From Branchiostoma floridae (Eukaryota; Chordata; Leptocardii; Amphioxiformes; Branchiostomatidae): a stretch of 64,000 nucleotides of DNA. The DNA lies in NCBI RefSeq assembly GCF_000003815.2, contig NC_049981.1, forward strand, positions 30,879,387-30,943,386, in the 5' to 3' direction. The notes beneath the pieces are model-generated. The model saw only the letters and a program-made list of their open reading frames with translations, searched no databases and was not told the DNA's origin. The position numbers and the translations under genes were made by a program. Every line of letters starts with the position of its first letter. Position 1 is the first letter of the stretch. This document shows positions 1 to 64,000 of this stretch, one piece after another.

Positions 1-238
1 CCTGTCTACAATCTTCAAGCCTTTAAAACCAGTGTTTACTGTGATGTCCTAGTGTCATAATTCCCACCCTCTATAAACTAGAAGTTTTCAAATGTTCTTG
101 CATTGAATGAATCCATGTAAAACAAGCACTGAAGGGTAACAAAACACCTGCAGCAAACTTGATTTTGGGTTGATATGCCCTAAAATCGACATAATCTAAT
201 ACTTCTCCTTAACAAAAAAATCCTTGTGTTTCTCCCAG

Positions 239-400
239 TTGATGGTGGGTGGTCGGAGTGGTCCAAGTTCTCGGCCTGCGGGCGTGACTGTAACAACTGG
301 AGAAGACGAGAATGCAACGACCCTCCGCCACAGTTCGGCGGGAGGTACTGCATTGGAGACAACATGGAGACCAGAAACTGCACAGGGGGCCTCTGCAGAG
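239..400 (+). CDS. UNC5: UNC5 exon: second TSP type-1 repeat
   Basis: The acceptor ends at 238 and the donor GT is at 401; phase 1 to phase 1, 162 nt. It encodes GGWSEWSKFSACGRDC, then RRRECNDP and ETRNCTGGLC, the WSxW and six-cysteine pattern of a thrombospondin type-1 repeat. TSP1 repeats of this receptor class are extracellular and commonly C-mannosylated on the first tryptophans. Confidence 0.92.
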
Positions 401-3400
401 GTAAAAACAGGCCTGCGTTTTCGCCTTTTCCTTTTCTGATACCGTTTGTCATGTTCTTTTTTTTTAAAGATTAATTTTGAGTGAATGCCACATAAACGTA
501 TTTCCATGGTGCTTGGACGATTTGAAGAGAAATTGAGGCAAGTGAAATCAATTCAAAAGAAAAGCCTATCATCACTTCCTTACTCACTGATTTTATGTCA
601 GTCTTGCAGTTCAACATGATTTATCAAAACAAGAAGCCACGAAATATCTTTGTGTGGCCCCGAGTTCAAAATATTTGCTGTGCTACAACTTGGGTATTTA
701 TTTCTTTTAACTCTTTTGTATGTTAATCTTTAGTTTGCATGCTGTAAGTTGACCCGTTTTGTTTGTTGTTGTGCTGTTTTCTCTCACAGATTCTGAGGAA
801 AGTGATCTACAAATTCAGACCAATAGTCCGACATGTAAGTTTTGTGTTCCTTTTGAGTTTTTTTCTGTTACATATTTATGTTATTAGTCTTCACTCTTTG
901 TTCCTGATATTTGTTTTTGGAGAAATGGTAATAGTTAGCTTGGTAATAAAACTTGATGCATAAATATATATGTACACCCTTTGCAGGAGAATGTTAAAAT
1001 GTTGCACTTTATGAAAATTTACTTAATTAACCAATGGTAAGTGAAGAAATGGAAAATGAAATACAATATTTTAGTATTTGAAATGCCATAACCAGTACAA
1101 ATTTAGTTTCACATGGCTAGCAGAGACAAACTTAAGTAGCCATGAATGAAGAAAGCCATACTTGAAGTCAAAATTTAAGACCCGAACTGTATTCAAAGAC
1201 AGCAAAGTGGTTTTGCAAATTTTCAGCTATCTGTACTGCTGTCTTCATCGGGTTCAAATGACCAGTCTTTTAGGACATGTGATTTAACTTTTGTTTATCT
1301 CATACCATCAGTTGCCAGTGCACGGTCAGAGGACAACCTGGCCCTCTACATCAGCCTGGTCGGGGCGGTCACAGTATTCCTGCTCGTGTGCCTGTTCATC
1401 ATCGTGGTCTGGTGGAGAAAAAACAGGCACTCAGGTGAGTCGCTAGAGCCAGCCTCTGTGATGTGCAGTTGTTGAAGTGAAGGGCCACAAAGAACAGGAA
1501 GGAAGTATTCCAAAATTACAAAAAAAAATTTAAATTTACACTTTTTCTATGTTTTGTGTGTGCATATACATGTACATAGTTGTGGTTCTTTGTGATTTTT
1601 TCTTCCACAACTCTCAAAGTCTATTTTTAATGTGTTGAAGCTTCATGTGTTTGTATTGAAAAGTGAAAAGGAGTGACACACAGTCATCAAAAAAAGCTGA
1701 CAATGTTTTATACATGCCAGTACACTTGTGCTGGTAATACTTGCATCCAGGTATCCAGTATGTTGTGGTAGCATGTTTGTAATGTATGAAGTGGCTAGCA
1801 TGGTAACGTTATTGTGGGGAAAAAAAGGCTGTTGTTCTTTTTCCTTTGGCTTTAGTCCTAATTTTGTATGGTGTCTTTTTACATGCATGGCATTCTAGTG
1901 AAGTAATGTTTTATGGCTTTAGTGTGGCAAAAGTTACAATTGTTGTATCTACCAGATACGTGTTGCAATCTGTCTTGTGACAGTTTGAATACCCTGCCTC
2001 CGTCTGTGATTGGTTATTCAGGGAATTTCAAAGAACGGCCAGCGTGAGGTCTGAAGTGGTGGACCAGACTTTTTCCTTCTAAAGATGGTTTTCACTCCCT
2101 GTATAAAGAAAATGACAGAATTGAAACACCCTCAATAAAGACGCAGCAACGTACATGCATGGAAAAGAGACATTTAGATCTTTTAACACCAGATGGTAGT
2201 ATCACGACATTTATGTAAAATTAGTACTGTTCTCAATCAAATCTTCCAGAAAATGTTGTACGAAAACAAGCCTCTCTCATGATATTTTAACACCAGATGG
2301 CAGTGTTGTCATGACATTTGTTTAAAACTGTTCTCAATCAAATCTTCAGGTAAAACATAATTTACACAAAATACAAACGAGCCACATTATGGCAACATGC
2401 AATGGAAAAGAGACATTTAGATATTTTAACCAGATGGCAGTGTTCTCTAGCCTGGATACCATCCTATTTCTACTGGGGCTCCTTACACTCACTTCATTAA
2501 AAAAAATGTTAAGGGAAGTGAGTGTAAGGAGCCCCAGTAGAAATAGGATGGTACCCAGGCTAAGTGTTATCATGACATTTATGTAAAATTTGTACTGTTT
2601 TCAATCAAATCTTCCAGAAAATGTTGCACGAAAACAAGCCTCACTACAGGAACATGCAATATTCTTGCTTTGCACACGCAGACCAGATTACCATTGATGT
2701 GCAGTGATGTAATTAGATTTGTACCGGCACATGATGCTGTCAATATCCGGCCAGGCTTAGACGCTTCCAGCAATGAGATTATACGAGTCGTGGGGAGAAG
2801 CTTTTATCTGTTGTGCAGTTTGTCTTGTTTTGTGGCTTCCATGTGATGGCAGTTTTCTGTCATATTCAGGGAATCATTAGAGCTTTGTTTGTTTGGGGTA
2901 ATACTTTTCACAGAGTGTTTTCTGACAATATTGGATCACTGCATCAGGTGTCTGTCTCGTTTTCGAAACGCCTTTTCAAGACAAAGCTATGTAAAAAAAA
3001 TTGGTGAGTGATGTGTTGAAAATAAAAAAACAACTTGCTTTTGAGTTGTTGAGATGAACTCCAACTCATATGGGCAGTTTTAAAAGTACCTCAAAAGTGG
3101 TCGATGGTAATTCAATCTTGTGGACAAGTCTCTGGTCGTATATCTCAATTTAGGGAAAGCTAACCTTGTTTCGTTATTGGCCTTCTTGGCTATGCGGTAA
3201 GTTTGGACATTGAATTGAATTTTAAAGCATCGTTCAGACCTACTTTCAAATGCACCATATCGTCAGGAATTAGGCATTAGTGTTCGGGGGGGGGGTGCAC
3301 TGACTTCTTAGAATCAATTCTAATTACATTGCACTGATAACACAATATCAGTAAAAATACCCGGTAGTCACGTAACCTCATTACGCGTCCTGTATTCGCC

Positions 3401-6400
3401 TCCCGCGAGCAACGTTGACATATTACAGCCGGGGAAATTTAATTGTGCCACCCTCGCCATGGATACTAATGGGAAAAGAGGATCAAGTCTTTGGGTAGGG
3501 GGATTTCAGGCCCATTAAGTGATGGTGGAAAATTGGAGAAGTGACTCGTGATATTTCGCTCCAAGGCATAGGACCGAGTTTGTATCTTGTGTTTCTGACA
3601 TATTTTTGCCCTTGGAGAGATGACGACTAAATTTGGAGCTTGAGACAAGTTTCGCAAAGTCTAAGATGCTTGTCAAGCTAGATCAGTACAGTCCTTGAAG
3701 AAAACAATTTGTTTATTTTAAAAAAATTCACACAAAAATGTTGGGGGGGGGGGCAAATATTACAAAAGAAATGTGCCACCATTCTTAAAATAGCAATCTG
3801 GATTTGTTCTGGTAACTGCAAAATATATTCTACCCCATACAAAGAAATTGCACATAGAAAGAAGGATTTTCTTTTCTCAAATTTCTATAAGAAACAAAAT
3901 GAATCCATTTCAAGAATTTCCCACAGGAACTGTGATTTCCCCCCAGGAAATGTAAAACCAGCCCAGCGGAATTCTCCCGCCCTCATGTCGTGACAGAAAA
4001 CAGTCATCTGTCACAAAGTGTGTCAATCCACCATGAAGGTGACTTCCCGCCACACTAAATCTACAGGCACTGCAGAAATGCCCGCAGGGACAGCCTCTCG
4101 GGGCCTCTACTTGACCCTTGTACTCCCGGAGTGTGGGGGTATTTGGAAGTGCGAAACATCACAAATTATGAGAGTTATTTCAGTAAATTGTGGGAAGGCT
4201 TACGTGGGAGACCAAGCGAAACCTGGTGTGCCTACAAAGCATGGTGATTTGAAGACAACCAGCCATCTGGATTGGTCATAAAGCACAAATCGCCATTAAA
4301 ATTGAAAACCATGCATTTCTATACATTTAACCTAATTTTTCAAACCAATTATCATCAAAAACCAAATTATCAACAGTTTAGATGAACATACATGCCCCAA
4401 CAAGAGCACCAATAATATCTGGTCTATATGTAGACAGGTAGTCACTATAGTCAGGATTTTTATTGCTTGTATCAGTAGACCATCGAAACAGGACATCTTG
4501 GCAAAGTGGTCCTTACTACATGTATATATGGATGATAACATGTACAGCTTTGACTGTATCAGGTATATATATATATGAATAATGACATTGTGTTATGCTG
4601 GTTTCTTGTCGCTGGGGTTCTGCTAATTTCCCATTCAGGTAGTGTCGCGCCCATTACATTACGACAGAGCATTATACAACATTGCTCTTCACAGCGGATG
4701 ACTTTCAATAATGCGGCTCCCTGTCGCTAATGAAATTATGGCATGTACGGCAGGTGTATGTACTGTGCAATCTGTTCCAGCACACAACTCTCCTGAGCAT
4801 AATGCCGGATTACGCCTACAGCTGTGAAAAATTTGCCGAGCGACAGTGGGGTGTTGGAGCGTGCGTTTGTCTCACCATGGCGCAGCCAGATCAAATTTCG
4901 TTAGTACATACATTGTATACAGGGCTCGGAATTGAATTTTGTCAATAGAATGCTGTGTACTGGTGTACAGAAGTACCTCTACACTTAATATATAACCTTT
5001 CACAACTGAACAATTTTGTGCGCTGCATCCAATTTCAACTGCACAAATTGCCTATGCACCCAGTATTTTGAGCCCTTATTCACAAAGATTGCAATTTTGG
5101 CTTGATGTGTTTCAACACCTGCAGCAGTTGTTTGAGTTGACACCTCCAACTCAACTGTCACATTTTCACTTGGTAGGTTTTGAAAAAGTGATTTGAAATT
5201 CAAATTTTTAAAGGATTTTTATGATAAGCAAGTCTTTTTCCAGTGCTTTGTCAAGCAAAAAATCATTTTGGTAGCTGTTTATAAGCTCAGCAGAAGAACA
5301 GGAAACGTTGTTATATGTAGATGGGACATTTGTTCAATCATTATGTACTGCATATCCAGCATATGAAGCACACAAATTCAGATAGTTTTATTCATATACA
5401 GGTATACACAAAGACAGATAGATACATTAGATTTTTGTATTGCTGATAGCAAGTTTTTCCAGGATGATTGAAGCATTGGTCTATTCACGTAAGACGTACA
5501 TTGCGATCCATAAATTAGATTACATTGAGTTGTTGCCTCTATTGAGTTCTCTTTGTATTACTGTCAATCAGTATCAGTTTTTCCAGCAAGTATCGGTTCC
5601 TTTCCTGGGGTGTGTGAATGGCGGCGGTGCCGTACTAGGTGATTAGAAGCGTGCCCTGAGAGTCGGCGGGTTTCATGCGCCAACCGGGAGGCAACAAAAG
5701 ACGCGATTCACGAACCGGCTGCTTCGCGGTTCGTCGGTGTCCAACCGTGAAATCAGAGCGCCGACGTGAATAGTAATAAAGAAGCCGCCGCCAGAACCGG
5801 GGCTGGGAGGGGGATATGCGGTTGTCGCAGATTAATCTCTGACTTTGCATTTTTTTTTTCTACTTCTCTTCCTGGTGTGTAGTTGGCTGGAAAATTAGAT
5901 TATGCAGCCAGAGAATTCTAAATGTCAAATGAGAATATTGTGATGACTCAAGAGATGTGAGCTTCACCCCCAGAATGCAGGCTTATTACAAATTTACAAT
6001 TCTTTATCAAGGAATCAACTGCATCGATTAATGTTTGTTTCTTAGTTGTATCCTTTGAACTTTGACTTTGGCTAATTCAGATTGCAAACAATATGATCAT
6101 ACTTTTACTACTATAATACACTGTGTATGCTTTCCTGGTGGGACATTGTTACTGTTTTGCTTCCTATGACTACAGATATCTTTGAAGCTTGGCTAGCACG
6201 GAATTTTTAGTGAAATAGGAGGAAAGCACTGCATGGAATACTGGTATGTGCTTGCTGCCTTGCGCCCAGGATTGTTTCTGCATGCTCGCCTTCCCAGCAT
6301 CCCTTGCTTTCCTTCCCAGCATCCCTCGCTCTCATTCCCAGCATCCCTCGCTCTCCTTCCCAGCATGCCCTGCATCACCTCTCCCTCTCCCCTTCTTCAG

Positions 6401-9400
6401 ATGATGACGACTTTGTTTCCTCGGACTCGGTGTACCCAGTGCAGATCCCGGCCTCCTACTTCCCCCATTACCCCTGCCACCAGAACCTGTGTGAGTTTCC
6501 CCCACTTCTTCTCAATCACTCCTTTTCTTACCTTAAGACTCAGTCCCTGATCTCACATCTTTACGTCTCAAGACTCCTTTACTCGATCACTAACCCTAAC
6601 CCTCAGGCTAAACTACTTCAGTCCTATATCGATATCCTCGACTCTCAGGAAATTCCACCCAGTTTCCACATTTCACCCAGTCATCAAAAAAAATCTGAAC
6701 CCCATGACGCAAAACTGATAGAAATGCATGCATCAGCTGAAAATGACGGATTTAAGAACGAAAAATCAACAGTATGGGCTCCCAAACAAGTAGCGAGATA
6801 GAAAAAAGTTAGAGCCATAGACAGCCCTATCAGTCTATCATACCCCTGCCACCAGAACCTGTATGTTTCTCAGCAGGGCAGTTATACCGGTTATATAGGT
6901 ACAGATACACCAAACTCATTGAGTAAACCTCACTGCTATCGAAAGGGCTGCTAGAAGAGTGATAAAGTCAGGATACTCATCAGGCATCGCCATCGTTGTT
7001 CCTATTTTTCCCCCTCCTCCCTCGCATGCACCGAAATTATCCTGCAGTAAATTCCGATGAAGGTATTTGTCATTTGGGGGAAGATTGGCGCACAAAATGT
7101 CGTTTTTGTAAAGTTTTATGGCACTTTTGTTGATGGTTTTCATCCGAGGTTTGCGTGCGGAAGCACGTTTCCCCCTGACCTCCATTTTGGAGTGCTTGAC
7201 CTTGTCGTGAAGGTGATATGAAATTCTATTAGATTGCACATTTTTATGGTGTTTTATTACATTAGGACGCTAATTTGACAGCTTTGTTTTCGGAGGGGAC
7301 ACACATAACAATCCCTCATTGACCCAGAAAGGGAAATGTCTAACATCAAATCACAGTTATTCTTCAAATCAGAGCAGGACAACTTCCCTGATGGATTATC
7401 GTGGATTCTTCCGACCATTTGCATTTATTTTATTTGCCTTTGCAATGATTTAAAGTTAAACATCTTATTTTTGGATTTTTCTTAGAGGACGCCAATACAT
7501 GATTACCATTTATATTAGACATTTCTGAAGGTGTTTCTGCTAAAAATTATGTTTTATTACAAAGATTTGGTTATAGATTTCTACTAACTGCCCCCTCCTA
7601 CCATTACTGTCTTTAACAAACTATTTCACAACAGTCTGTCTTTGCCTGTTCCTGCCAAGTTAGGCCACACCAATTTAAATTGTTGGATTTAAAACAGAAA
7701 TGCTTTACTGAAAAAACGTGATGAAGACAAAGTCTGAGCACCAGGTTTATGCCTTGGTGCACTCAGTTTTATGGAGTAAATTCGGTCATGTTCATGTTTT
7801 CCTCTCTGACCATTGCTTTTATGACATCTGGTTTGTACATTTTTACTTTAAAAATCCCAGAACCAACGAATCAAATTGGCTCGACCCTATTGTATCCTTA
7901 ACACATTCAGATTCATTCGTGGCCCTCTCCCTCTTCCCAAAGACCCCATGCAACACAGACTGCAAACTTTTGTGCCAAAGTTATGTGAAGGCGTGCGCGT
8001 TGTACTTGGCAGAACGCAGCGTCGTATGTCACCAGACTCGCGGGTGATGGCAGTCGTATGTCTTGCCTAATGTATGTGTGCCGGGGTGGAGGATCCATCA
8101 TTTTACTCATAAACCGTTCCGAAGTCCCCATTTGTTGGGATACAGCGCATTTATTGACTAATGATGTCGTAAATCTGGGTGCAGAAGTGAGAAGAGGTTG
8201 CGATCGGGGAGTTTTGGGGTGAATTGTTGTTAGGAAGGGAAAATGGATGCTGTAAAATGCTGGGTTAACAGTTGTCAGATGTTTTCGTGTTGTTTTTTAA
8301 AACAATCTAGTTTCTGAAATTGATAACAGGGAAACAACTCAAGAGTATCTTGTGAAGAAAGACTTGCTTCATACCTGAAAAATTTGGAGTCCCGCAGAGG
8401 TGCCTTTTTTTAGTCATATTGCCTATGTGTTTATAAAGTTCTTCCTCACTTTGCCATAAATGAAGTAAAAGTAACGATGTAAAGTCCCCATTTGTTGGGA
8501 TACAGCGCATTTATTGACTAATGACGTCGTAAATCTGGGTGCAGAAGTGAAGAGAGGTTGCGATCGGGGAGTTTGGGGGTGAATTGTTGTTAGGAAGGGA
8601 AAATGGAAGCTGTAAAATGCTGGGTTAATGGGATAATTGTCAGATGTTTAAATTTTCTATAGTTGATAGCGGGGAAAACGAAAGTACAACTTTTGTAAAG
8701 AAAGTTCTTTGCATTTGCTTCTTCTATATAAGAGGGAAAACGGATGCTGTGAAATTCTGGGTTTATGGAATAATTGTCAGGTGTTTTCTTTTGTTTGTTT
8801 TATTCAAAACGAGGTTTCTAAAGTTGATAGCAGGGAAAACTCAAAGTACAACTAAAGAGTATCTTGTGAAGAAAGTAAAGTTACTTGCAGTTGCTTCATA
8901 CTTGAAAAAGATGAAGTCCCTCAGAGGTGCCTTATTAAGTCATGTATTTTTGCAATGTTTGGTGCATATTTGCTCAGTTTGCAGCTACTTTATATGGTAT
9001 GGATGACTTTTTGGAACCGTCGAAATTGATGCGCATGCGGATATCATCCCTTAAATCATATCAATACGGCCTCAAATCAGGGAATGAACAAATTAGTTTG
9101 TCTGATCTTAATTCCTAACCCACGGTACAGTTTATACTTCCCCACTCTTGTAAAATACCGTGCTGGTGTGTGTGTGTTACAGTATGCGGCAGTTTTTACT
9201 GTCGCTTAAAACTTTATGGTAGTCCGAATCAGGTTCACTGCTATTGGCTTCATGTTTGGCAGCAAATTTGGGCAATTTCGAGCGTCGTAACACCAAAACT
9301 CACGCCGTAAACTGTAGCAGGTTGAATTGAAATGAACATTGGAATAGATACAATGGGCCTGGTCACTCGTTTTGTATGGGCAAAAGGGATAATAAAGGAA

Positions 9401-12400
9401 CAATATGCCTCCACGGTCGCAATACACTATAAATATTATAAGGCTTTAGTCACTTTATGTGACCTTATGTTTTGGAGCAGTCTTTTCAAACTGCGTTTTT
9501 TTTTACTATTCCACTTAGCTGCACGTTTTGATGCTATCGCTTATACGTCTTGATGCTATCACGGATATGGTCCACGAGAATAATTTTTGGAACACGGACT
9601 AACGACCCGTTTCACCTTGTGTGAGGGGTCAAAGCTAATCTGTATCGTATCTCTCCCGCCTCCGTCGGATTTGTTATCAGCACTTCCTTCATCAATTTTC
9701 AATTTAGACCCTCTGTTCGCGTTTCCCATTGAAGGTGGTGTGTAATATAATCCGAACCTCCGTATTAATGTAACACGAAGCCGACGGATTAGCGACCCCC
9801 ACAAGACAGCGACACGGATGTCGTGCAAGGTCAAACGGCTCAAGGTGACCTTGTGGCTTGCGTTCTAAAATTCTAATTGCAGGCATAAGGTGATACCCGC
9901 TCTTCGGTCACTCCCATCTATTGATTATGTCTCCAGTACTGTCTTTTGAGGAACGTGTGTCTTTTTACCTCCGCTGTAAAATAGACAAAGTTCACTTCGT
10001 AATTGATAGCCACAACTTGGCCTTCTGACCACTCTAAGACAGCTGCCCCAGAGTTTGTGCGTTGTCGTGCTCTTTGCACCTAGCCGGTGCCCAATTTCGT
10101 GCGAGGTCGTGATAACCGTTTGACAGAAATTCGTAAGAAAGATCGAGAGTTCGTGTTGGTGGGGGAAGGGTAGGATTGAGGGGTCAGAGGTCGGCTGGTG
10201 GATTAGTATCCCTAATCTATCACTGTGCTCTGCGAAAATGATTTTTGTCCGAATTGCCCCACCTCTTGCCAGCAGGACATGAATCTGACACTGTTCCTGG
10301 CGATAACAGGACCGCGGGGGCACTCATGGGGTCGCCGGAGAACGCAAAACTCATCCCTCAAAAGCCCCTGTTTCCTGGGCGATTGGACTTGGGGTCGAGT
10401 TCCCTGGCTTCTCGGGTTGAAACGTATTTCAGTCTGGACATATAATATATAAGCAACTTGTATTCATTTTCAAGGCTATGTTTTGTTATCTGTGTAGCCA
10501 AACATTTTTGTCATGCATTGTAGCTGGAAGTGATGAAATTCAAATTCTCTTTAGACTGTGTAGGAGAATTCATGAATGGCTTTCATTCTCATTGCAGTAT
10601 CTTCAGATAGTATCAAATGACAGTATAAATGATTTTAGTTGATCTTAGTTTGTAATAGGTGTGCATCATAGAATGAAGTGTGCAGCAAGTAGATTGCACA
10701 ATCAGCACTTGAGAAACTGCTAAGTAGTATCCAGTAGCTATGGGCTAGTGGCTTGCAGTCTCAATTTTTTTTATAGCCAGTAGGATTTGAACCCCAATGT
10801 GCAGAGGACTGATAGGAGCCAGTTATAAACTTTCAGCCACACGAGTTCATGATATCGATAGAATGTGTGAAGTGAGATATTTTATGTACAGGTAATAGAG
10901 AAAGTTGCAGCATTGAATGATTCATGCTACTACAAACCTGTACTAGTGACCACCTCTACATAAGGGCCATCTGGGCATTGATATTCAGTCAAACCTGTAC
11001 AAGTGACCACCCTAATTTAAGGACCATCTGGCCATTGATATACAGTCTAACTGTACTAGTGACCACTTCCACATTAGGAACACCTGGCCATTATTTCTTT
11101 TAGATGGTCTCGCCATGGACTTAAGTATTACAAACTCTGCCTATAGCAAGTTAACCACCTGTCTGCCGTGGCCATTTTCTTGTCAATTAAGTGGACTCTA
11201 TTGACAGGTTTGGCCGTGTACATGTATTTGCTTGGTATAGGGAGGAACATACATACAGCAATAGCTGGTCAGTGACTATATACCCTCCACTCTTCATGTA
11301 CATAATTGCTATGTTTTAATTGTTTCATTAACTTCATCGTTCCTTTGTTTTACCATGCTCCACTTCATACCAACTTCAAAAGAAAAGAAGAAAAAAAGGA
11401 TTGTCAAGTTGCATTTTACACATTTTTGTTTGTTTTTTTGTTATTCTTTATAGACATGAGCTCGTCCTCCGCAGCCCTAACTGTGGATCCAGGCAAGCCC
11501 TATGGATATCCTCCTGGTGAGTCCAACTTCACAGTCCCTCATCTCACATCTCAAGACGTCTTAACTCTTTCCTTAACCACAACCCTCAGTCCCTCATCTC
11601 ACATCCTTACTTCTCAAGGCGTCTTAACTCCCTCCTTAACCACAATCCTCAGTCCACACAGTCCCTCATCTCACATCCTCACTTCTCAAACCTGCACAAG
11701 TGACCACTTCTTCACAGTCCCCCATCTCATATCCTTACTTCTTAAGACGTCTTAACTCCCACCTTATCCATACCCTCAGTCCACACAGTCCCCCATCTCA
11801 CATCCTTACTTCTCAAGGCGTCTTAACTCCCACCTTAACCACAATCCTCAGTCCACACAGTCCCTCATCTCACATCCTCACTTCTCAAGGTGTCTTAACT
11901 CCCTCCTTAACCACACCCTCAGTCCACACAGCCCCTCATCTCATATCCTCACTTCTCAAGATGTCTTAACTCTTTCCTTATCCACACAGTCCCTCATCTC
12001 ACATCCTTACTTCTTAAGACGTCTTAACTTTCTCCTTATCCACACAGTCCCTCATCTCACATCCTTACTTCTTAAGACGTCTTAACTTTCTCCTTATCCA
12101 CACAGTCCCTCATCTCACATCCTCACTTCTCAAACCTGCACAAGTGACCACTTCTTCACAGTCCCTCATCGCACATCTCAAGACGTCTTAACTCCCTCCT
12201 TATCCACAATCCTCAGTCCACACAGTCCCTCATCGCACATCCTTCCTTCTCAAGGCGTCTTAACTCTCTTCTTAACCACAACCCACAGTCCTTCCTCGTA
12301 TATCCTTACTTCTCAAACCTTTGCAAAAGTGACAACTTCTTCATAAGTACCATCTGGCCAATGTGACCACTTTCTGCTGGTTCCTTAGATAATTTTTCAA

Positions 12401-15400
12401 CAGACACAAGCAGTAAGAATCTTGTCTATATTGAATACAAAATCTTATCAGCCCATGAGAGGTCTTCTTACGGAGTTTGACTGAATGTAGACTCTTGACT
12501 CTTACCACCCAGCCTTACCAGTCCCTCATCTTACATCCTTACATCTCAAGTCTCCTTAACATGATTATTAACCCTAATCCTCAGACTAAACTACTTCATT
12601 CCTATATTCTCCTCTCATTGAGAAAGTCCATTGAAAAATCTGGACTCCATGACGCGAAACTGATGAAAATGCATTTCCGTCAGCTGAAAATGTCATTTAA
12701 CAACGAAAAACTAACAGCATGGGCTCCCAAACAAGGAGTGAGATGGAAAAAAGAACTGGAGACGGAAAAAAGTTAGAGCTGTAAACAGCCCTACCAGTCT
12801 ATCATACCCATCACAAGCCCTCCCCATCACAATTCTCCCCCGAGGAGGTATATAGGGAATGACAATCATGGTGCCAGCCATAATCATACTCATCTCATAC
12901 TCAGCTCACACAAACTCAAGCAGGAGTGATCCAAACCACTACCGCCTAAGCACTCCCCCAAAACCTTCTCTTTAAGGCTTAGCGCTTGATTTAGCTAAGA
13001 ACCTTCCCAGGGCCATTAGTAATAGCTCTCCATTTAAAGAAAATTTGCCTTCACCATAAAGAAGAAAGCGCGATTGCACTTTCTCCCTCCTCAAGAACGA
13101 ATGATCAGGGTCAGACCGTGACTTAACATCCTACACAAGTCCGTGAGGAGACATTTTTATAAGGAGCATAACGTCCCCCAACTGTTACGATGCTGGTAAC
13201 CTTTGACTATCACTGCCCAGTTACTGCTTGGTAGTTGCCCCCTATATCCTTTATGTTAGCGCTGCGTGCTGGGGTTATGTGCTCTAAGGCACTTTGCCGA
13301 TCGATTGGTTAAAGTCAGGAAGAGTTGTAGTTCCTTCGGGAGGGCTCGGCCAGAGTTAAGGAGAAGGGAGAGAGCTCTTCAGTGATCTGTCTTGTCAGGG
13401 CGGTAATGCTAATGTCTTAGAACTTTCTAAGGGCCTTTCCATCATATAATAGAGTAGAGATGGTGTTCAGGCATTCTCCCCATTCAGACAGTCATTTTCC
13501 CCAAGTGTTTGTAGTACGAGTGAAGTTTGACTACTGTGCTGTTTTTGCTGAAATGATAAACAATAAAGGTATTCACTGTCAGCGTAAGAAAATGTAGATT
13601 TCTTCACAAATTTTCATTACCATAAAATTATGTTTTAATTTGTATCCAATACTTAAGAATTGATGGTAGGACAACGGTATGACAACCATGCTCTGACATC
13701 TCTGAAATTTTGCAGCATGAAATTCCAGCATTTTCAGTGCGCCCCCTTCCCCTTTCTTGTTAGTGGAGGGGCCCCACCTTTAGCTGGGAGATGCTACACT
13801 GTAATGGGCAACCTTTCCAATTGGAGAGGACAATAAAAGTGAAATGTAGGTATGAAGGGATACCTGCCGATGTGTTAGAGGGGACCAATGGATTCGTTTC
13901 GGTTCCAACGAAACATCCGTCTTGCAGAGGGTTTGGCTTGAATGCAGAAGTACTCATGCATTTTAGGAAGTGGGTAGAAAACCTGAGAAAAGCTCCAATT
14001 TTAGTACATGTAAGTGGTCTTAAATGGCTGCAAATTTAAAGAGAACTCAAGCTGGTGTGTTGTGCAGAAAGGCAGTTGTACCGGCTATATAGATAAAGAT
14101 ACAGATACAGAGGTCTACTGAAAAAAAACACATATGCAATGCGTGTATCGATTGGTGTTTGGTTCTAGTATTGAAACAAAATGAGGAGGGGGTCTGACAC
14201 AAAATATAGTGAAAATTGAGCAAGAGGCCAGGTAGGAAAAAAAGGGACTTGGAGGGAACTTGTATCTTCTTCTAGACTTTGTGTATACCAAGGTACCGAC
14301 TTTCCTCTCGGACACAGCTCTCATGTTTGTCAAATTGAAAACAAAACATCTAAAAAGATTAAGAGGCCGTCTCTTTTTTTTCTCCCCAGACAGATCACAG
14401 TTTCGTAGCTCAATTTTCCAGCAATAAAATTTGTGTGGCCAAATTGAAAAACATTTAAATACGACAAAAATTTTAAGAGATCGTCTGTCTTTTTTCTCCC
14501 CACACAGATCACAGTTACGTGGCGCAGCCTGACCTCACGCGGTCCACCGGAAACGTCCGTGGCTTCCCGGTCATGCCGACACTCGCCTTCTCCGACGACA
14601 AGATCCCCATGACGATGTCCCCTCTCCATAGCAACAACAGCCTCAAGATCAAGGTCGTGCCACCGGACGTGCCCATGACCCGACCCATCACCCCTAGCAA
14701 CCGGTCCGCCACGCCCAGCAACATGTCAACCCTTCAGCGTAACGCCCAGATCATGAGCAACAGTCTGCCGGACATGCAGCCCAGCACGCCGGAAATGTCG
14801 GACGTTGGGACAAGCACGAGGAGGCCGAGTTCAATCTACGACGCGGAAAACTTGGCGAAGATTCTGCCGTCCTACGTGGATCCGGCGTTCGCGGCCTGCG
14901 GAACGATAGGCGCCGAGGGCGGGAGGTTAGCGATACAGGAGTCAGGTGAGAAGAACACTTTGAACTTGTCAATGTTGGTTTGGAAGGACACTTGGAATGT
15001 GGAAATCCAATAAACGTTAAACCTTTTTTTCGTGTAACTTGTTGCAGAATGTACAGTTGAGTGTCACTGAGTTAAAAAGTCGATTATTTTGACTTAAGTT
15101 TCCACATTCCCAGTGTCTTTTCAAACTTATATTCTTAAAAACCCAGAAGAATCTTTTTCTAGCAGCTTTTCCTGTGTGGTGTCAAATTCCTTCGCACTAC
15201 AGTAGCCATTTATGTTGGTCACATTATCATGAAACAGTGATCTTGCAATTTATGGACCAAAAAAACAAACAGAAACGTTAGACAATCAGAATGTCAGAGA
15301 GGAAGAAAAGCATCAAATTATTCAAAGGCATTAAAGGTGTCAAATCCTGTATACCCTAGTAGTCTTTTTTGTTGGTCACATTATCATAAACAAGACATCT

Positions 15401-18400
15401 TGCAAGCGATGAACCGGAAAACAAACAGTAGACTATCAAAAGGATGATAGGAACAGAAAGCATCGAAGGCACAACCCATTCCTTTCTTGTGTGATATTAG
15501 GTGCTAGATTGCCTACTAGACCTTTCTGTTGCTTGCATTTTCATAAACTAGCGATCTTGCAAGCGATGGACCGAAAAACACACAGTACACTATCAGTTAC
15601 TTGATAGGTACAGAAAGCATCGAAGGCGACGTGCTGTTCTTTACCCAGTCACCCGTATCAGGAGGAGTCACGACAGAAGAGACAGGCGGTAATTCGCGGT
15701 GTCTGTTCCCACATGCTGACATTTTCAGAGTCAATTTCCCCTGATGGGAGCATCATTACCACACCTTCTTGTCCCGTTATGTTTTCCCCCAGCGAATGTG
15801 CTGCTAGGTTCACCCCTGACATTCCAAGGGGTCACCGGCGGCGTCACCTGACATTTTGTTAGATTTGTCCTCTCTTGTGAAGGTCAATGAAAATATGGAT
15901 GCTCCGACGTTATCCCTCCCTATTGATATTCTGCTGTTGATTTTTTTTGTGACTTGATGCAAATTTGGGAGTCGAGAACACAGTCAGATGTAGTAGAGAT
16001 GTTAGAAACTAGCTAGTAATTTCACCCGTGTTTCTTTTGATAAAGAGATTTGGGGCAAATTGATCAACTGACTTTATTTTTTTAAAATCTGAAGTTCACA
16101 TGTTCAATAACCCTGTAACTGCATTGCACTGTTGTGCTTTCTTCCATTTTGGTTGCCAACATATGAAACTATTTTGTAAAACTTGGCACAGGAAAATGCC
16201 AGTTTGTCTCAAAGTGATTCAAGTTTCTCTCCAAGTATGTTAACGTTATATGTTAATTCAGCAAATATTTCTAAAGCTAATATAACAAGTGTTATAAAGT
16301 TATCATTAGGGTTTATCAGTCTTATCAGAATTGTTGACAACAGGTGATAGAAAAGAACACTGCAAGGTTGAGTCAAGGGCAAGGACTGATGGTGTCTTGG
16401 AAGACATCTTGAACCCTCCTTGCTGTGACATAATTGGGAAGTTGAGCAGAAATGGTTTGGAAAATGTCAAGTCATCAGTCTGAGATAATGAAGTGCTCAG
16501 GAGCTGTCCCTAACTTCGTTGGGTTGTGTGAAGGGGGCGGTCGACCGTTACCGCCGAAATGCCAACAGCAATCACGACCAACCATGAGAGAAATAGGGCG
16601 GTGCTGGTGGCATTTATTGTCCCTTAAGACATGTGGGAGTGAATTAAGGAAACCTGGGGGGCGGACCTCGACTTTAAGGAGCTCAGACAGTGATGAAGGA
16701 CATCTCGTGATAGCTGGGTAGGGAGAGAAGGGATTATGGGATTGTGTGTGAAATAAAGAAGACTCTTGACGTGTGAAACATGATTATTAAAGACACAAAA
16801 TGTTCTAGGGACAAGTTTGTGTTACACAGCCCCATATGCTGTTCATTGATGCTGAATGTGTAAATAATTTTTCTCAAAAGTTTACACATTCTTATTTTTG
16901 TCATAACCTACACTATTCATCTTTAAATATTTGTTAAAGATTGTAGAATCATTTGTGATTTTGAAATGACCTTGAAGACTTATGCTTTGTTCTTTTTTGC
17001 CCCCCTCCCGCAGGTGTGAGCCTCCTGATTCCCAGCGGAGCCATCACGGATGGACACACAGAGGACATTTTTATCGCGGTGTTGCGTGAAGAAAAAGACA
17101 GACCAAAAATGAACGCGAAACAGACACTGTTGGGCCCTGTGGTCGCGGTCGGCCCCCATGGACTCCACTTTAGAAAACCCGTCATTGTGACCTTCGGGCA
17201 CGCGGCGGGATTACGGGAGCGAAACTGGGAGTTAACACTGCTGTCCAGCGAGAGTCATCCGAACAGAAGCCCCTCCTGGCAGGTCAGTACAGAACTGCAA
17301 CCAGACTAATGCTTTCCTATAGGAATAAGGATCTTAGCTGTTGGACAAGCTAACAATTTTCCTATTAAATTTTTTTATGAAAAATACTTCATAGAGTATT
17401 GGATTTCTAGAATCAAAATATTTTTTAAAGTCACAATCAGTGGAAGATGACCCATTTTTTCTGAGTTTGTCTGTGCCCATTGGTTGTTGGAAAATTAACT
17501 TCAATGTAAAAGTGATGCATGACACTTCATTTGCCAGGTTGATTATGAGAAAATATAGATAGCTTGATTAAGTTAGAGATAGATACATAGATTGATTGAT
17601 TAATTGATTGATTGATTGAACGATGGAATATAAAAATCAATGCATCAGACTCCTCTTGCATTGCCAGGTTGACTAAGATCCATAACTATTGAAGTAATTG
17701 CTATTTGGCATATCTTATTACCAGGTCCTGGATGTCTAACCTTCATCGAAGACTAAAATAATAACAGATTGATTGATTGACTGTTTGATTGCAGAACTTG
17801 GTGCTGATTGGCGAGGAGACGTTAAACACGACAGCGTACTGCCAGGTTGACGAGCGGGACTGCCACGTGATGGTGGAGCATCTCTCCTCGCGCTACGCTC
17901 TGATTGGTCAGTCCGCGCCGGCCACGCAGGCCGTCAAGAGACTGAGGCTGGCTGTGATTGCCGCGCCGCTGCAGCCGTCTGGCGATTACAACTTCCGGGT
18001 CTACTGTGTGGCCGACAACTCCGACGAACTTGAGGTACGTTCTCAAACAAGTGCTTTTAAAAAAGCTGGCATTTTTTTTCTCCTGAAGGCAGTCAGTCGT
18101 TAATACGTCAAATTTGTGACACCTCTTACCATCATACAATGCTAACAACTCCGATGAACTTAAGGTACGTTCTTCTAGAAACGTCATTCTGTATGAACAC
18201 TCTTACTTGTTTTTGTTTTTTTCCTTGTGTCGCTTTATTACTAGCCTCCTCAACCTCACCCTGACACCTTTTGGCTACCCTTAACATGTGCAAAAAATTA
18301 TTTACTTTCAGCTCTAGTCATCCGTTGATGTACCAATTATACAACACTCATGAAAACAAGCCTTTTCAACTCCAAACTTTTTCAGCTCCAACCCTTTTTC

Positions 18401-21400
18401 TTTGAATTTAAAGCTTAAAAAGATGAAACTAGTCTGTTAAATACATGACATAAAAAAGCCTTTTTTGAGATTTTTAAAGTGAACCATTGGTACATTGTGG
18501 ATCTCGTGTCATCACCATTGCAGTTTCTCATGGTAGCAACCAGACGAAAGCTTGCATTGCAAAATTCCCTCAGGAGACCCAGACAGAAGTTAGCCCCACA
18601 TTTCCGCCTGCCATTCGTCCCTCGCACCCACTCTCTGGACCTTGTCAAAGCCTGTCCCTACTCTTAGTGGTGGTCTGTTATTGAGGAGTCCATAATGTGA
18701 GGTTTAGGGTGGTCTGGGGAGGAGATAAAGAGCATTTTGTGCCAGACAACTCACAAAGAAAACACAAGAAATTCAGAATACTAGTAGCTGGCACAAATTT
18801 TTAGACTATAGTTACTGTTACTGTAGTAGATTTGTAATAAGTACAATATTGTTGAAATATTTACAACTATTTAAAACTGAGGGAAGTCTGTCAGATTCCA
18901 TTGAATATTTGGTAACTAGCTCTTGACTTTAATGTTTTGTTTCATAGTTGGTAAATAACTGTGAGTGAGCTACAGTGTAGTATGACCTCTACCTGCTGCT
19001 AAGTTATAACTCTGTAGCTAGCACAGATTTGGAGCCAAATTAAAAGACTGCCTGAGTCTGAAGGAAGAAGTTTGATAACAAAAGATTCCAAAGACGCACA
19101 GACAACACAAGAAAACCAGAGTTTCCCCAGACAGTTCTGTAATCTCCCTCCCCTTCCTGTGATGTAATGCCACACGGAGTAGCTTCCCTCAGCAACTTCC
19201 CAGACATTCTCAAGCACAAACTTAGAGATATTGAAGAAAAAGGAGGCTGGGAAAGAAACCTCAATCTATCAACATTTTACTCCATGGGAACGATGTGAAT
19301 CAAGGTTGTTAATTTCCCCTTAGAGTATGATTTCAGATCAACATTCCATGCTAGCATTTGATATGATAAGACCACGCCAATTGATTCCATTGGTTCTTCA
19401 AATTTTTTAAACAAAAGTATAGCAAATGGACATCATAAAAGCAGGGTTCAGGGGGGGGGGGAAACTTGAATATTGCCATATTTAGTCCATTAAATTGAGT
19501 GCAACAAAGCATAAAACTGGTCCTCTGCCTTTGTTTTCAGTGTTTTTCTAGTCAAGCATATCTTTTTGAATTTTTTTTCAAATCCAAGAACCTAAAAATG
19601 AGACAGTTGTGGCCTAAAAAGTCCGAAAACCAGTCTATTGATTTGGTGTGGCCTAACGTTGCCTAAAGCGTTCCCACATTAACAAGACATACCCCAGGGT
19701 GGAGGAAACAAGTGTCCGGCTGTGTTTGACACCAGGCTAAAAATACTGGCAGGCAGGAACAGGTCTGCTTTGAAGTGGCAGGACCTGGGAAATGTCCTGA
19801 GGTCGGAGAGTAGTGGGAAACATGTGGGAACCTGGCAGGGGTTTAGCTCCTGTCATTTAACCAACATTCTGTAGATTAGAGCCACATATTATTTGAGCAT
19901 CTGCCCAGAACAAAGTCACTTATCTTGATATGTTTTGTGTGTGTGTGTAGTCTTTAGTTTTTATTATTTTGTTTCTCAGCAGTTTGTTTCAGCATCAATT
20001 CATAAAGAAAATATTGCAATGTATTTTACTACAGCAAAAGAAAACAATTTCATGCTGTAGATCGGAGCCACATATTATTTGATTTGAGCGATAGAGAAGT
20101 CACTTATCGTGATAGAAAAAACATGGATACATTGTATGTGTTTTTTGTGTGTGTAGTCTTTAATTTTTATTATTTTGATTCTCAGGAGTTTTTTACAACA
20201 TCAATTCATAAAGAAAGAAATTGCAATGTATTTTACTACAGCAAGAGAAAATAATTTCATGACTGTCTTGTAGCAATGGAATTCAGAGACTGAAAAAAAT
20301 CAATCTTTTAAGAAGGAATTCACATCATTTTAACATTATCTCATTTTCTCCCCCTTACAGGGAGTGGTACAGTCCGAGGCTATGTTGGGGGGTCAGATGC
20401 TGGACACGCCCAAGATTCTCCCCTTCAAGGACAACGGCCGTGACCTCTGTCTGAGCATCGAGGAGACTTTGCCAGGATGGAAGAGCCGACTCGGCGCAAA
20501 CTTCCAGGTGAGGCTTCTAGTGCAGTGGGGACACCTAGCAATACTGGTGAAAAGTGCAGGCACCTGTTACAACAAATAGACTGTTGAACACAATACACCA
20601 GTCTTTTAAAATTTTTTGGGTGGAAAGAATGTGAACTTCCAGGTAGGAAGACTGGTTTCTGGTGCAGTGGGGACATCTAGCAGTAATTTCAAAAACTGCA
20701 GGCACCTGCTTTTACCAAAAGAATGTGCAAACAAATGCAAGTAAAAGTAACATCAGAAAGTAGTGATGTGCTTCCAATGTTTTTGTAGATTTTGATAATA
20801 GTTCCCCTTATTTGAAATACCTATTTGAAGGTTGTTGTTGGCATCCTTCTGTCTTGAGAGACAATGGAGTAGGCAAACTTGCTGACTTGAGTTATAACTA
20901 GAGTTCGGGGACCTCATACCTCCATGAAATATTTATTGCTTTTTTGTGGATGGTATGTATGTTTATAGTTGGTTGTATTTGAGAGTAAAAGTTATATATG
21001 TTATGGGAAAGAAGTGGTGTAATCATTTAAATATCGCAAATGGGAACAAAATATAGGTGCGAATACCACAGACAGTAACCACTCATTTTCCAAGACAGGC
21101 ATTATGTTCTACATACTGGGTAAAATCGCAACTGTATGCTTTGTCATAATATGACACATGACAAATTCAATAATGAAATACAAGAAATACAATACAGGAT
21201 ACAAACACATCATCAACACAACCAAAAGGACATGAAATATCCGTCAACCAATACCTATATGTAGGATACGGGGACAAGTTGATGCCCGATATATAATAAT
21301 GCAAATACTTACCAACACAACATCAGCATAAGCCACGCGGAGCACAAAATCTAACAGCGCAAACGAAGTAACACACCAGGTCCCCAAAGGTACAAGTGGC

Positions 21401-24400
21401 TAAATACAAAGTTATTTATCATATTCAAATTGTCCAGCATCGGGAAACAGTTGCCCAGCATCGGGAAACAGTTGCTTTAAGGAGTTAAATGTTACATTAC
21501 CCTAACCAGTTGCTATACGCAACAACTTTTCAGATAAGGGATTACCTAACACATCCACATATTAGATATGTAATACATCCAATTACATACTAACGAAACG
21601 TCCGCGTAACGCAAGTCACACCACAAAACATCTAACAACACAAACGAAATATAACATACTGTGTCCCCAAACGCACAAGTACATACATGCAATTTATTAT
21701 CACAATCAAAATTGTCCGCCTCCCAAAACAGATGTTCTAAAATGTTGGGCTGGGCAAACAGCGGGTCTAATTAATGTGCCAACTGTTACAAATATTTCAA
21801 ACAGTCCTAAGCAGACATAAATAAAACTACTGGGGGTTCCCCAAACAGCTGTCATAGAAATCACCTCACTATCTGCTTGCAGCTAAGCCCATTAACAAAC
21901 ACATAAAGCACGATGCTTGTTCCAATATATCTCAAATATAGGGGTGATTTCTGATATTATTACATCAATTATAACGACGGATACGGCTCCCAAAATCTCA
22001 TCGATTCGAGCTTTCATCACCCCACCAACACAACAAGTATGAAACCAATCCATCCAGCCGTTCTTGAGTAATCTTGTACACAGACAGAGACACATAACAC
22101 ACCCCACCAACACAACAAGTATGAAACCAATCCACCCAGCCGTTTTTGAGTAATCTTGTACACAGACAGCCAAAACTCGGGATTCCCCAAACAGCTGTCA
22201 TAGAAATGACCTCACTATCTGCTTGGAGCTAAGCCCATTAACAAACACTTAAAGCACGATGCCTGTTCCAGTATATTACAATTATAGGGGTGATTTCTGA
22301 TACGTGCATCGTTTCACGACTGTGTGCAGGCACACCAAACCGTATGCGAATATCGCAAACGGGACATCAACTATAGTTGCGATAATCACAGACAGTAACG
22401 ACTCATTTTCCAGGACAAGCAATATGTCATACATATTAGGTAAAACCGCAACTGTATGCTTTGTCATAATATCACATACGAAAAAACCAAGGAACCAACG
22501 TGCATCGTAGGACGACGGTGAACACCGGGCACACCAAACCATATATCAATATCGCAAACGGGAACAAAATATAGGTGCGAAAACCACAGACAGTAACCAC
22601 TCATTTTCCAAGACAGGCATTATGTTCTACATACTGGGATAAATCGCAACTGTATGATTTGTCATAATATGACATATGACAAAAACACTACTGCAATACA
22701 AGAAATACAATACAGGATACAAACACATCATCAACACAACCAAAAGGACATGAAATATCCGACAACCAATACCTACATGTAGGATACGGGGACAAGTTGG
22801 TGCCCGATATATAATAATGCAAGTACTTACCAACACAACATCAGCATAAGCCACACGGACCACAAAATCTAACAGCGCAAACAAAGTATAACACACCAGG
22901 TCCCCAAAGGCACAAGTGGCTAAATACAAAGTTATTTATCATATTCAAATTGTCCAGCATCGGGAAACAGTTGCCCAGCATCGGGAAACAGTTGCCCAGC
23001 ATACTAACGAAACTTCCGGGTTACGCAGCCCAAAACAGATGTTCTAGAATGTTGGGCTGGGCAAACAGGGGCACTAATGTGCCAACTGCTACAAATATTT
23101 GAAACGGTCCTAAGCAGACATAAATAAAACTAATGGGGGTTCCCCATACAGCTGTCATAGAAATCACCTCACCATCTGCTTGCAGCTAAGCCCATTAACA
23201 AACACATAAAGCACGATGCCTGTACCAATATATCTCAAATATAGGGGTGATTTCTGACATTATTACATCGATTATAACGACAGATACGGCTTCCAAAATC
23301 TCATCGTTTCAAGCTTTTATCACACCGCACCAACACAACAAGTATGAAACCAATCCATCCAGCCGTTCTTGAGTAAACATCTACACAGACAGAGACACCT
23401 AACAGAAAATATAACCTCCATTCCATGACATTTCATGGAGGCAACTAGGTACAAAATAACAGGTAAGGGACAATAAAAATGTTGTTTTCATTTTGTACTG
23501 ACCAGTTTGTTATGTCATTTCAGGAGATACCATTCCACCATGTGTGGGGGAGCAGCCAGACCGGCCTCCACTGTTCCTTTATGATGGAGCGCACCGACCC
23601 CCAGATCCAAATGGTCACGGCCCGAATCCAAGTCTTCCAGGGCTCGCCTGAGGAGGAAAGGCAGAGCCTGAACATCACAGCAAGTGTCAGTAGAGAGGTA
23701 AGGAGTCTTCTACTTTCTTCTCACGTCTTAGAATATTCAATGTAGATCAGTGCTGTCCCCAGCTTTGGATTTTGTTTCATCTCATTCATTGTTTGGGAGC
23801 CCATTTTGTTAATTTTCGTTGTCAGATCTGTTGCATTGGTCAACTCGTTTGGCAACATTTATCGATAGGATGCGGTCTTGCGCTGCTACTGACATGATTT
23901 TTATGATATTCATACGTTGAGCATTCCAAAGTCGCTAGCTCATACACGTTGTTAGAATGTCACAGATAAGTGAATTACATTTCCAATACTCCTATAAACT
24001 GGATCAAGATCTCCATTTGGAATTTTGAGGAGAGTTCAACAGTTGAGCATTCCAAAGCTGCAAGCTCATACATAATATCCAAGCAGATCCTACAATGGAT
24101 TAAGATATTACCAAACTGGCCAAGAAGTGTAGTCAGTCAAGAAGTGTCCATTTGCCATGTAGCAAAACTCACTCCTAAGCCGGCTTCACTCCTCTGCCAG
24201 CTTTTGATACTATCTTATGCTACTGTAGAATCTGCTTGGAGATTAGCTCATACACACTGTTAGTATGGTCATATGTACATGTCACTGATAGGTGAATCAC
24301 ATAAGGAAACTCTTTTTTTCTCCATTCTCCAGGGAAGAATGCCACAGACCACGCCGTCCCTCAGGCACAAACGTGAGCCCACCCTGCTGAGGTCGGAGAG

Positions 24401-25235
24401 CGACCTCGCCATCCCCAAGGCCCCGCAGACGCCCGCCGAGGTCTTCAGGTTACCCCCTGCGGTGCGGGCGAGCTTGCGAGGCTGCCTGGACATCCCCAAT
24501 GTCAAGGGCAACGACTGGCGCGGGCTGGCCAAGAGGTTACAGGTCGACAGGTGAGAATTAACACCTAGCGCTAGTTTACCTTTATCTGCGGGGTAACCTG
24601 TGTCCGTTTTATTTAAAAACAGTATTTGGGGCTCTGAAGTCAACAGTCAGTGGTTTCAAACTGTAATATTTTGAAAATATCGCAATATGTCCATCAACGT
24701 CATAGCCCTAAATACCTGGTTTTTAAATACATTTGATATATGTTACCCCACGGATAAAGGTGAACTAGCATTACATGTACATAATAAAGTTTCTTTTCAA
24801 GCTCCTCAAGTTTAGGGCAATACTAGTTTAATATGTTGGTTTCTTAAAAAGATCTGCTGAACTAGAAAACTGGATGAAAAAAAAGAAAGCATGAGAACCA
24901 GGTTTGTGGCTCACAGTTTTGTGTACATCATTTTACATGTTTATACACCATACATTATGTTACATTTATATTCAACATTTGATACAAAATGTGCCATTTC
25001 AGTTTACTGAAACCCAGCTTGAGACTGACCCAGTGTATCCCCTCTCCCCATCTATAGGTACATCAACTACTTTGCGACGAAGCCCAGTCCGACGGACCAC
25101 ATCCTGGACCTCTGGGAGGCGCGTAACCGTGACGACCGAGCCATCGAGGAGCTCATTCTGGTCCTGAAGGACATGGGTCGCTCTGACGCCTGCCTCCTCA
25201 TCGAATCGGGAGTCAGCACCCCGCTTGTAGCATAG
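239..25235 (+). CDS. UNC5: UNC5-type netrin receptor (3' part of gene, 12 exons)
   Basis: Single-pass guidance and dependence receptor that in animals binds netrin outside the cell and signals through cytoplasmic ZU5, UPA and death domains. Coding exons: 239-400, 790-834, 1312-1434, 6401-6490, 11454-11516, 14508-14945, 17014-17282, 17795-18034, 20361-20507, 23524-23697, 24333-24550, 25058-25235. All have AG/GT borders and the phases join, giving 2147 nt, about 714 residues and a TAG stop. Visible order: second TSP1 repeat (GGWSEWSKFSACG), acidic spacer, TM helix (LYISLVGAVTVFLLVCLFII), juxtamembrane region with SSAALT, ZU5, UPA, death domain. The signal peptide, two Ig domains and first TSP1 lie outside the window; vertebrate UNC5 proteins are about 900-950 aa. 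Introns reach 5 kb. The identity is firm from domain order and sequence; the exact paralogue number cannot be given. Confidence 0.95.
790..834 (+). CDS. UNC5: UNC5 45-nt spacer exon
   Basis: CTCTCACAG precedes 790 and GTAAGT follows 834. Read in phase with its neighbours it gives DSEESDLQIQTNSPT, an acidic extracellular stalk between TSP1 and the membrane. It is 45 nt with phase 1 at both ends, so it could be skipped without a frame change. It is called from splice signals and frame only, without transcript evidence. Confidence 0.7.
1312..1434 (+). CDS. UNC5: UNC5 transmembrane exon
   Basis: Between the acceptor ending at 1311 and the GTGAGT donor at 1435. It encodes ARSEDNLALYISLVGAV, then TVFLLVCLFIIVVWW and the stop-transfer RKNRHS. 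One hydrophobic helix followed by basic residues places the N-terminal side outside the cell. Confidence 0.93.
2160..2665. repeat. Three diverged direct repeats, third copy interrupted by a foldback element
   Basis: The phrases GGAAAAGAGACATTTAGAT, TTTTAACACCAGATGG and TCTCAATCAAATCTTCCAG recur at about 2160-2280, 2285-2350 and 2400-2660. Copy 2 reads CAGTGTTGTCATGACATTT without a break. In copy 3 the same phrase is split by the 2448-2562 palindrome. Confidence 0.75.
2448..2562. mobile_element. Near-perfect foldback (palindromic) element
   Basis: The two arms of about 48 bp, from TAGCCTGGATACCATCCTAT to the matching TAGCCTGGGTACCATCCTAT read on the other strand, are separated by about 19 bp. 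AGTGTT occurs on both sides and fits a short target duplication, with a few extra bases (CTC) at the left edge. No coding capacity. A non-autonomous foldback or MITE-like element. Confidence 0.75.
5618..5850. other. CpG-rich patch in UNC5 intron
   Basis: GC- and CpG-rich sequence (GGCGGCGG, GACGCGATTCACG, CGCCGACGTGAA, GCCGCCGCC) in an otherwise AT-rich intron. It could be an internal promoter or enhancer, or simply a GC-rich remnant. No exon is recognisable. Confidence 0.35.
6401..6490 (+). CDS. UNC5: UNC5 juxtamembrane exon, acidic DDDD start
   Basis: The acceptor CTTCTTCAG ends at 6400 and GTGAGT is at 6491; 90 nt, phase 1-1. It encodes DDDDFVSSDSVYPVQIP followed by a Tyr/Pro/His-rich stretch. 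It lies where vertebrate UNC5 receptors have the short linker before ZU5. The exon end and donor are partly copied 370 bp downstream (see findings). Confidence 0.8.
6491..6870. repeat. Interspersed repeat, related to 12510-12815, ending in an exon-edge copy
   Basis: From CAGTCCCTGATCTCACATCT through GCTAAACTACTTCA and GGGCTCCCAAACAAG to CAGTCTATCATACCC, this matches 12510-12815 in the same order with substitutions and small indels. At 6841-6862 it ends in a copy of the preceding exon's last 22 bases (6469-6490). Confidence 0.7.
7300..8120. other. UNC5 intron stretch without recognisable features
   Basis: I see no exon, inverted repeat or tandem repeat of note. Short open frames here have no splice context or family signature. 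Confidence 0.5.
8122..9005. repeat. Tandem duplication, about 360-bp unit
   Basis: 8122-8270 and 8482-8630 are nearly identical over about 150 bp (start AAGTCCCCATTTGTTGGGAT). Their downstream parts (AGAGTATCTTGTGAAGAAAG, GTCCCGCAGAGGTGCC) recur diverged at 8830-8935, giving two and a half copies. Confidence 0.8.
9010..10920. other. UNC5 intron stretch without recognisable gene
   Basis: Unique-looking sequence with a moderately GC-rich middle (9560-10440). Open frames on both strands have no recognised domain or splice borders. Confidence 0.45.
10931..11220. mobile_element. MITE-like element with internal ~57-bp repeats
   Basis: The left end (AAACCTGTACTAGTGACCAC) and the right end (GTGGACTCTATTGACAGGTT) are roughly inverted copies. 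Between them AACCTGTACnAGTGACCACC plus GGNCCATCTGGNCATTGATA repeats three times. The ends resemble Tc1/mariner-type MITE termini (CAGTCAAACCTGT...). The class is inferred and the element is degraded. Confidence 0.6.
11454..11516 (+). CDS. UNC5: UNC5 juxtamembrane exon with SSAALT
   Basis: TATAG acceptor at 11453 and GTGAGT donor at 11517; 63 nt, phase 1-1. It encodes YMSSSSAALTVDPGKPYGYP. SSAALT is a recognisable UNC5 juxtamembrane landmark. A minisatellite begins directly after the donor. Confidence 0.85.
11517..12330. repeat. Minisatellite starting at the UNC5 exon donor
   Basis: Irregular tandem units of about 60-90 bp built from CAGTCCCTCATCTCACATCC, TTACTTCTCAAGGCGTCTTA and ACTCCCTCCTTAACCACA. 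Two units carry AACCTGCACAAGTGACCACT, which resembles the end of the neighbouring MITE-like element, so that end seems to have been drawn into the array. It contains no exon. Confidence 0.85.
12510..12815. repeat. Second copy of the 6.5-kb interspersed repeat
   Basis: Shares TCTCATCTTACATCCTTACA-like, CTAAACTACTTCATTCCTAT and ATGGGCTCCCAAACAAG blocks with 6540-6850. No coding signature. Confidence 0.65.
14329..14507. repeat. Tandem duplication of intron end and exon start (~112 bp)
   Basis: AAATTGAAAACA, AAGAGGCCGTCT and CTCCCCAGACAGATCACAGT at 14333-14403 repeat as AAATTGAAAAACAT, AAGAGATCGTCT and CTCCCCACACAGATCACAGT at 14441-14515. The second is the true acceptor. The first copy runs into a stop codon after about 20 codons. 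Confidence 0.8.
14508..14945 (+). CDS. UNC5: UNC5 exon: Ser/Pro/Thr-rich linker and start of ZU5
   Basis: The acceptor CACACAG ends at 14507 and GTGAG is at 14946; 438 nt, phase 1-1. The first two thirds is a low-complexity Ser/Thr/Pro linker (for example RPITPSNRSATPSNMSTLQ). The last part, DPAFAACGTIGAEGGRLAI, starts the ZU5 fold. The linker contains several S/T-P sites. A partial copy of the acceptor lies 114 bp upstream. Confidence 0.93.
15180..15635. repeat. Three diverged tandem repeats, about 150-180 bp
   Basis: GTTGGTCACATTATCATAAA, ATCTTGCAAGCGATGGACCG and CAGAAAGCATCGAAGGC recur around 15212-15330, 15373-15470 and 15525-15630. Intronic, non-coding. Confidence 0.75.
15640..17013. 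other. UNC5 intron, nothing further recognised
   Basis: No exon or repeat recognised other than general AT-rich intron sequence. A GC-richer stretch near 16510-16720 is open for 89 codons but has no splice or domain support. Confidence 0.45.
17014..17282 (+). CDS. UNC5: UNC5 exon: ZU5 core
   Basis: 269 nt between the acceptor ending at 17013 and GTCAGT at 17283. It encodes GVSLLIPSGAITDGHTEDIF, then LLGPVVAVGPHGLHFRKPV and VIVTFGHAA. The SLLIPSGAI and GPHGLxFxKPV strings are the classic ZU5 signature. In UNC5 this domain packs on UPA and the death domain in the closed state. Confidence 0.95.
17560..17792. repeat. GATT microsatellite
   Basis: Runs of GATTGATT at about 17590-17620 and again at 17768-17790 just before the next acceptor. 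Simple-sequence repeat within the intron. Confidence 0.8.
17795..18034 (+). CDS. UNC5: UNC5 exon: ZU5 end and UPA start
   Basis: 240 nt, phase 0-0. It encodes NLVLIGEETLNTTAYCQVD, CHVMVEHLSSRYALIG and RLRLAVIAAP ... RVYCVADNSDELE. VEHLSxYALIG and the RVYC..D pattern mark the ZU5/UPA junction. The exon end plus donor is partly repeated about 130 bp downstream. Confidence 0.94.
18144..18170 (+). repeat. Copy of UNC5 exon end plus splice donor
   Basis: ACAACTCCGATGAACTTAAG/GTACGTTCT repeats the true exon end ACAACTCCGACGAACTTGAG/GTACGTTCT at 18015-18043. The decoy GT is at 18165, 130 bp downstream. Confidence 0.8.
18190..19860. other. UNC5 intron, nothing further recognised
   Basis: AT-rich intron with a poly-G run near 19450. 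Open frames near 18480-18680 and 19000-19260 have no splice context or recognised domain. Confidence 0.45.
19873..20265. repeat. Tandem duplication, about 190-bp unit
   Basis: GAGCCACATATTATTTGA, TGTGTGTGTAGTCTTTA, TTTTTATTATTTTG, CATCAATTCATAAAGAAA and TTGCAATGTATTTTACTACA occur twice in the same order, at about 19878-20060 and 20065-20260. Confidence 0.8.
20361..20507 (+). CDS. UNC5: UNC5 exon: UPA
   Basis: 147 nt, phase 0-0, with the CCCTTACAG acceptor ending at 20360 and GTGAGG at 20508. It encodes GVVQSEAMLGGQMLDTPKI, LPFKDNGRDLCLSIEE and PGWKSRLGANFQ, typical UPA-domain beta strands. The exon end and donor region is copied about 135 bp downstream. Confidence 0.93.
20636..20710 (+). repeat. 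Copy of UNC5 exon end, donor and first intron bases
   Basis: AACTTCCAG/GTAGG and GTGCAGTGGGGACATCTAGC, then CTGCAGGCACCTGCT, mirror AACTTCCAG/GTGAG, GTGCAGTGGGGACACCTAGC and GTGCAGGCACCTGTT at 20498-20575. The decoy donor GT is at 20643. Confidence 0.8.
20895..23450. mobile_element. Composite repeat of about 2.5 kb with internally duplicated blocks
   Basis: Block 21040-21490 recurs at 22555-23000 and block 21720-22160 at 23020-23400, in the same order, so about 1.5 kb is tandemly duplicated. CCATCCAGCCGTTCTTGAGT, common near invertebrate transposon ends, occurs in both. The left edge has TACCTCCATGAAAT. The right edge has a hairpin, CCTCCAT...ATGGAGG, followed by CAACTAG. There is no transposase frame. 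A Helitron-like tail is possible but unproved. Confidence 0.6.
23524..23697 (+). CDS. UNC5: UNC5 exon: UPA end
   Basis: 174 nt, phase 0-0. It encodes EIPFHHVWGSSQTGLHCSFM, MERTDPQIQMVTARIQVFQG and EERQSLNITASVSRE. EIPFxHVWxSxQ is a conserved UNC5 UPA stretch. Confidence 0.94.
24333..24550 (+). CDS. UNC5: UNC5 exon: linker and death-domain start
   Basis: 218 nt, ending in phase 2 (AG/GTGAG). It encodes a linker (PSLRHKREPTLLRSESDLA), then FRLPPAVRASLRGCLDIPN and GNDWRGLAKRLQVDR, the first helices of the death domain. Confidence 0.94.
25058..25235 (+). CDS. UNC5: UNC5 last exon: death-domain end and stop
   Basis: The TCTATAG acceptor ends at 25057 and TAG is at 25233-25235. It encodes YINYFATKPSPTDHILDLWE, AIEELILVLKDMGRSDACLL and the tail IESGVSTPLVA. 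DHILDLWEAR and LxDMGRxDA are the UNC5 death-domain signature. Confidence 0.95.
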
Positions 25236-26784
25236 GCCCTGCTTCGCTATGCACTACGCAAAACATGTGGAGAGACGCTACCCCGCGGCACGGTTGCTAA
25301 GCAGCTGTAGCCATGGATACGGTAACCACGGAAACCCGTGCTCCACATGCCATGTCAAAGACTTTATATAACTAACCATGAAGCACCTCAAAGTCTCTTA
25401 GAAAATTTTTTAAAAATTGGAAAAAAACATATCTAGAGTTGAGCCTGAGTTCACGGTCATACATAGCAACCGTTGGCATAGCAACTGTTGGCATAGCAAC
25501 CAATACTGTGCTGACACGAAGAATACAATGCTGATTCTGGTTTGTATTGTATTTTCCTACAAGAAAAGCAGGTGGAATGAAACAAACACGTGCAGCAAAG
25601 TTTTTTCGCCTGTACCGACCAGGTGTGTTGTTTCACCTGTCGTTGTACCTGTCTTAAGTCTGTAGGGTTACTTAACGAATCAAACACGACATTTTTAGTC
25701 CATGACGACGTTTTGAAGATCTGTGTACAGAGCGAGATGTTCCCAATGCAATGTTCCTGAAGATGTAATGTTAGATATGCTCAACCCTCTGGCACTGTAG
25801 AGTCAGATATACCAGCCGGAGGGAACCTTGCAAATGCAATTGTACATTTTTATCACTATTTATTAAATGCACATTTCCCGCAGTTTTTAAATGATAGGTA
25901 ATGTCGGTTTTGATAATGGTTGCTGTCCACAAAAAGGACCATTTTAAAAGCACGATGTAAGCTGTATCTACGAAATAAGGACTGTACAAGTGTATGTTTG
26001 TATGAAAATGAGAAACCATGGTCAGCTGTGCAGTTAGAATTCAGGGTTTCGAAGCGCAGGGAAGTTGTGAAGGAAAAAAATGTTCCTGTGATGTTAAATT
26101 GTATCAGAAAGACGAAGAGTTGATATTATTTATTCGTGACAATCAGTTTGTTTATATTTACTATGTCCAATTGTAACTTGTTGATATCTCGTTATGTTAT
26201 GTTCCGTTCGTTAGCACTTCTAATTTGATTTCCGTAGCTTGTAGATTCGGCGGCCCGCTACTGTCAGTCCCTTTATTTTGCCATATTATAATTGTTTAAG
26301 TGGAAAGTCTAGTCGCACATATTCTACTCCTTACTCTGCACGTAGCACAAGATTTCACTGATATGTTAATGTTTATGTGACACGGGTTTTAAAAATCTGT
26401 GCGAAGAATTTAGGACTCTTTGCCACCCCTAGTGAGAGGGAAAGCATGATAATTGTGATATTTGAGACAAACTGCTAGTAAGAGCATTGACATATTTTTG
26501 TATATCAACATTGTTTCTGTACTATTGATGTAATGACATCTGTGTTGTACGCCATAGTGTATCGTTAACGCACCAACCATGCCTGACAATTTTTGTACTT
26601 GACCTTCATTCCACGTGACACCATTCCAAGATGGCCTCCACCCGAGTGTTTCATTCCACAAAAGGGTGAAAGGTCGATTCATTCCAAGCCATGGACATGT
26701 CTTATATGTGTGTGTACAGTTATCACTGCATCCATCGGGTTTCATAGCGTCGTTGTGAGTGTGTGAGGGGAAGGACTGCAAGTC

Positions 26785-26813
26785 GGTTACCATAGCAATG
26801 GTCACCATGGTAA
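26785..26813. promoter_or_regulatory. Pair of RFX/X-box-like sites (block A copy 1)
   Basis: GTTACCATAGCAAT (one base off) and GTCACCATGGTAAC match the X-box pattern RYYNYY-N(1-3)-RRNRAC bound by RFX factors. The same pair occurs in the other block copies. Function is inferred from the motif only. Confidence 0.5.
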
Positions 26814-27216
26814 CAAACACTTTGACAAATAATGCAGACAGATACAGTTCCTGATGGAACATTGCAGGAACCAATGACATTCTTTACTGACAGCCATTTC
26901 GTTTTGAATGTATCTGATAGGATGTTACGATAACCAATGAAATTTCTCTGGACTGATGTGAAAGCTCCTGATTGGATGTTGTGGTAACCAATGAGCTTGT
27001 CTTCCCCCCAATGTCCTTGTCCCATTATAGATATCTCACCGTTGTACAGTGTGGCAATAGGAGTCCCAAACCTCAGTAAAAAAATGTACATAGTCACGTT
27101 TCTCCTAGATATGTGTAGCTTCCTTTGGTTCCCTAAGAGTATGATATTTCTCATTGTATTTATAACTGAACTAATTTGTGTTAATTACACAGATTGTATT
27201 ATGTGCCCACCGTGTA

Positions 27217-27222
27217 AATAAA
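27217..27222 (+). terminator. Poly(A) signal AATAAA (block A copy 1)
   Basis: TGTAAATAAA followed by an A-run and a T-rich stretch. The same TGTAAATAAA is conserved at 37431-37436 and 47810-47815. Confidence 0.6.
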
Positions 27223-27839
27223 AAAAGACTTTTTATTACATCAAATACCATTGTCCTGTTTTATAGTGTCTTCTTTGTTACAGTAGTATTTGATAGGAAG
27301 CTGATCTCCAAGCATATGTTAAGATCAGACAGAACATTGTCACATTTTATGGTTGACCAGCTTTTTACATGCACACATCACAACTTCTGAAAAGCTTGGT
27401 TATAAAAACACACTGGCACTGACGCTAGGAAAATGTAATGATTTAGTCTCCCCTTACATCTGCTTGGAGATTACTAGAAATACTTGGAAATAAATTATCA
27501 GTGACTCCTGAAATAGCAAAAGATAAAAACATAACTGAGTTACTCTTATTAGTACCCATCGGGAAGACAGAATAAAACCACATTAATAGTGAGGGACTTT
27601 CAATAGTCTTAAGGGCATTGTATGAGAACCAGGTCTTTGGCACACATTGAGAGTTAGGGGTTACCAGAACCAACCGAAGGTCCAATGCCGAAATAGAACA
27701 TCCTGAAACAGAAGTCCTGAATATTTCATGCTGAAGACTGCAGACAATCTGTAAGTTACACCTGTACGTGAGATCTCGTTGCACCTGTACTGAACTGCAC
27801 ATAAGACTGACCGTCATTGAACCAGAGACCTACCGTAGT

Positions 27840-28047
27840 GTAAACAGGTGAGGTAATACGTGACCTTTGTCATTAGTTGTTTTGCATAACAAAGGGCTGT
27901 TCACCTAGGTATGGGGAAGTCCCGGATGTGAAACTAGGATTTTTTTTTACCTGAGTCAGAGAGAAAACCCAGAACTCTCACCTGAACAAGGAAACAGGCA
28001 AGTTTCTTCCCAACCAGGTTTACAACAGTGGTGTCTGATATATCCAG
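27840..28047 (+). promoter_or_regulatory. NT1 upstream module and non-coding first exon
   Basis: GGGAAGTCCC (NF-kB-like) at 27914-27923 and TGAGTCA (AP-1-like) at 27952-27958. These are followed by the conserved first-exon text (AGAACTCTCACC, GAAACAGGCAAGT) that ends at ATATCCAG/GTGAG, donor GT at 28048. The same layout precedes NT2 and NT4. No ATG opens a long frame here, so the exon is taken as 5' UTR. The start site is not visible. Confidence 0.6.
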
Positions 28048-28129
28048 GTGAGATCTGGATAGCGTTTGTTTATCCTGCCAAGATATAGGGGCTACGTGGG
28101 GCTTACAAACACCTGAAATACATTGTAAC

Positions 28130-28545
28130 TAGGGCTGGGTACCGGTGCAGAAAATTCCGGTTCAGGTCCAGAGGATCAGGTCCGGACCTGAACCTGGACC
28201 TGATTCAGTATGACTCATATCAAGCGTCTATTTCACTAAAAAGACATCTGTTTGGTGGAGTATTAGACTCATACTGGCGTTTTAAAATCCTACAAAGCTA
28301 ACTGCACCTGTACGATTGGCTGTAAAACTTGGTAGAAATTACTATAAACTCTACTCTACTTCACTCTTGTTATTTTCTTCCACCTGCAAGCGCCAAAACG
28401 TGTGAATGCCTGATGAAATAATCTGTTAGTTTTCTAATCGGTCCAACATCCGGTCCACCTAATTTTTTCAGGTCCGGTTTTTCTGGACCGGTCCAATAAG
28501 AAAAACCGGTTTTGTACCGGTACGCTGTACCGATACCCAGCCCTA
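28130..28545. mobile_element. hAT-type non-autonomous element with 8-bp target duplication
   Basis: It starts TAGGGCTGGGTACCGG and ends with the inverted counterpart CCGATACCCAGCCCTA. It is flanked on both sides by a perfect ATTGTAAC (28122-28129 and 28546-28553). Eight-base duplications and TAGGGCTGGG ends are typical of hAT MITEs. It sits in intron 1 of NT1 and has no transposase. Confidence 0.9.
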
Positions 28546-28944
28546 ATTGTAACAATGCACCCTTGCCGATCAATACCAGTGTAGGCATGAAAGATATTGT
28601 AAAACCACAATGATTCCTGTCATTCACAAGGAGGAAGCTTTCACAATAGAAAACATGTTATTAATCAAGCTTTTTTTTAAAGATATTATATTTATATGTA
28701 ACGTTAACGTTACACACAGTCATAGAACAAAACAAAGGGTAGATTAGAATAAAACGATCCTTTGACTGATTATACAGTCCTTCTCTCCGGGACCCTTAAT
28801 CTGTATCTAATTCAACTTGTAGGGCCTTAAAGGTCTGGATGTAAATTAGTTCCAAAAGTCTATCATTTGCATACTGTTCGTGAACAAATTGTTCTCTCCT
28901 TTCTTTCCAAGTAGAGGGAATTGGGGAAGAGAGTTGAAACAAAG

Positions 28945-31900
28945 ATGTCTGACGTCAACATAATCAGCCTGGCAGACAAGTTACAGAACTTGGAGCTGTG
29001 CCTCAAAAGTCAGCTCAGCATAGCAGTCGGTTATGGTCGGGCTTTGAGGAAAGCCATTCTTTGCATGGATGTCTTTATGGAAGTAGAAGTCTTAAAAGGT
29101 CTTGGAGACCTGCATCTTCAGAAAGGCAAGTGGAGCAAAGATTCAACAGAGTTTGACAAGGCTGCTGCCCTATATACCGCTGCCCTACTGCGCTGCACAG
29201 ATCCAGACATGGGACAAACATTGGAACATCGCATCGGCTACATGGAGAAACTCTCTAAGAAACTACTGCAGGGGTACATTCCACACTTCCGGTGCTTGTC
29301 TCAAGACTACTGGGGTACTGCTGACAACAATATCTTAAGGGTCGCAGAAGCTTGTGACAAATTAGACAGAAGTAACGCAAAATCCCATCGTTCTGTTGAG
29401 GAGATTTACACGGAAACATTAGTGACCGCAATAGAAATCAGCGATACGTTCTTGGAGCTTGAAGTTTTAAAATCTCTTGGAGATTTCTACCTTGAGAAAG
29501 GTAGGAAAACCTCTGATTTATCCCAGTTCTCCAAGGCAACTGCCATGTACAAGAAAGCCCTGACAAGATGTGAGGATCCTGAGACCAAAACAACCCTGCA
29601 CCATCGTATCAGGTATGCAGAGAAGATCAGGGAAGCAGTCAGAAGGGTGAGTTAGATGTTTCCTAGTCCATGAACTATGAGTAGTAAGTATAATACTTCA
29701 TCTAGTCATCTGATGACGTCACAGGTTTAATACATTTGTGTCGGTGAATGGCTTTATTGAGAGACAAACTCAGAGTCTAACACTAGCAGCCCAGGGGCTG
29801 AATTGTTGTTAGACTTTACATACACGATGTTAAACTTGGCATACATATACAAATCAGCCAACGATCTGGTATACAAAATAATCTGGCATACAATAGAATA
29901 AAATATCATAATCGAATTGGTAAAAGACAAGCTAGATAAAAACTGCTCTAATTCGAGAGGACTGGTTTGAGAAAGACGTTCACACAATTAACCATTAATT
30001 ATAAAGTGGCAACAGTAGGCTTTGGTACAGTCATGAATCGTTCAACAATCGGGTCATGTGGGGAATAGCACTGTTTCTGTAGCGCTCAGTTCTGCAACGT
30101 TGCAAGTTCAGTTTCGTAGATGAACGAGTTGACCGACTGCTGATGTTCCCTCGCATGTCAGGCAGGAAGTGACGGTACAGTTCTGATGAAAGCAGAGACT
30201 TGGCAAAGTTCAGTGTCAGACTGGAACGACGTTCGTGGAGGGAGGGCAGCCGCAGGAGGGTGCACGCCTCAGAGTACGCGACGTCAGACCCCAGGATGAT
30301 GCGTCTTGTGTCTTTCAGCTTCTCACAATACACAGCAGTCAACATGCAAAAAGGAGCCTGGTTTACTACAGGTTCGGTTCAATGCAGGATACTAGTATCA
30401 TACGAAACCGTCGCAATGGTAAGAGAGTAACAAAGATATGCTGACAGTTGTCAATTAATTATCATCTTACAGCAACAAACTCTAAGATGGAGAGAAAAAG
30501 GATCCCCCATGGGGAACCAGATTGGGAACATCACAAGACCTGACATCACGCAGGGCCATCCTATCCAGCCAGACATACCAAGGTGGGGACATCCTAAACG
30601 TAGCTTCAGAGTTGAGTAAGATTATCTTTATCTTTGAAAACGTAGAACTATAATGAAACATTGTACATTTATGAATGATAATAATTCACCTCACAATAAC
30701 TCAGTTTGATAAAATCTAGCTTTTCTTTCAGTCAATACAAAGATCACCAAAAGAAAGGTGACTCCTCCCTTGCCATGGGAGACCTGGACTCAGCTGAGGA
30801 GCACTTTGCAGCTGCACTCAGGACAGTGCACATACGAGGTACGTATACAGATGAGCTCAGGAAAAAATTCTGCTCGGGACATTTTAAGAATTTCAACACA
30901 TTCCTACGTACAGACTAGAATATATGAGAATCCTGACGGTTTTTGGCAAACTAATCCAATAAAGATTAAACAAACTTACCCTTGCATGCATATTTTTTGT
31001 AACATGTTGAATACCAAAGATCAAGTAAATATCTTTTCCCAGATTCCACAGCCCAGCAGTACCAGAGAGAGGTGGAGCCCCTGTGCAAGTTGGGAGATGT
31101 CTACAGTAAGCGAGGTCAGCAGACAGGAGACGGGGGAGACTTTGTCAAAGCAGCAGCACTCTACAATGCAGCAATAGCCAGGTCTGAGGATCAATTCCTT
31201 AAGGGTAATATAACAACAACTATTGAAGAAATAGAGAAGTCTTTTATGAAATGCATTTTTAACATACATTATGATAGGGGTCTAGATGAGACGGAAAAAC
31301 ACAAGAAACAGCTGAATGAGATGCGGGACCAGATAAAGCTAGAGATGGAAACCATTGACCAGCAGCTGGACCCATATGTACATGATGAGGATGACCCATG
31401 TGTCAAAGAGATAGAGGCAAAACGAGCTCAGGCTGTCAGGAAGTTGTTTGAGACCATTGCACAACAAAGGAAGGAGTTTATAACCTTGCTTGTAGAAGAG
31501 TGTATTGGGATAATGGGTCCCCCTCCCTGTAAGTATGCCCTGATAGGTTTGGGTTCACAGGCCGCAGGACTGGTAACTCCATACTCAGACCTTGAATTTG
31601 CCATTTTGGTAGAAGAAGAAAGTGAAGAATGCCTTGTGTACTTCCGCAACCTCACCCGCTATCTACACCTCAAGGTGGTCAACCTGGGAGAAACCATTCT
31701 CCCAGCACTAGGTATAAAATCTCTCAATGACTTCTACTCTGAGGATCCTCTTGCCAACTGGTACTATGACTCTGTCACTCCTCGTGGATTTGCATTTGAT
31801 GGTTCCATGCCAAATGCAAGCAAGACTCCACTGGGCAGGCAAGGAAATGTTAATGATCAATCCAGTGAACTCATTTGCACCCCAAACAACATGGCATCCA

Positions 31901-34900
31901 TACTACTAAAGGATGTCACATTATACCTGAAGGAAGGGTATCACCTTGCCACTATCTTGAGAAACCCGTGCCTGATAACAGGAGACCAGGATGTGATTGA
32001 TACGTACAAGGACATCAGTGAGAAAATGCTGCAAGCTGATGAAGGCAAAATAACTCAACAACTGGCAAAGGAGACACAGATTGAGAACATTGAAAAATAC
32101 AAGTATAGTAATAAGGAAGCAATTATAGCAAGAATGACTGATGTAAAGAAACATCTCTATCGCTTCCCTTCTTTAGCAGTTGATTGCTTGGCCCTGTCCT
32201 CACACATTGAACCTACCACAGTTTGGGAGACAATAGAACAGATGAAAAACAAAAAAACGATTAGTCCCAATAATGCACACCACTTGACAGTGCTTACCAG
32301 CATCTCAGCAGAACTCAGGCTCAGAACCTACATTGCAAATAGTGGACAGAAGGAAAACTTTTCAGCTTTGGCCTCAATGGAAACACTACTGAGTCAAGAG
32401 GAATCATCCCCACTGACCGATGAAGAAGTACAACAAAAAGCACCGAAAACAGTTTTTCATCTACCTAATGAAAAACAGCTTTTCAGATATTATTATACAG
32501 CTTTACCTCTTGAAGCTGCTTTGTCTAATTGGTCTGGAGAGAATGCAGACATACAATCATTCCCAGATTTTTATGATAATTCTCCAAGAATACGAGGTCT
32601 GATGTACCTTGGGTTGTGCAAACATAGGTTGGCTATCAGCTACCTTCATGAGGCCCTTAACACAGCTGAGGGAAGTGACACTACAAAAATCATGTCTGAT
32701 ATTGGAGAAGCTAGTAATGAAATTGGTGATTATCACCAAGCTGTCAGATACTATGAACAGGTACTAACGATACATAAAAAGACCCATGGACAGAGTATTG
32801 CACATCCTAACATTGCCAAAGCACTCAACAGTCTTGGGGTAGCCTGGACTCACCTAGGTGAACACAGAAAAGCAATCAGCTACCTGGAAGAGGCGCTAGA
32901 GATGAGGAAGAGACTATATGGTCAGAGTACAGCACATCCTGACATTGCATCGTCACTGAACAACCTGGGGATAGTGTGGCAATCGGAAGGTGATTATAGA
33001 AAAGCAATCAGATACCAAGAACAGGCGCTAGAGATATGGAAAATTACTTATGGCCAGACTACAGTGCATCCTGACATTGCCAAACTACTCAACAACATGG
33101 GTGCAGCCTGGTACAATGTAGGTGATTACAGGAAAGCAATCAGATACTATGAACTGGCACTACAAGTGGGTAGGAAGTTCTATGGTGAGACGTCAGCACA
33201 TCCTCACATTGCTACATTACTCAACAGCCTGGGTGGTGCCTGGCGTGACCTGAGTGAATACAGGAAAGCAGTTAGCTACTTTGAACACACACTACATATG
33301 CAAAGGAACATCTTTGGTCAGCAAACGGCACATCCTGACATTGCTAAAGTACTCAACAACCTGGGTGTAGTCTGGAGTCACCTGGGTGAACGCAGGAAAG
33401 CAATTAGCTACCAAGAAAAGGCACTGCAGATGTACAGGAGAATATATGGTCCACATACAGTACACCCTGGCGTTGCACAATCACTCAACAACATTGGAAC
33501 AGCCTTGTACTATCTGGGTGATTACAGGAAAGCAATCAGCTATCATGAACAAGCGCTAGAGATGAAGAGGAGTATCTATGGCCAGACTAAAGCACATCCT
33601 GACATTGCCAATATTCTCAACAACCTGGGTGGAGCCTGGTGTCATCTGGGTAAACGTAGGAGAGCAGTTAACTACTATGAACAGGCACTACAAATATACA
33701 GGAGTATCCATGGTCCGCAAACAGTACATCCTGACATTGCAGAATCACTTAGCAATCTGGGGACAGTGTATAGTCAAATATGTGATTACATGAAAGCAAT
33801 CGCCTTCTTTGAACAGGCACTTAACATGTTTCGGATTATCTACGGTCAGAGTACAGCACATCCCAAAATTGCTGCAGTACTCAACAACATTGGGGGAGTC
33901 TGGAGTGAACTAGGAGATTACAAAAAAACACTCAGCTACTATGAACAGGCACTGCAAATGAAAGAAAACATCTATGGTCAAGGTACAGCACATGTTGACA
34001 TAGCATTGTCCCTTAACAACATTGGGTCAGTTCTCTCGAAATATTTGGGTGAGTCTAAAAAAGCAATCAGCTACTTTGATAGGGCACTGCAGATAATAAG
34101 AGGGGTCTATGGGCAGAGTACAACACATCCTGACATTGCCACATTACTGAGCAATCTGGGTGCAGCCTGGGCTGAACTGGGTGAACACAGGAGAGCAGTT
34201 AGCTACCATGAACAGGCACTAGAGATGAGAAGGAGTATCTACGGTCCGCATACTCCACATGCTGACATTGCAGAATCACTCAACAACCTGGGGACAGCAT
34301 GGAATAAAAAAGGTGATTCCAGGAAAGCAATCATCTACCATGAACAGGCACTTGAAATGTATAAAAGTTTCCATGGTCGGACTAATGCACATCCGGACAT
34401 TGCCAACTCACTCACCAACCTGGGAAGAGCCTTAAATGACCTTGGTGAACACAGTAGAGCAGTTAGCTGCCATGAACAGGCACTAGAGATGAGAAGGAGC
34501 ATCTATGGTCAGCAAACAGCACATCCTCACATTGCCAGCTCACTCAGCACCCTGGGGATAGCCTGGTACCATCTGGGGGATTACAGGAAAGCAATAAGCT
34601 ACCATGAACAGGCACTACAAATGAATAGGAATATCTATGGTCAGGGGACAGCACATCACCAGATTGCCAGCTCACTTGACCACCTTGGGGTAGCCTGGGG
34701 ACATCTGGGTCAACATTGGAAAGCAGTTAGCTACCATGAACCGGCATTACAGATGTACAGGAGTGTCTATGGTCAGAGTACAGCACATCCTGACATTACT
34801 TCATCACTCAACAACCTGGGGTTAGCTTGGCTTTGTCTTGGTGATGTCAGGAAAGCAATCAGCTACCATGAACAGGCACTTGAAATGTCCAGAACTGTCT

Positions 34901-35370
34901 TCGGTCAAACTAAAGCACATCCGCTGGTTGCCGCATTACTGAACAGCCTGGCTGAAGACTGGTGTCAACTGGGTGATCACAAGAGAGAGGTTAGCTACCA
35001 GGAACAGGCACTGCAGATGTTAAGGAATATCTATGGTCAGAGGACACCACATCCTCAGATTGCTACATTACTCAACAACCTGGGTGTAACCTGGAGTAAA
35101 CTTGGGGAACACAGGAAAGCAATTAGCTTCCATGAACAGGCACTACAGATGAGGAGGAGTATCTATGGTCCGCAAACAGCACATCCTGACATTGTCACAT
35201 CACTTAATAACTTTGGTACAGTTTCGTACAAACTGGGGGATTTCAGGGCAGCTAAGAGAACCTTTTTAGAAGCCATGGCTATGGCAAAACAAGTCTATTC
35301 TCAGGACCAAAATCATCCAATGATTAAAGGAATTGAAAGGAACCTTGCCAAGTGTAGTATCGGAAAATGA
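28945..35370 (+). CDS. NT1: nucleotidyltransferase-fold TPR protein, 1748 aa
   Basis: Exons 28945-29646, 30473-30582, 30732-30838 and 31043-35370 join to 5247 nt (1749 codons, TGA stop). The start ATG (ACAAAGATGTCT) is chosen because MSD is shared by all paralogues. Domains: two copies of a ~65-residue helical module (EVLKxLGDxxLxKG ... AAAxYxxAL) in exon 1; a TPR-like piece (KKGDSSLA...EEHFAAAL); a third module copy; a charged helix ([16 protein letters not shown]); a nucleotidyltransferase core near residues 470-565 with GS at 477-478, D489, E491 (SDLEF) and D559 (FAFDGSMP); a helical bridge; then 20 TPR units of 44 residues. The core fits the NTase pattern G[GS]...Dh[DE]h and recalls GlnD/GlnE enzymes by its distal D..MP...PLGR. 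Substrate unknown; no signal peptide or membrane helix, so probably cytosolic. First of four tandem paralogues. Confidence 0.85.
29745..30320 (-). mobile_element. LINE retrotransposon fragment (3' end) in NT1 intron
   Basis: The minus strand encodes [39 protein letters not shown] and [20 protein letters not shown]. These are the typical C-terminus of invertebrate LINE reverse transcriptase proteins. It is followed by a 3' tail ending CAATAAAGCCATTCACC. It is 5' truncated, hence inactive. Confidence 0.85.
31543..31800 (+). other. NT1 nucleotidyltransferase core motif region
   Basis: Codons for [19 protein letters not shown] run from 31543, with GS at 31552-31557, D at 31588-31590 and E at 31594-31596. 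The distal FAFDGSMP aspartate is at 31798-31800. The spacing of ten residues between GS and DxE fits the NTase-fold family. Confidence 0.75.
32803..35313 (+). repeat. NT1 TPR array: 19 full units after a divergent first unit
   Basis: 2511 nt, that is 837 residues: eighteen units of 44 and one of 45, each beginning HPxIAxxLNNLGxAW and ending YGQxTA. Odd and even units tend to alternate [10 protein letters not shown] and [10 protein letters not shown]. The last four units resemble the last four of NT3. Confidence 0.93.
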
Positions 35371-35904
35371 CACATGGCAGTGATGACACCATTTCCAAAA
35401 TCATGTTCGCTAAGCAGAATATTGCTCTCAAAAGTTATGTTGTGGTGGATGTCGGTCTCTTAATCAAAAACATGTGAAAACTATATATTTCGTCACTGGA
35501 CGTGGCAGGGAGGTAAAAATGAACAAGACAAGTTTCCATACTCATTTGAAGAAGTACAATGGGCAGTAGACCATACTCCATGGACCGCAAGCTTTTCCAG
35601 TAGGGTGGAAGTAAATAGAGCAACGCCACTATTGTATAGTGATTGTTATGTTGGGTCTGGAGCAGACAGTGCCACACTGCAGGTGAAGGGAACATCCCCG
35701 CCGTTGCCGACATCAGCAAAAGGAGAGACACCACAGATGCAGGGAACACCCCAACTGACCTCGGTAGATGCTGACTCACTACCGCAACAAAAAGTATTTG
35801 AAACTCCTACACAACGCGAGTAATACATTGTGCTTGCGACGGGTTGGTGACCACTTCACACTACATCTAGTAACACCGCAACCTGTAACCTTTGCACTAG
35901 CCCC

Positions 35905-36136
35905 AATAAGCCCTTTCGCAGAGGTCAGAACGCAAGTGCGGCGACAGGAATTCGAGTTTATATGCCAAAGGGTAAGGGTCCGAAATTGTAAACAGTCCTT
36001 GTCTGGACCATTGTTTCGATTTGCATAACAATGTCAGGACGGGTTTTATTTTCAATTTCGGGGCCATATCCTTTGACATATTACCTAGAATTCCTGTCGC
36101 CGCACATGCTTTCTAACTTCTGTGAAAGTGCCTATT
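35905..36136. mobile_element. MITE with long inverted arms, copy 1
   Basis: Left arm AATAAGCCCTTTCGCAGA ... GCGGCGACAGGAATTC; the right arm is its inverted counterpart, GAATTCCTGTCGCCGC ... GTGCCTATT. The arms run almost to the centre. The same family lies at 39548-39795. Confidence 0.8.
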
Positions 36137-36265
36137 CTGAGATGTACACAGCTAGACAATGTTCTCACGTATGAATGTGGCCAGCACATGGTTGTCACCT
36201 GGATTTGCAGTGGTCAGTTTGCTAAGCCTAATCAACAAGAAGTGTACAGTACAAGTCTGCTTTAC

Positions 36266-36354
36266 CTCCCGTGAGAGTTTGGCCATCACACGGCTGACGA
36301 CAGTCTCCTCTTGCAGCGGTGGTAGCTTCTTTATTTCAACCATGCCTCTTGCAC
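36266..36354 (-). other. Exon-like open stretch on the minus strand
   Basis: On the minus strand, CCCCTCCAG precedes and GTAAAG follows an 89-nt open segment reading ARGMVEIKKLPPLQEETVVS then RVMAKLSRE. It may be a stray exon, an old gene fragment or chance. I do not recognise the protein and see no neighbouring exon. Confidence 0.25.
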
Positions 36355-36889
36355 CTGGAGGGGCTTTATAGGAAAAGTCATTAAATTTGCATGAAACATT
36401 TGACTGATTCTTTGAATTAGGGAACCTAGTTTCATGTCAAAAATGCACCTCCTACAAACTGTACAGAAGTCAACGTATAATCTGTGATACCTGAGAACCA
36501 ATTCTTCAGAAGAATGCAATTTGACACAGTTTGAACCTGTCGTTGCAATTGTCGAAAGTTAAACTAGAATCTGGGAAACTAACAACATCACTCCGACTTC
36601 ATTTGAAAATTGCTTCATCCACATTCAAAACACTGTGCAAGAGAATTGTGTGACCCCTGATCTCCAACCCTTACGACTTGGCACGGATAAGGACTATGAG
36701 TATCGATTTTGTGATTTGATGATAGGTTTTTGTTCTGTAAATGTTGTGCTTAGCCACTGAGGGAGCTACCCCGTTTTAAAATAGAAACGGGAGAGAGAAA
36801 AGGGGAGAGTTGTTAAAGATGTATAAGCTTAGTCCGTGTATTTTGTGTACATTAGGTGTACAGATAACTGGTCACTAGAAATTCGGATA

Positions 36890-37800
36890 ATCTTATGAAA
36901 TGGAGGCTTATATTTAAATCTAGCTGCTGGAGATAAAGTTTGTTAAACAGGTCGATCGAAAGTGCATGCTTCATATGATATCCATAACTCTTGTGTGGTG
37001 AAAGGACATTTCGGTTACCATAGCAACAGTCACCATGGTAACTACCACTTGTTGACACAAATCATGCAGCCAGATACATTTGCTGATTGGATATTGCAGG
37101 AAACTGACATTTTTCTGCCAGCCATGTTGATTTGAAAGCGTCCGATTGCATGTTATGATCACCAGTAAAATTTCTCTGGACTGATGTAAACGCTTCTGGA
37201 TGTTGTGATAACCAATGAGAGGTCTTCTTCCCCCAAATGTTCTTGTCACATTATAGACATCTCACCGTTGTACAGTGTGGCGATATTAGTTCCAAACCTC
37301 AGTAAAAATGTACATAGTCACATTTCTCGTAGATATATGTAACTACCATTGGTTATGATTATGATATTTCTTGCTATATACCTGAACTAATTTGTGTTAA
37401 TTACACAGATTGTATTGTGCCCAACATGTAAATAAACATCATGTAGCTTTGTCCTGTTATTTGTCGTCTTTTTTATGGCCTTTGTGGTCATTTTTTCCTC
37501 AGTGTCACTGATGTCTAGTAGGAAATCAATCTCCAAGCAGATCTTATGTCGGAAGAGGGTACCAATTTATAACTTGGCCATAGAAATGTTTAAATCTGAA
37601 ATCGACACGGAAAATGGCAGCTAGAAAAATGTGGTGATCTAGCCGCCCAAAAATGTTTCTTTGACATGACTAGAAGTCTAGAAGTACTGGAAAACATTAA
37701 CTGACGGTGACTCCTCAAATAGTAACAGAGAAACTCTCAAGTGCTACTCAGGCATGTTTTGGTCATATTTAAAGTCTGTGAAAACATCCTGTCTAGAGTC
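36890..37800 (+). repeat. Spacer block A, copy 2 (3' of NT1)
   Basis: Homologous to 26730-27900 and 47240-47900. It carries the X-box-like pair, the CACCGTTGTACAGTGTGGC block and TGTAAATAAA at about 37427-37436. It may serve as the NT1 polyadenylation region, about 2 kb after the stop. Confidence 0.85.
37014..37042. promoter_or_regulatory. Pair of RFX/X-box-like sites (block A copy 2)
   Basis: GTTACCATAGCAAC at 37014-37027 and GTCACCATGGTAAC at 37029-37042 both match the X-box pattern, one base apart. Confidence 0.55.
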
Positions 37801-38384
37801 TTCAAAGCAATGACCATTGCCGCTGACAGCAGTTGTGGACACGCCTTAGAATCACTCCTTTTCTTGTCAAGAAGATACTTGAATCTGCAAGCAGGGGCAA
37901 AATCATGATCGATGACGTAAGCATAGATTTGATAATATTGTCCGAGTGATCATTGAAAAAAATTATGAGGCTGAATCGGTGCAGGTTCTTAGAAAAGCAA
38001 AAGGAGTTTATCACATGAAAGCTTACATACACAAACATAGAATATGTTTCAGCCTCAAGTTTCAAACCTGTGCACACTAAAGAACCCAACACACTTAAGG
38101 ATCAGGGTAGGGGTGACCCAGTGTACAAATGTATAAAGGGGGGGGGTCTGTATCGTACAAATGAGGTATGCGTAAGGCCTCCTTCTGTAATTAATGTTAT
38201 AGAAATGCAGGATGGTATAAAGATAAAGCAGTGTGTCTTTTTGGCCCTTTTCCTCTTGAATTTTTAACCAACTTTTGGATGCTACATATTTTCGGTGACC
38301 ACACGGTTTCCCCAAAACACAAAACAAAGTGTGTTACAAAAGCCAATGAAAAACCAAGTTTGACACATGCAGTCGGTCATAATG

Positions 38385-38870
38385 ATGAATGATTTATTGA
38401 GAAAACACTCTCACAGCCCAACAATGGTAGCCAGCTGTCGGGCTTAACAACGTATTAAAATCAAGTAAGGGGTGGGTAAAATATCAATCAAACATTAAAA
38501 GGAATGCGTGATTAAAAGCGAAACACTTGACGAGAAACTTGATGTTAGACTGAGACGTTCACACCAATACAGTGTAAGCAAGTTAATTGCACAACGGATA
38601 ATCGCACACTTCTGTTAATTGCACGAAATCGCCAAATCCCATGGTGGTGCGGCCCAGCTTATTGACTTCGCTTTGTTGCACTATTCGGATAATTGCACGA
38701 AATGCACTGGCAAATGGGGTGTGCATTTAAGCGGCTTCTATTGTACATATAGACGTTACAACAGTAGGAGGCACTTAGATACAGACATGGTTTGATCAAC
38801 AAAAGAGTCATATGGGGCATGGCACTGTTTCTGTAATATTAGCTGTCAGTCATGCATTTGAAGAAACAAC
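38385..38870 (-). mobile_element. LINE 3' fragment upstream of NT2, split by a MITE
   Basis: The minus-strand tail starts from ATTTATTGAGAAAACACTCT. At 38765-38845 it matches the last coding part of the 29.7-30.3 kb LINE (AGTCATATGGGGCATGGCAC versus GGTCATGTGGGGAATAGCAC). A shorter fragment than the NT1 copy. Confidence 0.65.
38570..38743. mobile_element. Tc1/mariner-like MITE with TA target site
   Basis: The ends read CAGTGTAAGCAAGTTAATTGCACA-type on the left and, inverted, CAATAGAAGCCGCTTAAATG on the right, each flanked by TA (38568-38569, 38744-38745). AATTGCACGAAAT recurs inside. It is inserted in the LINE remnant. Confidence 0.6.
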
Positions 38871-38959
38871 AGTGAAGGAAACGAAGTCCTGAATATTTTA
38901 TGCTGAAGACAGCAAACAGTCTGTAAGTTGCACCTAGTTGCACCTGTACGTCCCGAGAG

Positions 38960-39193
38960 ACCACATGTGACGTAATCCATGACCTTTGTCCCAGGTCATT
39001 AGCCACTTTGCATAACAAAGGGTTGTTGAGTCAACGGAAAGCCCCGGAAGTGAACAGGAAAATTTTTGCCTGGGTCTGAGGGAAGCCCCAGAACTCGGAC
39101 TGGTACAGGGGGAAACAGGCAAGTCTCTTTCCAGCCAGGTTCACAGCTGTCTCGGAGATACAAGAAAGATTTGTACCAGTTGCACACATCCAG
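38960..39193 (+). promoter_or_regulatory. NT2 upstream module and non-coding first exon
   Basis: TGAGTCA at 39027-39033 lies two bases before GGAAAGCCCC (39036-39045, a kB-like variant). The conserved first-exon text (GGAAACAGGCAAGTCTCT, CCAGGTTCACAGCTGT) leads to ACATCCAG/GTGAG with GT at 39194. Confidence 0.6.
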
Positions 39194-39547
39194 GTGAGAC
39201 TCTTTATAAATATCTCGGACATACAGGCGAGATTTAGACAAGCCACAGATATGTCTCAGACATAGACATATTTCAGACATCCAAGGTAGATTTAGATATG
39301 TCTTAGACATCCAGGTGAGATTTAGACATGTCTCACACATCCAGGAGTGATTCATACAGGTCTGAGACATCTAGGTGATATTTAGATACGTCTCAGATAT
39401 TCAGGTGAGACTTTGACACGCCTCAGACATTCAGATTAAGACACGTCTCAGACACCCCCGGGTGAGATACAGAGTGTGACATGTCTCACATAGCCAGGGT
39501 AGCTTTAGACATGTCTCAGACTCCCGGGTAGATTTAGACGTCTGTTT
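39194..39547. repeat. Minisatellite of splice-donor-containing units
   Basis: About ten diverged units of roughly 30 bp with the pattern GTGAGATTTAGACATGTCTC then AGACATCCAG. The unit equals the NT2 first-exon end plus its donor, so several units retain CAG/GTGAG. Confidence 0.85.
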
Positions 39548-39795
39548 ATAAGCCTTCTCACATTAGTTAGGACGCATGTGCGGCGATAGGAATTCTGGGT
39601 GATATGTCAAAAGGTAAGGCACACAAAAAGTAAACAAAACCCGTCTGGACGTTGTTATNNNNNNNNNNNNNNNNNNNNNNNNNNNNNNNNNNNNNNNNNN
39701 NNNNNNNNNNNNNNNNNNNNNNNNNNNNNNNNNNNNNNNNNNNNNNNNNNNNNNNNNNGCCGCACATGCGCTCTAACTAATGTGAGAAGGCTTAT
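39548..39795. mobile_element. MITE with long inverted arms, copy 2, containing an assembly gap
   Basis: Left arm ATAAGCCTTCTCACATTAGT ... GTGCGGCGATAGGAATTCT; right arm GCCGCACATGCG ... ACTAATGTGAGAAGGCTTAT. Same family as 35905-36136. The 100 N at 39659-39758 replace its centre, so its true length is unknown. Confidence 0.75.
39659..39758. other. Assembly gap (100 N)
   Basis: Exactly 100 N. The flanks are the two arms of a palindromic element, a likely cause of the assembly break. Confidence 0.98.
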
Positions 39796-40303
39796 CCTGG
39801 CAACTTACAAGGGCTACGTAGGGGTTTATAAACGCCTAAACTTGTATGTGTATACTGTCATTCAAAGATAAATCAACAATGCGCCAGTGTAGGCATGAAA
39901 AATATTGTTTAAGACCACAATGATTCGTATCAATATGTGCATTTACATGGAGGAAACTTTCATAATACATGTTATTGATCAAGTACCGTACGTTCAGTGA
40001 CTTAAGATACTATTTATACGTGCAAGCAACCATAGAACAATACCAGAGGTAGATTAGAATAACAAAACAATGGATTGATGAAGAAGAACTTGCTATTACA
40101 TGTAAGTCCTCCGTTTCGGGACCCCAGTAGTTTGTATTTAATTTAACTCTGTATGGCCATAATGGTCTGGTCTGGTTATTACAAACATAGTTCCAAAAGT
40201 GTATGTCACCTCCAAAAGTAAAAGAAAATCTGTTATTCAAAAAGATTGTTCTCTCAATTCTTTCAAAGTTGATCATTGGGGAAGAGATAGAGTGGAAACG
40301 AAG

Positions 40304-43300
40304 ATGTCTGACATCAATATGACCAGCCTGACAGAAAGGTTACAGGACTTGGAGTTATGCCTCAAGTGTCAGCACAGCCAAAAAGTCGGCTATGGGCGAG
40401 CACTCAGAGAAGCCATTCTCCGTATGGATCTCGTTATGGAAATAGAAGTCTTAAAAAGTCTTGGAGACCTGCATCTTAAGAAAGGCAAGAGGGGCAAAGA
40501 TTCAGCAGAGTTTGACAAGGCTGCTGCCCTGTATGCCGCTGCCCAACTACGCTGCACAGATCCAGACATGGGACAAACACTGGAACATCGTATCGGCTAC
40601 ATGGAGAAACTCTCCAGACAACTGCTGCAGGGGTACACTCCACACTTCCGGTGGTTGTCACCAGACTACTGGGGTACTGCTGACGGTAATGTCTTAAGGG
40701 TGGCAGAAATTTGTGATCAGTTAGACAGAGGTAACACAGAATTCCAACATTCTGTTGATGAGACTTACACAGAAACATTAGTGACATCAATAGGAAATGG
40801 TGACATGTTCTTGGAGCTTGAGATTTTAAAATCTCTTGGAGATTTCTACCTTGGAAAAGGAAAGGAAACCTTTGATCTATCCCAGTTCTCCAAGGCAGCT
40901 GCCATGTACGGCAAGGCCCTGAGAAGATGTGAGGATCCTGGTACCAAGCAGACTCTGCACCATCGTGTCCTGTACATGGTGAGGATCTGGGGAGCAGTGA
41001 GAAGGGTGAGTAGTAAGAGCTTTCCTTCTCAATGCAAAGCTCTCATTGTACATGTACATGATTATAACACACACAACCAGTGCACATGCAAAGCATTTAT
41101 GACATCCTTTAGAGACCCCAAAACGAATGAGGGGGCATAGAAGTCCAGCCAAAAATGCTGCTGCTACGATTTGCTGCTAACAAACTGAACACCAGAGAAT
41201 TTACTTAGTATTTGATCCGCTCGCACCAGGAGGTTTAACTAACTCTTCAGTGTAGTGGGTTTACATGTACATGTATTAAAAAAACATGTAAATGGCAAAG
41301 TGCTGGGTAAAAAACGATGGTAATTGTGGATTACTTCCCTACAGTCAACATGGAACATTTCAAGACAAACAGAAAGAAGATCGCCCATGAAGCATCAGTT
41401 TGGGAACATCACAAGAGCTGAAGTTACTGAGGACCATCCTATCCATCAAGGCACAGCAAGGTGGGAATACTTTATGATTAGCTTCAAAAGTGGTGTGCTG
41501 ATTTGGTCTGTGCTCGGAGGATTTGTTTTCTGGATGGGTATTTGTTGTTCTTCTGTACCGGTACCTGCAGTTATTACTGTCAGTCGAGTGTCAGGACGTG
41601 AGTAGAAAGATGGCGTCACTGCAAAGGTCAGACTCGTAGGAATGACAGGAAGTATAGCTCAGAGGTGATGCATCTACTTGTGTATCAGACATTCTAGGTC
41701 AAGGGGTCAATGCTACTAATTTACAGTGTATTTTTGCACTGTTTGTATTTTTGCACTTCAATAATTTCTATTGACGTTAAGCATAATCAATAAACAACAA
41801 TCATACAAGACATACGAAGAAACTTTTAAAGATTCGCGGAAGCATAAGGTCTTCAGATTCTTGTTAGGTTTAAAAAGATTGCATTATGATAAAGATTAAA
41901 ATGATGATGATACACAATGTAAATCGCATCTCTAAACCCAACCTACTAGTACTTAGTCATTCTCCTTTTTTCAGTCAGTATCAAGACCACCTTAAGAAAG
42001 GTGAAGCCTCCCTTGCCAGGGCAGACCTGGACTCAGCTGAGGAGCACTTTGCAGCTGCACTCAAGTCAGTACACATGCCAGGTATGGATGAACACAGGAA
42101 AACATTGTGCTTGGAACATTAAATATCTCAAAACATTGACAGTACAGGACTAATGAAGACAAAATTATAAAAGTTTTATTAAATCTTTCAAAACATTGAC
42201 AGTACAGGACTAATGAAAACAAAATTATAAAAGTTTCATTAAATCTTTCAAAATATTGACATTACAGGACTAATGAAAATCCTGACAAAAATAAAATTAT
42301 AAAGATTTACTTTAATAGAAAACAGAATCCAACAAAGAGAAACTTAAAAGAGATAAACCTTCTAAAATGTTCTATACCAAATATCATGTAACCCAGTATG
42401 TTTCTCCCAGATCCCACAGCCCAGCAGTACCAGAGAGAGGTGGAGCCCCTGTGCATGTTGGGGGTTGTCTACAGTAAGCGAGGTCAGCAGACAGGAGACG
42501 GGGGAGACTTTGTCAAGGCAGCAGCACTCTACAATGCAGCAATAGCCAGGTCAGAGGATCATGTCCTCAGGGGTAAAATAGCAACAGATATTGAAGAAGT
42601 AAATAAGTCATTTCTCAAATTTATCTTCGATATTGATTATACTGTAAGCCCAGAGAACACACAAAACCACAAGAAACAGCTGAAGGAGATGCGGGACCAG
42701 ATCAAGCTGGAGATGGAAACCATTGACCAGCAGCTGGATCCCTATGTACATGATGAGGATGACCCATGTGTCAAAGAGATAGAGGCAAAACGAGCTCAGG
42801 CTGTTCGGAAGTTGTTTGAGAACATTGCACAACAAAGGAAGGAGTTCATAAGCCTGCTTGTAGAAGAGTGTATTGGGTTAATGGGTCATTCTCCCTGTAA
42901 GTATGCCCTGATAGGTTTGGGTTCACAGGCTACAGGATTGGTAACTCCATATTCAGACCTGGAGTTTGCCATTTTGGTAGAAGAAGAAAGTCAAGAAAGT
43001 CTTCTGTATTTCCGCAACCTCACCCACTACCTACACCTCAAGGTGGTCAACCTGGGAGAAACCATTCTCCCAGCACTAGGTATAAAATCTCTCAATGACT
43101 TCTACTCTGAGTATCCCCTTAACAATTGGTACTATGACTCTGTTACACCACGTGGGTTTGCATTTGATGGCTCCATGCCAAAGGCAAGCAAGACTCCATT
43201 GGGCAGACAGGAAACCTTAATCGAACAGTCCAGTGAACTCATCTGCACCCCAAACAACATGGTTTCAGTACTTCTAAGGGATGTCACACTGTACCTGAAG

Positions 43301-46300
43301 GAAGGATATCACCTTGCCACTATCTTGAGGAACCCATGTCTGATAGCAGGGGACCAGAATTTAATTGACATATATATGAGCATTACAGAGAAGATATTGC
43401 AAGCTGATGGGGGTAAAATTTCTCAACAACTGGCACATGAAACACTGAGAGAAAATCTTAAAAACTACAGAGCTGAAGAAACAATAACAGCAAGATTAAT
43501 TGATGTGAAGAAAGAACTCTATCGCTTCCCAGCAGTAGCAGTGGACTGCTTAGCACTGTCTGCAGGCATCATACCTACCACAGTTTGGGAGACAATAGAA
43601 GATATGAAAAAGAAAGTAATCAGTCCCAACAATGCACACCACTTGACAGTGCTTACCAGCATCTCAGCAGAACTCAGGCTGAGGACGTACATTGCAAATG
43701 GTGGACAGAGGGAGAACTTTTCAGCCTTGACCTCAATGGAAACAATTCTAAATGAAGACGAACCATCCCTACAGGTCAATGAAGAAGTGAAAATAAGTGC
43801 TCTGAAACCAGTTTTTCATTTGCCAAATGAAAAACAGCTTTTGAGATACTATAAAACATCAGTTCCTCTTAAATCTGCTTTGTCTAGATGGTCTGGAAAG
43901 AATCAAGACCTACAGCCATTCTCTGATTTCTATGATAATTCTCCAAGAGTACGAGGACTGATGTACCATGAGTTATGCAAATATAGGCTGGCTATTGGCT
44001 ACTACCAAGAGGCTCTCAACTCAACTGATGGAACTGACACTGATGATACCATACAGCTGCTCAACTATATTGGAAACGCTAGTTTCACGATTGGTGATCA
44101 TTATGATGCTATCGGCTACTATGAACATGCCCTACGTATGTGTAGGAGTATCTATGGTCAGACTACGGCACATCCTCTCATTGCCACATTTCTGAACAAC
44201 CTGGGCGCAACCTGCAACCGTCTGGGGGACCAAAGGAGAGCTGTTAACTACCATGAACAGTCACTAGAGCTGTACAGGAGTATCTATGGCCAGCAAACAG
44301 CAAATGCTGATATTGCCGGATTACTCAACAACCTGGCTGAAGCCTGGCACAACCTGGGTGAACACAAAACAGCGGTCAGCTACAATGAACAGGCATTGCA
44401 GATGAAAAGGAGTATCTATGGTCCAAAAACAGCACACCCTGACATTGTTATATCACTTTGCAACTTGGGACAGGCCTGGCAGTATTTGGGTGATCATAGA
44501 AAAGCAATAAGCTACTATGAACAGGCACTCAAAATGTTCAGAAGCGTCTATGGTCAGACAACAGCACATCCTCAAATTGCAGTATTACTAAACAACCTGG
44601 GGTCAGCTTGGCGTAATCTGGGTAAACACAGGAGAGCAGTCAGCTACCATGAACTGGCACTGCAAATGAGAAGGAATATATATGGTCCGCAAACAGCACA
44701 TCCTCACATCGCCCAATCACTAAACAACCTGGGCATAGCCTGGGGCAGCCTGGGTGAGCACAGGAAAGTACTTAGCTACCATGAACAGGCACTACAAATG
44801 TACATTGATATATATGGTGCACAGAAAGCGCATCCTCTTGTTGCTACTTCACTCAACAACCTGGGTAAAGCGTGGGAGGATCTGGGTGAATACAGGAGAG
44901 CAATTAGCTACTATGAACAGGCACTACAAATGTACAGGGGCATTTATGGTCAGCAAACAGCACACCCTAACATTGCCATATCACTTTATAACCTGGGGAC
45001 AGCCTGGTACCATTTGGGTGATTGCAGGAAAGCAATTGGCTACAATGAACAGGCATTTAGACTGTTCAGAAGTGTCTATGGTCAGACTACAGCACATCCT
45101 CAGATTGCCTCATTACTCAACAACCTGGGTGAATCCTGGAATCGCCTGGGTGAACATAGGAAAGCAGTTAGCTACCATGAGCAGGCACTACAGATGCACA
45201 GGAGCAACTATGATCAGCAAACAGCACGTCCTGTAATTGCCAACTCACTCAAGAACCTGGGTGGAACCTGGTGTGAGCTGGGTGATTATAGGAAAGCAAT
45301 CAGCTACTATGAACAGGCGCTTCAAGAAAATGTGAGGATCTATGGTGAGACTTCATCGCATCCTCACATTGCCACAGTACTAAACAGCCTCGGTAAAACC
45401 TGGTACGATGAAGGTGATCAGAAAAAAGCAATCAGCTACTATGAGCAGGCACTTCAGATGTACAGAGATATCTATGCTTCACAAAAAGCACATCCTGAAA
45501 TTGCCACATCACTCAACAAACTGGGTGAAGCCTGGGCTAATCTGGGTGAACACAGGAAAGCAGTTAGCTACCATGAACAGGCACTACAGATGTACAAAAG
45601 TATCTATGGTCAGCAAACAGCACACCCTAACATTCCCATATCACTCTACAACCTTGGCACAGCCTGGTACCATCTGGATGAGTACAGGAAAGCAATAGGC
45701 TACTATGAACAGGCACTCAAAATGTTCAGAAGTGTCTATGGTGAGACTACAGCACATCCTCAGATTGCAGCATTACTCAACAACCTGGGTGAAGCCTGGG
45801 ATCGCTTGGGTGAACACATGAGAGCAATTAGCTACCATGAACAGACACTGCAAATGTACAGGAGTATCTATGGTCAACAAACGGCACATCCTGACATCGC
45901 CTTATCCCTTTTAAATATAGGGACCTCACTGAACTGTCGGGGTGATTACAGAACAGCAATCAACCACTATGAGCAGGCACTCAAAATGTTCAAAACTGTC
46001 TATGGTCAGACTAAAGCACATCCTATGGTTGGAATATCACTCAACAACCTGGGTGGAGCCTGGAGTCACTTGGGTGAGCACAGGAAAGCAGTTAGCTACC
46101 ACGAACAGGCACTAGAGATGTACAGGAGTATCTATGGTCCGCAAACAGCACATGCTGACATTGCCTTGTCACTCAACAACCTGGGTGGAACCTGGCGTGA
46201 GATTGGTGATTACCGGAAATCAATCTGCTACTATGAACAGGCACTAAAAGTAAATTTGAAGATATATGGTGATACTTCAGCGCATCCTCACGTTGCCACA

Positions 46301-47014
46301 GCACTAACTAGTCTGGGGAAAGCCTTGCAGGATGCAGGGGATCACAGAGCAGCGATCAGTTACTGTGAACAGGCACTTCACATGTATAAAGTGGTCTATG
46401 GTAAAGCTACAGCACATCCTGACATTGCTACAGTACTGAACAGCCTAGGTGCAGCCTGGGATGATCTGGGTGAACACAGGAGCGCAGTTAGCTACCATGA
46501 ACAGGCACTAGAGATGAGAAGGGGTATCTACGGTCAGAAAACGGCACATCCTGACATTGCTTCATCGCTAAACAACCTAGGAGCAGCTTGGAATCGTGAA
46601 GGTAATTACAAGAAAGCCATCAGCTACTATGAACAGGCGCTACAGATGTTCAGGAGTATCCATGCTCAGACTACAGCACATCCACACACAATAGCTACAA
46701 TACTGAACAACCTGGGTTCAGTCTGTACGAGCCTGGGTGAACACAGGAGAGCAGTTAGCTACAATGAACAGGCACTGCAGATGTACAGGAGTATCTATGG
46801 TCAACAAATGGCACATCCTAACATTGCCAAATCACTTCACAACCAGGGAATAGCTTTGTACAGACTTGGAGATATAAAAGCAGCTATCAGAGCCGTCGAA
46901 GAAGCCTTGGCAATGGCAAAGCAAATCTATCCCGAGGACAACAATCATCCATTGATAAAAGCATTTGAAAGTAACCTCGCCCAAATAAGTGCGGTATCTG
47001 CAGATGACATATGA
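40304..47014 (+). CDS. NT2: nucleotidyltransferase-fold TPR protein, 1842 aa
   Basis: Exons 40304-41005, 41345-41460, 41975-42081 and 42411-47014 join to 5529 nt (1843 codons, TGA). The start ATG is the MSD codon shared by the family. Same order as NT1: two helical modules, TPR-like exon pair, third module, linker helix, NTase core (GS at about 479-480, D491, E493, D561), helical bridge ([20 protein letters not shown]) and 22 TPR units, the longest array seen here. Units 5-8 and 10-13 correspond pairwise, as do 9-10 and 16-17, so the array grew by block duplication. The tail ends [10 protein letters not shown]. The 60-bp tandem repeats at 42120-42310 lie in its third coding intron. Intact by sequence; substrate and partners unknown. 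Confidence 0.87.
42120..42310. repeat. 60-bp tandem repeat, three copies, in NT2 intron
   Basis: CAAAACATTGACAGTACAGG, ACTAATGAAAACAAAATTAT and AAAAGTTTCATTAAATCTTT repeat about three times with few changes. Confidence 0.9.
44171..46945 (+). repeat. NT2 TPR array: 21 full units after a divergent first unit
   Basis: 2775 nt, 925 residues: twenty units of 44 and one of 45. [13 protein letters not shown] marks units 7 and 12 and identifies a five-unit (about 660 bp) block duplication. Confidence 0.93.
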
Positions 47015-47239
47015 AAATCTCTACATGTGAAATACAAAATGTTCCTATAATATCTTTAACTGTAAAAATACAAAATGTTCCGACATTCATACTTCTGTAA
47101 CAAACATACTAAACAAAACGTTGCTATCAAATTTATTTTGTTAAACGCTTTTGAGTGGAACAGATAGAAATGCTCACGCTCCCATTTCAGTCTAATTTTC
47201 TTAATCGAAAAGATAATGCTTCACTGATCGAAACTATGA

Positions 47240-47900
47240 CATGAACTCTTATAATATTCTAATCTAGCTGGTGGTGGTAAAGTTTCGAAAACAGGTCCTT
47301 CGAAAGCACCACACGTTATCCATTACTCTTGTGTGGGTGAAGGACCACGAATTGGTTACCAAGCAACAGTCACCACGGTAACTACCACTTGTCAACACAA
47401 ATCACGTAGTGAGGTACATGTGCTAATTGGGCAATATGCATGCCGATTTGAAAGCGTCTGATTGGATGCTATAATAACCAATGAAATGACTGATATATGT
47501 GCAAGCGCTGGATTGGGTGTTGTGTGCAACCAATGACAGGTCGTATTCCCCTAAATGCGCTCGTTGTATGATATGCGGAATATGCCATCGCAAGGAATCG
47601 TACGCGCATTGTGACCGTGGCTTTATAGATATCTCCAATTTGCACCTTGTGGTAATAGGAGTTCCAAACCTCCGTAAAAAGTGCAGAGTGTGATATTTCT
47701 TATTGCATTCATGACTGAACCAATTGAATTAATTTTTGTTAATTACACAGATTCATAACTGAACTAATCTATGTTGATTAAACAGATTGTATTATGTGTC
47801 CACAGTGTAAATAAAAACAAGAATTTTCATTACATCATATAGATTTGTCCTGTTTTCGTAGTGTCTGCAGTGATATCTGGTTGGAAACTAATATTCTGGC
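47240..47900 (+). repeat. Spacer block A, copy 3 (3' of NT2)
   Basis: Homologous to the copies at 26.7 and 36.9 kb, more diverged. It keeps TAACTACCACTTGTCAACAC, GTTAATTACACAGATT (partly duplicated) and TGTAAATAAA-like GTGTAAATAAAAA with AATAAA at 47810-47815. Confidence 0.8.
47355..47382. promoter_or_regulatory. Pair of RFX/X-box-like sites (block A copy 3)
   Basis: GTTACCAAGCAAC (one-base spacer) and GTCACCACGGTAAC, in the same order and spacing as the other copies. Confidence 0.5.
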
Positions 47901-48179
47901 AAAAGCTGGAATCATATACTGTTACATGCTAAGCTTTTAGCATGCATCCATAACAACTGAAAACAGGTAAAATAGAGTCAAAATTAACAGTTCATTCAAT
48001 GATTTGATCATTACTTGTATAGCACTGGGTAGGTAGCTATTTGTCCCAGTGGTATGTTTGTAGCGCGAAGAGTTTCGGAGTTGCCTGCCATGTTATTGTC
48101 CACGGATAGGGGGCAGCCATGTTCAGAAGCGGGTAGACCTTCCCACTTTCACGGCAACGTCAGTGCATAGTCCGACGAA

Positions 48180-48290
48180 GAGATGGAAAGTCCCAGTTGT
48201 GGTATAAGAAATGTATAAGAGGAAATGAATCAGAGGAACAACCCAGACCTGTCACCAGTACAGGAAGTAAATTGCGCCAACAGAGAGTGA
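48180..48290 (+). promoter_or_regulatory. Degenerate NT upstream module with exact kB decamer
   Basis: GGAAAGTCCC at 48185-48194, then CAGTTGTGG, AATCAGAGG and CACCAGTACAGG, matching the order of elements in the complete modules. No donor remains, so it is probably a decayed copy. Confidence 0.5.
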
Positions 48291-48455
48291 CAATGTACAC
48301 ATATATATATATGGGAACTGGCTGTCACAGAGCCAAGTGTGTAAACATGAGGTAATGAGATCCATAAATCACTGAAATTCGTTCAGTATCTTTCGACCCC
48401 CGCAGTATACCAATTCTCATGATGAGGGGACAACAGCTGTACTGTAGCGCAAAGT

Positions 48456-48511
48456 CATTCTCCTACGTAGAGAGTACCAAACCAAATAGGTCCCCTCTGC
48501 GTAGGAGAATG
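48456..48511. repeat. Short inverted repeat
   Basis: CATTCTCCTACGTAGAGAG and CTCTGCGTAGGAGAATG face each other across about 20 bp. Possibly a small hairpin or a MITE remnant. Confidence 0.6.
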
Positions 48512-48599
48512 TGCAAAGTAGAACCAGTCGACGTCAGAATTGTCCTCAGCAAGAAGAGATAAGTTCATCGAAACGTTGGCTATGCAAAACCACTTGGTT

Positions 48600-48805
48600 G
48601 TGTACTAAGAACCGCGGTAACAAGTGACCTATTATACCACGTCATGGTTCTCAGTCGTGTGACAGCTGGCTAAGTGGAAAGTTTTGGCAGATGTCCAGAA
48701 AACTGACCTCAGTGAAAGAAAAAAAGCAGAACTCGCACAAGTGCAGTGAGAAACAGCAAGTCTCTACACAGGCGGGTTCAAAATTGTGGAGTCTCAGAAA
48801 TACAG
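48600..48805 (+). promoter_or_regulatory. NT3 upstream module with complete first-exon donor
   Basis: It matches NT4 56860-57098 in order, from CACGTCATGGTT through AACAGCAAGTCTCTACAC to AGAAATACAG/GTGAG, GT at 48806. The kB position is degraded here (GGAAAGTTTT). It is the most likely first exon for NT3. Confidence 0.5.
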
Positions 48806-48809
48806 GTGA

Positions 48810-50282
48810 GAAGATACGTTTTTGTTCAGTCTGACATAATACAGGGGATATGTGAACTGTGGACCTTTGCATACAAATCTCTGGGGGGCAAAGTCATGAC
48901 GTTCAGATCGTTGGGCCAGAAATTGTCACAGTTTCGCCCCCAACGATCTGCTTTGAGATTTACGATACTTAGCATTGTCGGAGTACAGAACTTGTCTGTT
49001 ACGTCTAGTGGCGGGTTATACAAGAAATCACTTGTCACCGAACACTGAAGAAGCACCCTTGTCTAGGGGTCTACGCTCACATCGAGATTCGCCAAGTTCG
49101 GCTAACTGACTCAATAAACGAAGCAGGGGTTACGTAGCTGCTCGGGAAATTCTCTTCCCCTTTCAGTCGGAATGGTTTGGTCCACTCATACCGGGAAGGA
49201 CCTCTACTCTTTTGAATAATTGTGGCGGTTGCTGCTACGTGCTCGATGTTTGGCTCTCTCCGCACACGGGAGTCTCCATTTAACGTCCTATCCGAGGGAC
49301 GGCCATAGTTGAAGCTAGGTACTCATTTTTCACCTAAATGAAGTAAGGAAAGTCGTTTAAAAGGCCTTTCCCAAGGGAACAAGATTGGTGACATGGTAGG
49401 TTTCGAACTCGGGACCTTTTGGGCCTTGAACCTCAAAGCGCTGCTGATTACGTCACGCAATCTCACTGTTAATTTCAACATTTTTATAATACATGACCGA
49501 CATATCTCAACTCTCATCTGAAACTTTTGTAATCATAATGTCCTGCTTCAGGGCAACAGAATGAAATTTTACATCAAAACTCTGGACTGAAAAATAGTTT
49601 CATCGGGAAACAGTCACTGTGATCGAAAGGGAAAGGGGAATACGTCCTGGCCAGTGTACATTGCGTGTTTAGGTAGCTAAGGATTTATATGTTGCACGAA
49701 CAGAAAGGTCACACAATAGGGGAACTGGCAGTCACGAGCCAAGTATCCAATGTTGTAAACATGAGGTAATAAGTGATCTATCATACAGCGTCATGGTTTG
49801 CTCGGTCATGAAACTAACTGCTGACTCAAGGTATGACCTCATGGAAAGCCCCAGCAGTTGGACAGAAAAATAGTACATGAGTCAGAAGTAAAAAGCAGAA
49901 CTCTCACCAGTACAGGGAGAAACAGGAAGACTCCACCCAGGCAGAGTAATGATTCGTATCATGCATTAAAAGGGAGAGGTTTTCAAAATGTGTTGACATG
50001 TTATAATTAAATTTTATCGAATAAGATTTTCTCTACATGCATGTAAGAAATATGATTATAATTCAACCATTAATACTTTAGGGCCTCCATCCCCTACTTT
50101 ATATTCAATCTAACTTTGTACAGCCTAATTACATGAACTAGGGTCATCAAAAACTAGGTTTAAAAACAAAACTAACATTACTCGTATATGCATGTTACCT
50201 ACAGAATTACATGTTACCAAAAGTAAAAACACAAAAATACATGTATCTCTAAGTAACAAAACTAAATGTCTTTTCTTTAAAG
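48810..50282. other. NT3 5' region outside the listed modules
   Basis: No coding exon recognised between the 48806 donor and the NT3 coding exon at about 50283. Open frames at 48746-49048 and on the minus strand have no domain or splice support. Confidence 0.45.
49600..49950 (+). promoter_or_regulatory. Second NT3 upstream module, no first-exon donor
   Basis: TGCTGACTCA (49819-49828), GGAAAGCCCC (49843-49852) and TGAGTCA (49878-49884). Homology to 56320-56625 is good up to the first-exon text and then stops before the donor. Confidence 0.5.
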
Positions 50283-50302
50283 GTTTAAGTTGAGATAGGA
50301 AC

Positions 50303-53300
50303 ATGTCTGACAACAGAGTGACCAGCTTGGCAGACAAGTTACAGAACTTGGAGCTGGGTCTCAAGAGTCACCACAGACAAGAAGTAGGCTATGGTCGATC
50401 ACTGAGAGAAGCTATACTTAGCATGGATGTCTTTATGGAGGTAGAAATCTTAAAAGGCCTTGGAGATCTGCATCTTCAGAAAGGCAAGTGTGGCAAAGAC
50501 TCGACAGAGATTGATAAGGCTGCTGCCCTGTATGCTGCTGCCCTATTGCGCTGCACAGATCCAGACATGGGACAAACAATAGAACATCGTATCGGCTACA
50601 TGGAGAAACTCTCCAGACAACTGCTGCAGGGGTACACTCCACACTTCCGGTGGTTGTCACCAGACTACTGGGGTACAGCATACAGCAATGTCTTAAGGGT
50701 CGCAGAAATTTGTGGCAAATTAGACAATGGTAATACAGAATCCAAGGATTCTGTTATGGAGACTTACATAGAAACCTTAGTGACTGCAACAGAAAATGGC
50801 GACATGTTCTTGGAGCTTGAAGTTTTGAAAACTCTTGGGGATCTCTACATTGAGAAAGGCAGGAAAACCTTTGATGTATCCCAATTCCCCAAGGCAGCTG
50901 CTATGTACAAGAAAGCCCTGACAAGATGTGAGGATCCTGAGACAAAAATAACTCTGCACCATCGTATCTGTTACACAGAGAAGACCAGGGAAGCAGTGAG
51001 GAGGGTGAGTAGTTAGGGGCTTCCTTGTCTATTAACCACACACATACATATAGCTAGTTAGGACACCTTTTCTACTTTTTTTAACGACACCACATGTACA
51101 AGTAGATAACTGTATGCCTTTTAATAATGGATATGCAAATGTAATAACGTGTGTAGAGACCTGCACATCAATAATCAGTGTACATGCAAAAATATGTCGG
51201 GGCTGGGTATATTGCAATGAGGTATAGGCATACAATATCCTTGGTTACTATATACAAAAGTATGTGGATGGAAAGAGTGGGTGATGAAAACAAGCTGATG
51301 ATTGTGAATTCAATCTTGCAGCAATCAACATCAAAGAAACGAAGACGGACAGGAAGAGGACCACCCATGGACCAGTCAAGGCAGTACACAGAACACTTGA
51401 AGGAAGGTGACTCCTCCCTTGCCAGGGCAGACCTGGACTTAGCAGAGCAGCACTTTGCAGCTGCACTCAAGACAGTACACAATCAAGGTATGGTAAACAG
51501 CCATCCTGGTTTTGAACTTTGGGGGTAAATAATAGTTGCCATATTACCTATGCAAATAAACAAGTACGACAATATCACAGGACTTATGGAATGTCATTAA
51601 ATTATACTTTCTGGCAAATAGGATGCAGTATGCCTACTGTTAAACGTATTCATTGTGGATTTAAAATGCCTATTTCCCTGGAATACATAACAATACTGTA
51701 TACCCCCGGTTCTTTCGTGATCATAGCACATGGCCTTGCTGTAGATTATTAAAAACTAAGATCATATGACAAAATATTTCCAATTTCATATTTGCTTTTC
51801 CCCAGATCCCACAGCCCAGCAGTACCAGAGAGAAGTGGAGCCCCTGTGCAAGTTGGGGAGGTCTACAGTAAGCGAGGTCAGCAGACAAGAGACGGGGGAG
51901 ACTTTGTCAAAGCAGCAGCTCTCTACAATGCAGCAATAGCCAGGTCAGAGGATCAAGTCCTCAATGGTAACATAGATAGAGCTATTAAAGAAGTAAATAA
52001 GTCATTCCTCAAATATATCTTCGATATCCATTGTAATACAAGTAAAGAAAACACAGAAAAACACAAAAAGCAGCTGAAGGAGATGCGGGACCAAATAAAG
52101 CTGGAGATAGAAACCATTGACCAGCAGCTGGATCCCTATGTACATGATGAGGACCCATGTGTTAGAGAGATAGAGGCAAAACGAGCTCAGGCCGTCAGGC
52201 TCTTGTTTGAGAACATTGCACAACAAAGGAAGGAGTTCATTAGCCTACTTGTAGATGAGTGTATTAGGTTAATGGGTTCCCCTCCCTGTAAGTATGCCCT
52301 GATAGGTTTGGGTTCACAGGCCATAGGACTGGTAACTCCATACTCAGACCTGGAGTTTGCCATCTTAGTAGAGGACGAAAGTGAAGCATGTCGTGTGTAT
52401 TTCCGAAAGTTCACACACTATCTACACCTCAAGGTGGTCAACCTGGGAGAAACCATTCTCCCAACACTGGGAATAAAATCTCTCAATGACTTCTACTCCG
52501 AGAACCCATTTGCCAATTGGTACTATGACTCTGTCACACCTCGTGGATTTGCATTTGATGGGTCCATGCCAAAGGCAAGCAAGACTCCATTGGGCAGGGA
52601 AGGAACTGCAAATGAGCAATCCAGTGAACTCATCTGCACCCCAAACAACATGGCATCCATACTACAAAATGATGTCACATTATACCTGAAAGAAGGGTAT
52701 CATCTTGCAACTATCTTGAGAAACCCATGCCTGATAGAAGGGGATCAAGGTTTGATCGACACGTACATGGCCATTACAGAAATGATACTGCAAGCTGGTG
52801 AGTGTAAAATTTCTCAACAACTGGCACAGGAGACACAAGAGGAGAACATCAGAAACTACATGTACAATGATAAGGAAACAATAACAGCAAGGCTGATTGA
52901 TGTTAAGAAAAATGTCTATCGCTTCCCAGCTTTAGCAGTTGATTGCTTGGCCCTGTCCTCGCAGATCAAACCCACCACAGTTTGGAAGATGATAGAACAG
53001 TTGAAAAACAAACAAGTGATCAGTCCTAACAATGCACACCACCTGACAGTGCTTACCAGCATCTCAGCAGAACTCAGGCTCAGGACGTACATTGCAAATG
53101 GTGGACAAAGGGAAAACCTGTCAGCTTTGGTATCGATGGAAACAATGCTAAACAAACTGGAATCAATTCCTGAGGAAGTATATGCAAATACACTAAAGCC
53201 AGTTTTTCATTTATCAAATGAAAAACAGCTTTTCAGGTACTATCATACAGCAGTTCCTCTTAAATCTGCTTTGTCTAAATGGTCTGGAAGAAATACAGAT

Positions 53301-54554
53301 CTGCAGCCATTTTATGATTTCTATGATAATTCTCCAAGAGTGCAAGGGCTGATGTACTTTGAGTTATGCAAATACAGACAGGCTATCAGCTACTACCAAG
53401 AGGCCCTTGAGGCAGGTGATGGAACTAACACTGAGGATAATATGCTACTGCTCTTTTATATTGGAACTGCTAATCTTGAGGTGGGTCATTATCAAAAAGC
53501 TATCAACTACGTTGAACAGGCAGTAAAGATGCATGGAAAAATCCCTGGACAGAGTACACCACATTCTAACATTACAGCAATGCTTAACAATTTGAGTTCA
53601 GCCTGTTCCTATTTGGGAGATCATAGGAAATCAATCAACTTCTGTAAACAGGCGCTAGAGATGAGCTTCAGTATCTATGGTCAGACTACAGCACATCCTT
53701 CTATTGTCGCATCCCTCAACAACCTGGGTGGAGCCTGCTTATACGAAGGTGATTACAGGAAAGCAATCAGCTACCATGAACAGGCACTACAGGTAAATAG
53801 GAGGATCTATGGCGAGACTACAGCACATCCTGGCAATGCTATATTACTGACCAACCTGGGGTCAGTCTGGAATCATCTGGGTAACTACAACAGAGCTGTT
53901 GCCTACCATGAACAGGCACTACAGATGAGAAGGAATGTATATGGTCAGAGTACAGCACACCCTGACATTGCCACATCACTCAACAACCTGGGGACAGCCT
54001 GGCAGCAACTGGGAGATGTCAGGAATGCAATCAGCTACCATGAACAGGCACTTGAAATGTCCAGAAGTGTCTTCGGTCAAGCTAAACCACATCCGCTGGT
54101 TGCCGCATTACTGAACAACCTGGCTGAAGACTTTTGTCATCTGGGTGAACACAGGAAAGAGGTTAGCTACCAAGAGCAGTCACTACAGATGTTCAGGAAT
54201 ATCTATGGTCAGAAGACAGCACACCCTCAGATTGCCATATTACTCAACAACCTGGGAGTAACATGGAATAAGCTGGGTAAACACAGGAAAGCACTTAGCT
54301 ACCATGAACAGGCATTACAGATGAGGAGGAGTATCTATGGCCCGCAAACTGCACATCCAGAAACTGCCTCATCTCTCAACAACTTGGGTACAGTTTTGTG
54401 CAAACTGGGAGATTTCAAGGCAGCTAATAGTAACTTATTAGAAGCCTTCAATATGATGAAGCAAATCTATCCTGAAGACCTAGATCATCCAATGATAAAA
54501 TCAATTAAAAGGAACCTTGTCAAAATAAGTATAGCATCCGGAAAAGGCAAATGA
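50303..54554 (+). pseudogene. NT3: nucleotidyltransferase-TPR paralogue with a one-base deletion
   Basis: Exons 50303-51004, 51322-51487 and 51806-54554 total 3617 nt, one base short of a whole frame. Near 51853-51861 the copy reads TTGGGGAGGTCTAC where NT4 has TTGGGGGATGTCTAC. From the spliced start the frame then meets a stop within about 35 codons. Downstream the NTase core ([15 protein letters not shown]) and eight TPR units are fully open to 54554. So the break is recent, a sequencing or assembly error, or bypassed by another start. The second exon is a single 166-nt exon, unlike the split exon of NT1 and NT2. It also lacks one Asp of HDEDDPC. The last four TPR units match those of NT1. 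Confidence 0.7.
53562..54485 (+). repeat. NT3 TPR array: seven full units after a divergent first unit
   Basis: 924 nt, exactly seven units of 44 residues, the shortest array of the cluster. Confidence 0.93.
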
Positions 54555-54599
54555 CATAAGAAGTCATGTTTAATACTCAGCGTAATGTTGCCCTCAGTC

Positions 54600-55510
54600 C
54601 TATATTAATCATGGATTCACAGATTATGACATGGACGCCAAAACGAACAAGGCAAGTTCCTGTAACTCTTGCATTTGGGATGTTTGACCATGAACCACCT
54701 TGCTTGAACCCTAAAGTTTGAATCACATTTTCCAACTTAAAGGCTTAGTGTCTTTTGGAACTTAGCAATACAGTTACAACTTACAATCAATAGATTTAGA
54801 GTAGAGAACAGAGCAAAGTAGGAACTTTTGTTTATTCTCTTAACATAAAGTACACACACACAAAGAAAGTTTGTCACACTCATCTGTGCTTATTCTACTG
54901 TTGCTACGCAACCAGGTCACCATGGAGACGTTACAACAATACTCTATAGTTTGGCACAAAACCTCAGTACATCTGAATCTAAATAATAGTTACACTATTA
55001 TATCATTTCCTAATCGAGGTGCTAGACAGAAATTATGCTGGTTGTTTAGTTAACATTTGACAGATGTAAACATTTCTCCATCTATTTCTAAGAATGGTTT
55101 GTTTCAGACTGGCAACGTTGCAATGCTTACCATTGCTCTAGTGGCAACATACCACTCCTGCAGGATCAATTCACCTCTGAATGTCCTTAGTAACATTTGA
55201 GAAATGTCAATGGTATTGCATTGGTACAAGGGAATTAGAGGTGCAAGATTTATCAGAAGGACTACAGACATATACAAAGCCATGATTCTGCTAAACAACC
55301 TAAATAAATTCTGTAAGACCAACATTGACAAAATACTCTCAGACCTTCTACATGTAAAATACAAGTCAGAACTGTTTCACACACTTACACCACTGACACT
55401 GCACGATTTGAATCGATAGTATGAAGAAATATTTGTATATTTGTACAAATACATAATGTGAAGATCAAGTTACAATAAAGTATATTATGGATCTATGAAA
55501 GCATGACATT
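54600..55510 (+). repeat. Spacer block B, copy 1 (3' of NT3)
   Basis: Homologous to 62230-63120: TTTGTTTATTCTCTTAACAT-like, TTCTACTGTTGCTACGCAAC, ACATTGACAAAATACTCTCA, AATATTTGTATATTTGTACA, then an AATAAA near 55476. The probable 3' end region of NT3. Confidence 0.8.
54900..54929. promoter_or_regulatory. Pair of RFX/X-box-like sites (block B copy 1)
   Basis: GTTGCTACGCAAC and GTCACCATGGAGAC. The layout parallels the block A pairs. Confidence 0.45.
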
Positions 55511-56310
55511 TGATAAAGTGGTAAAATTTAAATTGATATCATACATAGATGTGAACATTTATACTACTGGTAATTATCTAAAAACCTGAATATTTGAGTG
55601 GAAGTTGTTCCATTTACTTCCTGTGAATGATTTGTAAATGACATTTTTAGGCCACACTGATTCAACTTGTTGGTTCTCAGAAAGTTCTATTTAGATTTTA
55701 GTCGGGAAACTTTGTTCACAGCCTATTCCTCCTAAAGCCTGTTTTCATTGACATTGTTGACATGCTAATCTAGCATTGTTCTTTTAAACATTGTCTTTCT
55801 GCTGTTCTGGGAGGGTTTTATGGCCCCAAAAGCTAATGAAAATGTAATGTTACAGTAAAAGCATACAATGTACCTGCTTGCAGATGTCACCATGATTTTA
55901 CATCCAGTTAGTTATCTTGTAACACCATTTAAGTTGATGTATGGGTGAACACAGCCTGTATGTAAAAGAAACTTGAAATTGGAAATACAAGTAACGCTAG
56001 CGTTACACATTTTAATATCAGTCTAACATTATCCTTATTATATATAAATGTACACAATGATAGGCCACCACCTTCGTTGGAAACAACCACATTTTCCCAA
56101 TAATTCAAGAGCCTGGAGTGGCATTCCTAAGGCCATAGGTCCATCCTGCTGTTGTATAGACAATACATTGGAAACAACGTCACTCACATTTTTTAAAACT
56201 CACATGTAACGTAAAAACTTTTCTATGTAACATCACCACATTTTACCCAGCGTCATATGAATATGATGAAATTGCATAGAAACTAAGCTTAACCAAACAA
56301 AAAATCAAAA
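55511..56310. other. Spacer between NT3 and NT4 without recognised feature
   Basis: AT-rich, with no recognised exon or repeat. Confidence 0.45.
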
Positions 56311-56319
56311 CATGTTGTT

Positions 56320-56625
56320 CGTCATTGGGAAACAGTGATAGAAAGGGGAACAAGAAGTCCTGACCAGTGTGCATTGCTTGTTCAGGTTAGATAAGAATGT
56401 GTACGTTGCACCAACAGAAAGCTAAAGTGGACACAATATGGGAACTATCAGTCACGAGCCAAGTGTCCATAGATGTAAACATGAAGTAATAAGTGATCTA
56501 TCATACCACGTCATGGTTTACTCAGTCATAAGAAAAATGCTGACTTAAGGTATGACCTCATGGAAAGTCCCGGGAGTTCTACAGGAAAAGTAACACCTTC
56601 AGGAGTCAGAGAAAACCCAGCTGTA
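56320..56625 (+). promoter_or_regulatory. NT4 upstream module 1, truncated
   Basis: Exact GGAAAGTCCC at 56562-56571 after ATGCTGACTTAAGGTATGAC. It ends after GTCAGAGAAAACCCAG without a donor. Homologous to 49600-49950. Confidence 0.55.
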
Positions 56626-56859
56626 ACAAGCATTTGTAAAAGCTACGTATACGCATATGTGTATATGGGAACATATTACAGTGTCAAGTGACAAACGCAA
56701 TCATTACATTAAATGAGAACTGTGACGAGGAAGGGGGGGGGGGGGGTTGGCAGCAGCTGCTACAGTACAAAGTAGAACCAACAAGTCAGAATTGTTTTGA
56801 GGAAGGTGAGAGAAGGTCTCCAAAACGCAGGATACTTGGTTGTGTACAAAGAACTTATC

Positions 56860-57098
56860 CAATGAGGTAATAAGTAATCTATCATACCACGTCATGGTTT
56901 CCTCGGTCATGAGACTAACTGCTGACTTAGTGGAAAGTCCCGGCAGTTGTACAGGAACAGAAACACCAACAGAAACAGAAACACCAACAGAAACAGAACA
57001 GAGTCAGAGGGAAAACCCCAGAACTTTTGCCAGTAGAGGGAGATATAAGCAAGTCTCTACCCTGATGGGGTCACAGCTGTGGAGTGTCAGACATCCAG
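56860..57098 (+). promoter_or_regulatory. NT4 upstream module 2 and non-coding first exon
   Basis: Exact GGAAAGTCCC at 56932-56941; ISRE-like GAAACAGAAAC at 56972-56982 inside a short GAAACA repeat; first-exon text GCAAGTCTCTACC, TCACAGCTGTGGAG; end ACATCCAG/GTGAG with GT at 57099. The most complete module of the cluster and the likely NT4 promoter and first exon. Confidence 0.6.
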
Positions 57099-57562
57099 GT
57101 GAGGTTCATCTTGTCGCGGTACAGGCGGTATATAAAGGTTTGCAAAGACGTGTGTTTGTGTTGTGGACTCTGGACTGCTGGAGTATATTATTCAGTGCAC
57201 AAATATTCCTAGTCAAGTTAATTTCTTTCGTATGTGCTTAATTACACATTGCTTATGACTATAATGTTTAATTTAATATGTATTTACGAGGGAGATGTTA
57301 TAATTGAAGTTTAAGAATAAGACAGTATCTTCATGTATAGGAGAAATGAGGTATTTTAGGGCCTCTTTCCCCTATATATTTAATCATAAGTATTTTAGGG
57401 CCACCATCCCCTAACATGTTGCATTGCCTAAAGAATAGAGTCATGAAAAAGCTAGGTTTCAAAACGAAATCGTATGCTTGTTTTTCCAAATGCATGTGTC
57501 TCAAAGTAATATTACTGTCTCTCCTTCATTTAAAGGTTGGTCATTGGAGTTAAGATAGGAAC

Positions 57563-60500
57563 ATGTCTGACATCAATATGCCCAGCCTGGCAGGCAAGTT
57601 ACAGGACTTAGAGCTGGGCCTCAAGACTGAGGACAAAAAAGGCTATGGTCAGGCACTGAGAGAAGCTATATCTTGTGTGGATAACTTTATGGAAGTAGAA
57701 ATCTTGAAAAGTATTGGAGACCTGCATCTCCAGGAAGGCAAGCAGAGCAAAGATTCAGCAGACTTTGACAAGGCTGCTGCCGTTTATGCTGCTGCCCTAC
57801 TACGCTGCACAGATCCAGACATGGGACAAACACTGGAACATCGTATCGGCTACATGGAGAAACTCTCCAGTAAACTGCTGCAAGGATACACTCCACACTT
57901 CCGGTGGTTGTCACCAGACTACAGGGGTACAGGTGATAGCAATGTCTTAAGGGTGGCAGATATGTGTGACAAATTAGATAGAAGTAAAACAGAATCCCAG
58001 CATTCTGTTGAGGAGACTTACACAGAAACATTAGTGACCGCAATAGAAAACAGCGATACGTTTTTGGAGGTCGAGGTTTTGAAATCTCTTGGAGATTTCT
58101 ACCTTGAGCAAGGCAAGAAAACGTATGACTTATCCCAGTTCCCCAAGGCAGCTGCCATGTACAAGAAAGCCCTGACAAGATGTGAGGATTCTGAGACAAA
58201 CCCAACCCTGCACCATCGCATCAGTTATGCAGAGAAGATCAGAGAAGCAGTGAGAAAGGTGAGTAGTTAGAGCTTTCTATTGAGCATCACATAGTAAATA
58301 TAACGTTATTTCAGCTAATATGACATCACATATACAGGTAGTTTCGTGTATGCCTTTGAATCATAAAATGTACACGATAAAGTGTGTGTATAAAGCCCTA
58401 CACATCCCTTAGTGTACATGCAATAATACATGTGGGGGGGGGGGGGTCTTGTTGGATATTACAAAAATGTTTTAGGCCTATAACCTTTCATATTATAAAA
58501 AAGGTTTGGGATTAAATCTTGCAGCAATCAACATCGAAAAAACCCAGGCAGAGAGGAAGAAGACCATCCACGTCAAAGCAGTACGAAGAACATTTGAAGA
58601 AAGGTGACTCCTCCCTTGCCAGGGTACACCTGGACTCAGCAGAGCAGCACTTTGCAGCTGCACTCAAGACAGTACACAAACAAGGTAAAGGAAACTTTCT
58701 TTTATGCTTAAAAAATTGTTGGCAAACAGTTGACCTAGTTTAAACTTTGGTGACAAAGAATTCCAAAATTAGGAAATGCCTTGAATATCTATGCAAATAA
58801 AATAAACTAAAGCAAATAAGCAGTATTGCAGTATAGAGTACTACAATATTCCAGGGACTTATCAAATGTATAACTAAAGTTTAGTAGACGGCAACCAGGA
58901 TGCAAGATGTTGATTTTAAACGTATTCATTGGGTGTAAAGAAAAGCCTTTCCTCCTTGGATAAAGTTTAACAGTACATCCCCGGTTCATGGTTATAGTAA
59001 ATGGTCTTGCTGTAGATAATTTCAAAGGAACAATATGACAAACATTAACTTCCCTTTCCCCCAGACCCCACAGCCCAGCAGTACCAGAGAGAGGTGGAGC
59101 CCCTGTGCAGGTTGGGGGATGTCTACAGTAAGCGAGGTCAGCAAACAGGAGACGGGGGAGACTTTGTCAAAGCAGCAGCACTCTACAATGCAGCAATAGC
59201 CAGGTCAGAGGATCAAGGCCTCAATGGTAACATAGATAGAGCTATTGAAGAAGTAAATAAGTCTTTCCTCAAATGTATTTTAGATATTCATTGTAATGTA
59301 AATCAAGAAAACACAGAAAAACACAAGCAACAGCTGAAGGAGATGCGGGACCAGATCAAGCTGGAAATGGAAACCATTGACCAGCAGCTGGATCCCTATA
59401 AATATGATGAGGATGACCCATGTGTCAGAGAGATAGAGGCAAAACGAGCTCATGCTATCAGGAAGATGTTTGAGAACATTGCACTACAAAGGAAGGAGTT
59501 CATCAGCCTTCTTGTAGAAGAGTGTATTGGGTTATTGGGTCCCCCTCCCTGTAAGTATGCCCTGATAGGTTTGGGTTCACAGGCCACAGGACTGGTAACT
59601 CCATACTCAGACCTAGAGTTTGCCATTTTGGTAGAAAGTGAAAAATGTCTTGTGTATTACCGGAACTTCACCCACTATCTTCACCTCAAGGTCGCCAACC
59701 TGGGAGAAACCATTCTCCCAGCACTTGGAATAAAATCTCTTAATGACTTCTACTCAGAAAACCCACTAGACAACTGGTACTATGACTCTGTTACACCTCG
59801 TGGGTTTGCATTTGATGGTTCCATGCCAAAAGCAAGCAAGACTCCACTGGGTAGGCAGGGAAGTGAACTCATCTGCACCCCAAGCAACATGGTTTCAAAA
59901 CTACAAAAGGATGTCACATTGTACTTGAAGGAAGGGTATAACCTTGCCACCATCTTGAGAAACCCATGTCTGATAGCAGGAGACCAGGGTTTGATCAACG
60001 CATACATGGATATCACAGGGAAGGCACTACAAGCTGATGGGGGTAAAATAGCTCAAGAACTGGCACAGGGGATGCTAAGAGAAAATCATCAGGTGGGATT
60101 AATCACAGCAAGGATGATTGATGTGAAGAAAAAACTCTATCGCTTTCCGGCTGTGGCAGTGGATTGCTTGGCGCTTTCCTCATCCATTGTACCTACCACA
60201 GTTTGGGAGACAATTGCAGAAATGAAAAACCAAAAAGTGATCAGTCCCAACAATGCACACCACTTGACAGTGGTAAGCAGCATCTCAGCAGAACTCAGGC
60301 TTAGAACATACATTGCAAATGGTGGACAGAAGGAAAGCTTGTCAGCTTTGGCATCAATGGAAACAGTGCTGCTTGAGCAGGAATCATCCCTACAGATCAA
60401 TGAAGAGGTAGAAGCAAATGCACTGAAAACAGTTTTTCATTTACCAAATGTAAAACAGCTTTCCAGATACTATCATACGATCGTACCTCTGAAACTTATT

Positions 60501-62110
60501 TTGTCTAAGTGGTCTGGAAAGAATCCAGATCTAAAGTCAGTCTCTGATTTCTATAATAATTCTCCCTTTGTACAAGGACTGATGTACGGTGAGATATGCA
60601 AACACAGACAGGCTATTAGCTACCTTCACGAAGCCCTTCATCAGTCAATGGTTCAAACTGACACTGAAGGGATTATGATGGTGCTTAACATTATTGGAAA
60701 TGTTAGTCGCAGAGCAGGTGATCATCACAAAGCTATTTATTACTTTGAAGAAGCACTTAGAATGAATGGCAAAATCTGTGGACAGAGCACGACAGACTCT
60801 AACATTAAATCCTCAATCAGCACCCTAGGTATAGCGATACTTAGAAACTTGGGTTTATCTTGGAGCAGCCTTGACGATCATAAGAAAGCAATCAGCTACT
60901 GTGAACAGGCACTAGAGATGTGCAAGTTTATCTATGGTCAAAGTACAGCTCATCCTGACATGACTTCAACACTAAACAACTTGGGATTGGCATGGCATCG
61001 TAAAGGTGACAACAGGAAAGCAATCAGCTACTATGAACAGGCACTACAATTGGATAAGCGGATCTATGGTGAGAATACAGCACATCCTACCATTGCTACA
61101 GTATTGAACAACCTGGGTGGGTCCTGGGCTTCCATGAATAATCACAGGACAGCAGTTACCTACCTTGAACAGGCAATACAGATGACAAGGAATGTCTATG
61201 GTCAGCATACAGCACATCCTGACATTGCCAACTCACTTCACAACTTGGGGTCATCTTGGCACTATCTGGGTGATGACAGAAAAGCCATCAGCTACAATGA
61301 ACAGGCACTACAGATTTTCAGGAGTATCCATGGTTCACAAACTGAACATCCTGACATTGCCTCAGCACTGACCAGCTTAGGTGGATCCTGGGGTAAATTG
61401 GGTGAACATAGGAGAGCTATTAGCTACCATGAACAGGCACTGCAAATGTCTAGGAATATTTATGGTCAGCAAACAGCACATTCTAACAGCAAACGTCTTA
61501 TTTGTATGACTTTTNNNNNNNNNNNNNNNNNNNNNNNNNNNNNNNNNNNNNNNNNNNNNNNNNNNNNNNNNNNNNNNNNNNNNNNNNNNNNNNNNNNNNN
61601 NNNNNNNNNNNNNNGATGAGATCGAGTATCTATGGAGAGGATCCAGCACATCCAGACATTTCAAACTCACTAAATAATTTTGCAATGGTTTGTCAGCAGC
61701 ACTTACGTGATAGCAAACAAGCTCTCAGTTACTTGAACAGGGCAATGCAGATGTCCAGAAGTATTTATGGACAGAGACATCATTTCATTGCTACACTTCT
61801 TAACAACCTGGGTGAAACCTGGGGTAAACTCGGTGAACACAAGAGAGCAGTTAACTACCACGAACAGGCACTACAGATGAGAAGGAGTATCTATGGGCTG
61901 CAAACAGCACATCGAGATATTGCCATGTCACTCAACAACTTGGGATTGGGTTTGTTAAAACTGGGAGATCGCAGGGCAGCTCATAGCGTCCTCTCAGAAG
62001 CCTTGGCAATGGCAAAGCAAGTCTATCCTCAGGACCAAAATCATCCAATGATAAAAACAATTGAAAAGAACCTTGCCAAAACCAGTGTTGTATCTGAATA
62101 TGAAACATGA
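57563..62110 (+). CDS. NT4: nucleotidyltransferase-fold TPR protein, interrupted by assembly gap
   Basis: Exons 57563-58258, 58525-58684 and 59065-62110 (with 100 N at 61515-61614). The start [19 protein letters not shown] is shared by the family. Order: two helical modules; a basic TPR exon ([13 protein letters not shown] then KKGDSSLA); a third module; linker; NTase core with [19 protein letters not shown] and [11 protein letters not shown]; bridge; at least nine TPR units. The second unit is longer, with a repeated-looking insert ([15 protein letters not shown]). Just before the gap the frame leaves the TPR consensus (SKRLICMTF), so the gap edge is suspect. After it the array resumes and ends [10 protein letters not shown]. 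The second coding exon is unsplit, as in NT3. The true length cannot be given. Confidence 0.8.
60795..62041 (+). repeat. NT4 TPR array, broken by the gap
   Basis: Five clear units before the gap (the first enlarged), a corrupted sixth, then about three full units after it, all on the HPxIAxxLNNLG plan. The unit number is a minimum. Confidence 0.85.
61515..61614. other. Assembly gap (100 N) inside NT4 coding sequence
   Basis: Exactly 100 N. The frames before and after are not in register, as expected for a gap of arbitrary length. Confidence 0.98.
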
Positions 62111-62229
62111 CACCGTTTACAAAATTCATGTTTACTAAGAAAATGTTGCTCTGAACTAGTGTGTCGAATTTTGTCAATTGAGGAAAATGGAATTAACTAC
62201 TTTAGTCACGAAAAAGCTATCTTTCACTG

Positions 62230-63120
62230 GTCCAATGAACAAAGCAAGTTCCCATAGCTCTTGTATTTGAAATATTTAACCCTGAACTACCTTGGTTTGA
62301 CCAAAATTTCAAATGCTGTTCGGAACTTAGACAATACTTACAACAATAAATCAAGAGTAGAGAAACCCTACCAGAGTAGGAACATTTGTTTATTCTCTTT
62401 AACATATAAGAACACTCAAAGAAACTTTACTCTAAGGAAATCAAATAATGTAAAGCAATTCACACTCATCTATGCATATTCTACAGTTGCTAAGCAACCT
62501 GGTCACCATGGAGACATAACAAAACAGGAGAGTTTGGCACAAAACATCGGTAAACCTTATCTAATTACACTTCATAGTCCTGTTTCCAAATTTGGGTGAC
62601 TTAAGACAAAGAGGGGTGGGGGAAACTAGTAATGTGGAGATTCCGAGCGAGCTCGCCGGAGTGAGTGAGAGTGTAAGACAAAAATAATGATGATTCTGCT
62701 AGGGGTACTAATTGGTAAGAATGGTATGTTACACCAATGCATTCTTACAGACTGGTCACTTCACTTCTCTGTGTTTTGTAACAGTTTAGAAAAATGTCAA
62801 TATCTATATAGTGCATTTTTGCCAGTAGAATTGGAGGTACACGATTTTGTGGGAGGACTATACTGACTGTAGACAAGTACAATTAACGCCATGATTTTGC
62901 AAATACCTTCTTGCATTTTTGTAGGACCATGATTGACAAAATGCTTACACCTTCTACATGAAGATCACAAATCATACCTATTTCACACACTAACACCACT
63001 GGCACTGCACACTCTTTCAAACAATTTGTAGCATGAATAAATATTTGTATATCTGTACAAATGTAAGCAGTACATGTATAAAGATACAGTAACAATAAGT
63101 CCATTATGGATCTAATTTCA
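62230..63120 (+). repeat. Spacer block B, copy 2 (3' of NT4)
   Basis: Homologous to 54600-55510, including the X-box-like pair and the AATATTTGTATATCTGTACA stretch with a nearby AATAAA. Confidence 0.8.
62486..62515. promoter_or_regulatory. Pair of RFX/X-box-like sites (block B copy 2)
   Basis: GTTGCTAAGCAAC at 62486-62498 and GTCACCATGGAGAC at 62502-62515. Confidence 0.45.
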
Positions 63121-64000
63121 TGTATGGCTATGCATACGTGTACATGAATGTAGATGTGGAATTGTGTCTTGTTTACTGAGTATGACTTTGACGTACAGGT
63201 GTCTTTCACTCTACTATTCAAATTGATATCATATAAAGATTTCATTGATATTCAAAAGCCTGCAAACTTGTATTGCTGTTATTTCAGTTCTTTAACCTGT
63301 AGTTTGTAAAACATCCTTAGCATGAAATTGATAAATTGCTTCTGAGTTCTGACACTTCGTACTCTTCTGTTTTTGCTTCTCTGCTACTTTTTTTCTACAT
63401 TAAAAGAATGGATAAATATATTAGCAATAAAATCTGGAACTGACAAGATATAGAAGGACACAGAAATGATTTGAACACTGTTGGCAAGACAAGGCACCAA
63501 AAAATTATCATAATTGATTTAAGTACCGTGTAAAACACACTTTCTTTTACATAAAACCTTTTTTACATAAATACTGACAAGCTGAAAGTTGTTGGTAACC
63601 TTCACACTGTAAGACAGAGAACATTCACATCGTTGGAACTATCAGATATTATACAAGGACAATGGTCTTAATGACAGAATTATTGAACTACACTGTACAA
63701 ATGGATGGACGACTGCTGTTCAATCATGATTACTGCATTCTTTTCTTCATTACCATAAACATGAACATTGTGTGTTTTATCTCAGGTTAACATCTTTATA
63801 CGTCTGTAAAATCTACACTCTTCTGTAATCAATCTTTATATCCTACCTTGGCCGACAATTTCTTGTTCGAGGCCACTAAATTTTCTCAACTTCTGGACGT
63901 TGCATTTTGCATGGAAACGAGGTTATGACAAAAATGAAACACAACACGGTGTATTACGCATTTACCTTGATCCCAGACCTCCTGCGGGTCAGATCACCCT
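63121..64000. other. Right end of window, nothing recognised
   Basis: AT-rich sequence without exon, repeat or RNA gene that I can support. Confidence 0.5.

Follow-up and report, generated by a model that had tools for sequence, protein, structure and literature searches.

The arrangement of a DUF294 domain followed by C-terminal TPRs is already known from bacteria. In the NEX2 proteins of Neochlamydia, as described in the available parts of Domman et al. 2014 (PMC4209131), DUF294 lies in the middle of the protein and is followed by many C-terminal TPRs; 50 such proteins with a variable number of repeats are recorded, and their N-terminus mostly carries an F-box, with ten members also possessing an OTU domain. 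Among characterized nucleotidyltransferases (NTases), DrrA acts as an AMPylase and carries a G-x11-D/E-x-D/E motif according to the accessible portions of reviews, and MntA is stated, in the excerpts at hand, to adenylylate HepT. Expansion of TPR genes by tandem duplication is likewise on record, with hundreds of coral TPR-CHAT genes (276 and 304) bearing arrays of variable length, according to the accessible sections of PMC12314368.

The window, by which we mean the entire stretch of 64,000 nucleotides of Branchiostoma floridae DNA that was analysed, contains four head-to-tail paralogues on the + strand, each built of the same three exons (Table 1). In all four genes, exon 1 encodes two helical TPR-like modules and exon 2 a single TPR (copies at about 30751, 41994, 51400 and 58597), followed in exon 3 by a third helical module, the NTase, a helical domain and an array of 44-residue TPRs. 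The other copies of exon 1 are 74-78% identical to that of gene 1, the third N-terminal module copy is 40-46% identical to exon 1 (E 0.002-0.003), and over the NTase region gene 2 shares 81-82% identity with genes 1, 3 and 4. The GS-x10-DxE motif is present in every gene, and a fifth copy lies ~18 kb past the window end (C3:30961219). Coordinates, alignments and repeats thus uphold what had been read from the sequence alone as to the four tandem paralogues, their module order, the triplicated module, the 44-residue period and the motif. The exon joins proposed in the same reading stand for gene 2, the sole gene to read through under a common GT-AG model (1802 aa), but not for the other three, which are damaged or incomplete under that model: gene 1 is without the exon-2 acceptor AG present in its paralogues, gene 3 loses its frame near the start of exon 3, where its length differs by one base, and a 100-N gap interrupts exon 3 of gene 4. 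A search with Rfam returned nothing at gathering score.

Table 1. Coordinates of the four NTase-TPR paralogues, numbered from the first letter of the window.
Feature	Position	Strand	Remarks
Gene 1 exon 1	28945..29646	+	two helical TPR-like module copies; GT donor at 29647
Gene 1 exon 2 region	30732..30838	+	one TPR unit; acceptor AG missing, splicing uncertain
Gene 1 exon 3	31043..35370	+	third helical module, NTase, helical domain, bridge, TPR array
Gene 1 NTase, helical domain and bridge	31300..32583	+	81% identical to gene 2
Gene 1 NTase motif	about 31546-31596	+	
Gene 2 exon 1	40304..41005	+	
Gene 2 exon 2	41979..42081	+	TPR unit
Gene 2 exon 3	42411..47014	+	full three-exon model open
Gene 2 NTase, helical domain and bridge	42668..43942	+	
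Gene 2 TPR array	44115..46848	+	132-nt (44-aa) period; ~20.7 copies by TRF; 23 units by profile
Gene 3 exon 1	50303..51004	+	
Gene 3 exon 2	51385..51487	+	
Gene 3 exon 3	51806..54554	+	frame broken near start; 9 TPR units scored
Gene 3 NTase and helical domain	52062..53333	+	DUF294 26.9 bits (cut-off 21)
Gene 4 exon 1	57563..58258	+	
Gene 4 exon 2	58582..58684	+	
Gene 4 exon 3	59065..62110	+	N run 61515-61614 inside
Gene 4 NTase, helical domain and bridge	59322..60563	+	

The four genes belong to a far larger family. NTase matches were found at no fewer than 207 loci in the lancelet genome, a number that excludes chance as the source of the pattern and supports the suspected expansion of the family. 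Neighboring family loci lie on the same strand in 73 of 77 pairs, and 42 of 47 core frames match a TPR profile; the lancelet family thus joins an NTase to a long, variable TPR tail in most copies examined. DUF294 was matched at least 119 times across the genome, always over cut-off (150 of 262 candidates were scored), with gene 3 alone among the window's four entering this list at E<=0.001. Tandem TPR expansion is common to the lancelet and the coral, but the partner domain is CHAT in coral TPR-CHAT genes and an NTase here, as far as the accessible sections of PMC12314368 extend.

The NTase-fold core proposed for these genes is borne out at the level of profiles. Pfam DUF294 (PF03445) exceeds its cut-off in gene 3 and was matched by all ten amphioxus cores and all 11 mixed cores scanned. 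At E<=0.1, SidM_N was matched by 6/10 amphioxus and 10/11 mixed cores and the substrate-binding domain DUF294_C by 5/10 and 10/11, respectively; DUF294_C scored 22.1 in gene 3 against a cut-off of 22.5 and surpassed it in a chlamydial relative (L084, 26.0). With a joint amphioxus/chlamydial profile, the best solved structure was DrrA/SidM (E=1e-8), collinear over both the NTase and the subsequent helical domain; the G-x11-D/E-x-D/E motif and helical domain of the SidM/DrrA ATase are both found. An amphioxus-only profile also placed DrrA first, at a non-significant E=0.03, with the MNT antitoxin third of three (E=0.64). Homology therefore establishes the window genes as predicted DUF294/SidM-like nucleotidyltransferases of the pol-beta superfamily. 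They are nevertheless distinct from DrrA, whose GEF and PI4P-binding domains, as given in the accessible source text, are missing from the Pfam matches of gene 3. SidM_N stays just below its cut-off of 27 (26.1 in L060) and is missing from the gene 3 list. Furthermore, we know of no TPR arrays in DrrA, such as the lancelet proteins possess. GlnD/GlnE and DUF294 proteins share the DUF294 match over cut-off and the pairing of a pol-beta NTase with a helical domain; GlnD, however, carries HD and ACT domains, neither of which appears when the Pfam matches of gene 3 are listed in full. Two further matches were noted: NCBIfam FxSxx_TPR (462.9 bits against 300) sits on the TPR repeats and was not taken as identity, and PADLOC returned generic or candidate models at E 9.3e-6 to 0.035. 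The reading that we favor, to which we would give an even chance, is that of an enzyme whose diversifying TPR tail picks the proteins that are to receive a nucleotide, plausibly in immunity.

A second-messenger synthase of the OAS/cGAS/CD-NTase kind, with the TPR tail as ligand sensor and the NTase as source of a signalling nucleotide, is an unlikely alternative. The cGAS-like receptors and Mab-21 belong to the same superfamily, marine invertebrates have large families of OAS/cGAS/CD-NTase-like receptors, and the sensor-plus-NTase layout is suggestive. However, a genome-wide search with Mab-21 (PF03281) gave 12 matches, none of them at the loci in question, and no Mab-21, OAS or CD-NTase model appears among the 6 and 19 Pfam families listed for the ten amphioxus and 11 mixed cores. 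Among solved structures the nearest are DrrA, an AMPylase of proteins, and the antitoxin MNT. Membership of the OAS/cGAS class, to which the sequence-only reading had likened the fold, is not supported by these searches and was rejected.

It is also improbable, in our view, that the fold is an inactive platform for TPR recognition. A pseudoenzyme or scaffold would be in keeping with a third carboxylate that is not established, the position aligned with Asp249, an acidic residue in the helical part of DrrA (numbering inferred from the motif), being non-acidic in the profile alignment, and with two exceptions among 67 amphioxus and chlamydial rows (L012, which reads DLN, and L086, which is without the D). 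Against this, 66 of these rows retain the motif D and 66 the E, across two domains of life, and G and S occur in all 67. Moreover, the NTase evolves under constraint (dN/dS 0.24), most strongly in the motif block, whose value of 0.17 is the lowest of five blocks measured (435 pairs, 30 paralogues).

The TPR array behaves differently from this nearly invariant catalytic motif. Entropy peaks at canonical TPR positions 12, 2, 9 and 13, where dN/dS reaches 1.16-3.08, with an interval that excludes 1 in the closest 10 pairs only, as compared with 0.31-0.51 for exposed helix B and 0.18-0.55 for the core. Pairs were picked on columns other than those measured, and not by low synonymous difference, because such picking inflates dN/dS. 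At a threshold of 0.85 the concave set (1.51) was exceeded by the highest random column set (1.66), and loop columns 39-42 also have a dN/dS near 1. Adding position 5, which we take to be ligand-facing as well, to the concave set gave 0.90, 0.98 and 1.37, and 5.02 for 7 pairs. The tail is thus as variable as had been supposed, its variation being concentrated at positions that would, by analogy with canonical TPRs, face the ligand.

This pattern bears on neutral or selfish birth and death, that is, expansion with no repertoire function, which we likewise consider unlikely. The lesion or gap in three of the four window genes and the tandem grouping of loci would fit such a process, as would the abundant presence-absence variation of lancelet genomes reported in the accessible part of PMC12373286. 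On the other side, 100 of 102 NTase matches and 117 of 119 DUF294 matches are free of stop codons, the NTase is under purifying selection, and change is raised at the putative ligand-facing TPR positions.

All bacterial relatives found are from Chlamydiota (32/232 genomes) and include F-box–DUF294–TPR proteins. Strong matches include a copy in a Parachlamydiaceae genome (E=9.6e-89) and one on plasmid pS13 of Neochlamydia sp. S13 (1.1e-79). The amphioxus and NEX2 proteins agree in having DUF294 and then C-terminal TPRs, but the former have introns and TPR-like N-terminal modules whereas the latter, as far as the accessible text of PMC4209131 goes, mostly start with an F-box. No F-box occurs in the complete Pfam lists of the exon-1 proteins P0005 and P0006 or of gene 3. 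Chlamydial TPR units are 42-43 aa where measured, as against 44 aa in the lancelet. The amphioxus/chlamydiae tree is unrooted, drawn with a midpoint for display only, includes one animal and flagged long branches, and its bootstrap is not settled. Searches of phages gave no family match, and of 16 stretches in viral_contigs fitting a short pattern none was confirmed, so a phage or viral origin was rejected. The claim of an undescribed architecture must be narrowed: the combination itself is published for NEX2, in so far as that source was available, and the animal family appears new to the literature searched, in which no paper on it was found. Kinship with chlamydial proteins hints at what may be an undescribed target-tagging, perhaps immune, system in the lancelet.

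How might an enzyme that tags selected proteins operate? The NTase and the next helical domain would form one catalytic unit, from which a protein picked by the long C-terminal TPR superhelix would receive a nucleoside monophosphate, AMP being the likeliest, on a hydroxyl side chain; the N-terminal TPR-like modules would offer a second interaction or regulatory surface. Tandem duplication would multiply copies in which the catalytic unit is kept and the target-facing TPR residues diversify, resembling a recognition repertoire, plausibly immune. We infer the activity, nucleotide, substrate and immune role of the lancelet proteins; DUF294 relatives are able to modify other substrates, which counts against protein AMPylation. 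Very improbable is a small-molecule or metabolic NTase (aminoglycoside-NTase-like) that uses its TPRs as a scaffold and has expanded in response to diet or xenobiotics: NTP_transf_2 and Polbeta models are also weakly matched in the scans of the 10 and 11 cores and related C-terminal helical domains are known in such enzymes (accessible part of PMC3710099), but the diversity lies in the TPRs, which usually bind protein, the best structural match is DrrA, and two of five chlamydial relatives scanned have F-box domains.

It is tempting to speculate further, albeit on a scenario that we regard as rather doubtful, that at least 200 loci constitute an undescribed intracellular recognition system in which a SidM-like enzyme, guided by diversifying TPR tails, nucleotidylylates proteins of microbes or of the host, using a catalytic-TPR module exchanged with Chlamydiae. 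If true, hosts and intracellular bacteria would hold opposing arsenals of one enzyme. With its many loci, conserved pol-beta active site and diversifying binding tail, the family would be a candidate for a third kind of animal protein AMPylase, in addition to Fic and SelO. Because the family is akin to chlamydial TPR proteins, an exchange between animals and intracellular bacteria can be put directly to the test. In the lancelet, an early-branching chordate, the NTase-TPR family may represent a candidate repertoire for innate recognition.

The genes in the window join a conserved pol-β-type nucleotidyltransferase (NTase) and helical domain to tetratricopeptide repeat (TPR) arrays. All four lie on the forward strand and share one plan, in which a first exon of approximately 234 aa carries two helical modules, a short second exon codes for a single TPR, and a long third exon runs through a third module, the NTase, the helical domain and a bridge into the array. 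Under a single GT-AG model, gene 2 reads through without a stop for 1802 aa. Gene 1 is without the exon 2 acceptor AG present in its paralogues, exon 3 of gene 3 is broken early by a one-base difference, and the gene 4 model meets a 100-N gap. For these three reasons it would be too generous to count all four genes as intact, although the modules and their order are real. The best stretch of the FxSxx_TPR match falls within the TPR array, and an automatic pipeline could therefore misname these genes. The inverted repeat listed in the table may be a mobile element located where the assembly has a gap.

Coordinates of features in the window and of one cluster elsewhere in the genome
Feature	Location	Details
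Four same-strand NTase-TPR genes	28945-62110	
Open frame	14477-15013	178 aa, partly of low complexity; without a Pfam match at E<=0.01
Inverted repeat	39548-39795	37 nt, 95% complementary, flanking the N run
N run	39659-39758	
Tandem repeat, intron 2 of gene 2	42117-42279	60-nt unit, 2.7 copies
NCBIfam FxSxx_TPR match	42392-47014	462.9 against a cut-off of 300
Mab-21 (cGAS-like) cluster	contig C5:7517474-7612845	7 matches within ~95 kb

Profile comparison upheld the assignment of the core to the NTases. In gene 3, DUF294 scored 26.9 bits against a Pfam cut-off of 21, and DUF294_C fell just below its cut-off (22.1 against 22.5); in the Pfam scan of gene 2, the matches listed comprised 25 of 37 families. 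At E<=0.1, ten amphioxus cores matched DUF294 (10/10), SidM_N (6/10) and DUF294_C (5/10), and eleven mixed cores (eight chlamydial, three amphioxus) matched them in 11, 10 and 10 cases, respectively. DUF294_C has been placed with the C-terminal domains of GlnD/GlnE in the HEPN superfamily, according to the accessible text of PMC3710099. Against solved structures, the best match of the mixed profile was the protein AMPylase DrrA (6yx5_B, E=1e-8), aligned over two collinear stretches corresponding to the NTase and helical domain; the second and third chains were again DrrA (E=0.0016 and 0.0042). The amphioxus-only profile placed DrrA weakly at ranks 1 and 2 (E=0.03 and 0.08), followed by the MNT antitoxin (E=0.64), which was the sole match in a single-sequence search (E=0.19).

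The G, S and D of the GS-x10-DxE motif are invariant in 47 amphioxus cores, and the E is present in 46; with 20 chlamydial cores added, G and S are found in 67/67 and D and E each in 66/67. Four acids of DrrA, Asp110, Asp112, Asp150 and Asp249, are named in the accessible part of a review. Asp110 and Asp112 correspond to D97 and E99 here. In the mixed-profile structure alignment Asp249 falls on a non-acidic position, a point against exact equivalence with DrrA. Its position alone makes E131, kept in all 67 rows, a candidate for the third carboxylate.

Relatives were found among the Chlamydiota. The plasmid search returned a single record, Neochlamydia sp. S13 pS13, matched at 11 places (E=5e-46), or 12 when an alignment served as query. 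Two loci, both in one Parachlamydiaceae MAG, came from the genome-contig search, a scan that depends on short conserved patterns and may miss relatives in other phyla. In a survey of 232 Chlamydiota genomes, 32 matched at E<=1e-10, in some cases by the NTase stretch alone; phages and viral contigs gave no matches. Among the five chlamydial proteins put through the domain scan, L063 and L087 read F-box–DUF294–TPR, and L084 carries DUF294, DUF294_C and TPRs. The Neochlamydia NEX2 family comprises F-box, DUF294 and TPR, and the members tested had a functional secretion signal in a heterologous assay (Domman et al. 2014, PMC4209131, accessible text). L064 and L075, from one Parachlamydiaceae genome, are DUF294-TPR proteins with an N-terminal methyltransferase-like domain (below cut-off in L075); NEX2, by contrast, mostly begins with an F-box, and this other type goes without mention in the accessible part of its description (PMC4209131). 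An unrooted tree splits 47 amphioxus from 20 chlamydial rows by one branch (100/99). In the divergent amphioxus copies L015, L059 and L060 the NTase motif is nearer the chlamydial ones; L015 also has an acidic, possibly UIM-like N-terminus.

The family is very large and has grown in tandem. The union of genome searches with four different queries (150 of 262, 99 of 320, 114 of 316 and 111 of 312 candidates scored) gave at least 207 NTase loci on 26 contigs, with 173 of the first 189 on contigs C1-C19. Neighbours less than 30 kb apart group 116 of these loci, and within the groups both neighbours have the same orientation in 73 of 77 pairs. Rows without a stop numbered 117 of 119 with the first query and 100 of 102 with the second. 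Frame lengths with the second query ranged from 480 to 1987 aa (99 frames, median 1125), those crossing N runs being possibly overlong. A TPR profile matched 42 of the 47 core frames with sequence in hand at E<=0.001, the exceptions being L012, L016, L023, L033 and L055, and exon 1 alone as query gave at least 153 genome matches (150 of 600 candidates scored). A Mab-21 profile matched 12 places in the genome (513,431,437 bases, 431 contigs), none of them at the window genes. The group on contig C5, six of whose matches are loci L003-L008, is apparently a separate tandem NTase cluster.

The TPR arrays vary in length and in their ligand-facing residues. Across 30 paralogues (435 pairs), the NTase had a dN/dS of 0.24, the motif block 0.17, the helical part 0.30 and the bridge 0.46. 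Of 61 frames entered, 42 (two being gene 4 pieces) gave 294 TPR units, most variable at positions 14, 4, 11, 15, 33 and 1. Of these six, 14, 4, 11 and 15 correspond respectively to positions 12, 2, 9 and 13 of the canonical TPR, where they face the ligand. With pairs picked on the remaining columns, dN/dS at these concave positions rose with similarity through 1.16 (203 pairs), 1.26 (129), 1.59 (35) and 3.08 (10), the bootstrap interval excluding 1 only in the 10-pair set. By the same measure, exposed helix B had 0.31-0.51 and the core 0.18-0.55. Random four-column sets, 60 at each of three thresholds, had medians of 0.24-0.44 and 95% points of 0.85-1.10; at threshold 0.85 the top random set (1.66) exceeded the concave set (1.51). 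For loop columns 39-42 the two lower thresholds yielded 0.97 and 1.00; for unit position 33 they yielded 1.41 and 4.26. Such values lend support to, and are not proof of, diversifying selection on ligand-facing positions, because the concave positions were also picked by variability in the same data. The arrays turn over: the nearest unit lies within the same gene for 17/23 units of gene 2, 3/18 of gene 1 and 0/9 of gene 3, although gene 1 units 15-17 still match gene 3 units 6-8 in order.

No description of an animal DUF294-TPR family was found in the accessible text of the literature searched, mostly without subscription papers. A study of immunity genes in the lancelet pangenome (PMC12373286) uses none of the terms TPR, tetratricopeptide, nucleotidyltransferase, uridylyl and DUF in its main text. 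Fic and SelO are the only metazoan AMPylases in the accessible part of a 2021 review. By analogy with DrrA, MntA and GlnE, the NTase would modify a protein and the TPRs would choose that protein. Together with the chlamydial link, the expanded TPR-CHAT genes of corals (PMC12314368, accessible text) suggest, again by analogy, that the family may have an immune role.
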